Shown here in pieces: positions 1 to 64,000 of a DNA stretch of 64,000 nt; the stretch's first letter is position 1; each line of letters opens with the position of its first letter. The notes below the pieces were generated by a model, which saw nothing but the letters and a program-made list of their open reading frames with translations, was not told the origin of the DNA and did no database searches. The position numbers and the translations under genes are program-made. Source of the stretch: Dillenia suffruticosa (taxonomy: Eukaryota; Streptophyta; Magnoliopsida; Dilleniales; Dilleniaceae); NCBI GenBank assembly GCA_033439265.1, contig JAVTVX010000034.1, positions 20,722,501 to 20,786,500 of the forward strand. The letters are read 5' to 3'.

Positions 1-264
1 ATTTTAAGAATCTTGAATCATTTAAACTCCTCATATTTTGTCTCAAATGAAGCACTTTGACATTGAGTCACAATGGTGATTTCACAAAACATATATATCT
101 ATTGCCTCAACTTTAGTTCCTTTATTAATAACAGAAAGTATTTGTCAGAAACCATTATAAAAAATAATAACATTGCTACCAAAGATTGCATTAACTCGTG
201 TAATATCTTTCAATATCCTATCAAGAGTTTCAATCCCATGTCTTCGTGCCAGGGAGGTTTCATC
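1..264 (-). pseudogene. Helitron helicase remnant, part after the Walker B motif (continues off the left edge)
   Basis: Read on the minus strand from 264 downward, the sequence continues a PIF1-like Helitron helicase directly after its Walker B residues. The opening Asp-Glu is followed by SLARRHGIETLDRILKDI, then NAIFGSNVIIFYNGF and a stop, then QILSVINKGTKVEAI. This is the order seen in Helitron helicases (an LDR-LRDI stretch, then the motif III region ending in a G-D-F-R-Q type sequence). The expected Gly-Asp-Phe is degraded to Asn-Gly-Phe and stops follow, so the gene is dead. Its upstream part is at 3374-5415; the two are separated by the solo LTR at 265-3373. Seen: the motifs and stops. 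Known: the family motif order. Inferred: one original gene. Confidence 0.82.
260..264. repeat. Left target-site duplication of the solo LTR
   Basis: The sequence tcatc here is repeated at 3374-3378. On the minus strand gatga forms the Asp-Glu codons of the helicase Walker B motif. Confidence 0.85.
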
Positions 265-1382
265 TGTCACGCCCCGAACCGGGATCGTGAACAGCCGCCC
301 GTTGTCCCTGGATGCCGGCTGGATTTTTACAGAAAATCGGACAGAACCTCCCCATAAATCGGAGGTTTCCCATGTACAATTTCACCTGTATATGACATTC
401 ATCCAGTACAATAAACAATTGGCCATCCCGGCCTCTCCAAAATCAACAATATCCACAGCCAACATCCAGAACAACGCAAGGCTATAAAGTTTCTAACAGT
501 CCTAGCAACAGACCTCTACTGTCATACCCAACTAGGGCATGAGCAGCCGCCACACCGAGCGGACTTAAATTCTACGCATATATAAAATAAATTCCCAAGT
601 TATTTTTAAATATTTACAAATGCCTCAATGCAACGAAATAATCAACACGAAAGTTTCAAAAATAAATATCCATCATTTATACAGTCATCCCAGAAAATTT
701 ATATAAATACATTGATCAATCTAAAATCTCCAATATATAACAATATCACCAATCATCGTAGCGGAAGAGATGGAAAACATTCATACCCAAGCCCAGTGGT
801 ATCTCCTCGATCCAACACTAATCCTGTGGGAAAGAAAGTAATGGATGAGTATCTATGGGAGGATACTCAGTAAGTGAGGGGATTGACATCATACTATCAA
901 TATCGAGGTGAAATTTGGAGTGTCAAAGCATAAGATAAGAAAATATCCATAGTGTGCAAACCGATCATGTTATTTCAAAATCATATATAATACGCACACA
1001 TCAGAAAGCAAGATATGCATCCAAAATTTACATCAATGTCATGAAGAACCGGCCAATGAAATATTCCCGGCAATGGTCTACCTCGACCAAGGACGGCGCA
1101 TTGGGGGTTTTTCCAAATGCAAGTATTAAATAATGGCTCTCTACCCCAATGTTGGCCACAGGCTACCCCAACTAGCCTGTAAATAATAATAATGTACATA
1201 TAACTAGTCGGCCGTGTATGGTGCCCCCGCCTGGTGCTAGACGGAGCCGTACTCAACGTCCTCTCCGATGAGGGTCAACCTGGGGCACCCATACACATGA
1301 CAATCTGGCGGATACCTCCGGCCGAAGCGTATCCGGACACAAGGGGTGCCTCTACCAGATGTCCTTCGTAGCTACGGATCAC

Positions 1383-1566
1383 AATATCAAATCGGCCGGG
1401 CACGTAGCCCCATGCATCCCATCACCAGTCGGCCGGGCATATAGCCCCATGCATAATATCATAACGTCGGCTGGGCATACAGCCCAAAACATAATATCAT
1501 AAAGTCGGCCGGGCATACAGCCCAAAACATAATATCATAAAGTCGGCCGGGCATACAGCCCAAATG
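1383..1566. repeat. 38-bp tandem repeat inside the solo LTR
   Basis: Three units start at 1453, 1491 and 1529. Each has the core cggccgggcatacagccca followed by an AT-rich stretch. Two or more diverged units precede them from about 1383, with the variant core cggccgggcacgtagcccc. The first clean unit has one substitution in the core (cggctggg). Confidence 0.85.
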
Positions 1567-2237
1567 TGTAAATAAATTCATTTAAAACCATGTGCCAATG
1601 CAGTGGAAGCATTAAAACATATCAATATGTCGAAAATGTGGCACAATATACGTTTATCAAAACTCATGGATGCATATCAATAAAGTCAGCATTTAAGATA
1701 CTCCAAAGGTCACAAAACATTTCATCAAATATTGGAAAGTCATAACAATCATACATTTTGCAGAAACATGTCATTTAAAAGATATTTTTGAAACATGGTT
1801 TTCAATCAATAGCGAATGTCAAAGTCCCACTCACAGTTTTAGGGAGGGTGGTCACTCCCTATTTTCAAAACTAATCAAATCTGATCTGCTTCCTCGAGTC
1901 TCCAAAAAGATCAACCTAAATCAGATCATCAAATTTCTGTAACATTCTATACTTAACCTTCAATTCATATATAATCATTTCATAATTTGTATTCTATTTG
2001 CATTCCACTTACACTCTAAACATATACAAAACCTTTCATCTTAAATTCAATCCTAGATTCGTCCAATTTATCAATTAGAGTCGAAATCTCTTCACCTAGG
2101 TTTTTCTCGAAGCGTCGAGTCTCGTCCGAAAGTCGCTTCGGTCACTCCAAAGTATGTAGGGTTTCCTATCAAACAACATTTATTTGTTAGATCTAAACAC
2201 ATAGATCCGAAGCAAAACCCTAAGTCATTTACCTGCG

Positions 2238-3250
2238 TGGAGATTCGTGGGCTGTCACGGCTCGTGGGCCGTCACGGGCCGTCGCGGGCTCGTGGGCCAC
2301 GGGCCGGACTGGGCTCGTGGGCTACAGCTAGCGGGCTCGCTGGTCTGCGTGCTACGGGGTAGCGGGCCGGCGGGCTGGCAGGCCGATGGGCTGAACTGGG
2401 CCGCGGGCCGTACTGGACCTGCGGGCTTGGACGGGCTGTCGGGCCTGGTGGGCCCGTGGGCTTGCTGCTGATGGGCCTGCGGCTAATGGGCCTACAGGCT
2501 GGCGGGCCTGCGGGCCGACAGTGGCTCGCGGGCTGGTGCTCGCCCGTGCGCTGGTGCGCTGTGCTGGGGCGTGCTCGTGCGCTGCTCGCGCGCGCTCGTG
2601 CGCTGGGCCGCGCTCCCGTGCACGCTCGTGCGCTGGGCCGCGCGCCCGTGCACGCTCGTGCTCTGGGCCGCGCGCCCGTGCACGCTCGTGCTCTGGGCCG
2701 TGCGCCCGTGCACGCTCGTGCGCTGGGCCGCTCGCGCTAGTGCGCTGGGCCTCGCGCGATAGTGTGCTGGGCCTTGTGCGCTCGCGGCCTCGCTCGCACT
2801 CGCGGCCTCGGTCCTGCTCGTGGCCTGGGCTTGAGCTGTGGGCTGGAGGACACACTCGGTGGCTCGATAGAGCGAGGAGGCAGCAATCGCGCGCTGTGGC
2901 ACGATCGGGCTCGCGTGGAGGAATCGCACTGTGGAGCGCTCAAGCTCGCGCGATGGTGGCAGGAGGAGGGGGTTGCTGCTGGTGGCGGCTGTTCGCGGAC
3001 GGAAGCGAGATCGCGCGGTGGCGGCGCTCGGCGGAGCTTGCGAAGGAGGTGAGATCGCAATCAATCGCGACTGCAGAAAGGAGAGTGAGCCGCGGGAAGA
3101 AAGAAGCAGAAGAAGAAGAAGGAAGAAGAAGGTGGCGAATGGCGGAGACACGCAGCGAGGAAGGCGGCGCCGCGGTGGAAGAAGAGAGACGAAAGGTCGG
3201 GGAAGATGAAAGGTCGGGAGAGAGAGAGAGAGAGGGAGAGAGAAGGGGGT
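2238..3250. repeat. GC-rich low-complexity block of the solo LTR with 30-bp minisatellite
   Basis: This block is far richer in G and C than anything else in the window. Its left half repeats variants of cgtgggc and gcgggcc. Five 30-bp units start at 2601, 2631, 2661, 2691 and 2721, sharing ctgggccg, cccgtgcacgctcgtg and single-base variants. The right half becomes purine-rich (gaagaagaag, then gagagagag at about 3216-3242). Long open frames exist on both strands, but their Ala/Arg-rich periodic proteins follow from the repeat. I do not call a gene. Confidence 0.8.
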
Positions 3251-3320
3251 TAGGGTTTTAACCCTAATCCCCAATTGGGGACGCAGCGTTTTGTCCCAAA
3301 ACGCTGCGTCTCCAAATATT

Positions 3321-3356
<36 letters not shown>
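3249..3356. repeat. Telomere-like palindrome, 14-bp hairpin and T35 run near the minus-strand start of the solo LTR
   Basis: At 3249-3267 ttaggg and aaccctaa face each other as a short palindrome. At 3280-3293 and 3297-3310 are perfect inverted arms of 14 bp (gacgcagcgttttg and its complement) with a 3-base loop. At 3322-3356 there are 35 uninterrupted T, that is A35 shortly after the minus-strand LTR start. Confidence 0.8.
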
Positions 3357-3357
<1 letters not shown>

Positions 3358-3373
3358 TAAGCTTGGTGTTACA

Positions 3374-3378
3374 TCATC
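3374..3378. repeat. Right target-site duplication of the solo LTR
   Basis: Second copy of tcatc, identical to 260-264 and directly outside the terminal ACA of the LTR. Confidence 0.85.
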
Positions 3379-3548
3379 CCCAATAATAATTGACATTCAT
3401 CTTATTAACTTTACTACATCTGTTTGTTTTCCTATTAAACAAATATAGACGACATTTGCATTTAATGGCAATTTAAATCAAAAGTGCATTATCCTCCCAC
3501 CAGGTAAATGGTTGTTGTAATACTTGCCGTAGTTAATTCAACGAAACT

Positions 3549-3769
3549 ATCATTTATTAAAGTTGCTACCAACAAACGGCGGTATAAACAAGTAGAAACG
3601 TCTTCATCCCTTAACCATACAGCGGCATAGGCATGGAAAACTCTTTGTTGGGAGATCCGCCCCCACAAAAGTGATTCCCACAACCGGTCGATACGGAATA
3701 GTCAGGACGAAATCTCGGATACCGGACGGTGACCAAATCAAGATAAAAAAAAATCATTTATTAAAGTTG
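3549..3769 (-). repeat. Duplicated helicase segment or small insertion flanked by 17-bp direct repeats
   Basis: The 17-bp sequence atcatttattaaagttg occurs at 3549-3565 and 3753-3769. It encodes the LIND part of the motif I region on the minus strand. The 187 bp between do not fit the helicase and end in an A-rich stretch at about 3744-3753. Two readings are possible: a SINE-like insertion with a long target duplication, or an old duplication of the helicase segment. The second is favoured by weak similarity extending past the repeats (YEALLTTLIND against YRRLLVATLIND). Confidence 0.5.
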
Positions 3770-5415
3770 TTAACAAAGCCTCGTACAAAAATATCTTTCC
3801 AGTGCCAATCAGACAATCTAAGAAAAATATCTCATTTTGTCCTTTGTTTATAGTTGTCAAGATTATATCAAATGCTGCTTTTGTTTGAGGTAACGGTTGT
3901 CATGATTATATCAAATATTTCTTTTTATTCGGCATTTAGATTATCTCGAGCAAGCAAATCGTCAAAAGGAACTGAAATAATGAGTTCCTCTTCTATTACT
4001 TTTGGAATGTCAGTCCCAATGTTGACATTAACAGATATTCTTTGCTAATCAAATTCAGTTAAACATTTGTGGTGCTGCAACAAAAGTGAAATTCAAATTT
4101 TGAAACAATTTGTCTTTTAAAATTTCACTTTTTGTGGTACTTGTAGATGGCAAATCTTCAATCATCTGTGGATAAAATTCATCGCACAAATGACGTTCCC
4201 CCCGATTCGTTGGCTTGGTTGGCTGTAAACTAAAAATATCACAAACAATTTTTGAAGTGCATTTGGCATTTTGAAAGTACTCACCTCTTGAGTGTAGTCA
4301 TGAATACTTTCATCATTCTCTAGTAGTCCATGATTTTCTGTGACCTAACTAAATGTCTCATGCATGATTCCATTTATTGTTAACAAATGATTAAAAGACA
4401 TAGCTATGAAGGTAAAATCTTTCCCCTTCTGAAGGTGACACTATGTTTATCCTATCAATAACCCTATTATGCTTGACTCGTTTCTGCCATTTCTGTTGAG
4501 ATTGCACCCATCCATAATGCTTAGGAAACTCTTGATAAAGATATTGTCCTGCTTTTGGGTACCCAAAATTCGTTCTGAAATGCTCAGTAAGCATTGCTTT
4601 TGAAATTTGCTTATCGGTGGAGATTTCTACTACAGTTTAGTTATTGTTGTAATGGACTTGATGATTACTTGGTAGATGTATTTGTAACCTTTCAACGGTA
4701 ACGTACATATGATTAAAAGGGAATTTCAGAGTTCTCCATATTGCTTTTGGTGCACATACCTATCTCGCATCAATAGATTGTTTAACTTCATCATAATTTA
4801 CTTCCCTTCACAACTCTATAACTTCTCCATCTGCTCGCTTGTAAACATTACTATGCAAATTTCTACTTTTATACAAAAATCATACTTCAATAGCAACCAT
4901 AGATTATATGGAACCACCCAACTATTGTCCATAAAAACATTAGATCATCGATTCAACAACATAGGTGGAAGATCTTTTCTTCTATATATTTCACAAAAAT
5001 CATTTTCTAACAACTTGGTCATATTCTTCTGGAGATTTAACTTATCATCTGTACCAATAACTCATGCTTGCCTTATTTTTGAACCGATACCATTGTATTC
5101 TGGTATATCTGGTTCTCGCCTCACCGACTTCCAACAAAAGATGAAGGTAAGATTCTCTTTGGACCTACAGGATCAAGAAACAATTACGTTGGACAAACAA
5201 CTACAATGATTTAGAGAATATAAATAACTATTGTAAGAGTTTGTGCAATGAGATCATGTTCTGACTAGAATCATTTACTCCGGTATTCAAAAAATCTTTT
5301 GGCCCCTAATATAATTCAGCACATATGACATCTTGATTAGCACATACCCACCTCAATCGATGAGATTCTATTTTAACTCAATTATCTGCCAAGAATTATT
5401 GGTGTAGGCTAGAGA

Positions 5416-6059
5416 GAAGGGTGAGATTTGTTCTCTATCGTGTAAAAATAATAGAGAAGATGTCAGATAAATGTTTCAACATACTTAAAATGTAACGAAC
5501 ATATGAAATTGTTAAAACTGTTGTTATTATCTCGAAGAGACACGAATAAAATATAGGCAAGAGATTTTTCTTCCGTCCATTAAAATTGCTTCAAACTGTT
5601 GTTATTATCATTGTATTTGTATGAATTATCTTCTAGCATTGGAGTTTTCCTTGAAAAAAAAATAAAAAAGGAAGATATCTATTAAAGCGCGAGGAGCAAG
5701 CAGGATAAAAATAATAGGCAAGGGAAAGAAAAGGGTAAACTACACAAAGTTCCATAATGGTTTGACATATTCAGAAATTGCTACTCTGTGATTTAATCTC
5801 AAAAAAAAAAAATTATAATTTAAGCGTTTAGCATATAACTTTAAAACTTATCTCATGTAAATTACAGGATGACCCAAAAGACTTCAATTTGGTCTTTTGG
5901 TACTTTATCCTCCAATTTGAGTTAAATTACATGTAAATTATCATCTAAGTTACATGATTCAATACGCTTTTTTTTTGTTATTTTGAGATTTGAACCCGAA
6001 ATCATCAGGTTGAGAAAGAATGATTGTGATCTCTAGACTGTCTCATTAAACCAGCAGAA
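5416..6059. other. AT-rich stretch without recognisable gene
   Basis: I see stops in all frames, short A and T runs, and no recognised motif. It separates the Helitron remnant from the Copia fragment. Confidence 0.6.
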
Positions 6060-7215
6060 GTGGTTGGCCCTTTTGTGCCTGGGATCAAAGGAAAGGAAAA
6101 AAGAGCTGAATCTGTTTCTGGAGGTGCCATGCGGTTCTCCGATAAGAACAACAATAAATCTTTTAAGCAAACCAGAAAACAGAACAAGAATTGGAAAAAA
6201 CAAGTTGAACTTTGCGAATAATTCAAGACAAGGCGAGAACAAACAGAAAGTATCCTCATTGTGAAATTTGCAAAAAATAAAATCACCAAGAGAAGGACTG
6301 CTGGTTTAATGGGAAAGGGTAATGCATCAAGTGTGGAAGATTTGGCCATGCGGAAGATAGTTGCAGATCCAAGAACAAGCAACAACAATCTACAAAACAA
6401 CAAATGAATGTCGGATGCTGAAGAAGAGGAAGACTAGATTTTCTTTGCATGCCAACCAAAAGGAGCTCCTTCTCATGATGATTATTGGCTTCTTGACAGA
6501 AGTTGTACAAGCCATATGACCAAGAACGCATATATCTTCACTCAACTAGGCACTGTAGTCAAAGTACCTATGACAATGGGAAATGGGGTGGTCAGAAATT
6601 TAGCAGATAATTGAAACTAATAATGGTATTAAGCAAATTAAGATTGTGCTTTTTGTATCAGAGTTGGATTAGAGTTTGCTCAGTGTAATACAAATGATAA
6701 GACTTGGATGTATATACTACAGAAGTCTCAAAAAAGGCTTAAACAGAAGCTACTACTGGCATTTGCACAAGAGATTTGGGCACTACAGGATCAATGCACT
6801 GAAGCAAGTATCTCAAGAGTGCATTGTAAGAAATTTACCAACAATAAAAGGCACTGAAGGCCGTCAGCCAGGGAAGATGCATAAACAATCATTCCCTGCA
6901 TAACAGCTTGGATAGCAACTCAAAAATTGCATTGATGCACAGATGTATGTGGACCAAAGAGGACTTTATCACTCAACAACAACAGGTGGTTCATCCTTTT
7001 TATTAATGATTTTTCTGCAATAACATGGGTTTTCTTTAGGAAACAAAAATCAGAGATCTTCAAGATATTTCAGAGATTTAAGGTTGCTGTTGAAAAGGAA
7101 AGTGGCTGCGAACTAAAAGCACTCAGAAGTGACAAAGGAACCGAGTATGCTTCTTCATAATTCAACAAGTTCTGCTAAGATGCAGGAGTTCATGGCTCAA
7201 GGATAAGAAACTCAA
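6060..7215 (+). pseudogene. Truncated Copia gag-protease-integrase fragment
   Basis: Plus-strand frames, broken by stops and shifts, give Copia polyprotein parts in order. A gag end with a degraded zinc-binding segment comes first (HCEICKK near 6260). An intact CX2CX4HX4C zinc knuckle, CIKCGRFGHAEDSC, lies near 6321-6365. The protease region near 6480-6530 reads WLLDRSCTSHMTKN, where the expected Asp-Ser-Gly active site has become Asp-Arg-Ser. The integrase part has the HKRFGHYRINAL zinc-binding segment near 6765, TDVCGPKRTLS near 6940, INDFSAITWVFF near 7000 and LRSDKGTEYASS near 7130. The fragment stops before the final catalytic Glu and before reverse transcriptase. No LTR was recognised on either side. 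It belongs to a different copy from the element at 15068-25407. Confidence 0.82.
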
Positions 7216-8089
7216 GCTTTTAGTAGTTATCTACTTCGTTTCTTTTTTTTTTTTTCCCCCTTAGAAAAACTAAAAGTTAAGCCGAATAGAATTAAATGTT
7301 AGGCCAAATAGTTTTTTTTTTTAATATTTAAAAATAAATCTGGTTTTTTAAATGAAAAATAGAAAAAAAAAGAAACTCCTGATAGAAAATTTTATTATTT
7401 ACTAAAAAATATTTAAAACTAAAATATACGCCGATAGAATTGTCTCTAATTATTTCAAATATTATAATTTTATCATATATATATATATATAAAACTAAAA
7501 AAATTAAATAAATCCAAAAACATATTTTGTCACATATAAGTTTAATTTAACTATTTACAAAATTATCCTTTAAAAACGTATGAGTTTTAAATAGTTACGA
7601 ATGTTTTAGAATATCTATGAACTTAAAATTTTTATTTTTAATTTATAAATATTTTGGAATTATTTATAAAGTTTTAATATCAATTGTTTTATTATAATTT
7701 TATTAAATATTAAAATTTAGAAAAAAAACTGTTTCATCACATAATCTATTTAAGAATAAATTTTTAAAATAAAATTGACAAACAATTTTTCACTTCAATT
7801 TTAAAAATTTTATTTTTCACCCTAACTTATAAATTAGAAAAAGAATTTTTAACTTAAAAATCTTATGTTAGATTTGCTCTTAATTTGTATATGGTACATC
7901 TAAGTCAATCATAAGCAAACGGAAGATATCGATGCTACTGAAAGACGATTTTGTCCTTTATCTTGTTTTATTTCCACCAAGCTTAATCGTTCGAATAATT
8001 TTTATAATCACTATATTTCATAATTTATTTAGAATTTTGTTTTCTTTTTTTAATTATCATTGTATAGAAAGAGAACGAATTTTTGAGTA
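7216..8089. other. AT-rich intergenic DNA
   Basis: Long A and T runs, a short AT repeat near 7479-7490 and no coding signature. I see nothing further. Confidence 0.6.
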
Positions 8090-8215
8090 ACAGTTGAATT
8101 GCTCATTTGGTGATCTCGAGATCACGGGTTCGAGATATGAAAATAATCTTTCTGTAAAAATATAAGCGAAAGACTGCTCACATATATACCCACTTTCTCC
8201 CTACCTTGTACTAAA
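8090..8215 (+). mobile_element. tRNA-derived SINE remnant (Au-like)
   Basis: The stretch gatctcgagatcacgggtt followed by cgaga resembles a Pol III B box (GGTTCGA). It is followed by a diverged form of the body seen in plant Au-type SINEs: gaaaataatctttctgtaaa, then a gactgctcacat segment and a pyrimidine-rich end. The A box and the target duplication are not clear, so this is an old degraded copy. The family name is from memory of the consensus layout, not from a search. Confidence 0.5.
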
Positions 8216-9545
8216 TCGGGAAGTATTTTATATGGCCTTTATTTTTATCATTGTGTAGAAACATATGATATGAGAATATCACACTTAGCAGCAAAAGCAA
8301 AAGGGAATGCAATGTTTGCCTTCTAGAATACTTAATAAAATTTTGATAAGTTGGCATTCACTTTGAAACTAATGAGAAAGTCATTAAATTACATTAAAAA
8401 TTGTGAACAATATTAAATAAATGGTGTCACCCACAAGGGTTTTTTTTTTTTAATAAGAGATTGATAGATCTAAATTCACATAATGACAGCAATCCTCCTC
8501 AATACAATCACTAAATAATAATTATTAAAATTTAAATTTATTTTATTGAAGAAATCTATCAGATACATTGTTTTTAACCCACGAGTTTTTAGCGCTATTA
8601 AAAACTAAAAAAAGTTTTATTAATAAAATAAAGATGCCCCTAGGGCTACAAAATGCTTTCACTAAAAATAGCCGACAGAGGAGGAATCGCTTTCGCCGCC
8701 GTGATTGTTGTCTTTTGCTTGCCATTCCTCATTGATATGCTACGTTAATACACAAAGAAAATCTTTTGAATTAAGTGACCAGATATTCTATCTTCTAATC
8801 AGAAATTTTAAATTTGAATATTGGGAATGATAAAAAAGAATTTAAGAGGAAGTCAATCCTTAAAATAAGTCTTATAATATTCGAATCTGATTAATTTGAC
8901 AAAGTCCGAATACTGATGATGAAAAAAAAAACTTCATAAATCTGCTATTAGTTTATGAATTTTCATTAATACAAACGATTTATTAATTAAAATCAAAACT
9001 ATGTTTATCGTATTATAGTGGGGATACCTGAAAGCGTTTTTCGTTTCCTCTTGAGTTCGCACTCTTGACATAGCCAAGAAAGCTCCAAGAATTTTGACAT
9101 CCCTACATTACAATCAATAAATATATTAACACATCTTCATAAAAGAAACTTGTTTAACATTCTAATGACATTCATGTGTGATTTAAAAAAGCATTTAGAT
9201 ATTTTTAAATGGAGCGGATTGGAATTCGGCGCTTTAAGGAGCTTGTTATTAGTATGGTCATGCTTCCGATGAATAAAAAAAGGAAAATCAAAAAGAAGAA
9301 GAGGATAGCAATTGCAAAGATTTTACCTTCTTTTCGGATGTCGAAATTTTTTGGTAAAGTGCTCATTTGATCATTGCAAATCACAAATTTTTTTCTCAGG
9401 TAATTTCATCACCTTTAGTAAATTAAGAACGATATATGAATTCAAATTTGAAATCGAAAAAAAAAGTTCAAAATCAACATCTAATCTAGATAAAACAAAA
9501 AGAAGAATGACGATTACGCTAAAATTTACCTTTATCTATATGTAG
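8216..9545. other. AT-rich intergenic DNA
   Basis: Only short, unconvincing frames occur on both strands. No motif, tandem repeat or transposon end was recognised. Confidence 0.55.
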
Positions 9546-10041
9546 CTGATGCATGAGAAATAACTGAGTAGCTGAAATTAGCTGAAAAAGGAAGTAAAAG
9601 AAGAGAAGTTCAAGCAAGAGACATGGTAGCAGAGATGAACTGGCAGGATCAAGCAAGTGACATGGTAGTAGAGATGAGCTGGCAGGGTGTGCTGAGTTGG
9701 CAAGAGGAAGACAGTTAGTTGTTAGTTGTGCTAAGATGGCAAGAGAGGAAAATAGTTAGTTGTTAGTTGTGCTGAGATGGCAAGAGAAGACATTTAGTTG
9801 TTAGTTAATTAGGGAAGTAAGTGAAAAGGCAGTTAGTTATTAATTGGTCAGGGAAGTAGGTGAATAAAGAGTAGAAACAGGAAAGGAAGTTAGTTAGTTT
9901 TTAGATTGAACTACATCTTCTCCTTCTCTCTCTAAACTTGCATTCTCTAATAATGAGCATTCGATTTTTCTCTTTCAGGGAAGTGCTCTTGATTTGAGTT
10001 CGGTTGGTTTTTTCAATTCATTCTAATCCTACTTAACTTAG
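9546..10041 (+). other. Possible Copia-type LTR remnant containing a 39-bp repeat
   Basis: The stretch opens near tgatgcatgagaaataactg. It is rich in gttagttgttagtt, then runs through a pyrimidine-rich ctccttctctctctaaac segment and a ttctctaataatgagcattc segment. This layout resembles Copia LTRs that carry agttagtt repeats, but I found no second LTR, no target duplication and no primer site. The CACTA element is inserted at its right edge. Confidence 0.3.
9612..9807 (+). repeat. 39-bp diverged tandem repeat, about five units
   Basis: Units start near 9612, 9651, 9689, 9728 and 9769 (spacing 38-41). The first two share gacatggtag and gagatga-ctggcagg. The last three share gtgct-agatggcaagag and gttagttgttagtt. 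Confidence 0.7.
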
Positions 10042-10378
10042 CACTACCAAAAAACACGACTTCAGCGATGAATATTACCGAAGGACAAATATCCGTCGGT
10101 AATAGCTACGGATTTGCGACGGATTAACGTCGGATTTTTTACCGAGAATTTAGCGACAGATTAACGACGGATATATTTATGTCGCTAAACCCTTAAAAAA
10201 AATAAAAAAAAATATATTATAAAATTATTAGCGACGGATTACCGACGGAATTTTTAGCGACAGAATATTTCCGTCGCTAATTTCGGTCGGTGAATTGGTG
10301 AAGGAAAAAAAAATTTAAAAAAATATATTTACAACTTTTAGAGACGGATTAGCGACGGAAAATTAGCGACGGGATTTT

Positions 10379-10620
10379 TTTTTAATTTTTTAATTTTTTT
10401 AATTTTTTTAATTTTTTAATTTTTTTAATTTTTTAATTTTTTTAATTTTTTTAATTTTTTTAATTTTTTTAATTTTTTTAATTTTTTTAATTTTTTTAAT
10501 TTTTTTAATTTTTTTAATTTTTTTAATTTTTTTTAATTTTTTTAATTTTTTTAATTTTTTAATTTTTTTAATTTTTTAATTTTTTAAATCTTTTTAATTT
10601 TTTAATTTTTTATTTGTTAT
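10379..10620. repeat. ttttttaa-type low-complexity repeat inside the CACTA element
   Basis: About thirty near-perfect iterations of a T-run plus AA with a 7-9 base period, grading into other AT-rich repeats up to about 10990. It accounts for the lack of coding sequence inside the element. Confidence 0.9.
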
Positions 10621-11204
10621 TTTATTTGTTATTTTATTTGTTATTTTTTTATTTTTTTATTTATTTTATTAATTTTTATTAATTTTTATTATTTTATTAT
10701 TTTATTATTTTTTAATTTTATTTAATAATTCTTATTATTTTTTTTCAAAGAATAATATTATTTAATTTTTGCAAATTTTTTATTTTTTATTTTAAGTAAG
10801 AATAAAATTATTTTATTATTTTATAATAAATTATTTTTAATTTTTAAATTTTAAATTTTATTTAATAATTCTTATTATTTTTATTTTATTTTGCAAAGAA
10901 TAATATTATTTTATTTTTTAAAATTTTTTATTATTTTATTTTAAGTAATAATAAAATTATTTTATTATTTTATAATAAATTATAATTATATATTATTCTA
11001 ATATTATTAAGAAATAAGAAATAAAGATAATAAGTAAAAAGAAAAAGAATATATAAGTAGATGATTTGTTTTGTTTAGTGGCAAGAGTGTTCTTACACCA
11101 ACATAAGCGCGTGGGTTTGAGTCTCAACACCAGCGTGTGGGCGAGAGTTCGTCTGTGTATTTGTTTTTTTTTCATAACTCAAATCAGCGATGGATCCCTG
11201 TCCG

Positions 11205-11207
11205 TTG

Positions 11208-11239
<32 letters not shown>
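11205..11239. repeat. T homopolymer near the right end of the CACTA element
   Basis: A run of roughly 30 T just before the right subterminal repeat block. Confidence 0.85.
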
Positions 11240-11420
11240 CTGTTTTAGCGACGGATTTTTTCCGTCGCTAATCTGATCGGAAAAAAAATCGGTCGCTAAA
11301 AATTAGTGGGGTCACTTTTTGTGACGGATTTAGCGACGGAAAAATACATTTCAGCGACGAAAAAAGGACTTTCAGCGATGGATTTCTCCGTCGCTGAAAG
11401 TCCGTTTTCTAGTAGTGTAG

Positions 11421-11950
11421 CAAGTGAGTTCTTCTTCCCTCTGCATCAAAATCCTAAAATTTCTCTGATCACAAGAAAAAACCTCCAAAACCCTAACATT
11501 TCTAGTTGCAGAAAACAGGAACCCAAAAAAAAAAAAAAAAAAAGAGAACCGACAGTGGTCGGAGAGAGAAGAGGTTTGGGAAATGTATGTGTTTGTACAT
11601 GGAGTGAGCGTCTCTCTGATTGGGGTTTGAGAGAGAGAGAGAGAGTCCGATTCTGCAGAGGAGAAACGAGGCTGGGTTTCGGGTGCCGCGACGAGAGTGG
11701 CAGCGGGACCGGTCAAGGAATACGGAAAATTGTCCGAAATGACCAAATTAGCCTCATATACTCACTGAATTTATGTGCTAGGACTGGGTTGTTTCATGGA
11801 GAAACTGATGTTTACGGGGTTAAATTGTAATGAAAATTTCCAAGAACGGCAACGGACACAGGCTGACCAAATTTGAACCAGAGTCCCAAAAATTCCCCCC
11901 ATTGCTCCCCTTCGGGTCAAAGTTAATTAAGAGAAGGTCAACCCTTTTTC
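11421..11950. other. Less AT-rich segment of unknown nature beside the CACTA element
   Basis: This stretch has more G and C than its surroundings, an A-run at about 11523-11541, a gagaga run at about 11631-11644, and open frames of 174 (plus) and 124 (minus) residues. Both open frames begin inside the CACTA end and contain homopolymer tracts, so they are not credible genes. The composition resembles a plant 5' untranslated or promoter region, or a captured fragment. I recognise no protein. Confidence 0.35.
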
Positions 11951-12775
11951 CTCATTTATGTCAATGTTAAATTTTTTTCTTTAAAAAAAAATTAAAATTA
12001 AATTCGATTAAAATAGATAAATTTTTTACTATAAAAATAATTTTAATTTTTATAAAAATTTTAATTTTTATTTAAAAATTTTAATTTTTATTTAAAAATT
12101 GTATATTTTCCATTAAAATTTTTTTTACTTAAAATTGAAATTTTACTATTAGTAAAATAGGATAAAACAGAAGTAATTAAACCAAATTGAGTACTTTTTG
12201 ACTGCTTAAATATATTCTCATATATTTATTTTTATTTTGTTTTTTCTATTTATAATATTTTTAGAATATGTTTTTTAATAGAAAAATATGATTTTATAAG
12301 TAAAAATTAAATTCTTTAATATGGGGATAGAGGTTTTATCCAAAATTTTGTATATTTATAATATTAAATTTTTTTTTTAGAAACTGTGCTAAATAAGATA
12401 GATAATCTTCGGTGAAAATTTGTAGTATGGCCCACACTTTTGCAAATGAGACAAAGGGGGAAGATTTTTTCTTTTTTCCTTTTTTTTTTTTTGGTAAGAA
12501 AAAGTGAGATTCGTATATATATAAACCCCTCAACTCAACCCTAATATCAACTAAATTTAATTTCACAATATTTTAATGCTATTTAAAGAATAATTACCAA
12601 ATGAAACCAATGAATTCTAAATAGATTTTTGAAGTAATGATAATAGTTTTATGAACCTTATGCATATAAAAAAATGTAATGGTAATACAATTAAATAGAG
12701 TTTGCAATAGTTGTGGCTGGATACTCGTACTCCTCAAATAAATTTTGATTTGATTTGTATGTACGATAAAAATAA
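11951..12775. other. AT-rich intergenic DNA
   Basis: Short repeated aatttttatttaaaa motifs near 12040-12110 and otherwise nothing recognisable. Confidence 0.55.
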
Positions 12776-12981
12776 GTATAGGGAGAATTTTGTTATTTAA
12801 GAATTCAACCCGATTTGAATCGAAATTAATCGAATTCAATGTGGTTATTGGATATCGCTGATTTATAGGCAAAAATAGGTATCAAGAGAATTTTATCTAT
12901 TAAAAATTCAATCCAAATCAAATCAAAATTAATCAGATCTAACATGATTACCAGATATCGATAATTTATAAAAAAAATAAT
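12776..12981. repeat. 103-bp two-copy tandem duplication
   Basis: Copies at 12776-12878 and about 12879-12981 share gtat-gagaatttt, attcaa-cc-aat, aaattaatc and gatatcg-t-atttata, with many substitutions. It is an old duplication with no evident function. Confidence 0.7.
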
Positions 12982-13659
12982 TAATTTGACCATAAGTTTA
13001 CTCAAATTTGCTTGTTATTTAGATGATATCATTTGTGAATTATGAAATATTGAAAAATACAATGCGTTAATTTTCGTTGTCAGATAAGCTATTAGAAAGA
13101 ATAAATTAACAACCGTCAAACTTTTAGTGAATCATCACAATTTTAAATTTTAAGTGTTATTAAAGAAAAGTAAATAGAGCGTGCAATAATCCAAGAGTGC
13201 GGATTTTTTTCGATGAATATTTTCATGCTCAACTATTAAAAATCTCTCAGCATGGGAAATGTGGTAAGATAATTCTGTTGAACTCAATTCTTTACTCACA
13301 CTTTGTGAAATGTATGAGAGAGTAGGGATTGCTTTATTTTTTAACACAATGAAATGTAAATCTTAATCTGTACGGTGACTTTAGGCATGGGGGTGGGCTT
13401 CTAGTATCATTAGGAATGATAAATAAAGGTGGTAGGGCTGGGGTTCCAAAATTGTTGTTATCAAAGTCACTAATTATATATCCAGCAATCAATGGACAGT
13501 CGATCTAATAGATAATAGTGATACATGTTTTAACAAAATCTCATATTTGAAACTTCAAAACAAAAAAGATTACGTTAAAAGAATTTTCTCTTAAATTGAA
13601 TTCGATAATATTCGAAATGAATTAATCAAAATATGATTTTAGATATTAATTGATTATAA

Positions 13660-13662
<3 letters not shown>
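12982..13662. other. AT-rich intergenic DNA
   Basis: No motif or credible coding frame was recognised. Confidence 0.55.

Positions 13663-13701
<39 letters not shown>
13663..13701. repeat. AT dinucleotide microsatellite
   Basis: About 19 uninterrupted AT units. Confidence 0.95.
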
Positions 13702-13704
<3 letters not shown>

Positions 13705-15067
13705 CCAGCATTCTATGTATTGCAGTCTGATCTACAAATGCCACATGATCCTTTCTCAACATGCCACTTGAAAGACTTGTTATATTTTAGGCTATGGTTG
13801 TTTGGAGTTAAGTCTACGGAAGGTGTTTGTAGATACTCCCCTAACTGAAATCCAATTTCTCATGATAGACTCCTTTGGTTGTAGAGTATTAGGAAGATGC
13901 ATTTCTGTGATATAGTGTTTTTTTATTTTTCCTTTTTTTTTTGGTTACATAGGAATAATAAAAATCGTGAAACTACACATGTTTACGAAAATTTGAATAC
14001 TAAAACGCGAGGAAGACATTTGAACTATTACCACTCGGGTGTCGCTTCAAGGACTTTGTGTTTGGATTTTTACCCCTTTCTTACGGAGGAAAAAAAAATT
14101 CAAGGCATCAAATCAAGTAGAATTGTTATGTCTCTATATATCCTCTTAGGTTATTTTGATTAATATTCTACATATACGGTATAACTTAAAAATTTTGGAG
14201 TATAACATTAAATAGAATCACTTCCAAAAGCCTCACATCCATAGAATTTTGAATGATTTCACATAGCAACTTAGTGGGTTCTCTTGGACTTTTGAATTTT
14301 TAAGAACCTTCAGGCTACTAAAAAGTAATCCTTGGGGCATTTTGCTGGTTTACTGGAGAAATTATCCGAAACTTTTTGCTCATATGATTATTCAAGTAAA
14401 GGATTTTTATCCAATATACATAACAGAGATCTACGTGTGCGGTTGATCGATGATCTAATATACTTGTGAGCAATAGTTAGGTATTTCTACATAATCTATG
14501 ATTGCTATTGAATTGTGATTGTCGTGTGAATATGGAATTTTATGGTAGTAGCTACGGATGCTAGAAAAGAAGTGAATTATCAGGAAATGCAATAATTTAT
14601 TAACGAGAGATAGTGTTAGAACTAAGATTAACAAATTATGTCTATTTAATGCATGACATCGATACATGCAACAGAATAATTAATGAACAAAGGAAAAACA
14701 ACGTAATAAGATATGATTTGAAAGAAAAATTGCATAAAATAAAATACAAATTATTAACCTCAACTCTGCGATAAATCTTTCTTTGGTACGCAAACCTGCA
14801 ATGAAAACCTCAAAATCTTCTCCTCTAACCCTTAACTCAACTCTCATATATATTCCCCTTGGTGTGCAAATTCAAAATCCTCAGAGTTGTAGTACGCTAG
14901 GACTCTTATATAATTGATGTTAAATTTGAAATAAAAAGAATAATTATCCTACGGAAAGAAATTAAATTAAATAAATAATTATCTATAATAAATAATTATT
15001 TAGAGTTTAACAATTTCAAAAATTACAATATGGTTATAATTTTTTATAAAAAATACAGAATGTCCTG
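13702..15067. other. Intergenic DNA without recognisable gene
   Basis: Frames up to 88 residues occur on the plus strand near 13897-14163, but they are low in complexity and match nothing I know. Nothing else was seen. Confidence 0.5.
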
Positions 15068-16618
15068 TGTTAAAGAAATTGTTGTCTCCTTAGTTTTGAT
15101 GATAACAAAATCTCACATATGGTTCTAATCAATCTATTTAGTATGTGGAATTTTTTATTCAATATAAAAGTGATAAAACCAGCCATAAAATGAATCATAG
15201 AAACAAGGCTTATTTGGTCCTAGAATTTAGATTTTTTGATATCTATTGAAGACCCAGCCAGCAAGGTAAGCACAGATTGGGTACTACACTTAACCTATAA
15301 TTGATCCTAAATGTATATAAAAAATATCCCAACATAAAGACAATTCATATTCCACCACTTAGAAATTTTTTTAGCACAGATTGGGTACTACACTTAACCT
15401 ATAATTGATCCTAAATGTATATAAAAAATATCCCAACAGAAAGACAATTCATATTCCACCATTTAGAAATTTTTTTAAGTGTTGAAATGTGATCATTTGG
15501 ATACGTTTGATAGTCATATCTTCTTATGTGCTGAAGTATTTCCAAAATCGAAAATTATATTTCAAAGAAGGTGTGTAGAACTTCAATTTCAAGCGTTTAC
15601 AGTTCAAATATCTTGCGGATATGTTGGAGAAAAATCAGTTAAAAATTAGCTGGTTACCCATTTTTCATAGCAGAATTATGTGTTAAAAAATGGTTGTCAA
15701 GGGGTATTTGGCTTTCTATAACTTCACCACTGGTTTTGGATTTGTGAATTTGATTATACTATATTATAGTATTACAGTTGAACAACAAATATAATGATTC
15801 GTGGCACATTTACCTTGAAAGTTTGATAAAAAAATAAATTGGTAACGTTGATTAGTTATTCAGAAAAATTCAAAACTGGGAGCAGATTTTCTGGAGTAGG
15901 TTTCAAATTTTTTGGAGTAGCAATTTTTTTGGATATAATCAAAACAACTCTTGAATATGTTAGAGGGATATTTAAACTTAAAGAGAAAAATATTTACTCT
16001 CAGTAAATATCAAATTTCAAGAGAATTTGGAATATATTTTTCCAGAACTATTGCTGAAAACTGTTGCAGTAACTCTGGAATTTTTACTGCTATTTATTGA
16101 GTCTTTTTGCTATCCAATGTAGCAGCTATCAGAAGGTTTTTCAGTGTATGAGAATAGAGGACGTGAGAGACTGAATGACTATCAATTTTTGAGACTTCAT
16201 AGCATCAAAAACTCAAGAAGAACCTCTACAATTCTGAGCACTACTGCTGTCATTTTTATTTACTTATCTTATAATTTTTGATTGAACATTTGTATGATTT
16301 GTTTTCCATTGTTGGCCGAAACAATCTTCATGGTGTGAAGATCAGAAGTCAACAAGCGGATGTATATTGTTGTCTTGGATCATAGTGGAAACTAGCAGGT
16401 TGCTAGAGTCCGGCTTGCTTGGCTGGAAGAGTGGATGTAGGCATAAGACCGAACCATTATAAATTAGATTTGTCTCCTTACTCACTTATTTATTTTTGCT
16501 GTATTTTCTATAAATTGACCATAGATTTAATTAGATCTAAGTGGAGTTAGAAAAAATATTGAAAAGCCAATTTAAACAACCAATTCAACCTCCCTTTTGG
16601 TTGTTTTTGGGACCAACA
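15068..16618 (+). repeat. 5' LTR region of the Copia element
   Basis: The right boundary is firm: it ends in gggaccaaca and is followed after two bases by the primer site. The part 15480-16618 is clearly homologous to the 3' LTR at 24285-25407. The left part 15068-15479 begins tgttaaagaaattg and continues gttttgatgataacaaaa, a common Copia LTR start, but it has no counterpart in the 3' LTR. Either the LTR is 1,551 bp and the 3' copy lost its start, or the shared LTR starts at the TG at 15480 and the left part is foreign. Confidence 0.65.
15269..15476 (+). repeat. 104-bp tandem duplication in the 5' LTR region
   Basis: Copies at 15269-15372 and 15373-15476 start agcacagattgggtactac and end ttagaaattttttta. 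They differ at only a few bases, so the duplication is fairly recent. The last 35 bp or so of the unit also occur once beside the 3' LTR at about 24244-24284. Confidence 0.85.
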
Positions 16619-16620
16619 AT

Positions 16621-16631
16621 TGGTATCAGAG
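16621..16631 (+). promoter_or_regulatory. Primer-binding site, initiator tRNA-Met type
   Basis: The sequence tggtatcagag lies two bases after the 5' LTR. It is complementary to the 3' end of plant initiator tRNA-Met and is the usual Copia minus-strand primer site. Confidence 0.88.
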
Positions 16632-16677
16632 TTGGTTCTCTACTCCATTAAAGAGACCTCTTTAAAGTGTTTAATCA

Positions 16678-18630
16678 ATGACTTTTCCCTATAACTATGG
16701 TCAGGCTGTGAACAGGACACCATATTTCAACGGTACAAACTTTTCCCACTGAAAATGTAGGATGGAGACATTCATTCAAACCACTGATTATGAGACTTGG
16801 AAAGTGATAAATTCTAGAAATGTAGAAATTAAATTACCTATTATCATAGAGGATGACAAAAGAAAAATGTTGATTAATTCTCGTGCTAAGAATTGCTTTT
16901 ATGTGTTATTTCACAAACTGAGTTTAACTTAGTTTCTTCATGTGCAACAGCAAAAGAAATCTGGGATAGGTTGTATATTACACATGAAGGAATCAGCACT
17001 ATGAAGAGACTCGAATCAACTTATTGATGCAAAAATATGAGCTCTTTCGTTTTCAGTAAGGAAAAAGTGTAAAAGATATGTTCAATAGATTTTTTATAAT
17101 TACTAATGAACTTGATTCTCTTGAAAAAAATATTTTAGATTCTGATCAAGTAAGAAAGGTTCTTTGAGTATTGCCAAGAACCTGGGATACCAAGAAAACT
17201 GCTATTGAGGAAGCCCAAGACCTGAACAAGCTGTCTCTCAATGAATTAAGAGGAAAATTGATATCCTATAAAACTGAAATATTTCACACTACTGAATCTG
17301 AAAATAAAAAAAACTATTGCATTTGCTGTTGAAGAGAATGAAGATTCTCCAAAAGATAATAACAGTGATTAAGACATCAATATGCTGGCCAAAAAGCTCT
17401 CCTGGGTCTTCAAGAAAAAGGGTAAAAAATGTTTTAAATCTAACAACTTTCAGAACTCACAAAAGTTTAAACTTAGTGTAGGAAAAGACAGTAGAAAAAT
17501 AGAACAAAAGGATGAAAAAATCTGTTATGAGTGCAAAAAGAAGGGACACATTAAATATGAGTGTCCAGTATTGCTAAAAAAGATTGAAATATTCAAGAAG
17601 AAGAATAAAGCAATGATGGTCACATGGAGTGATTCAGAACATGAAGATTCAGAAGATGAATGTTTAGACGCATCAGATGAAGCTAATCTTTGTCTTATGG
17701 CAAATGATGAGGTGATCTTTAAAAGTTCATTCAATATTGCTGAATCTGACAACATGTTAAATATATTTTCAGAACTGAAAAATAAAGTTAACATATTAGA
17801 AAATGAGAAGGATTTGTTTAGGCAAACTAATGACTTGTTGAACTTTGAAAATGAAACCATTAGAGCTGAAAATGAGGTACTGAAAACTTAAAACTTAAAA
17901 CTGTGAACTAAAAAATGAAATACATATTCTGAAAAATAGAATAGCTGAACTATCAAAGTCAATAGAAAATACATTCCAAAAATTTCATGAAAGTGATGAG
18001 AAATTAATTAAGTTGTTTTCCATACAAAGACATGATTTTTCAAAAAGAGGTTTAACCTATATTAATGATCATGAGAAGCCTTCAATTTCTAACAATAACT
18101 GGCTTGTTAAAGCTACAGAAACAGGAAATAAAATCACATTTCAGCATGCAAAAAATACTCACAGAACCATACAAAAGTCTGCACAAAAATATTAAAGTTT
18201 TGGTTAAAAAATTGTTCAGCAAACTACACAAAATCTGCATAAAACTCCCTCACTGTTTGCACAAAATATGCATAGAAAATTTTCACAAATTGTAGAACAA
18301 TATCACAAAGTGTCATACAGAAGTTCATATAGAAGCATCCATAGAATTACCCATAGAAGTCTTATGCAGAAATCAAACTTTTATAGAAAATTTTATTATA
18401 GATTTGAATATAATAAATTTGGCAATATGTAGAATTATTTCAGTTATAAACCTTATTATGCAAAAGATAAAAATAATATTGGTTCTTGCTACATATGTCA
18501 TAAAATTGGTCATTTTGCTAGAACTTATTTTTTGAACAAACTTAGTGCACATCAAGGCAAATTCAATTCCTATACAAATTTGTATTTAAAAGGACCCAAA
18601 TATATTTGGGTTTCCAAAAACAGATAATGG
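16678..18630 (+). pseudogene. Copia gag
   Basis: The likely start is the ATG at 16678 (MTFPYNYGQAVNRTPYFNG), 57 bases after the primer site. A Trp codon of the conserved N-FSHWKCRM segment has become TGA near 16750. Gag sequence then continues through frameshifts (AKEIWDRLYITHEG near 16950). The longest open part, 169 residues at 17382-17891, holds a perfect zinc knuckle with Cys48, Cys51, His56 and Cys61. It is followed by an acidic stretch and a Glu/Asn/Leu-rich segment that may form a coiled coil. A second knuckle near 18487-18530 (CYICHKIGHFARTY) has Tyr instead of the last Cys. The known role is nucleocapsid assembly and RNA binding; this copy cannot make a full protein. Confidence 0.85.
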
Positions 18631-18900
18631 TTTTTCTTTATGTATAGGAACAAGAGGCAAAAATCAAAAGAAAATTGTATGTTGATAGCGGATACTCGAG
18701 ACATATGACTGGTGATACCTCATTGTTCAAGAAGCTCGAAAGAAGAAATCATGGAGTGGTGACCTTTGGAGATAATCAAAAAGAAAAAAATAATTGAAAA
18801 AGGCACGGTAAGTATAAACTCTACCTTTATAAAGAATGTGTTTTTTGTTGATAAATTGATACATAATTTGTTGAGTGTAAACTAATTGTGTAATTTAGGT
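18631..18900 (+). pseudogene. Copia aspartic protease remnant
   Basis: The active-site segment LYVDSGYSRHMTGDTSLF lies near 18675-18730 and keeps the Asp-Ser-Gly of Copia proteases. It is followed by VTFGDNQK, after which a frameshift and stops break the frame. In an active element this domain cleaves the gag-pol polyprotein. Confidence 0.8.
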
Positions 18901-18999
18901 TATGATTTGTTATTTAAAAGAGATAATTGCATAGTGTGTGATAGTGAGTCGCATGAATAAATTCTTGAAGGAAAAAGATTAGACAATGTTTATATAGTA

Positions 19000-19169
19000 A
19001 ACTCTACAATATTAAATAGTTTAAAAGAAAATTGTTTAATTTCCTTTAATAATGACATTTTTATAAGACATAAAAAAGTAGGTCACATAAATTTCAAGCA
19101 ATTAGAAAAATTGTTCAAAGAAAATATGGTTAAAGGAATTTCTGAATCTTTATTGAAAGAACCTATAAC
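19000..19169 (+). pseudogene. Copia integrase, N-terminal zinc-binding part
   Basis: The frame reads RHKKVGHINFKQLEKLF then KENMVKGISESLLKEPIT, the gag-pre-integrase/HHCC region. At 19169 it is broken by the hAT-like element, and the same frame resumes at 21322 with CSAC. Confidence 0.83.
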
Positions 19170-19709
19170 TAGAGTTGTAATCGTGCCAGGCCGGGCCGGG
19201 CCCGATTCGGTTCAAGGGTGGTTCCCGGAACCGTGGGCCGGGCTGGTTGCGTTTCCTAGGCCAGTCCAGGCCAGGCCGGGCCAGTTTCAAAATTTTTTTA
19301 GTTGAACCAGCCTGGCCCGCTGAACCGGAACCGGTGGGCCGGTTCACACCTGGCCGGGCCCGATTCGACCCGAAATTTTTTTTTCTCTATTGCCTTTTTT
19401 TAACTTTCTTTTTTTTGTTACTCTATTTTTTAATTCTATTTTATTTTTGTAATTTCATTTTTTTTAACTTTGTTGTTGTTTTTTTTACTCTCTTGTAATG
19501 ATTTATTTCTTCATTTTATTTTTTTAATTCACTTTTTATAAAAAAAATAAATTAAAAATTAGAAATACAAAATTTTTAGAGTGGTTCTACCTATTTTAGT
19601 GTACGTCCACTACCAAACTTATCATTTAGATTTTAAAACCTACTAATTTTTTGTTACATTATTTTGATTTTTATATCATTTTTATTTTTTTTTCTATTTA
19701 CAATGATTT

Positions 19710-20170
19710 TTAAAATCCACTTCTACTACTTTTTTTATAATTGGGTTGTAAATATTTTTGTACATATTTTTCAAATACGGGACATGCAACTATGTTAAAT
19801 GATAATTCTTTTCTTGCTAGCAATTCTATTTGTCTAATTTTTTCTTTATCCGAATTATATTTAAATGTAGCAGTTATATTACCTCTCTCTATAACAATTT
19901 GTGTTTGTTTTGTTTGTGATAATTTATCTGGATGATTATTAACTAAATGTCTTCTAAGTGTGCCTACCCCCAACCCTTCAAAATTTTATATGTTTGATGA
20001 CAAATTTTACAAATTGTCTTTTATTCATCATTTTTTTTAAATATCCATATATTAATATCATCTTTTTTAGTCTGTGTTGTAATAGATTCTGTATTACTAG
20101 ATTCAGTTTCTTTCAAAAGAGTTTTAATATCTATATTATCGGGAATTTCATCTTGAAAAAAAAGGAGGAA
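19710..20170 (-). pseudogene. hAT transposase N-terminal fragment with BED zinc finger
   Basis: On the minus strand a frame from about 20170 gives TESITTQTKKDD and a stop, then CKICHQTYKILKGWG. After a frameshift in a G run near 19965 an open 87-residue piece continues GTLRRHLVNNHPDKL. Together the residues form the CX2C ... HX4H pattern of a BED finger, the DNA-binding module at the start of plant hAT transposases. The open piece continues QTQIVIERGNIT and KIRQIELLARKELSFNIV, as in hAT proteins of the RICESLEEPER type, then ends. The catalytic and dimerisation domains are absent. Confidence 0.72.
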
Positions 20171-20719
20171 GAGGAGATTGTTGAGAAGATTAGGAAAAGT
20201 GTGTTCCGGCCATTTTATTAAAAAATTAAGAATAAATTTTCAAAATAAAATATGCTATTAAATTTTTAAAAGGAAATTTAAGATTAAATTTTTTAAAAAA
20301 ATTTTAAAATTTAATTTTTTTTTTAAAAGTAATGCAAATATAATGCAAATGCAAGAAAATAAAGATGTAAAAAAATTAAATATACCGACTTGACGGATAT
20401 CGCAGTTGTTTTTCCCAAAATCTTGAATTTGAGCTCCCAACCTTGAAATCTTGCTAAATCTTGATCAATGTTGAAGGTCGTGAAAAATTTGTAATCCTCC
20501 CTTCTCCACCCAAACCGTTCTGTAGCAAGATTACCAGGAAAGTTCCCAGGTAAGAGGTGGAGTTTGTCTATCCTTGTTTAAATATCTCTTTCTTTCAACA
20601 ATTAGTTGCCCCCAGACAGAACTTTCCTAGATATGCTATGCCATTGTATGCTGAGTCAATGAGTTTCACAAAAGTTTAGAGTACAAATTTGAGAATATGT
20701 TTAATGAAAATGTATTTAA

Positions 20720-20910
20720 TGAATAAAATGATGGAAATAAAGATAATTATGGAAATGTAGATAATGATGGAAATGATAATAGAAATGGTGTAGAAATTGG
20801 TGGAAATGGTATACAAAATGGTAATGAAAATTGTATAGAGAATTGTAAAAATGGTAAAAAGGAAATGATAATGGAAATAGTGATAAAAATTGAGAAAATA
20901 TAGTAATATT
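20720..20910. repeat. Degenerate aatggtaat/gatggaaat repeats inside the hAT-like element
   Basis: Low-complexity stretch of loosely repeated ggaaat, gataat and aatggt words. Open frames on both strands here follow from this composition. Confidence 0.6.
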
Positions 20911-21321
20911 GAAAGAATATAGATGAGAGAGAGATATATATTTTGTTGTGGAGATTTAGGAAATGGGGTGTAAGATATTTATAGGAAAATTTGTTGAGAT
21001 TATGAACCAAAATAATCTCAAAACTAGTCGTTTTATATCTGTTGAAATGGGTAAAATTGAAAAAAATTCAAAATAAAAGAAGGACAAGGAGCCATTGGAA
21101 CCAGCCAGGCTGGGCCGATTTCGGGCCTGGGCCGGTCCGGTTTTGGGCCAGGGCCGGTTCCATGGCCGGGCCGGTTCCGTGCTGGTTCTCAGTTCCAAAA
21201 TTGGTTGAACCGGCCCGTACCGCTATAGTACTTAGTTTGGGTTGGGCCGGGTCGGGTTATTGTAACTCCTGTCCGGTTCACGGGCCGGGCTTTTTCTGGA
21301 TCAATTTTCAGGCCCAATAAC

Positions 21322-22053
21322 ATGTAGTGCATACTTTTCGAACAAACAAGTAAAAATATCTTTTAAAAATAAAGATCACATTTCCACATCTAAATCACTA
21401 TAAATGTTACATATGGATTTATTTGGATCAGTTAGAAATCTAAATTTTGGAGGAAACAAATATGAATTAGTTATTGTTGATGATTTTTTTAAATTCATTT
21501 GGATTTTATTTTTAGCCCACAAAAGTGAAACCTTTGAAATATTTAAAATTTTTGCACAGAAATTCAAAATAAAAAAGTTTTAAAAATAGTTAGTCGAAAA
21601 ACCGACCATGGAAAAGAATTTGTTAAGTTAGAATTTATAAACTATTGTGACAAAAATAAAATAAATAAAAAATTTTCAGCATCTTACACACCACAACAAA
21701 ATGGGGTAGTCGAATGTAAAAATAGAATCATTCAAGAAATGACTAGAACCATGTTAAGTGATAGTGGTGTAGGAAAATATTTTTAGGTCAAAACCGTATT
21801 TACAGTATGTTATATAATAAATAGAGTATATACGAAATCTATGACAAACAAAACCCCGTATGAAAGTTTTAAAGGAAGAAAACCAAATATCTCATATTTT
21901 CATATATTTGGTAGCACATGCTTTATTCTGAAAAATAATATGAATATTAAAGATAAATTTGATGAAAAAACCATTGAAAAAATATTTCTAGGTTATTCTT
22001 TAAATAGCAAGATTTATAGAGTTTTCAATAAAGAGTCTAAAATTGTAGAATAA
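21322..22053 (+). pseudogene. Copia integrase catalytic core and C-terminal part
   Basis: The frame resumes after the hAT-like element. The acidic triad positions are visible: Asp in HMDLFGSVRN near 21413, Asp in TDHGKEFVKLEF near 21605, and Glu in TPQQNGVVECKN near 21710. They are separated by frameshifts and a stop near 21785. The last 70 residues (21841-22053) are open and hold TPYESFKGRKPNISYFHIFG and FLGYSLNSKIYRVFN, the conserved end of Copia integrase. In an active element this inserts the cDNA into the genome. Confidence 0.85.
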
Positions 22054-22823
22054 ATAGTAAATATTAAGTTTCATGAAAATGAATTTCAAAAAGTAGAAAT
22101 GGAAGATAATCATGTTATACAAATTGAAATCCCCCTTGAAAAACAAAATGCAAAACAAGATGATGAAAATAAAATAAATCAAAATGAACAAAGAGAGGAA
22201 ATAGTTAGAAGTTGGAAATTCTTACCTACTCATTCACCTAATGATGTAATGGGAGATATAAGTGAAAGAATAAGAACTAAATCAAGTTATAGAAATATTG
22301 AAAATCAATTTTCATTAATTTCTATCGTAGAACTGAAAACTATAGAAGAAACCGTAGAAGATGTAAGTTGGATAGAGACTATACAAGAAAAATTAAATCA
22401 ATTTAAAAAAAAATGTTTGGACTTTAGAACTGAAACCCAAAAATAAATCAATAATTGGAACTAAATGAGTTTTTCGAAATAAATTAAATGAAAATGGAAA
22501 TATTGTAAAAAATAAAGCTAGACTAGTTGCAAAAGGATATTCACAAGAGGAAAGAATTGACTATGATGAAACTTTTACACCCATTGCTAGATTAGAGACA
22601 ATACAACTACTTTAACTTTTGCATGTTTTAAAAATTTTAATTATATCAAATAGATGTTAAGAGTGCATTTTTAAATGGTTATATAAAAGAAAAAATATAT
22701 GTTAGTCAATCACCCGGTTTTGAAGAACATAATAACGAAGATTATGTCTATAAATTGCAAAAAGTATTGTATGGTTTAAAACAAGCACCAAATGTATGAT
22801 ATGATAGGTTAAGTGAATATCTT
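22054..22823 (+). pseudogene. Copia reverse transcriptase, N-terminal half (frameshifted)
   Basis: A hydrophilic linker (115-residue open piece at 22099-22446) leads into [20 protein letters not shown] near 22505-22565 and [12 protein letters not shown] near 22570-22605. These are the fingers motifs of Copia reverse transcriptase. VKSAFLNG is recognisable near 22657-22680 after a frameshift, and VLYGLKQAP near 22770-22795. Stops separate these pieces. Confidence 0.83.
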
Positions 22824-23852
22824 GTGAAAAATAATTTCAAAAAGGGAAATATAAACACTACTTTATTTATCAAGCATATTAATGATGATATTCTTGTTGT
22901 TCAAATATATGTCGATGATATTGTGTTTGGATCTACAAATGAGCATCTGTGTGATGATCTTAGCAATATCATGAAAAGTGAATTTGAAATGTCAATGATG
23001 GGTGAATTAAATTTCTTTTTTGGATTGCAAATTAAAAAATCTACTTATGGTATATTTATAAGTCAAGAAAAGTATGCAAAAGAATTAATTAAAAAATTTG
23101 GTATGGAAAATTCGAAACATGTTAGTTCCCCCATATCCACTTCTATTAAATTAGACCTAGGTGAAGAAGAGAAAGATATGAATGAAAAACTCTATAGAAG
23201 TATGATAGGATCATTGTTATACTTGATCGTTTCTAGACCCGATATTTTATTTAATGTATGTTTGTGTGTTAGATTTCAAAGCAAGTCTAAGGAATCTCAT
23301 CTTAGAGCCACCAAAAGAATTTTAAAATATATAGCCAGTACAAAAAATTTAGGAATATGGTATCCCAAGAATTCAAATTTTGAATTAATTGAATATTCAA
23401 ATACTGATTATACCAGTTACAAAATTGATCGAAAAAATACCTCAGGTACTTATCAATTTTTAGGTAATAAAATCATAAGTTGGGTATCTAAAAAACAAAA
23501 TTCAGTTGTATTGTTAACAGTTGAATTGGAATATGTTTCAATAGGAAATTGTTGTGTTCAAATTTTGTGGTTAAAACAACAATTTAGAGACTATGGGTTG
23601 GATTATAAAAATATTGTCATAAAATGTGATAATACAAGTGCCATTTGTCTTACCAAAAATATCATAAATCATTCAAGATCAAAACATATAGAGAGAAGAC
23701 ACCATTTTATTAGAGATCATGTTTTAAATAAAAATATAATTTTAGAATATGTTGAGACAAAAAATCAATTTGCTGATATTTTTACAAAAGCTTTAGGCAA
23801 AGAAAGATTTGAAAATATTAGAAATGAAATAGGAGTATACTTTATATTTTAA
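22824..23852 (+). pseudogene. Copia reverse transcriptase palm and RNase H (342 open codons)
   Basis: This is the longest intact coding stretch in the window. Residues 29-32 are YVDD, the catalytic signature of reverse transcriptase. It continues with MGELNFFFGLQIKKS, then LYRSMIGSLLYLIVSRPDI. RNase H follows, with acidic residues in EYSNTDYTSY, LTVELEYVS, IKCDNTSAIC and the terminal NQFADIFTKALGKERF. The first codon is only the first ATG after a stop, not a true start; the domain is the 3' half of the polyprotein. It ends 126 bases before the next ORF. Confidence 0.88.
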
Positions 23853-23977
23853 AAATTACAAAAAAAAAATTCGGCACATAAAGCTTAAAGCTGACAGAAC
23901 TCATAGAGCCTCTACAATAAAACAGTCCATCTCTCTCTTCGAAATCCCTAACAGAGAATCTTAAATTCAAACTCAGA

Positions 23978-24271
23978 ATGAGTTCACGTAAATCTTCAAG
24001 AATCATGAGAAGAACAACAAAGAATCCATCTTCTTCACACATTAACATCTCAAATTTTAATTCTCCAAGCTCTGATTCTTCAAGCTTTCGTTTCAATCAT
24101 AATCCTCAGAACCCTAGATCAAATTCAATAACCTCTCGTGATTCAGATTCTCAATCAACTGAAAATCAAACTCATTACTTGAGTCAAGAAACCCTTCAAA
24201 ACTTCTCAGAAAATCAGATTCTTCAATCTTTTCGAATCCAACATGAGGACAATTCATATTCCACCACTTAG
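23978..24271 (+). pseudogene. Extra ORF after RNase H (97 codons, Ser/Asn-rich)
   Basis: The ORF starts MSSRKSSRIMRR and is dominated by Ser, Asn and Gln, with no membrane segment or signal peptide. Its place between RNase H and the 3' LTR is where Sirevirus-type Copia elements carry an extra (env-like or plant-transposon-protein) gene. It stops at 24271, but coding-like sequence continues in another frame (KHLQFKYLADMFEKNQLEV near 24400-24455), suggesting a frameshifted longer protein that runs into the repeat shared with the 5' LTR. I do not recognise the protein with certainty. Confidence 0.5.
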
Positions 24272-24284
24272 AAATTTTTCTAAG

Positions 24285-25407
24285 TGTTGAAATGTGATCA
24301 TTTGGACATGTTTGGATAGTCATTTCATCTTATGTGCTGAAGTATTTCCAAAAACCAAAAATTATATTTCAAAGAAGGTGTGTGGAACTTCAATTTCAAG
24401 CATTTACAATTCAAATATCTTGCGGATATGTTTGAGAAAAATCAGTTGGAAGTTAGCTGGTTACCCATTTGTCATAGCAGAATTATGTGTCGGAAAATAG
24501 TTGTCAAGGGGTATTTGACCTTTGATAATTTCACCACTGGTTTTGGATTTTTGAATTTGATTATGCTACATTAAAGTACTATAGTTGAACAGCAAATATG
24601 ATAATTCGTGGCACATTTACCTTGAGATTTTGGTAGAGAAATAAATTGGCAAAGTTGGCTATTTGTTTAGAAAAATTCAGAACTGGGAGCAGATTTTTTG
24701 GAGTAGGTTTTGAATTTTTTGGAGGAGCAATATTTTGGATATAATCAAAACAACTCTTGAATATGTTAAAGGGATGTTTAAACTTCAGGAGAACTCTCGG
24801 TAAATATCAAATTTGAAGCTTATTTTTCCAAAACTGTTGCTGGAAACTGTTGCAGTAACTCTGGAATTTTTACTACTATTTGTTGAGTCTCTTTGCTATC
24901 CAATGTAGCAGCCATCAGAAGGTTTTTTAGTGTGTGAGAATAGAAAACGTGAGAGGCTGAATGATTATCAATTTTTGAGACTTCATAGTACCAAAAACTC
25001 AAGAAGAACCTCTGTAATTCTGAGCATTATTACTGTCATTGTTATTTACTTATCTTGTAATCTTTGATTAAACATTTGTGTGATTTGTCTTCCATTGTTG
25101 GACGAAGCAATCTTCATGGTGTGAATATTAGAAGTCAATAAGTGGATGTACATTATTGTTTTGGATCATAGTAGAAACTAACAGGTTGCTAGAGAACGGT
25201 TTGCTAGGCTGAAAGAGTGGATGTAGGCACAAGACCGAATCTCTATAAACCAGATTTGTCTCCTTACTCTCTTATTTATTTATGCTATATTTTCTATAAA
25301 TTGATTATAAGTTTATTTAGATTTAAGTGGAGTTAGATAAAATTTTGAAAAATCAATTTTAGACAACCAATTCAACCCCCTCTTCTTAGTTGTTTTTGGG
25401 AGCAACA
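24285..25407 (+). repeat. 3' LTR of the Copia element
   Basis: It starts tgttgaaatgtgatc and ends ttttgggagcaaca. It aligns over its whole length with 15480-16618 with frequent substitutions and small indels, so the element is old. Similarity extends about 40 bp left of the TG (gacaattcatattccacca), which is why the true LTR start is uncertain. Confidence 0.75.
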
Positions 25408-25793
25408 CCTTGAGAATTATAAAAAAAATACAAAAAATCTCTAAATTAAAAAAAAATATATAAAAAACCCCCTATCAATTACATATAAACTTAACTCTTC
25501 TGTTTATGCATTGTTCATTTCTATTGTTAAAGGAATAAAATAATATTAAAAATTTTGTCTTTCTAAATTTAAAATTTTAGAAAAGAAAAAAATCTTTCTC
25601 CCCTCACTCTCTCTTTTCCTCTCTCCATTCTCCTTTCCACAACTTGAAACTTTCTCCCTCTACCCCTCTTTTAATCACTTCAACCTTTATATTTCTCTCT
25701 CTACATTTCTCTTTCTCTCTTCTATAATGGTGGCGTGAGGTGGGGATAAGGCCTTGTGGGCTCACTGTCGAACGATGAGACTCACTGTCGAAC
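25408..25793. other. Junction between the Copia element and the tandem array
   Basis: AT-rich start, then a pyrimidine-rich stretch at about 25596-25725 (ctctctc, tttctct), then a 20-bp direct duplication around ctcactgtcgaacgat at about 25760-25797. The pyrimidine stretch sits in the same relative place as the CT run of the array unit but differs in sequence. Confidence 0.55.
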
Positions 25794-27440
25794 GATAAGG
25801 GATATGAAAGGGCAGACAATGCAATTTGCACCATTCATTATTTGCAAAGCTTCTTTGAATCTTATTGACACTCGTGTAGAGATATTAAAAACCATTAAAC
25901 ATTTAAAAGGAAAATTTGAGATCCAGGTTTTGGAAAAATAAAATTTTGCATTGGTTTACAAATTGAAAATCTAGATGATGAGATATTCACTCATTAATCA
26001 AATTATACAGCTAAAGGTCTAAAACATTTCTGTATGTATAAAACACATCTATTTGGTACCCGAATGGTAATGCGATCACTTGACATTGAGAAAGATCATT
26101 TAAGGCCAAGGAAGAAAATTGAATAGCTTCTTGGTCCTGAAGAATTTCTTTTACATATATTGCTAATTGTACGAGACCTAATATATCATTCTCTGTCAAT
26201 ACATTTAGAAGATCTAACTTTCATTCTACATGATGACATTGGAATGGAGTCAAACATATTATTCGATATCTCCAAGGAATAACTGATCTCGACTTGTTCC
26301 GTTATGCTAATTCTAAAAACTAATGTTGATTGGAAATCCCAATAGCGGTTGCAAGTAAACTGTCAAACACCTTGGAAAGGATACTCTTTTTCCTTCTCTA
26401 GTATTTTTTCCCTTGGGTCTATTGCTTGCCCTATTTAGATAAAACACATCTATTAACTACGTCAATGGTCACCCAATTGCTTGCAGTTGACAAAGATCTT
26501 TTCATATCATGGGAGAAAAATGAATAGCGTCTTACTCCTCATGTGCCATATCTTAATTCAAGTGGAGCACTTATGTATCTTATTACTTGTACAAGACCTA
26601 ATATATCATTTACTGTGAATGTTTTAACAAGGTTTAATTCTCTGCATTGCCTTCAACTTAAGATAGAATGACTACTAGATTTTGGAATTCTTGTTGAATC
26701 TTAGCTTTTGAGACTTTTGGGTTTTAGGGTGACTCTTAATTTTTTAGTTGTCACACTTAGGGTAATTATTTATATTTATTTCAAGTGTCTATATATCGGT
26801 CTCCCCCTATGATTTCATTCGTACACATAAAAACAATGGAGAACATAAGATGAAGCTCTCGACATTGCATTCAATATTTTATTATGAATTTCAATTCAGT
26901 TTTTATTTTGAATTTCATTTAAAATTCTACCCTTACATAATTCTCTATACATTTCGTTCAATTTTCGATTTTGAGTTTCAAGGTTTAATTCTCACATGCG
27001 ATATCTTAACTCAAGTGGAACATCTTACTAATTGTACAAGACCTAATATATCATTCACTATGAATGTAATAAAAAGGTTTAATTCTCTGCATTGCATTTA
27101 ACATGAGTTAGATTGACTATTAGATTTTGGATTTGTTGACTCTTAGTTTTTAAGACATTTGGGTTTTAGGGTGACTCTTAATTTTTAAGTTGCCACACTT
27201 AGGGTAACTATTTGTATTTATTTCAAGGGCCTACGTATACGTCTCCCGCTATAATTTCATTCGTACACATAAAAACAACAGTGAAAATAAGATTAATCCT
27301 CGACATTGCATTTAATTTTTTATTGTGAATTTCAATTAAAATTCTACGATTATATCAATCTCTTTACATTTCGTTCAATTTTATATTTTGCGTTTCATTT
27401 AAAATTCTACACTTTCCGTTGTCGGGAATCGAACCATTAT
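25794..27440. repeat. Diverged left-edge units of the tRNA-Glu array
   Basis: Positions 25794-25942 match the last 149 bp of the 1,899-bp unit. Positions 25943-27440 (1,498 bp) match a whole unit that lacks about 400 bp around and after its tRNA. Substitutions are many compared with units to the right. The Copia reading is better kept here in places: near 26585 the frame reads ITCTRPNISFTVNV, where the younger units have lost one base. These look like the oldest surviving units. Confidence 0.85.
27414..27435 (-). pseudogene. tRNA-Glu 3' fragment (truncated tRNA gene)
   Basis: The 22 bases match the discriminator base, the 3' acceptor strand, the 3' T-stem strand and most of the T-loop of the intact genes, with one substitution at 27422 in the T-stem. 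The match ends at 27435 and the next unit starts about five bases later. Anticodon arm, D arm and 5' acceptor strand are gone. It cannot make a tRNA. Confidence 0.85.
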
Positions 27441-28864
27441 ATTTTGCATTGGTTTACAAATTGAACATCTAGATGATGAGATATTCACTCATTAATCAAA
27501 TTATACAGCTAAAGTTCTTAAACATTTATGTATGTATAAAACACATCTATTTGGTACCCGAATGGTAATGCGATCGCTTGACATTGAGAAAGATCCTTTA
27601 AGGCCAAGGGAGAAAATTGAATAGCTTCTTGGTCCTAAAGAATTTCTTTTACATATCTTGCTAATTGTACGAGACCTAATATATCATTCTCTGTCAATGC
27701 ATTTAGAAGATCTAACTTTCCTTCTACATGATGACATTGGAATGGAGTGAAACATATTATTCGGTATCTCCAAGGAATAACTGATCTCGACATGTTCCGT
27801 TATGCTAATTCTAAAAACTAATGTTGATTGGAAATTCCAATAGCGGTTGCAAGTAAACTGTCAAACACCTTGGAAAGGATACTCCTTTTCCTTCTCTAGT
27901 ATTTTTGCCCCCGGGTCTATTGCTTGCCCTATTTGGATAAAAAGAACATCCATTAACTACGTCAGTGGTTACCCTATTGCTTGCAATTGACAAAGATCCT
28001 TTCATAACACGGGAGAAAAATGAAGAACGTCTTACTCCTCATGTGCGATATCTTAATTCAAGTGGAGCACTTATGTATCTCACTACTTTATAAGACCTAT
28101 TATATCATTTACTGTGAATGTTTTAACAAGGTTTAATTCTCTGTATGGTATTCAACCTGAGTTAGAATGACTTCTAGATTTTGGATTTCTTGTTGAATCT
28201 TACCGTTTGAGACATTTCGGTTTTAGGTGACATTTAATTTTTAAGTTGCCGCACTTGGCTTAGCTATTTATATTTATTTCAAGTGCCTATATATTGGTCT
28301 CCCCCCATAATTTCATTCGTACACATAAAAACAACGGAGAACATAAGATGAAGCTCTCGACATTGCATTCAATTTTTTATTGCGAATTTCAATACAGTTT
28401 TTATCATGAATTTCAATTAAAATTCTACTTTTATATCAACCTCTCTACATTTCGTTCAATTTTCTATTTTGAGTTTCAAGGTTTAATTCTCATGTGCCAT
28501 ATCTTAATTCAAGTGGAGCGTCTTACAAATTATACAAGACCAAATATATCATTTACAGTGAATGTAATAATAAGGTTTAATTCTCTGCATTGCATTTAAC
28601 TTGAGTTAGATTGACTACTAGATTTTTGATTTCTTATCGACTCTTAACTTTTGAGACTTTTGGATTTTAAGGTAACTCTTAATTTTTAAGTTGTCGCACT
28701 TAGGGCAGCTATTTATATTTATTTCAACTGCCAACGTACATGTCTCCCCCTAAGATGAATCTCTCAACATTGCATTCAATTTTTTATTGTGAATTTCAAT
28801 TAAAATTCTACACTTATATCAATCTCTCTACATTTCGTTCAATTTTCAATTTTGAGTCTCAATC

Positions 28865-28868
28865 AAAA
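28865..28868 (-). terminator. Pol III terminator of the first tRNA-Glu gene (same place in every unit)
   Basis: The minus strand has TTTT nine bases after the discriminator base, the minimal RNA polymerase III stop signal. It recurs at 1,899-bp steps. Confidence 0.75.
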
Positions 28869-28877
28869 TTCTACTCC

Positions 28878-28949
28878 TTCCGTTGCCGGGAATCGAACCC
28901 GGGTCTCCTGGGTGAAAGCCAGACATCCTAACCGCTGGACGACAACGGA
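28878..28949 (-). tRNA. tRNA-Glu(UUC), copy 1
   Basis: The 72 nt fold as a full cloverleaf. The acceptor stem is TCCGTTG/CAACGGA with discriminator A, and the D arm is GTCC-AGCGGTTA-GGAT. The anticodon stem is TCTGG/CCAGG with loop CTTTCAC and anticodon TTC (complement of 28914-28916). The variable loop is AGAC, and the T arm is CCGGG-TTCGATT-CCCGG. The A box lies in the D arm and the B box GGTTCGATTCC in the T arm. There is no intron, and CCA is not encoded, as expected for a nuclear gene. The acceptor stem and T arm are of the nuclear plant tRNA-Glu type and unlike plastid trnE. The unit is 27441-29339, whose first 200 bp are diverged. Transcription is not shown by sequence. Confidence 0.96.
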
Positions 28950-28950
28950 T

Positions 28951-28956
28951 TTGTTG
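28951..28956 (-). promoter_or_regulatory. CAA-type upstream motif of the first tRNA-Glu gene (same place in every unit)
   Basis: The minus strand reads CAACAA at -7 to -2 before the first tRNA base. CAA motifs just upstream are common in plant nuclear tRNA genes and mark the Pol III start. No clear TATA-like element was seen further up. Confidence 0.6.
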
Positions 28957-29101
28957 TCAAACCAATTTCTAGACGGTAAACGTTACATAAGCTGTAGGTT
29001 TTTATCCTGTTTCGATAATTTCCCGAATATTTGCCATCATTATTATTCCAATTCCTTGTATGTATGTAACTTAATAACAAATTATATGACTTAATGACAA
29101 A

Positions 29102-29131
29102 CTTATCTCTCTCTCTCTTTCTCTCTCTTAT
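29102..29131. repeat. CT-rich run upstream of the tRNA gene in each array unit (reference copy)
   Basis: Pyrimidine run of mostly CT dinucleotides with one central TTT, about 155 bp upstream of the tRNA 5' end. It shows no visible length change between units, although such runs normally vary quickly, which again points to recent amplification. Confidence 0.85.
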
Positions 29132-29190
29132 TCACTATTTTTAAAGGATGCTGAATGTGACTTAAGGTTTTGATGGTTAGCAGTGACGTG

Positions 29191-29714
29191 GATAACGGAT
29201 ATGAAGGGGCAAACAATGCAATTTGCACCATTCATTATTTGCAAAGCTTCTTTGAATCTTATTGGCACTCGTGTAGAGATTTTAAGAACCATTAAACATT
29301 TAAAAGCAAAATTTGAGATCCAGATTTTGAAAAAATAAAATTTTGCATTGGTTTACAAATTGAACATCTAGATGATGGGATATACACTCATTGATCAAAT
29401 TATACAGCTAAAGTTCTTAAACATTTATGTATGCATAAAACACATCTATTTGGTACCCGAATGGTAAAGCGAACGCTTGACATTGACATAGATCTTTTAA
29501 GGCCAAGGGAGAAAATTGATTAGCTTCTTCGTCCTGAAGAATTTCTTTTACATATCTTGCTAATTGTACGAGACCTAATATATCATTCTCTGTCAATGCA
29601 TTTAGAAGATCTAACTTTCCTTCTACATGATGACATTGGAATGGAGTGAAACATATTATTCGGTATCTCCAAGGAATAACTGATCTCGACATGTTCCGTT
29701 ATGCTAATTCTAAA
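29191..29714 (+). pseudogene. Copia reverse-transcriptase fragment 1 of the array unit (reference copy)
   Basis: In the plus direction the frame reads LNLIGTRVEILRTIKHLK then KFEIQIL across the unit boundary. After a one-base shift comes KFCIGLQIEHLDDGIYTH, a stop, SNYTAKVLKHL, TRMVKRTLDIDIDLLRPREK, LANCTRPNISFSVNA, two stops, HWNGVKHIIRYLQGITDLDMF and YANSKN. This follows the region after the YVDD box in plant Copia reverse transcriptase. The fragment recurs in every unit at 1,899-bp steps. Seen: the motifs. Inferred: origin from one Copia copy that was trapped in the repeat. Confidence 0.85.
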
Positions 29715-29839
29715 AACTAATGTTGATTGGAAATTCCAATAGCGGTTGCAAGTAAACTGTCAAACACCTTGGAAAGGATACTCCTTTTCCTTCTCTAGTA
29801 TTTTTGCCCCCGGGTCTATTGCTTGCCCTATTTGGATAA

Positions 29840-30039
29840 AAAGAACATCCATTAACTACGTCAGTGGTTACCCTATTGCTTGCAATTGACAAAGATCCTT
29901 TCATAACACGGGAGAAAAATGAAGAACGTCTTACTCCTCATGTGCGATATCTTAATTCAAGTGGAGCACTTATGTATCTCACTACTTTATAAGACCTATT
30001 ATATCATTTACTGTGAATGTTTTAACAAGGTTTAATTCT
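29840..30039 (+). pseudogene. Copia reverse-transcriptase fragment 2 of the array unit (reference copy)
   Basis: The frame reads KEHPLTTSVVTLLLAIDKDP then FITREKNEERLTPHVRYLNS and SGALMYLT. After a one-base loss come RPIISFTVNVLTRFNS. It covers the same protein segment as fragment 1, but the two differ strongly, so they are separate or anciently duplicated copies. Confidence 0.82.
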
Positions 30040-30378
30040 CTGTATGGTATTCAACCTGAGTTAGAATGACTTCTAGATTTTGGATTTCTTGTTGAATCTT
30101 ACCGTTTGAGACATTTCGGTTTTAGGTGACATTTAATTTTTAAGTTGCCGCACTTGGCTTAGCTATTTATATTTATTTCAAGTGCCTATATATTGGTCTC
30201 CCCCCATAATTTCATTCGTACACATAAAAACAACGGAGAACATAAGATGAAGCTCTCGACATTGCATTCAATTTTTTATTGCGAATTTCAATACAGTTTT
30301 TATCATGAATTTCAATTAAAATTCTACTTTTATATCAACCTCTCTACATTTCGTTCAATTTTCTATTTTGAGTTTCAA

Positions 30379-30489
30379 GGTTTAATTCTCATGTGCCATA
30401 TCTTAATTCAAGTGGAGCGTCTTACAAATTATACAAGACCAAATATATCATTTACAGTGAATGTAATAATAAGGTTTAATTCTCTGCAT
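30379..30489 (+). pseudogene. Copia reverse-transcriptase fragment 3 of the array unit (reference copy)
   Basis: The frame reads LTNYTRPNISFTVNVIIRFN, a third version of the Asn-Cys-Thr-Arg-Pro segment, lying 451 bp after fragment 2 as part of an internal duplication of the unit. It lies in a 101-codon open frame that is accidental at its N-terminal half. Confidence 0.8.
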
Positions 30490-30776
30490 TGCATTTAACT
30501 TGAGTTAGATTGACTACTAGATTTTTGATTTCTTATCGACTCTTAACTTTTGAGACTTTTGGATTTTAAGGTAACTCTTAATTTTTAAGTTGTCGCACTT
30601 AGGGCAGCTATTTATATTTATTTCAACTGCCAACGTACATGTCTCCCCCTAAGATGAATCTCTCAACATTGCATTCAATTTTTTATTGTGAATTTCAATT
30701 AAAATTCTACACTTATATCAATCTCTCTACATTTCGTTCAATTTTCAATTTTGAGTCTCAATCAAAATTCTACTCC

Positions 30777-30848
30777 TTCCGTTGCCGGGAATCGAACCCG
30801 GGTCTCCTGGGTGAAAGCCAGACATCCTAACCGCTGGACGACAACGGA
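30777..30848 (-). tRNA. tRNA-Glu(UUC), copy 2
   Basis: Identical to copy 1; anticodon complement at 30813-30815. Unit 29340-31238, variant bases G at 29864 and A at 30113. Confidence 0.96.
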
Positions 30849-32675
30849 TTTGTTGTCAAACCAATTTCTAGACGGTAAACGTTACATAAGCTGTAGGTTT
30901 TTATCCTGTTTCGATAATTTCCCGAATATTTGCCATCATTATTATTCCAATTCCTTGTATGTATGTAACTTAATAACAAATTATATGACTTAATGACAAA
31001 CTTATCTCTCTCTCTCTTTCTCTCTCTTATTCACTATTTTTAAAGGATGCTGAATGTGACTTAAGGTTTTGATGGTTAGCAGTGACGTGGATAACGGATA
31101 TGAAGGGGCAAACAATGCAATTTGCACCATTCATTATTTGCAAAGCTTCTTTGAATCTTATTGGCACTCGTGTAGAGATTTTAAGAACCATTAAACATTT
31201 AAAAGCAAAATTTGAGATCCAGATTTTGAAAAAATAAAATTTTGCATTGGTTTACAAATTGAACATCTAGATGATGGGATATACACTCATTGATCAAATT
31301 ATACAGCTAAAGTTCTTAAACATTTATGTATGCATAAAACACATCTATTTGGTACCCGAATGGTAAAGCGAACGCTTGACATTGACATAGATCTTTTAAG
31401 GCCAAGGGAGAAAATTGATTAGCTTCTTCGTCCTGAAGAATTTCTTTTACATATCTTGCTAATTGTACGAGACCTAATATATCATTCTCTGTCAATGCAT
31501 TTAGAAGATCTAACTTTCCTTCTACATGATGACATTGGAATGGAGTGAAACATATTATTCGGTATCTCCAAGGAATAACTGATCTCGACATGTTCCGTTA
31601 TGCTAATTCTAAAAACTAATGTTGATTGGAAATTCCAATAGCGGTTGCAAGTAAACTGTCAAACACCTTGGAAAGGATACTCCTTTTCCTTCTCTAGTAT
31701 TTTTGCCCCCGGGTCTATTGCTTGCCCTATTTGGATAAAAAGAACATCCATTAACTACGTCAGTGGTTACCCTATTGCTTGCAATTGACAAAGATCCTTT
31801 CATAACACGGGAGAAAAATGAAGAACGTCTTACTCCTCATGTGCGATATCTTAATTCAAGTGGAGCACTTATGTATCTCACTACTTTATAAGACCTATTA
31901 TATCATTTACTGTGAATGTTTTAACAAGGTTTAATTCTCTGTATGGTATTCAACCTGAGTTAGAATGACTTCTAGATTTTGGATTTCTTGTTGAATCTTA
32001 CCGTTTGAGACTTTTCGGTTTTAGGTGACATTTAATTTTTAAGTTGCCGCACTTGGCTTAGCTATTTATATTTATTTCAAGTGCCTATATATTGGTCTCC
32101 CCCCATAATTTCATTCGTACACATAAAAACAACGGAGAACATAAGATGAAGCTCTCGACATTGCATTCAATTTTTTATTGCGAATTTCAATACAGTTTTT
32201 ATCATGAATTTCAATTAAAATTCTACTTTTATATCAACCTCTCTACATTTCGTTCAATTTTCTATTTTGAGTTTCAAGGTTTAATTCTCATGTGCCATAT
32301 CTTAATTCAAGTGGAGCGTCTTACAAATTATACAAGACCAAATATATCATTTACAGTGAATGTAATAATAAGGTTTAATTCTCTGCATTGCATTTAACTT
32401 GAGTTAGATTGACTACTAGATTTTTGATTTCTTATCGACTCTTAACTTTTGAGACTTTTGGATTTTAAGGTAACTCTTAATTTTTAAGTTGTCGCACTTA
32501 GGGCAGCTATTTATATTTATTTCAACTGCCAACGTACATGTCTCCCCCTAAGATGAATCTCTCAACATTGCATTCAATTTTTTATTGTGAATTTCAATTA
32601 AAATTCTACACTTATATCAATCTCTCTACATTTCGTTCAATTTTCAATTTTGAGTCTCAATCAAAATTCTACTCC

Positions 32676-32747
32676 TTCCGTTGCCGGGAATCGAACCCGG
32701 GTCTCCTGGGTGAAAGCCAGACATCCTAACCGCTGGACGACAACGGA
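32676..32747 (-). tRNA. tRNA-Glu(UUC), copy 3
   Basis: Identical to copy 1; anticodon complement at 32712-32714. Unit 31239-33137, variant bases G at 31763 and T at 32012. Confidence 0.96.
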
Positions 32748-34574
32748 TTTGTTGTCAAACCAATTTCTAGACGGTAAACGTTACATAAGCTGTAGGTTTT
32801 TATCCTGTTTCGATAATTTCCCGAATATTTGCCATCATTATTATTCCAATTCCTTGTATGTATGTAACTTAATAACAAATTATATGACTTAATGACAAAC
32901 TTATCTCTCTCTCTCTTTCTCTCTCTTATTCACTATTTTTAAAGGATGCTGAATGTGACTTAAGGTTTTGATGGTTAGCAGTGACGTGGATAACGGATAT
33001 GAAGGGGCAAACAATGCAATTTGCACCATTCATTATTTGCAAAGCTTCTTTGAATCTTATTGGCACTCGTGTAGAGATTTTAAGAACCATTAAACATTTA
33101 AAAGCAAAATTTGAGATCCAGATTTTGAAAAAATAAAATTTTGCATTGGTTTACAAATTGAACATCTAGATGATGGGATATACACTCATTGATCAAATTA
33201 TACAGCTAAAGTTCTTAAACATTTATGTATGCATAAAACACATCTATTTGGTACCCGAATGGTAAAGCGAACGCTTGACATTGACATAGATCTTTTAAGG
33301 CCAAGGGAGAAAATTGATTAGCTTCTTCGTCCTGAAGAATTTCTTTTACATATCTTGCTAATTGTACGAGACCTAATATATCATTCTCTGTCAATGCATT
33401 TAGAAGATCTAACTTTCCTTCTACATGATGACATTGGAATGGAGTGAAACATATTATTCGGTATCTCCAAGGAATAACTGATCTCGACATGTTCCGTTAT
33501 GCTAATTCTAAAAACTAATGTTGATTGGAAATTCCAATAGCGGTTGCAAGTAAACTGTCAAACACCTTGGAAAGGATACTCCTTTTCCTTCTCTAGTATT
33601 TTTGCCCCCGGGTCTATTGCTTGCCCTATTTGGATAAAAAGAACATCCATTAACTACGTCAGTGGTTACCCTATTGCTTGCAATTGACAAAGATCCTTTC
33701 ATAACACGGGAGAAAAATGAAGAACGTCTTACTCCTCATGTGCGATATCTTAATTCAAGTGGAGCACTTATGTATCTCACTACTTTATAAGACCTATTAT
33801 ATCATTTACTGTGAATGTTTTAACAAGGTTTAATTCTCTGTATGGTATTCAACCTGAGTTAGAATGACTTCTAGATTTTGGATTTCTTGTTGAATCTTAC
33901 CGTTTGAGACTTTTCGGTTTTAGGTGACATTTAATTTTTAAGTTGCCGCACTTGGCTTAGCTATTTATATTTATTTCAAGTGCCTATATATTGGTCTCCC
34001 CCCATAATTTCATTCGTACACATAAAAACAACGGAGAACATAAGATGAAGCTCTCGACATTGCATTCAATTTTTTATTGCGAATTTCAATACAGTTTTTA
34101 TCATGAATTTCAATTAAAATTCTACTTTTATATCAACCTCTCTACATTTCGTTCAATTTTCTATTTTGAGTTTCAAGGTTTAATTCTCATGTGCCATATC
34201 TTAATTCAAGTGGAGCGTCTTACAAATTATACAAGACCAAATATATCATTTACAGTGAATGTAATAATAAGGTTTAATTCTCTGCATTGCATTTAACTTG
34301 AGTTAGATTGACTACTAGATTTTTGATTTCTTATCGACTCTTAACTTTTGAGACTTTTGGATTTTAAGGTAACTCTTAATTTTTAAGTTGTCGCACTTAG
34401 GGCAGCTATTTATATTTATTTCAACTGCCAACGTACATGTCTCCCCCTAAGATGAATCTCTCAACATTGCATTCAATTTTTTATTGTGAATTTCAATTAA
34501 AATTCTACACTTATATCAATCTCTCTACATTTCGTTCAATTTTCAATTTTGAGTCTCAATCAAAATTCTACTCC

Positions 34575-34646
34575 TTCCGTTGCCGGGAATCGAACCCGGG
34601 TCTCCTGGGTGAAAGCCAGACATCCTAACCGCTGGACGACAACGGA
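34575..34646 (-). tRNA. tRNA-Glu(UUC), copy 4
   Basis: Identical to copy 1; anticodon complement at 34611-34613. Unit 33138-35036, variant bases G at 33662 and T at 33911. Confidence 0.96.
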
Positions 34647-36473
34647 TTTGTTGTCAAACCAATTTCTAGACGGTAAACGTTACATAAGCTGTAGGTTTTT
34701 ATCCTGTTTCGATAATTTCCCGAATATTTGCCATCATTATTATTCCAATTCCTTGTATGTATGTAACTTAATAACAAATTATATGACTTAATGACAAACT
34801 TATCTCTCTCTCTCTTTCTCTCTCTTATTCACTATTTTTAAAGGATGCTGAATGTGACTTAAGGTTTTGATGGTTAGCAGTGACGTGGATAACGGATATG
34901 AAGGGGCAAACAATGCAATTTGCACCATTCATTATTTGCAAAGCTTCTTTGAATCTTATTGGCACTCGTGTAGAGATTTTAAGAACCATTAAACATTTAA
35001 AAGCAAAATTTGAGATCCAGATTTTGAAAAAATAAAATTTTGCATTGGTTTACAAATTGAACATCTAGATGATGGGATATACACTCATTGATCAAATTAT
35101 ACAGCTAAAGTTCTTAAACATTTATGTATGCATAAAACACATCTATTTGGTACCCGAATGGTAAAGCGAACGCTTGACATTGACATAGATCTTTTAAGGC
35201 CAAGGGAGAAAATTGATTAGCTTCTTCGTCCTGAAGAATTTCTTTTACATATCTTGCTAATTGTACGAGACCTAATATATCATTCTCTGTCAATGCATTT
35301 AGAAGATCTAACTTTCCTTCTACATGATGACATTGGAATGGAGTGAAACATATTATTCGGTATCTCCAAGGAATAACTGATCTCGACATGTTCCGTTATG
35401 CTAATTCTAAAAACTAATGTTGATTGGAAATTCCAATAGCGGTTGCAAGTAAACTGTCAAACACCTTGGAAAGGATACTCCTTTTCCTTCTCTAGTATTT
35501 TTGCCCCCGGGTCTATTGCTTGCCCTATTTGGATAAAAAGAACATCCATTAACTACGTCAGTGGTTACCCTATTGCTTGCAATTGACAAAGATCCTTTCA
35601 TAACACGGGAGAAAAATGAAGAACGTCTTACTCCTCATGTGCGATATCTTAATTCAAGTGGAGCACTTATGTATCTCACTACTTTATAAGACCTATTATA
35701 TCATTTACTGTGAATGTTTTAACAAGGTTTAATTCTCTGTATGGTATTCAACCTGAGTTAGAATGACTTCTAGATTTTGGATTTCTTGTTGAATCTTACC
35801 GTTTGAGACTTTTCGGTTTTAGGTGACATTTAATTTTTAAGTTGCCGCACTTGGCTTAGCTATTTATATTTATTTCAAGTGCCTATATATTGGTCTCCCC
35901 CCATAATTTCATTCGTACACATAAAAACAACGGAGAACATAAGATGAAGCTCTCGACATTGCATTCAATTTTTTATTGCGAATTTCAATACAGTTTTTAT
36001 CATGAATTTCAATTAAAATTCTACTTTTATATCAACCTCTCTACATTTCGTTCAATTTTCTATTTTGAGTTTCAAGGTTTAATTCTCATGTGCCATATCT
36101 TAATTCAAGTGGAGCGTCTTACAAATTATACAAGACCAAATATATCATTTACAGTGAATGTAATAATAAGGTTTAATTCTCTGCATTGCATTTAACTTGA
36201 GTTAGATTGACTACTAGATTTTTGATTTCTTATCGACTCTTAACTTTTGAGACTTTTGGATTTTAAGGTAACTCTTAATTTTTAAGTTGTCGCACTTAGG
36301 GCAGCTATTTATATTTATTTCAACTGCCAACGTACATGTCTCCCCCTAAGATGAATCTCTCAACATTGCATTCAATTTTTTATTGTGAATTTCAATTAAA
36401 ATTCTACACTTATATCAATCTCTCTACATTTCGTTCAATTTTCAATTTTGAGTCTCAATCAAAATTCTACTCC

Positions 36474-36545
36474 TTCCGTTGCCGGGAATCGAACCCGGGT
36501 CTCCTGGGTGAAAGCCAGACATCCTAACCGCTGGACGACAACGGA
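36474..36545 (-). tRNA. tRNA-Glu(UUC), copy 5
   Basis: Identical to copy 1; anticodon complement at 36510-36512. Unit 35037-36935, variant bases G at 35561 and T at 35810. Confidence 0.96.
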
Positions 36546-38372
36546 TTTGTTGTCAAACCAATTTCTAGACGGTAAACGTTACATAAGCTGTAGGTTTTTA
36601 TCCTGTTTCGATAATTTCCCGAATATTTGCCATCATTATTATTCCAATTCCTTGTATGTATGTAACTTAATAACAAATTATATGACTTAATGACAAACTT
36701 ATCTCTCTCTCTCTTTCTCTCTCTTATTCACTATTTTTAAAGGATGCTGAATGTGACTTAAGGTTTTGATGGTTAGCAGTGACGTGGATAACGGATATGA
36801 AGGGGCAAACAATGCAATTTGCACCATTCATTATTTGCAAAGCTTCTTTGAATCTTATTGGCACTCGTGTAGAGATTTTAAGAACCATTAAACATTTAAA
36901 AGCAAAATTTGAGATCCAGATTTTGAAAAAATAAAATTTTGCATTGGTTTACAAATTGAACATCTAGATGATGGGATATACACTCATTGATCAAATTATA
37001 CAGCTAAAGTTCTTAAACATTTATGTATGCATAAAACACATCTATTTGGTACCCGAATGGTAAAGCGAACGCTTGACATTGACATAGATCTTTTAAGGCC
37101 AAGGGAGAAAATTGATTAGCTTCTTCGTCCTGAAGAATTTCTTTTACATATCTTGCTAATTGTACGAGACCTAATATATCATTCTCTGTCAATGCATTTA
37201 GAAGATCTAACTTTCCTTCTACATGATGACATTGGAATGGAGTGAAACATATTATTCGGTATCTCCAAGGAATAACTGATCTCGACATGTTCCGTTATGC
37301 TAATTCTAAAAACTAATGTTGATTGGAAATTCCAATAGCGGTTGCAAGTAAACTGTCAAACACCTTGGAAAGGATACTCCTTTTCCTTCTCTAGTATTTT
37401 TGCCCCCGGGTCTATTGCTTGCCCTATTTGGATAAAAAGAACATCCATTAACTACGTCAGTGGTTACCCTATTGCTTGCAATTGACAAAGATCCTTTCAT
37501 AACACGGGAGAAAAATGAAGAACGTCTTACTCCTCATGTGCGATATCTTAATTCAAGTGGAGCACTTATGTATCTCACTACTTTATAAGACCTATTATAT
37601 CATTTACTGTGAATGTTTTAACAAGGTTTAATTCTCTGTATGGTATTCAACCTGAGTTAGAATGACTTCTAGATTTTGGATTTCTTGTTGAATCTTACCG
37701 TTTGAGACTTTTCGGTTTTAGGTGACATTTAATTTTTAAGTTGCCGCACTTGGCTTAGCTATTTATATTTATTTCAAGTGCCTATATATTGGTCTCCCCC
37801 CATAATTTCATTCGTACACATAAAAACAACGGAGAACATAAGATGAAGCTCTCGACATTGCATTCAATTTTTTATTGCGAATTTCAATACAGTTTTTATC
37901 ATGAATTTCAATTAAAATTCTACTTTTATATCAACCTCTCTACATTTCGTTCAATTTTCTATTTTGAGTTTCAAGGTTTAATTCTCATGTGCCATATCTT
38001 AATTCAAGTGGAGCGTCTTACAAATTATACAAGACCAAATATATCATTTACAGTGAATGTAATAATAAGGTTTAATTCTCTGCATTGCATTTAACTTGAG
38101 TTAGATTGACTACTAGATTTTTGATTTCTTATCGACTCTTAACTTTTGAGACTTTTGGATTTTAAGGTAACTCTTAATTTTTAAGTTGTCGCACTTAGGG
38201 CAGCTATTTATATTTATTTCAACTGCCAACGTACATGTCTCCCCCTAAGATGAATCTCTCAACATTGCATTCAATTTTTTATTGTGAATTTCAATTAAAA
38301 TTCTACACTTATATCAATCTCTCTACATTTCGTTCAATTTTCAATTTTGAGTCTCAATCAAAATTCTACTCC

Positions 38373-38444
38373 TTCCGTTGCCGGGAATCGAACCCGGGTC
38401 TCCTGGGTGAAAGCCAGACATCCTAACCGCTGGACGACAACGGA
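38373..38444 (-). tRNA. tRNA-Glu(UUC), copy 6
   Basis: Identical to copy 1; anticodon complement at 38409-38411. Unit 36936-38834, variant bases G at 37460 and T at 37709. Confidence 0.96.
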
Positions 38445-40271
38445 TTTGTTGTCAAACCAATTTCTAGACGGTAAACGTTACATAAGCTGTAGGTTTTTAT
38501 CCTGTTTCGATAATTTCCCGAATATTTGCCATCATTATTATTCCAATTCCTTGTATGTATGTAACTTAATAACAAATTATATGACTTAATGACAAACTTA
38601 TCTCTCTCTCTCTTTCTCTCTCTTATTCACTATTTTTAAAGGATGCTGAATGTGACTTAAGGTTTTGATGGTTAGCAGTGACGTGGATAACGGATATGAA
38701 GGGGCAAACAATGCAATTTGCACCATTCATTATTTGCAAAGCTTCTTTGAATCTTATTGGCACTCGTGTAGAGATTTTAAGAACCATTAAACATTTAAAA
38801 GCAAAATTTGAGATCCAGATTTTGAAAAAATAAAATTTTGCATTGGTTTACAAATTGAACATCTAGATGATGGGATATACACTCATTGATCAAATTATAC
38901 AGCTAAAGTTCTTAAACATTTATGTATGCATAAAACACATCTATTTGGTACCCGAATGGTAAAGCGAACGCTTGACATTGACATAGATCTTTTAAGGCCA
39001 AGGGAGAAAATTGATTAGCTTCTTCGTCCTGAAGAATTTCTTTTACATATCTTGCTAATTGTACGAGACCTAATATATCATTCTCTGTCAATGCATTTAG
39101 AAGATCTAACTTTCCTTCTACATGATGACATTGGAATGGAGTGAAACATATTATTCGGTATCTCCAAGGAATAACTGATCTCGACATGTTCCGTTATGCT
39201 AATTCTAAAAACTAATGTTGATTGGAAATTCCAATAGCGGTTGCAAGTAAACTGTCAAACACCTTGGAAAGGATACTCCTTTTCCTTCTCTAGTATTTTT
39301 GCCCCCGGGTCTATTGCTTGCCCTATTTGGATAAAAAGAACATCCATTAACTACGTCAGTGGTTACCCTATTGCTTGCAATTGACAAAGATCCTTTCATA
39401 ACACGGGAGAAAAATGAAGAACGTCTTACTCCTCATGTGCGATATCTTAATTCAAGTGGAGCACTTATGTATCTCACTACTTTATAAGACCTATTATATC
39501 ATTTACTGTGAATGTTTTAACAAGGTTTAATTCTCTGTATGGTATTCAACCTGAGTTAGAATGACTTCTAGATTTTGGATTTCTTGTTGAATCTTACCGT
39601 TTGAGACTTTTCGGTTTTAGGTGACATTTAATTTTTAAGTTGCCGCACTTGGCTTAGCTATTTATATTTATTTAAAGTGCCTATATATTGGTCTCCCCCC
39701 ATAATTTCATTCGTACACATAAAAACAACGGAGAACATAAGATGAAGCTCTCGACATTGCATTCAATTTTTTATTGCGAATTTCAATACAGTTTTTATCA
39801 TGAATTTCAATTAAAATTCTACTTTTATATCAACCTCTCTACATTTCGTTCAATTTTCTATTTTGAGTTTCAAGGTTTAATTCTCATGTGCCATATCTTA
39901 ATTCAAGTGGAGCGTCTTACAAATTATACAAGACCAAATATATCATTTACAGTGAATGTAATAATAAGGTTTAATTCTCTGCATTGCATTTAACTTGAGT
40001 TAGATTGACTACTAGATTTTTGATTTCTTATCGACTCTTAACTTTTGAGACTTTTGGATTTTAAGGTAACTCTTAATTTTTAAGTTGTCGCACTTAGGGC
40101 AGCTATTTATATTTATTTCAACTGCCAACGTACATGTCTCCCCCTAAGATGAATCTCTCAACATTGCATTCAATTTTTTATTGTGAATTTCAATTAAAAT
40201 TCTACACTTATATCAATCTCTCTACATTTCGTTCAATTTTCAATTTTGAGTCTCAATCAAAATTCTACTCC

Positions 40272-40343
40272 TTCCGTTGCCGGGAATCGAACCCGGGTCT
40301 CCTGGGTGAAAGCCAGACATCCTAACCGCTGGACGACAACGGA
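40272..40343 (-). tRNA. tRNA-Glu(UUC), copy 7
   Basis: Identical to copy 1; anticodon complement at 40308-40310. Unit 38835-40733, with G at 39359, T at 39608 and a private A at 39674 where other units have C. Confidence 0.96.
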
Positions 40344-42170
40344 TTTGTTGTCAAACCAATTTCTAGACGGTAAACGTTACATAAGCTGTAGGTTTTTATC
40401 CTGTTTCGATAATTTCCCGAATATTTGCCATCATTATTATTCCAATTCCTTGTATGTATGTAACTTAATAACAAATTATATGACTTAATGACAAACTTAT
40501 CTCTCTCTCTCTTTCTCTCTCTTATTCACTATTTTTAAAGGATGCTGAATGTGACTTAAGGTTTTGATGGTTAGCAGTGACGTGGATAACGGATATGAAG
40601 GGGCAAACAATGCAATTTGCACCATTCATTATTTGCAAAGCTTCTTTGAATCTTATTGGCACTCGTGTAGAGATTTTAAGAACCATTAAACATTTAAAAG
40701 CAAAATTTGAGATCCAGATTTTGAAAAAATAAAATTTTGCATTGGTTTACAAATTGAACATCTAGATGATGGGATATACACTCATTGATCAAATTATACA
40801 GCTAAAGTTCTTAAACATTTATGTATGCATAAAACACATCTATTTGGTACCCGAATGGTAAAGCGAACGCTTGACATTGACATAGATCTTTTAAGGCCAA
40901 GGGAGAAAATTGATTAGCTTCTTCGTCCTGAAGAATTTCTTTTACATATCTTGCTAATTGTACGAGACCTAATATATCATTCTCTGTCAATGCATTTAGA
41001 AGATCTAACTTTCCTTCTACATGATGACATTGGAATGGAGTGAAACATATTATTCGGTATCTCCAAGGAATAACTGATCTCGACATGTTCCGTTATGCTA
41101 ATTCTAAAAACTAATGTTGATTGGAAATTCCAATAGCGGTTGCAAGTAAACTGTCAAACACCTTGGAAAGGATACTCCTTTTCCTTCTCTAGTATTTTTG
41201 CCCCCGGGTCTATTGCTTGCCCTATTTGGATAAAAAGAACATCCATTAACTACGTCAGTGGTTACCCTATTGCTTGCAATTGACAAAGATCCTTTCATAA
41301 CACGGGAGAAAAATGAAGAACGTCTTACTCCTCATGTGCGATATCTTAATTCAAGTGGAGCACTTATGTATCTCACTACTTTATAAGACCTATTATATCA
41401 TTTACTGTGAATGTTTTAACAAGGTTTAATTCTCTGTATGGTATTCAACCTGAGTTAGAATGACTTCTAGATTTTGGATTTCTTGTTGAATCTTACCGTT
41501 TGAGACTTTTCGGTTTTAGGTGACATTTAATTTTTAAGTTGCCGCACTTGGCTTAGCTATTTATATTTATTTCAAGTGCCTATATATTGGTCTCCCCCCA
41601 TAATTTCATTCGTACACATAAAAACAACGGAGAACATAAGATGAAGCTCTCGACATTGCATTCAATTTTTTATTGCGAATTTCAATACAGTTTTTATCAT
41701 GAATTTCAATTAAAATTCTACTTTTATATCAACCTCTCTACATTTCGTTCAATTTTCTATTTTGAGTTTCAAGGTTTAATTCTCATGTGCCATATCTTAA
41801 TTCAAGTGGAGCGTCTTACAAATTATACAAGACCAAATATATCATTTACAGTGAATGTAATAATAAGGTTTAATTCTCTGCATTGCATTTAACTTGAGTT
41901 AGATTGACTACTAGATTTTTGATTTCTTATCGACTCTTAACTTTTGAGACTTTTGGATTTTAAGGTAACTCTTAATTTTTAAGTTGTCGCACTTAGGGCA
42001 GCTATTTATATTTATTTCAACTGCCAACGTACATGTCTCCCCCTAAGATGAATCTCTCAACATTGCATTCAATTTTTTATTGTGAATTTCAATTAAAATT
42101 CTACACTTATATCAATCTCTCTACATTTCGTTCAATTTTCAATTTTGAGTCTCAATCAAAATTCTACTCC

Positions 42171-42242
42171 TTCCGTTGCCGGGAATCGAACCCGGGTCTC
42201 CTGGGTGAAAGCCAGACATCCTAACCGCTGGACGACAACGGA
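42171..42242 (-). tRNA. tRNA-Glu(UUC), copy 8
   Basis: Identical to copy 1; anticodon complement at 42207-42209. Unit 40734-42632, the last one with G at the first variant site (41258). Confidence 0.96.
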
Positions 42243-44069
42243 TTTGTTGTCAAACCAATTTCTAGACGGTAAACGTTACATAAGCTGTAGGTTTTTATCC
42301 TGTTTCGATAATTTCCCGAATATTTGCCATCATTATTATTCCAATTCCTTGTATGTATGTAACTTAATAACAAATTATATGACTTAATGACAAACTTATC
42401 TCTCTCTCTCTTTCTCTCTCTTATTCACTATTTTTAAAGGATGCTGAATGTGACTTAAGGTTTTGATGGTTAGCAGTGACGTGGATAACGGATATGAAGG
42501 GGCAAACAATGCAATTTGCACCATTCATTATTTGCAAAGCTTCTTTGAATCTTATTGGCACTCGTGTAGAGATTTTAAGAACCATTAAACATTTAAAAGC
42601 AAAATTTGAGATCCAGATTTTGAAAAAATAAAATTTTGCATTGGTTTACAAATTGAACATCTAGATGATGGGATATACACTCATTGATCAAATTATACAG
42701 CTAAAGTTCTTAAACATTTATGTATGCATAAAACACATCTATTTGGTACCCGAATGGTAAAGCGAACGCTTGACATTGACATAGATCTTTTAAGGCCAAG
42801 GGAGAAAATTGATTAGCTTCTTCGTCCTGAAGAATTTCTTTTACATATCTTGCTAATTGTACGAGACCTAATATATCATTCTCTGTCAATGCATTTAGAA
42901 GATCTAACTTTCCTTCTACATGATGACATTGGAATGGAGTGAAACATATTATTCGGTATCTCCAAGGAATAACTGATCTCGACATGTTCCGTTATGCTAA
43001 TTCTAAAAACTAATGTTGATTGGAAATTCCAATAGCGGTTGCAAGTAAACTGTCAAACACCTTGGAAAGGATACTCCTTTTCCTTCTCTAGTATTTTTGC
43101 CCCCGGGTCTATTGCTTGCCCTATTTGGATAAAAAGAACATCCATTAACTACGTCAATGGCTACCCTATTGCTTGCAATTGACAAAGATCCTTTCATAAC
43201 ACGGGAGAAAAATGAAGAACGTCTTACTCCTCATGTGCGATATCTTAATTCAAGTGGAGCACTTATGTATCTCACTACTTTATAAGACCTATTATATCAT
43301 TTACTGTGAATGTTTTAACAAGGTTTAATTCTCTGTATGGTATTCAACCTGAGTTAGAATGACTTCTAGATTTTGGATTTCTTGTTGAATCTTACCGTTT
43401 GAGACTTTTCGGTTTTAGGTGACATTTAATTTTTAAGTTGCCGCACTTGGCTTAGCTATTTATATTTATTTCAAGTGCCTATATATTGGTCTCCCCCCAT
43501 AATTTCATTCGTACACATAAAAACAACGGAGAACATAAGATGAAGCTCTCGACATTGCATTCAATTTTTTATTGCGAATTTCAATACAGTTTTTATCATG
43601 AATTTCAATTAAAATTCTACTTTTATATCAACCTCTCTACATTTCGTTCAATTTTCTATTTTGAGTTTCAAGGTTTAATTCTCATGTGCCATATCTTAAT
43701 TCAAGTGGAGCGTCTTACAAATTATACAAGACCAAATATATCATTTACAGTGAATGTAATAATAAGGTTTAATTCTCTGCATTGCATTTAACTTGAGTTA
43801 GATTGACTACTAGATTTTTGATTTCTTATCGACTCTTAACTTTTGAGACTTTTGGATTTTAAGGTAACTCTTAATTTTTAAGTTGTCGCACTTAGGGCAG
43901 CTATTTATATTTATTTCAACTGCCAACGTACATGTCTCCCCCTAAGATGAATCTCTCAACATTGCATTCAATTTTTTATTGTGAATTTCAATTAAAATTC
44001 TACACTTATATCAATCTCTCTACATTTCGTTCAATTTTCAATTTTGAGTCTCAATCAAAATTCTACTCC

Positions 44070-44141
44070 TTCCGTTGCCGGGAATCGAACCCGGGTCTCC
44101 TGGGTGAAAGCCAGACATCCTAACCGCTGGACGACAACGGA
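44070..44141 (-). tRNA. tRNA-Glu(UUC), copy 9
   Basis: Identical to copy 1; anticodon complement at 44106-44108. Unit 42633-44531, the first with A at the variant site (43157). It has two private bases, C at 43161 and C at 44430. Confidence 0.96.
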
Positions 44142-45968
44142 TTTGTTGTCAAACCAATTTCTAGACGGTAAACGTTACATAAGCTGTAGGTTTTTATCCT
44201 GTTTCGATAATTTCCCGAATATTTGCCATCATTATTATTCCAATTCCTTGTATGTATGTAACTTAATAACAAATTATATGACTTAATGACAAACTTATCT
44301 CTCTCTCTCTTTCTCTCTCTTATTCACTATTTTTAAAGGATGCTGAATGTGACTTAAGGTTTTGATGGTTAGCAGTGACGTGGATAACGGATATGAAGGG
44401 GCAAACAATGCAATTTGCACCATTCATTACTTGCAAAGCTTCTTTGAATCTTATTGGCACTCGTGTAGAGATTTTAAGAACCATTAAACATTTAAAAGCA
44501 AAATTTGAGATCCAGATTTTGAAAAAATAAAATTTTGCATTGGTTTACAAATTGAACATCTAGATGATGGGATATACACTCATTGATCAAATTATACAGC
44601 TAAAGTTCTTAAACATTTATGTATGCATAAAACACATCTATTTGGTACCCGAATGGTAAAGCGAACGCTTGACATTGACATAGATCTTTTAAGGCCAAGG
44701 GAGAAAATTGATTAGCTTCTTCGTCCTGAAGAATTTCTTTTACATATCTTGCTAATTGTACGAGACCTAATATATCATTCTCTGTCAATGCATTTAGAAG
44801 ATCTAACTTTCCTTCTACATGATGACATTGGAATGGAGTGAAACATATTATTCGGTATCTCCAAGGAATAACTGATCTCGACATGTTCCGTTATGCTAAT
44901 TCTAAAAACTAATGTTGATTGGAAATTCCAATAGCGGTTGCAAGTAAACTGTCAAACACCTTGGAAAGGATACTCCTTTTCCTTCTCTAGTATTTTTGCC
45001 CCCGGGTCTATTGCTTGCCCTATTTGGATAAAAAGAACATCCATTAACTACGTCAATGGTTACCCTATTGCTTGCAATTGACAAAGATCCTTTCATAACA
45101 CGGGAGAAAAATGAAGAACGTCTTACTCCTCATGTGCGATATCTTAATTCAAGTGGAGCACTTATGTATCTCACTACTTTATAAGACCTATTATATCATT
45201 TACTGTGAATGTTTTAACAAGGTTTAATTCTCTGTATGGTATTCAACCTGAGTTAGAATGACTTCTAGATTTTGGATTTCTTGTTGAATCTTACCGTTTG
45301 AGACTTTTCGGTTTTAGGTGACATTTAATTTTTAAGTTGCCGCACTTGGCTTAGCTATTTATATTTATTTCAAGTGCCTATATATTGGTCTCCCCCCATA
45401 ATTTCATTCGTACACATAAAAACAACGGAGAACATAAGATGAAGCTCTCGACATTGCATTCAATTTTTTATTGCGAATTTCAATACAGTTTTTATCATGA
45501 ATTTCAATTAAAATTCTACTTTTATATCAACCTCTCTACATTTCGTTCAATTTTCTATTTTGAGTTTCAAGGTTTAATTCTCATGTGCCATATCTTAATT
45601 CAAGTGGAGCGTCTTACAAATTATACAAGACCAAATATATCATTTACAGTGAATGTAATAATAAGGTTTAATTCTCTGCATTGCATTTAACTTGAGTTAG
45701 ATTGACTACTAGATTTTTGATTTCTTATCGACTCTTAACTTTTGAGACTTTTGGATTTTAAGGTAACTCTTAATTTTTAAGTTGTCGCACTTAGGGCAGC
45801 TATTTATATTTATTTCAACTGCCAACGTACATGTCTCCCCCTAAGATGAATCTCTCAACATTGCATTCAATTTTTTATTGTGAATTTCAATTAAAATTCT
45901 ACACTTATATCAATCTCTCTACATTTCGTTCAATTTTCAATTTTGAGTCTCAATCAAAATTCTACTCC

Positions 45969-46040
45969 TTCCGTTGCCGGGAATCGAACCCGGGTCTCCT
46001 GGGTGAAAGCCAGACATCCTAACCGCTGGACGACAACGGA
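45969..46040 (-). tRNA. tRNA-Glu(UUC), copy 10
   Basis: Identical to copy 1; anticodon complement at 46005-46007. Unit 44532-46430, variant bases A at 45056 and T at 45305. Confidence 0.96.
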
Positions 46041-47867
46041 TTTGTTGTCAAACCAATTTCTAGACGGTAAACGTTACATAAGCTGTAGGTTTTTATCCTG
46101 TTTCGATAATTTCCCGAATATTTGCCATCATTATTATTCCAATTCCTTGTATGTATGTAACTTAATAACAAATTATATGACTTAATGACAAACTTATCTC
46201 TCTCTCTCTTTCTCTCTCTTATTCACTATTTTTAAAGGATGCTGAATGTGACTTAAGGTTTTGATGGTTAGCAGTGACGTGGATAACGGATATGAAGGGG
46301 CAAACAATGCAATTTGCACCATTCATTATTTGCAAAGCTTCTTTGAATCTTATTGGCACTCGTGTAGAGATTTTAAGAACCATTAAACATTTAAAAGCAA
46401 AATTTGAGATCCAGATTTTGAAAAAATAAAATTTTGCATTGGTTTACAAATTGAACATCTAGATGATGGGATATACACTCATTGATCAAATTATACAGCT
46501 AAAGTTCTTAAACATTTATGTATGCATAAAACACATCTATTTGGTACCCGAATGGTAAAGCGAACGCTTGACATTGACATAGATCTTTTAAGGCCAAGGG
46601 AGAAAATTGATTAGCTTCTTCGTCCTGAAGAATTTCTTTTACATATCTTGCTAATTGTACGAGACCTAATATATCATTCTCTGTCAATGCATTTAGAAGA
46701 TCTAACTTTCCTTCTACATGATGACATTGGAATGGAGTGAAACATATTATTCGGTATCTCCAAGGAATAACTGATCTCGACATGTTCCGTTATGCTAATT
46801 CTAAAAACTAATGTTGATTGGAAATTCCAATAGCGGTTGCAAGTAAACTGTCAAACACCTTGGAAAGGATACTCCTTTTCCTTCTCTAGTATTTTTGCCC
46901 CCGGGTCTATTGCTTGCCCTATTTGGATAAAAAGAACATCCATTAACTACGTCAATGGTTACCCTATTGCTTGCAATTGACAAAGATCCTTTCATAACAC
47001 GGGAGAAAAATGAAGAACGTCTTACTCCTCATGTGCGATATCTTAATTCAAGTGGAGCACTTATGTATCTCACTACTTTATAAGACCTATTATATCATTT
47101 ACTGTGAATGTTTTAACAAGGTTTAATTCTCTGTATGGTATTCAACCTGAGTTAGAATGACTTCTAGATTTTGGATTTCTTGTTGAATCTTACCGTTTGA
47201 GACTTTTCGGTTTTAGGTGACATTTAATTTTTAAGTTGCCGCACTTGGCTTAGCTATTTATATTTATTTCAAGTGCCTATATATTGGTCTCCCCCCATAA
47301 TTTCATTCGTACACATAAAAACAACGGAGAACATAAGATGAAGCTCTCGACATTGCATTCAATTTTTTATTGCGAATTTCAATACAGTTTTTATCATGAA
47401 TTTCAATTAAAATTCTACTTTTATATCAACCTCTCTACATTTCGTTCAATTTTCTATTTTGAGTTTCAAGGTTTAATTCTCATGTGCCATATCTTAATTC
47501 AAGTGGAGCGTCTTACAAATTATACAAGACCAAATATATCATTTACAGTGAATGTAATAATAAGGTTTAATTCTCTGCATTGCATTTAACTTGAGTTAGA
47601 TTGACTACTAGATTTTTGATTTCTTATCGACTCTTAACTTTTGAGACTTTTGGATTTTAAGGTAACTCTTAATTTTTAAGTTGTCGCACTTAGGGCAGCT
47701 ATTTATATTTATTTCAACTGCCAACGTACATGTCTCCCCCTAAGATGAATCTCTCAACATTGCATTCAATTTTTTATTGTGAATTTCAATTAAAATTCTA
47801 CACTTATATCAATCTCTCTACATTTCGTTCAATTTTCAATTTTGAGTCTCAATCAAAATTCTACTCC

Positions 47868-47939
47868 TTCCGTTGCCGGGAATCGAACCCGGGTCTCCTG
47901 GGTGAAAGCCAGACATCCTAACCGCTGGACGACAACGGA
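47868..47939 (-). tRNA. tRNA-Glu(UUC), copy 11
   Basis: Identical to copy 1; anticodon complement at 47904-47906. Unit 46431-48329, variant bases A at 46955 and T at 47204. Confidence 0.96.
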
Positions 47940-49766
47940 TTTGTTGTCAAACCAATTTCTAGACGGTAAACGTTACATAAGCTGTAGGTTTTTATCCTGT
48001 TTCGATAATTTCCCGAATATTTGCCATCATTATTATTCCAATTCCTTGTATGTATGTAACTTAATAACAAATTATATGACTTAATGACAAACTTATCTCT
48101 CTCTCTCTTTCTCTCTCTTATTCACTATTTTTAAAGGATGCTGAATGTGACTTAAGGTTTTGATGGTTAGCAGTGACGTGGATAACGGATATGAAGGGGC
48201 AAACAATGCAATTTGCACCATTCATTATTTGCAAAGCTTCTTTGAATCTTATTGGCACTCGTGTAGAGATTTTAAGAACCATTAAACATTTAAAAGCAAA
48301 ATTTGAGATCCAGATTTTGAAAAAATAAAATTTTGCATTGGTTTACAAATTGAACATCTAGATGATGGGATATACACTCATTGATCAAATTATACAGCTA
48401 AAGTTCTTAAACATTTATGTATGCATAAAACACATCTATTTGGTACCCGAATGGTAAAGCGAACGCTTGACATTGACATAGATCTTTTAAGGCCAAGGGA
48501 GAAAATTGATTAGCTTCTTCGTCCTGAAGAATTTCTTTTACATATCTTGCTAATTGTACGAGACCTAATATATCATTCTCTGTCAATGCATTTAGAAGAT
48601 CTAACTTTCCTTCTACATGATGACATTGGAATGGAGTGAAACATATTATTCGGTATCTCCAAGGAATAACTGATCTCGACATGTTCCGTTATGCTAATTC
48701 TAAAAACTAATGTTGATTGGAAATTCCAATAGCGGTTGCAAGTAAACTGTCAAACACCTTGGAAAGGATACTCCTTTTCCTTCTCTAGTATTTTTGCCCC
48801 CGGGTCTATTGCTTGCCCTATTTGGATAAAAAGAACATCCATTAACTACGTCAATGGTTACCCTATTGCTTGCAATTGACAAAGATCCTTTCATAACACG
48901 GGAGAAAAATGAAGAACGTCTTACTCCTCATGTGCGATATCTTAATTCAAGTGGAGCACTTATGTATCTCACTACTTTATAAGACCTATTATATCATTTA
49001 CTGTGAATGTTTTAACAAGGTTTAATTCTCTGTATGGTATTCAACCTGAGTTAGAATGACTTCTAGATTTTGGATTTCTTGTTGAATCTTACCGTTTGAG
49101 ACATTTCGGTTTTAGGTGACATTTAATTTTTAAGTTGCCGCACTTGGCTTAGCTATTTATATTTATTTCAAGTGCCTATATATTGGTCTCCCCCCATAAT
49201 TTCATTCGTACACATAAAAACAACGGAGAACATAAGATGAAGCTCTCGACATTGCATTCAATTTTTTATTGCGAATTTCAATACAGTTTTTATCATGAAT
49301 TTCAATTAAAATTCTACTTTTATATCAACCTCTCTACATTTCGTTCAATTTTCTATTTTGAGTTTCAAGGTTTAATTCTCATGTGCCATATCTTAATTCA
49401 AGTGGAGCGTCTTACAAATTATACAAGACCAAATATATCATTTACAGTGAATGTAATAATAAGGTTTAATTCTCTGCATTGCATTTAACTTGAGTTAGAT
49501 TGACTACTAGATTTTTGATTTCTTATCGACTCTTAACTTTTGAGACTTTTGGATTTTAAGGTAACTCTTAATTTTTAAGTTGTCGCACTTAGGGCAGCTA
49601 TTTATATTTATTTCAACTGCCAACGTACATGTCTCCCCCTAAGATGAATCTCTCAACATTGCATTCAATTTTTTATTGTGAATTTCAATTAAAATTCTAC
49701 ACTTATATCAATCTCTCTACATTTCGTTCAATTTTCAATTTTGAGTCTCAATCAAAATTCTACTCC

Positions 49767-49838
49767 TTCCGTTGCCGGGAATCGAACCCGGGTCTCCTGG
49801 GTGAAAGCCAGACATCCTAACCGCTGGACGACAACGGA
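49767..49838 (-). tRNA. tRNA-Glu(UUC), copy 12
   Basis: Identical to copy 1; anticodon complement at 49803-49805. Unit 48330-50228, variant bases A at 48854 and A at 49103. Confidence 0.96.
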
Positions 49839-51665
49839 TTTGTTGTCAAACCAATTTCTAGACGGTAAACGTTACATAAGCTGTAGGTTTTTATCCTGTT
49901 TCGATAATTTCCCGAATATTTGCCATCATTATTATTCCAATTCCTTGTATGTATGTAACTTAATAACAAATTATATGACTTAATGACAAACTTATCTCTC
50001 TCTCTCTTTCTCTCTCTTATTCACTATTTTTAAAGGATGCTGAATGTGACTTAAGGTTTTGATGGTTAGCAGTGACGTGGATAACGGATATGAAGGGGCA
50101 AACAATGCAATTTGCACCATTCATTATTTGCAAAGCTTCTTTGAATCTTATTGGCACTCGTGTAGAGATTTTAAGAACCATTAAACATTTAAAAGCAAAA
50201 TTTGAGATCCAGATTTTGAAAAAATAAAATTTTGCATTGGTTTACAAATTGAACATCTAGATGATGGGATATACACTCATTGATCAAATTATACAGCTAA
50301 AGTTCTTAAACATTTATGTATGCATAAAACACATCTATTTGGTACCCGAATGGTAAAGCGAACGCTTGACATTGACATAGATCTTTTAAGGCCAAGGGAG
50401 AAAATTGATTAGCTTCTTCGTCCTGAAGAATTTCTTTTACATATCTTGCTAATTGTACGAGACCTAATATATCATTCTCTGTCAATGCATTTAGAAGATC
50501 TAACTTTCCTTCTACATGATGACATTGGAATGGAGTGAAACATATTATTCGGTATCTCCAAGGAATAACTGATCTCGACATGTTCCGTTATGCTAATTCT
50601 AAAAACTAATGTTGATTGGAAATTCCAATAGCGGTTGCAAGTAAACTGTCAAACACCTTGGAAAGGATACTCCTTTTCCTTCTCTAGTATTTTTGCCCCC
50701 GGGTCTATTGCTTGCCCTATTTGGATAAAAAGAACATCCATTAACTACGTCAATGGTTACCCTATTGCTTGCAATTGACAAAGATCCTTTCATAACACGG
50801 GAGAAAAATGAAGAACGTCTTACTCCTCATGTGCGATATCTTAATTCAAGTGGAGCACTTATGTATCTCACTACTTTATAAGACCTATTATATCATTTAC
50901 TGTGAATGTTTTAACAAGGTTTAATTCTCTGTATGGTATTCAACCTGAGTTAGAATGACTTCTAGATTTTGGATTTCTTGTTGAATCTTACCGTTTGAGA
51001 CATTTCGGTTTTAGGTGACATTTAATTTTTAAGTTGCCGCACTTGGCTTAGCTATTTATATTTATTTCAAGTGCCTATATATTGGTCTCCCCCCATAATT
51101 TCATTCGTACACATAAAAACAACGGAGAACATAAGATGAAGCTCTCGACATTGCATTCAATTTTTTATTGCGAATTTCAATACAGTTTTTATCATGAATT
51201 TCAATTAAAATTCTACTTTTATATCAACCTCTCTACATTTCGTTCAATTTTCTATTTTGAGTTTCAAGGTTTAATTCTCATGTGCCATATCTTAATTCAA
51301 GTGGAGCGTCTTACAAATTATACAAGACCAAATATATCATTTACAGTGAATGTAATAATAAGGTTTAATTCTCTGCATTGCATTTAACTTGAGTTAGATT
51401 GACTACTAGATTTTTGATTTCTTATCGACTCTTAACTTTTGAGACTTTTGGATTTTAAGGTAACTCTTAATTTTTAAGTTGTCGCACTTAGGGCAGCTAT
51501 TTATATTTATTTCAACTGCCAACGTACATGTCTCCCCCTAAGATGAATCTCTCAACATTGCATTCAATTTTTTATTGTGAATTTCAATTAAAATTCTACA
51601 CTTATATCAATCTCTCTACATTTCGTTCAATTTTCAATTTTGAGTCTCAATCAAAATTCTACTCC

Positions 51666-51737
51666 TTCCGTTGCCGGGAATCGAACCCGGGTCTCCTGGG
51701 TGAAAGCCAGACATCCTAACCGCTGGACGACAACGGA
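51666..51737 (-). tRNA. tRNA-Glu(UUC), copy 13
   Basis: Identical to copy 1; anticodon complement at 51702-51704. Unit 50229-52127, variant bases A at 50753 and A at 51002. Confidence 0.96.
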
Positions 51738-53564
51738 TTTGTTGTCAAACCAATTTCTAGACGGTAAACGTTACATAAGCTGTAGGTTTTTATCCTGTTT
51801 CGATAATTTCCCGAATATTTGCCATCATTATTATTCCAATTCCTTGTATGTATGTAACTTAATAACAAATTATATGACTTAATGACAAACTTATCTCTCT
51901 CTCTCTTTCTCTCTCTTATTCACTATTTTTAAAGGATGCTGAATGTGACTTAAGGTTTTGATGGTTAGCAGTGACGTGGATAACGGATATGAAGGGGCAA
52001 ACAATGCAATTTGCACCATTCATTATTTGCAAAGCTTCTTTGAATCTTATTGGCACTCGTGTAGAGATTTTAAGAACCATTAAACATTTAAAAGCAAAAT
52101 TTGAGATCCAGATTTTGAAAAAATAAAATTTTGCATTGGTTTACAAATTGAACATCTAGATGATGGGATATACACTCATTGATCAAATTATACAGCTAAA
52201 GTTCTTAAACATTTATGTATGCATAAAACACATCTATTTGGTACCCGAATGGTAAAGCGAACGCTTGACATTGACATAGATCTTTTAAGGCCAAGGGAGA
52301 AAATTGATTAGCTTCTTCGTCCTGAAGAATTTCTTTTACATATCTTGCTAATTGTACGAGACCTAATATATCATTCTCTGTCAATGCATTTAGAAGATCT
52401 AACTTTCCTTCTACATGATGACATTGGAATGGAGTGAAACATATTATTCGGTATCTCCAAGGAATAACTGATCTCGACATGTTCCGTTATGCTAATTCTA
52501 AAAACTAATGTTGATTGGAAATTCCAATAGCGGTTGCAAGTAAACTGTCAAACACCTTGGAAAGGATACTCCTTTTCCTTCTCTAGTATTTTTGCCCCCG
52601 GGTCTATTGCTTGCCCTATTTGGATAAAAAGAACATCCATTAACTACGTCAATGGTTACCCTATTGCTTGCAATTGACAAAGATCCTTTCATAACACGGG
52701 AGAAAAATGAAGAACGTCTTACTCCTCATGTGCGATATCTTAATTCAAGTGGAGCACTTATGTATCTCACTACTTTATAAGACCTATTATATCATTTACT
52801 GTGAATGTTTTAACAAGGTTTAATTCTCTGTATGGTATTCAACCTGAGTTAGAATGACTTCTAGATTTTGGATTTCTTGTTGAATCTTACCGTTTGAGAC
52901 ATTTCGGTTTTAGGTGACATTTAATTTTTAAGTTGCCGCACTTGGCTTAGCTATTTATATTTATTTCAAGTGCCTATATATTGGTCTCCCCCCATAATTT
53001 CATTCGTACACATAAAAACAACGGAGAACATAAGATGAAGCTCTCGACATTGCATTCAATTTTTTATTGCGAATTTCAATACAGTTTTTATCATGAATTT
53101 CAATTAAAATTCTACTTTTATATCAACCTCTCTACATTTCGTTCAATTTTCTATTTTGAGTTTCAAGGTTTAATTCTCATGTGCCATATCTTAATTCAAG
53201 TGGAGCGTCTTACAAATTATACAAGACCAAATATATCATTTACAGTGAATGTAATAATAAGGTTTAATTCTCTGCATTGCATTTAACTTGAGTTAGATTG
53301 ACTACTAGATTTTTGATTTCTTATCGACTCTTAACTTTTGAGACTTTTGGATTTTAAGGTAACTCTTAATTTTTAAGTTGTCGCACTTAGGGCAGCTATT
53401 TATATTTATTTCAACTGCCAACGTACATGTCTCCCCCTAAGATGAATCTCTCAACATTGCATTCAATTTTTTATTGTGAATTTCAATTAAAATTCTACAC
53501 TTATATCAATCTCTCTACATTTCGTTCAATTTTCAATTTTGAGTCTCAATCAAAATTCTACTCC

Positions 53565-53636
53565 TTCCGTTGCCGGGAATCGAACCCGGGTCTCCTGGGT
53601 GAAAGCCAGACATCCTAACCGCTGGACGACAACGGA
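53565..53636 (-). tRNA. tRNA-Glu(UUC), copy 14
   Basis: Identical to copy 1; anticodon complement at 53601-53603. Unit 52128-54026, variant bases A at 52652 and A at 52901. Confidence 0.96.
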
Positions 53637-55463
53637 TTTGTTGTCAAACCAATTTCTAGACGGTAAACGTTACATAAGCTGTAGGTTTTTATCCTGTTTC
53701 GATAATTTCCCGAATATTTGCCATCATTATTATTCCAATTCCTTGTATGTATGTAACTTAATAACAAATTATATGACTTAATGACAAACTTATCTCTCTC
53801 TCTCTTTCTCTCTCTTATTCACTATTTTTAAAGGATGCTGAATGTGACTTAAGGTTTTGATGGTTAGCAGTGACGTGGATAACGGATATGAAGGGGCAAA
53901 CAATGCAATTTGCACCATTCATTATTTGCAAAGCTTCTTTGAATCTTATTGGCACTCGTGTAGAGATTTTAAGAACCATTAAACATTTAAAAGCAAAATT
54001 TGAGATCCAGATTTTGAAAAAATAAAATTTTGCATTGGTTTACAAATTGAACATCTAGATGATGGGATATACACTCATTGATCAAATTATACAGCTAAAG
54101 TTCTTAAACATTTATGTATGCATAAAACACATCTATTTGGTACCCGAATGGTAAAGCGAACGCTTGACATTGACATAGATCTTTTAAGGCCAAGGGAGAA
54201 AATTGATTAGCTTCTTCGTCCTGAAGAATTTCTTTTACATATCTTGCTAATTGTACGAGACCTAATATATCATTCTCTGTCAATGCATTTAGAAGATCTA
54301 ACTTTCCTTCTACATGATGACATTGGAATGGAGTGAAACATATTATTCGGTATCTCCAAGGAATAACTGATCTCGACATGTTCCGTTATGCTAATTCTAA
54401 AAACTAATGTTGATTGGAAATTCCAATAGCGGTTGCAAGTAAACTGTCAAACACCTTGGAAAGGATACTCCTTTTCCTTCTCTAGTATTTTTGCCCCCGG
54501 GTCTATTGCTTGCCCTATTTGGATAAAAAGAACATCCATTAACTACGTCAATGGTTACCCTATTGCTTGCAATTGACAAAGATCCTTTCATAACACGGGA
54601 GAAAAATGAAGAACGTCTTACTCCTCATGTGCGATATCTTAATTCAAGTGGAGCACTTATGTATCTCACTACTTTATAAGACCTATTATATCATTTACTG
54701 TGAATGTTTTAACAAGGTTTAATTCTCTGTATGGTATTCAACCTGAGTTAGAATGACTTCTAGATTTTGGATTTCTTGTTGAATCTTACCGTTTGAGACT
54801 TTTCGGTTTTAGGTGACATTTAATTTTTAAGTTGCCGCACTTGGCTTAGCTATTTATATTTATTTCAAGTGCCTATATATTGGTCTCCCCCCATAATTTC
54901 ATTCGTACACATAAAAACAACGGAGAACATAAGATGAAGCTCTCGACATTGCATTCAATTTTTTATTGCGAATTTCAATACAGTTTTTATCATGAATTTC
55001 AATTAAAATTCTACTTTTATATCAACCTCTCTACATTTCGTTCAATTTTCTATTTTGAGTTTCAAGGTTTAATTCTCATGTGCCATATCTTAATTCAAGT
55101 GGAGCGTCTTACAAATTATACAAGACCAAATATATCATTTACAGTGAATGTAATAATAAGGTTTAATTCTCTGCATTGCATTTAACTTGAGTTAGATTGA
55201 CTACTAGATTTTTGATTTCTTATCGACTCTTAACTTTTGAGACTTTTGGATTTTAAGGTAACTCTTAATTTTTAAGTTGTCGCACTTAGGGCAGCTATTT
55301 ATATTTATTTCAACTGCCAACGTACATGTCTCCCCCTAAGATGAATCTCTCAACATTGCATTCAATTTTTTATTGTGAATTTCAATTAAAATTCTACACT
55401 TATATCAATCTCTCTACATTTCGTTCAATTTTCAATTTTGAGTCTCAATCAAAATTCTACTCC

Positions 55464-55535
55464 TTCCGTTGCCGGGAATCGAACCCGGGTCTCCTGGGTG
55501 AAAGCCAGACATCCTAACCGCTGGACGACAACGGA
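55464..55535 (-). tRNA. tRNA-Glu(UUC), copy 15
   Basis: Identical to copy 1; anticodon complement at 55500-55502. Unit 54027-55925, variant bases A at 54551 and T at 54800. Confidence 0.96.
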
Positions 55536-57362
55536 TTTGTTGTCAAACCAATTTCTAGACGGTAAACGTTACATAAGCTGTAGGTTTTTATCCTGTTTCG
55601 ATAATTTCCCGAATATTTGCCATCATTATTATTCCAATTCCTTGTATGTATGTAACTTAATAACAAATTATATGACTTAATGACAAACTTATCTCTCTCT
55701 CTCTTTCTCTCTCTTATTCACTATTTTTAAAGGATGCTGAATGTGACTTAAGGTTTTGATGGTTAGCAGTGACGTGGATAACGGATATGAAGGGGCAAAC
55801 AATGCAATTTGCACCATTCATTATTTGCAAAGCTTCTTTGAATCTTATTGGCACTCGTGTAGAGATTTTAAGAACCATTAAACATTTAAAAGCAAAATTT
55901 GAGATCCAGATTTTGAAAAAATAAAATTTTGCATTGGTTTACAAATTGAACATCTAGATGATGGGATATACACTCATTGATCAAATTATACAGCTAAAGT
56001 TCTTAAACATTTATGTATGCATAAAACACATCTATTTGGTACCCGAATGGTAAAGCGAACGCTTGACATTGACATAGATCTTTTAAGGCCAAGGGAGAAA
56101 ATTGATTAGCTTCTTCGTCCTGAAGAATTTCTTTTACATATCTTGCTAATTGTACGAGACCTAATATATCATTCTCTGTCAATGCATTTAGAAGATCTAA
56201 CTTTCCTTCTACATGATGACATTGGAATGGAGTGAAACATATTATTCGGTATCTCCAAGGAATAACTGATCTCGACATGTTCCGTTATGCTAATTCTAAA
56301 AACTAATGTTGATTGGAAATTCCAATAGCGGTTGCAAGTAAACTGTCAAACACCTTGGAAAGGATACTCCTTTTCCTTCTCTAGTATTTTTGCCCCCGGG
56401 TCTATTGCTTGCCCTATTTGGATAAAAAGAACATCCATTAACTACGTCAATGGTTACCCTATTGCTTGCAATTGACAAAGATCCTTTCATAACACGGGAG
56501 AAAAATGAAGAACGTCTTACTCCTCATGTGCGATATCTTAATTCAAGTGGAGCACTTATGTATCTCACTACTTTATAAGACCTATTATATCATTTACTGT
56601 GAATGTTTTAACAAGGTTTAATTCTCTGTATGGTATTCAACCTGAGTTAGAATGACTTCTAGATTTTGGATTTCTTGTTGAATCTTACCGTTTGAGACTT
56701 TTCGGTTTTAGGTGACATTTAATTTTTAAGTTGCCGCACTTGGCTTAGCTATTTATATTTATTTCAAGTGCCTATATATTGGTCTCCCCCCATAATTTCA
56801 TTCGTACACATAAAAACAACGGAGAACATAAGATGAAGCTCTCGACATTGCATTCAATTTTTTATTGCGAATTTCAATACAGTTTTTATCATGAATTTCA
56901 ATTAAAATTCTACTTTTATATCAACCTCTCTACATTTCGTTCAATTTTCTATTTTGAGTTTCAAGGTTTAATTCTCATGTGCCATATCTTAATTCAAGTG
57001 GAGCGTCTTACAAATTATACAAGACCAAATATATCATTTACAGTGAATGTAATAATAAGGTTTAATTCTCTGCATTGCATTTAACTTGAGTTAGATTGAC
57101 TACTAGATTTTTGATTTCTTATCGACTCTTAACTTTTGAGACTTTTGGATTTTAAGGTAACTCTTAATTTTTAAGTTGTCGCACTTAGGGCAGCTATTTA
57201 TATTTATTTCAACTGCCAACGTACATGTCTCCCCCTAAGATGAATCTCTCAACATTGCATTCAATTTTTTATTGTGAATTTCAATTAAAATTCTACACTT
57301 ATATCAATCTCTCTACATTTCGTTCAATTTTCAATTTTGAGTCTCAATCAAAATTCTACTCC

Positions 57363-57434
57363 TTCCGTTGCCGGGAATCGAACCCGGGTCTCCTGGGTGA
57401 AAGCCAGACATCCTAACCGCTGGACGACAACGGA
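57363..57434 (-). tRNA. tRNA-Glu(UUC), copy 16
   Basis: Identical to copy 1; anticodon complement at 57399-57401. Unit 55926-57824, variant bases A at 56450 and T at 56699. Confidence 0.96.
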
Positions 57435-59261
57435 TTTGTTGTCAAACCAATTTCTAGACGGTAAACGTTACATAAGCTGTAGGTTTTTATCCTGTTTCGA
57501 TAATTTCCCGAATATTTGCCATCATTATTATTCCAATTCCTTGTATGTATGTAACTTAATAACAAATTATATGACTTAATGACAAACTTATCTCTCTCTC
57601 TCTTTCTCTCTCTTATTCACTATTTTTAAAGGATGCTGAATGTGACTTAAGGTTTTGATGGTTAGCAGTGACGTGGATAACGGATATGAAGGGGCAAACA
57701 ATGCAATTTGCACCATTCATTATTTGCAAAGCTTCTTTGAATCTTATTGGCACTCGTGTAGAGATTTTAAGAACCATTAAACATTTAAAAGCAAAATTTG
57801 AGATCCAGATTTTGAAAAAATAAAATTTTGCATTGGTTTACAAATTGAACATCTAGATGATGGGATATACACTCATTGATCAAATTATACAGCTAAAGTT
57901 CTTAAACATTTATGTATGCATAAAACACATCTATTTGGTACCCGAATGGTAAAGCGAACGCTTGACATTGACATAGATCTTTTAAGGCCAAGGGAGAAAA
58001 TTGATTAGCTTCTTCGTCCTGAAGAATTTCTTTTACATATCTTGCTAATTGTACGAGACCTAATATATCATTCTCTGTCAATGCATTTAGAAGATCTAAC
58101 TTTCCTTCTACATGATGACATTGGAATGGAGTGAAACATATTATTCGGTATCTCCAAGGAATAACTGATCTCGACATGTTCCGTTATGCTAATTCTAAAA
58201 ACTAATGTTGATTGGAAATTCCAATAGCGGTTGCAAGTAAACTGTCAAACACCTTGGAAAGGATACTCCTTTTCCTTCTCTAGTATTTTTGCCCCCGGGT
58301 CTATTGCTTGCCCTATTTGGATAAAAAGAACATCCATTAACTACGTCAATGGTTACCCTATTGCTTGCAATTGACAAAGATCCTTTCATAACACGGGAGA
58401 AAAATGAAGAACGTCTTACTCCTCATGTGCGATATCTTAATTCAAGTGGAGCACTTATGTATCTCACTACTTTATAAGACCTATTATATCATTTACTGTG
58501 AATGTTTTAACAAGGTTTAATTCTCTGTATGGTATTCAACCTGAGTTAGAATGACTTCTAGATTTTGGATTTCTTGTTGAATCTTACCGTTTGAGACTTT
58601 TCGGTTTTAGGTGACATTTAATTTTTAAGTTGCCGCACTTGGCTTAGCTATTTATATTTATTTCAAGTGCCTATATATTGGTCTCCCCCCATAATTTCAT
58701 TCGTACACATAAAAACAACGGAGAACATAAGATGAAGCTCTCGACATTGCATTCAATTTTTTATTGCGAATTTCAATACAGTTTTTATCATGAATTTCAA
58801 TTAAAATTCTACTTTTATATCAACCTCTCTACATTTCGTTCAATTTTCTATTTTGAGTTTCAAGGTTTAATTCTCATGTGCCATATCTTAATTCAAGTGG
58901 AGCGTCTTACAAATTATACAAGACCAAATATATCATTTACAGTGAATGTAATAATAAGGTTTAATTCTCTGCATTGCATTTAACTTGAGTTAGATTGACT
59001 ACTAGATTTTTGATTTCTTATCGACTCTTAACTTTTGAGACTTTTGGATTTTAAGGTAACTCTTAATTTTTAAGTTGTCGCACTTAGGGCAGCTATTTAT
59101 ATTTATTTCAACTGCCAACGTACATGTCTCCCCCTAAGATGAATCTCTCAACATTGCATTCAATTTTTTATTGTGAATTTCAATTAAAATTCTACACTTA
59201 TATCAATCTCTCTACATTTCGTTCAATTTTCAATTTTGAGTCTCAATCAAAATTCTACTCC

Positions 59262-59333
59262 TTCCGTTGCCGGGAATCGAACCCGGGTCTCCTGGGTGAA
59301 AGCCAGACATCCTAACCGCTGGACGACAACGGA
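59262..59333 (-). tRNA. tRNA-Glu(UUC), copy 17
   Basis: Identical to copy 1; anticodon complement at 59298-59300. Unit 57825-59723, variant bases A at 58349 and T at 58598. Confidence 0.96.
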
Positions 59334-61160
59334 TTTGTTGTCAAACCAATTTCTAGACGGTAAACGTTACATAAGCTGTAGGTTTTTATCCTGTTTCGAT
59401 AATTTCCCGAATATTTGCCATCATTATTATTCCAATTCCTTGTATGTATGTAACTTAATAACAAATTATATGACTTAATGACAAACTTATCTCTCTCTCT
59501 CTTTCTCTCTCTTATTCACTATTTTTAAAGGATGCTGAATGTGACTTAAGGTTTTGATGGTTAGCAGTGACGTGGATAACGGATATGAAGGGGCAAACAA
59601 TGCAATTTGCACCATTCATTATTTGCAAAGCTTCTTTGAATCTTATTGGCACTCGTGTAGAGATTTTAAGAACCATTAAACATTTAAAAGCAAAATTTGA
59701 GATCCAGATTTTGAAAAAATAAAATTTTGCATTGGTTTACAAATTGAACATCTAGATGATGGGATATACACTCATTGATCAAATTATACAGCTAAAGTTC
59801 TTAAACATTTATGTATGCATAAAACACATCTATTTGGTACCCGAATGGTAAAGCGAACGCTTGACATTGACATAGATCTTTTAAGGCCAAGGGAGAAAAT
59901 TGATTAGCTTCTTCGTCCTGAAGAATTTCTTTTACATATCTTGCTAATTGTACGAGACCTAATATATCATTCTCTGTCAATGCATTTAGAAGATCTAACT
60001 TTCCTTCTACATGATGACATTGGAATGGAGTGAAACATATTATTCGGTATCTCCAAGGAATAACTGATCTCGACATGTTCCGTTATGCTAATTCTAAAAA
60101 CTAATGTTGATTGGAAATTCCAATAGCGGTTGCAAGTAAACTGTCAAACACCTTGGAAAGGATACTCCTTTTCCTTCTCTAGTATTTTTGCCCCCGGGTC
60201 TATTGCTTGCCCTATTTGGATAAAAAGAACATCCATTAACTACGTCAATGGTTACCCTATTGCTTGCAATTGACAAAGATCCTTTCATAACACGGGAGAA
60301 AAATGAAGAACGTCTTACTCCTCATGTGCGATATCTTAATTCAAGTGGAGCACTTATGTATCTCACTACTTTATAAGACCTATTATATCATTTACTGTGA
60401 ATGTTTTAACAAGGTTTAATTCTCTGTATGGTATTCAACCTGAGTTAGAATGACTTCTAGATTTTGGATTTCTTGTTGAATCTTACCGTTTGAGACTTTT
60501 CGGTTTTAGGTGACATTTAATTTTTAAGTTGCCGCACTTGGCTTAGCTATTTATATTTATTTCAAGTGCCTATATATTGGTCTCCCCCCATAATTTCATT
60601 CGTACACATAAAAACAACGGAGAACATAAGATGAAGCTCTCGACATTGCATTCAATTTTTTATTGCGAATTTCAATACAGTTTTTATCATGAATTTCAAT
60701 TAAAATTCTACTTTTATATCAACCTCTCTACATTTCGTTCAATTTTCTATTTTGAGTTTCAAGGTTTAATTCTCATGTGCCATATCTTAATTCAAGTGGA
60801 GCGTCTTACAAATTATACAAGACCAAATATATCATTTACAGTGAATGTAATAATAAGGTTTAATTCTCTGCATTGCATTTAACTTGAGTTAGATTGACTA
60901 CTAGATTTTTGATTTCTTATCGACTCTTAACTTTTGAGACTTTTGGATTTTAAGGTAACTCTTAATTTTTAAGTTGTCGCACTTAGGGCAGCTATTTATA
61001 TTTATTTCAACTGCCAACGTACATGTCTCCCCCTAAGATGAATCTCTCAACATTGCATTCAATTTTTTATTGTGAATTTCAATTAAAATTCTACACTTAT
61101 ATCAATCTCTCTACATTTCGTTCAATTTTCAATTTTGAGTCTCAATCAAAATTCTACTCC

Positions 61161-61232
61161 TTCCGTTGCCGGGAATCGAACCCGGGTCTCCTGGGTGAAA
61201 GCCAGACATCCTAACCGCTGGACGACAACGGA
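61161..61232 (-). tRNA. tRNA-Glu(UUC), copy 18
   Basis: Identical to copy 1; anticodon complement at 61197-61199. Unit 59724-61622, variant bases A at 60248 and T at 60497. Confidence 0.96.
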
Positions 61233-63059
61233 TTTGTTGTCAAACCAATTTCTAGACGGTAAACGTTACATAAGCTGTAGGTTTTTATCCTGTTTCGATA
61301 ATTTCCCGAATATTTGCCATCATTATTATTCCAATTCCTTGTATGTATGTAACTTAATAACAAATTATATGACTTAATGACAAACTTATCTCTCTCTCTC
61401 TTTCTCTCTCTTATTCACTATTTTTAAAGGATGCTGAATGTGACTTAAGGTTTTGATGGTTAGCAGTGACGTGGATAACGGATATGAAGGGGCAAACAAT
61501 GCAATTTGCACCATTCATTATTTGCAAAGCTTCTTTGAATCTTATTGGCACTCGTGTAGAGATTTTAAGAACCATTAAACATTTAAAAGCAAAATTTGAG
61601 ATCCAGATTTTGAAAAAATAAAATTTTGCATTGGTTTACAAATTGAACATCTAGATGATGGGATATACACTCATTGATCAAATTATACAGCTAAAGTTCT
61701 TAAACATTTATGTATGCATAAAACACATCTATTTGGTACCCGAATGGTAAAGCGAACGCTTGACATTGACATAGATCTTTTAAGGCCAAGGGAGAAAATT
61801 GATTAGCTTCTTCGTCCTGAAGAATTTCTTTTACATATCTTGCTAATTGTACGAGACCTAATATATCATTCTCTGTCAATGCATTTAGAAGATCTAACTT
61901 TCCTTCTACATGATGACATTGGAATGGAGTGAAACATATTATTCGGTATCTCCAAGGAATAACTGATCTCGACATGTTCCGTTATGCTAATTCTAAAAAC
62001 TAATGTTGATTGGAAATTCCAATAGCGGTTGCAAGTAAACTGTCAAACACCTTGGAAAGGATACTCCTTTTCCTTCTCTAGTATTTTTGCCCCCGGGTCT
62101 ATTGCTTGCCCTATTTGGATAAAAAGAACATCCATTAACTACGTCAATGGTTACCCTATTGCTTGCAATTGACAAAGATCCTTTCATAACACGGGAGAAA
62201 AATGAAGAACGTCTTACTCCTCATGTGCGATATCTTAATTCAAGTGGAGCACTTATGTATCTCACTACTTTATAAGACCTATTATATCATTTACTGTGAA
62301 TGTTTTAACAAGGTTTAATTCTCTGTATGGTATTCAACCTGAGTTAGAATGACTTCTAGATTTTGGATTTCTTGTTGAATCTTACCGTTTGAGACTTTTC
62401 GGTTTTAGGTGACATTTAATTTTTAAGTTGCCGCACTTGGCTTAGCTATTTATATTTATTTCAAGTGCCTATATATTGGTCTCCCCCCATAATTTCATTC
62501 GTACACATAAAAACAACGGAGAACATAAGATGAAGCTCTCGACATTGCATTCAATTTTTTATTGCGAATTTCAATACAGTTTTTATCATGAATTTCAATT
62601 AAAATTCTACTTTTATATCAACCTCTCTACATTTCGTTCAATTTTCTATTTTGAGTTTCAAGGTTTAATTCTCATGTGCCATATCTTAATTCAAGTGGAG
62701 CGTCTTACAAATTATACAAGACCAAATATATCATTTACAGTGAATGTAATAATAAGGTTTAATTCTCTGCATTGCATTTAACTTGAGTTAGATTGACTAC
62801 TAGATTTTTGATTTCTTATCGACTCTTAACTTTTGAGACTTTTGGATTTTAAGGTAACTCTTAATTTTTAAGTTGTCGCACTTAGGGCAGCTATTTATAT
62901 TTATTTCAACTGCCAACGTACATGTCTCCCCCTAAGATGAATCTCTCAACATTGCATTCAATTTTTTATTGTGAATTTCAATTAAAATTCTACACTTATA
63001 TCAATCTCTCTACATTTCGTTCAATTTTCAATTTTGAGTCTCAATCAAAATTCTACTCC

Positions 63060-63131
63060 TTCCGTTGCCGGGAATCGAACCCGGGTCTCCTGGGTGAAAG
63101 CCAGACATCCTAACCGCTGGACGACAACGGA
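63060..63131 (-). tRNA. tRNA-Glu(UUC), copy 19
   Basis: Identical to copy 1; anticodon complement at 63096-63098. Unit 61623-63521, variant bases A at 62147 and T at 62396. The following unit is cut by the window edge at 64000, before its tRNA. Confidence 0.96.
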
Positions 63132-64000
63132 TTTGTTGTCAAACCAATTTCTAGACGGTAAACGTTACATAAGCTGTAGGTTTTTATCCTGTTTCGATAA
63201 TTTCCCGAATATTTGCCATCATTATTATTCCAATTCCTTGTATGTATGTAACTTAATAACAAATTATATGACTTAATGACAAACTTATCTCTCTCTCTCT
63301 TTCTCTCTCTTATTCACTATTTTTAAAGGATGCTGAATGTGACTTAAGGTTTTGATGGTTAGCAGTGACGTGGATAACGGATATGAAGGGGCAAACAATG
63401 CAATTTGCACCATTCATTATTTGCAAAGCTTCTTTGAATCTTATTGGCACTCGTGTAGAGATTTTAAGAACCATTAAACATTTAAAAGCAAAATTTGAGA
63501 TCCAGATTTTGAAAAAATAAAATTTTGCATTGGTTTACAAATTGAACATCTAGATGATGGGATATACACTCATTGATCAAATTATACAGCTAAAGTTCTT
63601 AAACATTTATGTATGCATAAAACACATCTATTTGGTACCCGAATGGTAAAGCGAACGCTTGACATTGACATAGATCTTTTAAGGCCAAGGGAGAAAATTG
63701 ATTAGCTTCTTCGTCCTGAAGAATTTCTTTTACATATCTTGCTAATTGTACGAGACCTAATATATCATTCTCTGTCAATGCATTTAGAAGATCTAACTTT
63801 CCTTCTACATGATGACATTGGAATGGAGTGAAACATATTATTCGGTATCTCCAAGGAATAACTGATCTCGACATGTTCCGTTATGCTAATTCTAAAAACT
63901 AATGTTGATTGGAAATTCCAATAGCGGTTGCAAGTAAACTGTCAAACACCTTGGAAAGGATACTCCTTTTCCTTCTCTAGTATTTTTGCCCCCGGGTCTA

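Follow-up and report, generated by a model that had tools for sequence, protein, structure and literature searches.

The tRNA-Glu(UUC) array on C34 of Dillenia suffruticosa probably represents a young core within an old tandem family whose unit was enlarged, amplified and homogenised, and the intact genes that it carries are most likely functional and under selection, as judged from sequence comparison. The locus and its relatives display a long array with a homogeneous core and decayed edges, sister loci elsewhere in the genome, a gene and an upstream element that are better conserved in intact copies, and decay at CpG and CHG sites.

Within the window, the 64,000-nucleotide stretch of DNA that was analysed, all 19 tRNA genes called by ARAGORN are tRNA-Glu with the anticodon TTC on the minus strand, spaced by exactly 1,899 bp from the first (28878-28949) to the last (63060-63131), and all 19 Rfam RF00005 matches (64.7 bits each) are minus-strand tRNAs (Table 1). 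When the sequence was compared with itself at an offset of 1,899 bp, 12 mismatches were found from 27441 to 27637, none from there to 30112 and 10 mismatching positions in the remainder of the window. The frame stays perfect beyond the window up to window coordinate 83237, and the homogeneous core comprises 29 in-frame tRNA-Glu genes in ~56 kb. Across its 28 full units there are 9 variable sites, and any two units differ on average at 1.40 positions in 1,899 bp; the tRNA gene is identical in 28/28, and the variants of units 19-21 recur in identical order in units 22-24, indicating a three-unit block duplication. With a kilobase unit repeated in tandem at high homogeneity, the array is a macrosatellite, and with one isotype arranged head-to-tail (19/19 genes in the window, 29 in the locus frame) it is also a tandem tRNA array of the kind that holds one or few isotypes. 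The first-pass annotation had described a macrosatellite in which every unit has an intact tRNA-Glu(UUC) gene and which extends beyond the window, and this was borne out on a larger scale than first stated.

Table 1. Features of the tRNA-Glu(UUC) array and its units in the window
Feature	Coordinates	Strand	Remarks
Homogeneous tRNA-Glu(UUC) array, portion in window	27441..64000	-	exact 1,899 period; core runs on to 83237
Degenerate outer unit	25794..27435	-	88% identity to core unit
First unit, truncated	27441..28949	-	outer ~200 bp with 12 mismatches, remainder as next unit
Reference full unit	28950..30848	-	1,899 bp; unit majority sequence GC 0.33
Internal duplication of unit, copy 1	29931..30378		73% identical to copy 2
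Internal duplication of unit, copy 2	30382..30761		73% identical to copy 1
Positions -15 to -1 of first tRNA gene	28950..28964	-	includes CAA element
T4 run behind first tRNA gene	28865..28868	-	likely pol III stop
tRNA-Glu(UUC) 1	28878..28949	-	ARAGORN, Rfam RF00005
tRNA-Glu(UUC) 2	30777..30848	-	ARAGORN, Rfam RF00005
tRNA-Glu(UUC) 3	32676..32747	-	ARAGORN, Rfam RF00005
tRNA-Glu(UUC) 4	34575..34646	-	ARAGORN, Rfam RF00005
tRNA-Glu(UUC) 5	36474..36545	-	ARAGORN, Rfam RF00005
tRNA-Glu(UUC) 6	38373..38444	-	ARAGORN, Rfam RF00005
tRNA-Glu(UUC) 7	40272..40343	-	ARAGORN, Rfam RF00005
tRNA-Glu(UUC) 8	42171..42242	-	ARAGORN, Rfam RF00005
tRNA-Glu(UUC) 9	44070..44141	-	ARAGORN, Rfam RF00005
tRNA-Glu(UUC) 10	45969..46040	-	ARAGORN, Rfam RF00005
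tRNA-Glu(UUC) 11	47868..47939	-	ARAGORN, Rfam RF00005
tRNA-Glu(UUC) 12	49767..49838	-	ARAGORN, Rfam RF00005
tRNA-Glu(UUC) 13	51666..51737	-	ARAGORN, Rfam RF00005
tRNA-Glu(UUC) 14	53565..53636	-	ARAGORN, Rfam RF00005
tRNA-Glu(UUC) 15	55464..55535	-	ARAGORN, Rfam RF00005
tRNA-Glu(UUC) 16	57363..57434	-	ARAGORN, Rfam RF00005
tRNA-Glu(UUC) 17	59262..59333	-	ARAGORN, Rfam RF00005
tRNA-Glu(UUC) 18	61161..61232	-	ARAGORN, Rfam RF00005
tRNA-Glu(UUC) 19	63060..63131	-	ARAGORN, Rfam RF00005

The CAA element TTTGACAACAAA lies directly upstream of the first tRNA gene, at 28950-28961, and the T4 run begins 11 nt behind the gene; the A and B boxes were identified just by eye. The minimum-energy fold of the tRNA is the cloverleaf, with a stability not above that of shuffles (z -0.93). 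The cloverleaf, upstream CAA and T4 stop that had been reported at first reading are all present in the sequence, and together with the internal promoter they are the features that a functional pol III tRNA gene would be expected to have. A search of the 1,899-bp unit for relic tRNAs yielded none at E below 1e-3. The unit appears from its sequence to be an enlarged form of an old tRNA-Glu monomer of ~1.3 kb.

Older degenerate units flank the homogeneous core. The degenerate outer unit to the left stops within its tRNA gene, of which just the 3' piece is left. At the right edge, the upstream identity to the core declines outwards from 100 to 96.4, 91.6, 92.1, 88.1 and 79.5%, with exceptions to this gradient further out (82.0, 70.9, 86.1 and 71.2%), and the gene spacing changes outwards from 1,899 to 1,936-1,941 and then to 1,039-1,311 bp. 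When a copy is counted as decayed if its tRNA has 4 or more mismatches, 32 of the 47 aligned tRNA copies of the family are decayed. For the comparison of conservation, 8 non-redundant intact copies (of 15 rows) and 29 decayed ones (of 32 rows) were used. The mean pairwise identity of the intact copies is 0.989 in the tRNA, a value biased by their having been chosen for an intact gene, and 0.938 at positions -15 to -1, which is free of that bias and compares with 0.766 in the decayed copies. The flanks of the intact copies have identities of 0.77-0.85 further upstream and 0.85-0.88 downstream and are somewhat more alike than those of the decayed copies, which show 0.70-0.79 throughout (tRNA 0.777). 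In 31 different decayed genes, C>T/G>A changes per site reach 0.290 at CpG and 0.168 at CHG, against 0.090 at other G/C positions (p 1.6e-5 and p 0.0033, respectively, although the site counts are not independent because the decayed copies share ancestry). The decayed copies look neutral in sequence, with CpG and CHG decay.

A genome search with the tRNA-Glu(UUC) gene pattern (up to 3 mismatches) gave 72 matches, of which 33 lie in the C34 locus (29 in the homogeneous core), 16 in a related array on C16 and 9 in an unrelated cluster on C29; the suggestion that the locus holds a large share of the tRNA-Glu(UUC) set is in keeping with these numbers. Dispersed genes also encode the same mature tRNA-Glu, and the C34 array may therefore be dispensable. 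In a stretch of about two units, the unit of the C16 array measures 3,947 bp and consists of three monomers of 1,295, 1,324 and 1,328 bp, and a tree of spacers separates the C16 copies from the young C34 ones, each in a clade of its own. Both C16 genes that are otherwise intact have TCTT in place of the T4 run, so that an intact sequence is no proof of a working gene. No sign of synteny that would point to a whole-genome duplication behind the sister loci came from the flanks: queries with window 3900-9900 (40/1980 candidates scored) and with the C16 flank (40/1766 scored) matched dispersed repeats.

We propose that the family arose by tandem duplication of a tRNA gene together with ~1.3 kb of the DNA around it and that most copies then decayed, apparently under cytosine methylation, of which the CpG and CHG changes would be the trace. 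One unit with a working gene would have grown to 1.9 kb through an internal duplication, and the enlarged unit would have been amplified and its copies made uniform through exchange among adjacent repeats, presumably driven by unequal exchange, with older units persisting at the edges. The C16 sister locus may have followed the same course with a three-monomer unit. The intact genes would most likely be functional pol III genes, transcribed and kept alike by selection rather than by conversion, and by analogy with the Arabidopsis Ser-Tyr-Tyr cluster they are perhaps silent in most tissues.

It is conceivable, though rather unlikely, that the array is a selfish or passive satellite, in which recombination alone expands the repeat and the tRNA gene is silent and unselected, either carried along or assisting the expansion, for instance by stalling replication forks. 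The preponderance of decayed copies (32/47) would agree with this, as would the CpG and CHG decay, which fits silenced chromatin, and the broken T4 run of the C16 genes; the uniformity of the young C34 core is a result of its recency and is uninformative on selection. However, nine intact copies retain the gene with 0-2 differences per pair despite a divergence of up to 26% in the upstream 300 bp, and the upstream element is clearly better conserved beside an intact gene. The conserved gene and upstream element would also be compatible with a role as a chromatin boundary, in which its clustered TFIIIC sites would keep domains apart, a function suggested for the tRNA repeat at human 1q23.3, where a precedent with CTCF is described (PMC4041453). 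We consider such a role very improbable here. The human unit is GC-rich, measures 7.3 kb and is described as binding CTCF, whereas the C34 unit is AT-rich (GC 0.33). To our knowledge, CTCF is absent from plants.

The body of the unit had been taken at first as transposon-derived, which would mean that a mobile element (a Helitron, or a TRIM-kind LTR element with a pol III promoter) caught the tRNA gene and piled up in tandem. A Helitron has been considered for the Arabidopsis tRNA-Cys cluster (PMC10701932), LTR elements with pieces derived from small-RNA genes have been described, one of them in tandem arrays (PMC10886601), and a Copia-type element lies ~0.7 kb left of the degenerate outer unit. 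Nevertheless, a spacer search of the genome gave 57 matches, all on C34, C16 or C8 (6/518 candidates scored, very common words skipped), and because the spacer is confined to tRNA-Glu loci within that search, a transposon origin is unsupported. Three ORFs of the unit gave no Pfam match, the compared pieces of other tRNA arrays have unrelated spacers, and the unit itself seems to be the enlarged monomer; we regard a mobile origin as improbable. A few real units multiplied by the assembler would yield the exact period and the very high identity, but such an artefact is scarcely credible in view of the nine variable sites in ordered patterns, the degenerate flanking units with a graded right edge, and the separate arrays on other contigs. 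The preferred reading remains that of a young core, re-amplified within an old tandem family.

Kilobase tRNA arrays are already known; therefore, the C34 array is not new in kind but a variant of them. The Ser-Tyr-Tyr cluster on Arabidopsis chromosome 1 is described as 27 units in almost 40 kbp (PMC10701932), ~1.5 kb per unit by our division, which contradicts the earlier view that plant tRNA clusters have short units; likewise, a 7.3-kb tRNA repeat with 9-43 units per allele is described at human 1q23.3 (PMC4041453), so a kilobase tRNA repeat is not undescribed. The Arabidopsis cluster has a major-copy core, variable pseudogene-bearing flanks and CG and CHG methylation, according to the account cited (PMC12308677). 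The C34 array shares with it the kilobase unit, the SYY-like trait of a homogeneous core with pseudogene-rich flanks, and identical genes beside dispersed ones. It differs, as far as these accounts go, in having one tRNA-Glu per 1,899 bp rather than three tRNA genes of two isotypes per unit, near-identical units, additional tRNA-Glu arrays and, at the sister locus, a unit of three monomers; of methylation, D. suffruticosa offers the mutational trace in decayed copies alone. The human locus similarly has tRNA genes within a kilobase tandem repeat. The Arabidopsis tRNA-Cys cluster on chromosome 5, whose copy number varies, also has one tRNA gene per tandem unit and an edge pseudogene, but is described as four ~420 bp units, 84-94% identical, that overlap annotated Helitrons (PMC10701932). 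Many tandem copies of one isotype (26-28) are likewise described for maize tRNA-Ile and moss (Cpu) clusters, the moss also having a Val-Glu-Phe repeat; these were found in surveys by density criteria of 3 genes per kb, or of neighbours within 1 kb (PMC11700998, PMC12652284). With one gene per 1,899 bp, the C34 array falls below such a density, which is a search threshold and not a biological definition. No tRNA-Glu macrosatellite of a seed plant appeared among the literature entries listed, which lay mostly outside subscription papers.

The locus is not singular, as had been supposed: by our own tally, the genome has 13 tandem tRNA series, this one among them. Tandem arrays were formed by 6 of the 7 tRNA gene patterns tested (Glu-UUC, Cys, Ile, Asp, Pro and Ala), which are not a random sample because Glu-UUC, Ile and Cys were searched after they had already appeared in arrays; Pro was chosen since it is clustered in other plants, whereas Asp, intended as a dispersed control, was found in arrays, and Ala likewise formed them. 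Glu(CUC), the non-amplified comparison, has at least 2 genome matches, a lower bound for the pattern used. Among the pieces compared, arrays of different isotypes are homologous in no more than the tRNA genes themselves and a few bases next to them; Cys array pieces from C2 and C8 have a spacer in common. Almost all tRNA genes of E. histolytica are described as lying in tandem arrays (PMC2652664), and D. suffruticosa resembles Entamoeba in that many isotypes each have separate tandem arrays; in contrast, the Entamoeba units are described as holding up to 5 tRNA genes with short tandem repeats, and some genes of D. suffruticosa are dispersed.

The locus bears on the reasons for the high redundancy of tRNA genes and on how so many copies remain identical. 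Here, one assembly displays a core, a graded edge, decayed relics and sister arrays, and because these stages and the other tRNA arrays can be compared in one genome, selection, gene conversion and passive expansion may be told apart. Our results suggest that density-based surveys of plant tRNA genes can miss arrays with units longer than a kilobase. The similar arrays formed by several tRNA genes hint that these genes are multiplied and renewed in a way that recurs. Going further, we consider it an evenly balanced proposition that a large part of the tRNA genes of this genome is held as macrosatellites, independently in six or more isoacceptor families and often in higher-order units with one live gene and decayed sisters, renewed by tandem birth, methylation-driven decay and re-amplification of the live-gene unit. 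If so, the Entamoeba arrays would have an equivalent in a plant, tRNA genes would undergo concerted evolution across the genome, and tRNA macrosatellites would be partly invisible to surveys that require dense clusters.

Within the window (C34:20722501-20786500), both ARAGORN and Rfam detect 19 minus-strand tRNA genes at intervals of exactly 1,899 bp, and ARAGORN assigns every one to tRNA-Glu with the anticodon TTC. The periodicity is exact from position 27441 to the window end, the exceptions being 12 mismatches that fall within the outer 200 bp of unit 1 and 10 mismatching positions elsewhere. In the next 50 kb examined, the perfect frame persists to window coordinate 83237; therefore, the homogeneous core spans ~55.8 kb and carries 29 in-frame tRNA-Glu genes, these copy numbers being those of one assembly (596 Mb in 37 contigs). 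Across the 28 full core units there are 9 variable sites, with a mean of 1.40 differences per pair and 52 of the 378 pairs without any difference; the tRNA gene sequence is the same in all 28. Units 19-21 and 22-24 carry identical variants in identical order, the signature of a block duplication.

Outside the core the repeat is degenerate, with a diverged unit on the left (Table) and further units on the right for ~20 kb. Compared with the core, the upstream 800 bp (segments of at least 550 bp) are 100, 96.4, 91.6, 92.1, 88.1, 79.5, 82.0, 70.9, 86.1 and 71.2% identical going outward on the right, a series that drops clearly near the core and is without order farther out. Gene spacing changes in the same direction from 1,899 to 1,936-1,941 and 1,039-1,311 bp and then becomes irregular. 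Left of the array lies a Copia-type LTR element (window 15269-25109) with direct repeat pieces at 15433-16323 and 24238-25109 (88-93% identical), an RVT_2 match in 22824-23852 and a weak zinc-knuckle match in an ORF at 17382. A 0.6-kb segment at window 4150-4748 is matched in inverted orientation (70%) by a stretch directly to the right of the array (C34:20829846-20830492), perhaps a repeat only, and GC-rich short tandem repeats occupy 2245-2826 (GC 0.65 in 2001-3000) in AT-rich surroundings.

A genome-wide search with the 71-nt tRNA-Glu gene, allowing up to three mismatches, returned 72 matches: 33 at the C34 locus that includes the core (29 of these keep the exact period), 16 on C16, nine in the C29 cluster, three on C8 near relic loci and 11 single genes elsewhere. 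Two of the three C8 matches sit within examined monomers and the third is at 7988885. Searching with the entire unit listed 57 matches, confined to C34 (right edge), C16 and C8 (best 6 of 518 candidates scored); because this search passes over words that are very frequent and even the core is missing from its list, absence of the spacer elsewhere is not implied. In the stretches examined, these matches adjoin intact or decayed tRNA-Glu copies. Each C16 unit contains two intact tRNA-Glu genes and, in the approximately two units examined, also a third, decayed one, in monomers of 1,295, 1,324 and 1,328 bp. These lengths give a common monomer of ~1.3 kb for the family, of which the 1,899-bp unit is an extended version that carries an internal duplication. 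In a tree built from 29 distinct upstream segments, C16 copies and young C34 copies form separate clades, and some old C34 monomers cluster with C8, which argues that the family predates the present arrays and that these were amplified separately. For the C29 locus, no similarity to the C34 unit was found outside the tRNA gene.

Table: Tandem tRNA series and the left outer unit (window coordinates for the latter; "listed" refers to the 100 matches listed per pattern)
Feature	Location	Description
Left outer unit	25794-27435	88% identical to core unit; terminates within its own tRNA gene
tRNA-Glu array	C16:18574066-18603059	eight 3,947-bp units; one interval is 3,946 bp
tRNA-Glu locus	C29:24892454-24903319	nine genes; units of 1.75-2.3 kb and a 383-389 bp sub-array
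Ile(UAU)	C1:4319194-4343451	19 matches, mostly 810-819 bp spacing
Cys(GCA)	C11:12579001-12700088	83 among 100 listed, over ~121 kb, mostly ~1,160 bp spacing
Asp(GUC)	C8:7612185-7674246	48 among 100 listed, ~1.2 kb spacing
Asp(GUC)	C10:2105199-2164179	27 among 100 listed, mostly 1,573 bp or multiples apart
Asp(GUC)	C24	9 among 100 listed, ~1.87 kb spacing
Pro	C8:4338123-4411597	66 among 100 listed, 931-bp units, two gene types
Pro	C21:2840198-2894992	27 among 100 listed, ~1,355-bp units, two gene types
Ala	C30, near 7.4, 8.3 and 11.65 Mb	three series

The stretches examined on C34, C16 and C8 yielded 48 tRNA copies of the family, 47 of which could be aligned (one is without full flanks). Their mismatches to the gene are bimodal, with 0-1 in 15 copies (intact) and 4 or more in 32 (decayed). 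Among eight intact copies, after exclusion of seven identical or near-identical rows, mean pairwise identity reaches 0.989 within the gene and is 0.938 at -15..-1, where the CAA motif lies, 0.833 at -30..-16, 0.77-0.85 farther upstream, and 0.88 and 0.85 in two downstream stretches. The 29 decayed copies (two partly lost copies and one duplicate excluded) show 0.70-0.79 everywhere, including the gene (0.777) and -15..-1 (0.766). Nine intact copies have only 0-2 gene differences per pair, compared with up to 26% divergence over the upstream 300 bp. Conversion from the dispersed single genes could maintain the gene itself but would be unlikely to preserve the upstream element, because the flanks of the two single genes examined are unrelated. 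A simple reading of these patterns as constraint is countered by the C16 unit examined, in which the T4 run, the likely pol III stop, reads TCTT behind both otherwise intact genes, so that termination at these genes may be poor. Across 31 different decayed genes, the per-site rate of C>T/G>A change is 0.290 at CpG, 0.168 at CHG and 0.090 at other G/C, as would be expected if the copies were methylated; because the decayed copies are related, this signal is indicative only.

Regular tRNA series also occur elsewhere in the genome (Rfam search, best 63 of 49,706 candidates scored). Pattern searches for the other isotypes, with up to three mismatches, gave 34 matches for Ile(UAU), 130 for Cys(GCA), 132 for Asp(GUC), 199 for Pro, 225 for Ala and at least 2 for Glu(CUC). 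Glu-UUC, Ile and Cys were chosen as already known in arrays, Pro for its clusters in other plants and Asp as an intended dispersed control; six of the seven patterns tested form tandem series. The copies listed for each series were tallied by eye. In all we count 13 series (Table): Glu 3, if the C29 cluster, which is less regular, is included; Ile 1; Cys 1; Asp 3; Pro 2; and Ala 3. Seven Ile matches on C13 form a looser group outside this count. The Pro gene types, as read from the listed matches, differ at the anticodon position: TGG is paired with AGG on C8 and with CGG on C21. Several of the arrays examined (one to three units each) have higher-order units. The 1,573-bp Asp unit examined on C10 comprises nine ~175-bp monomers, one with an intact and eight with decayed genes; in the other examined pieces, each Cys unit on C11 combines an intact gene with two decayed ones, and the units of Asp on C8 and of Ile on C1 hold one gene of either kind. 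The C34 unit and the pieces from Asp C24, Cys C2 and Cys C8 yielded no decayed gene, and no relation was found between spacers of different isotypes in the pieces compared.

We propose that such arrays probably begin with tandem duplication of a tRNA gene with its surroundings. Recombination between neighbours would then shift copy number, homogenising central units while outer units age; the majority of genes would probably decay, apparently with methylation, and a unit, whether of a single monomer or more, that retains a live gene would occasionally be re-amplified. The nearest tested case is the Arabidopsis Ser-Tyr-Tyr cluster. According to PMC12308677, major copies make up its core, variable regions rich in pseudogenes flank it, and it carries CG and CHG methylation. 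The cluster is not expressed in most tissues but is active in the root cap, where deleting it changes a Ser/Tyr/Pro-rich protein; the paper argues that the silencing is not due to DNA methylation alone. In two surveys, clusters of tRNA-Pro, Tyr-Ser and Ile were recognized in flowering plants at three genes per kb, with clustered genes at most 20% in any genome surveyed (PMC11700998), and a Val-Glu-Phe repeat was recognized in a moss among 50 plants with neighbours within 1 kb (PMC12652284). A 1.9-kb unit would escape both criteria; the Ile and Pro arrays of D. suffruticosa would fall under the 1-kb rule. Among the papers listed by our literature search, in a collection largely outside subscription journals, we found no tRNA-Glu macrosatellite in a seed plant. 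The tRNA-Glu array belongs, as a variant, with an already known kind of locus, the tRNA gene clusters.
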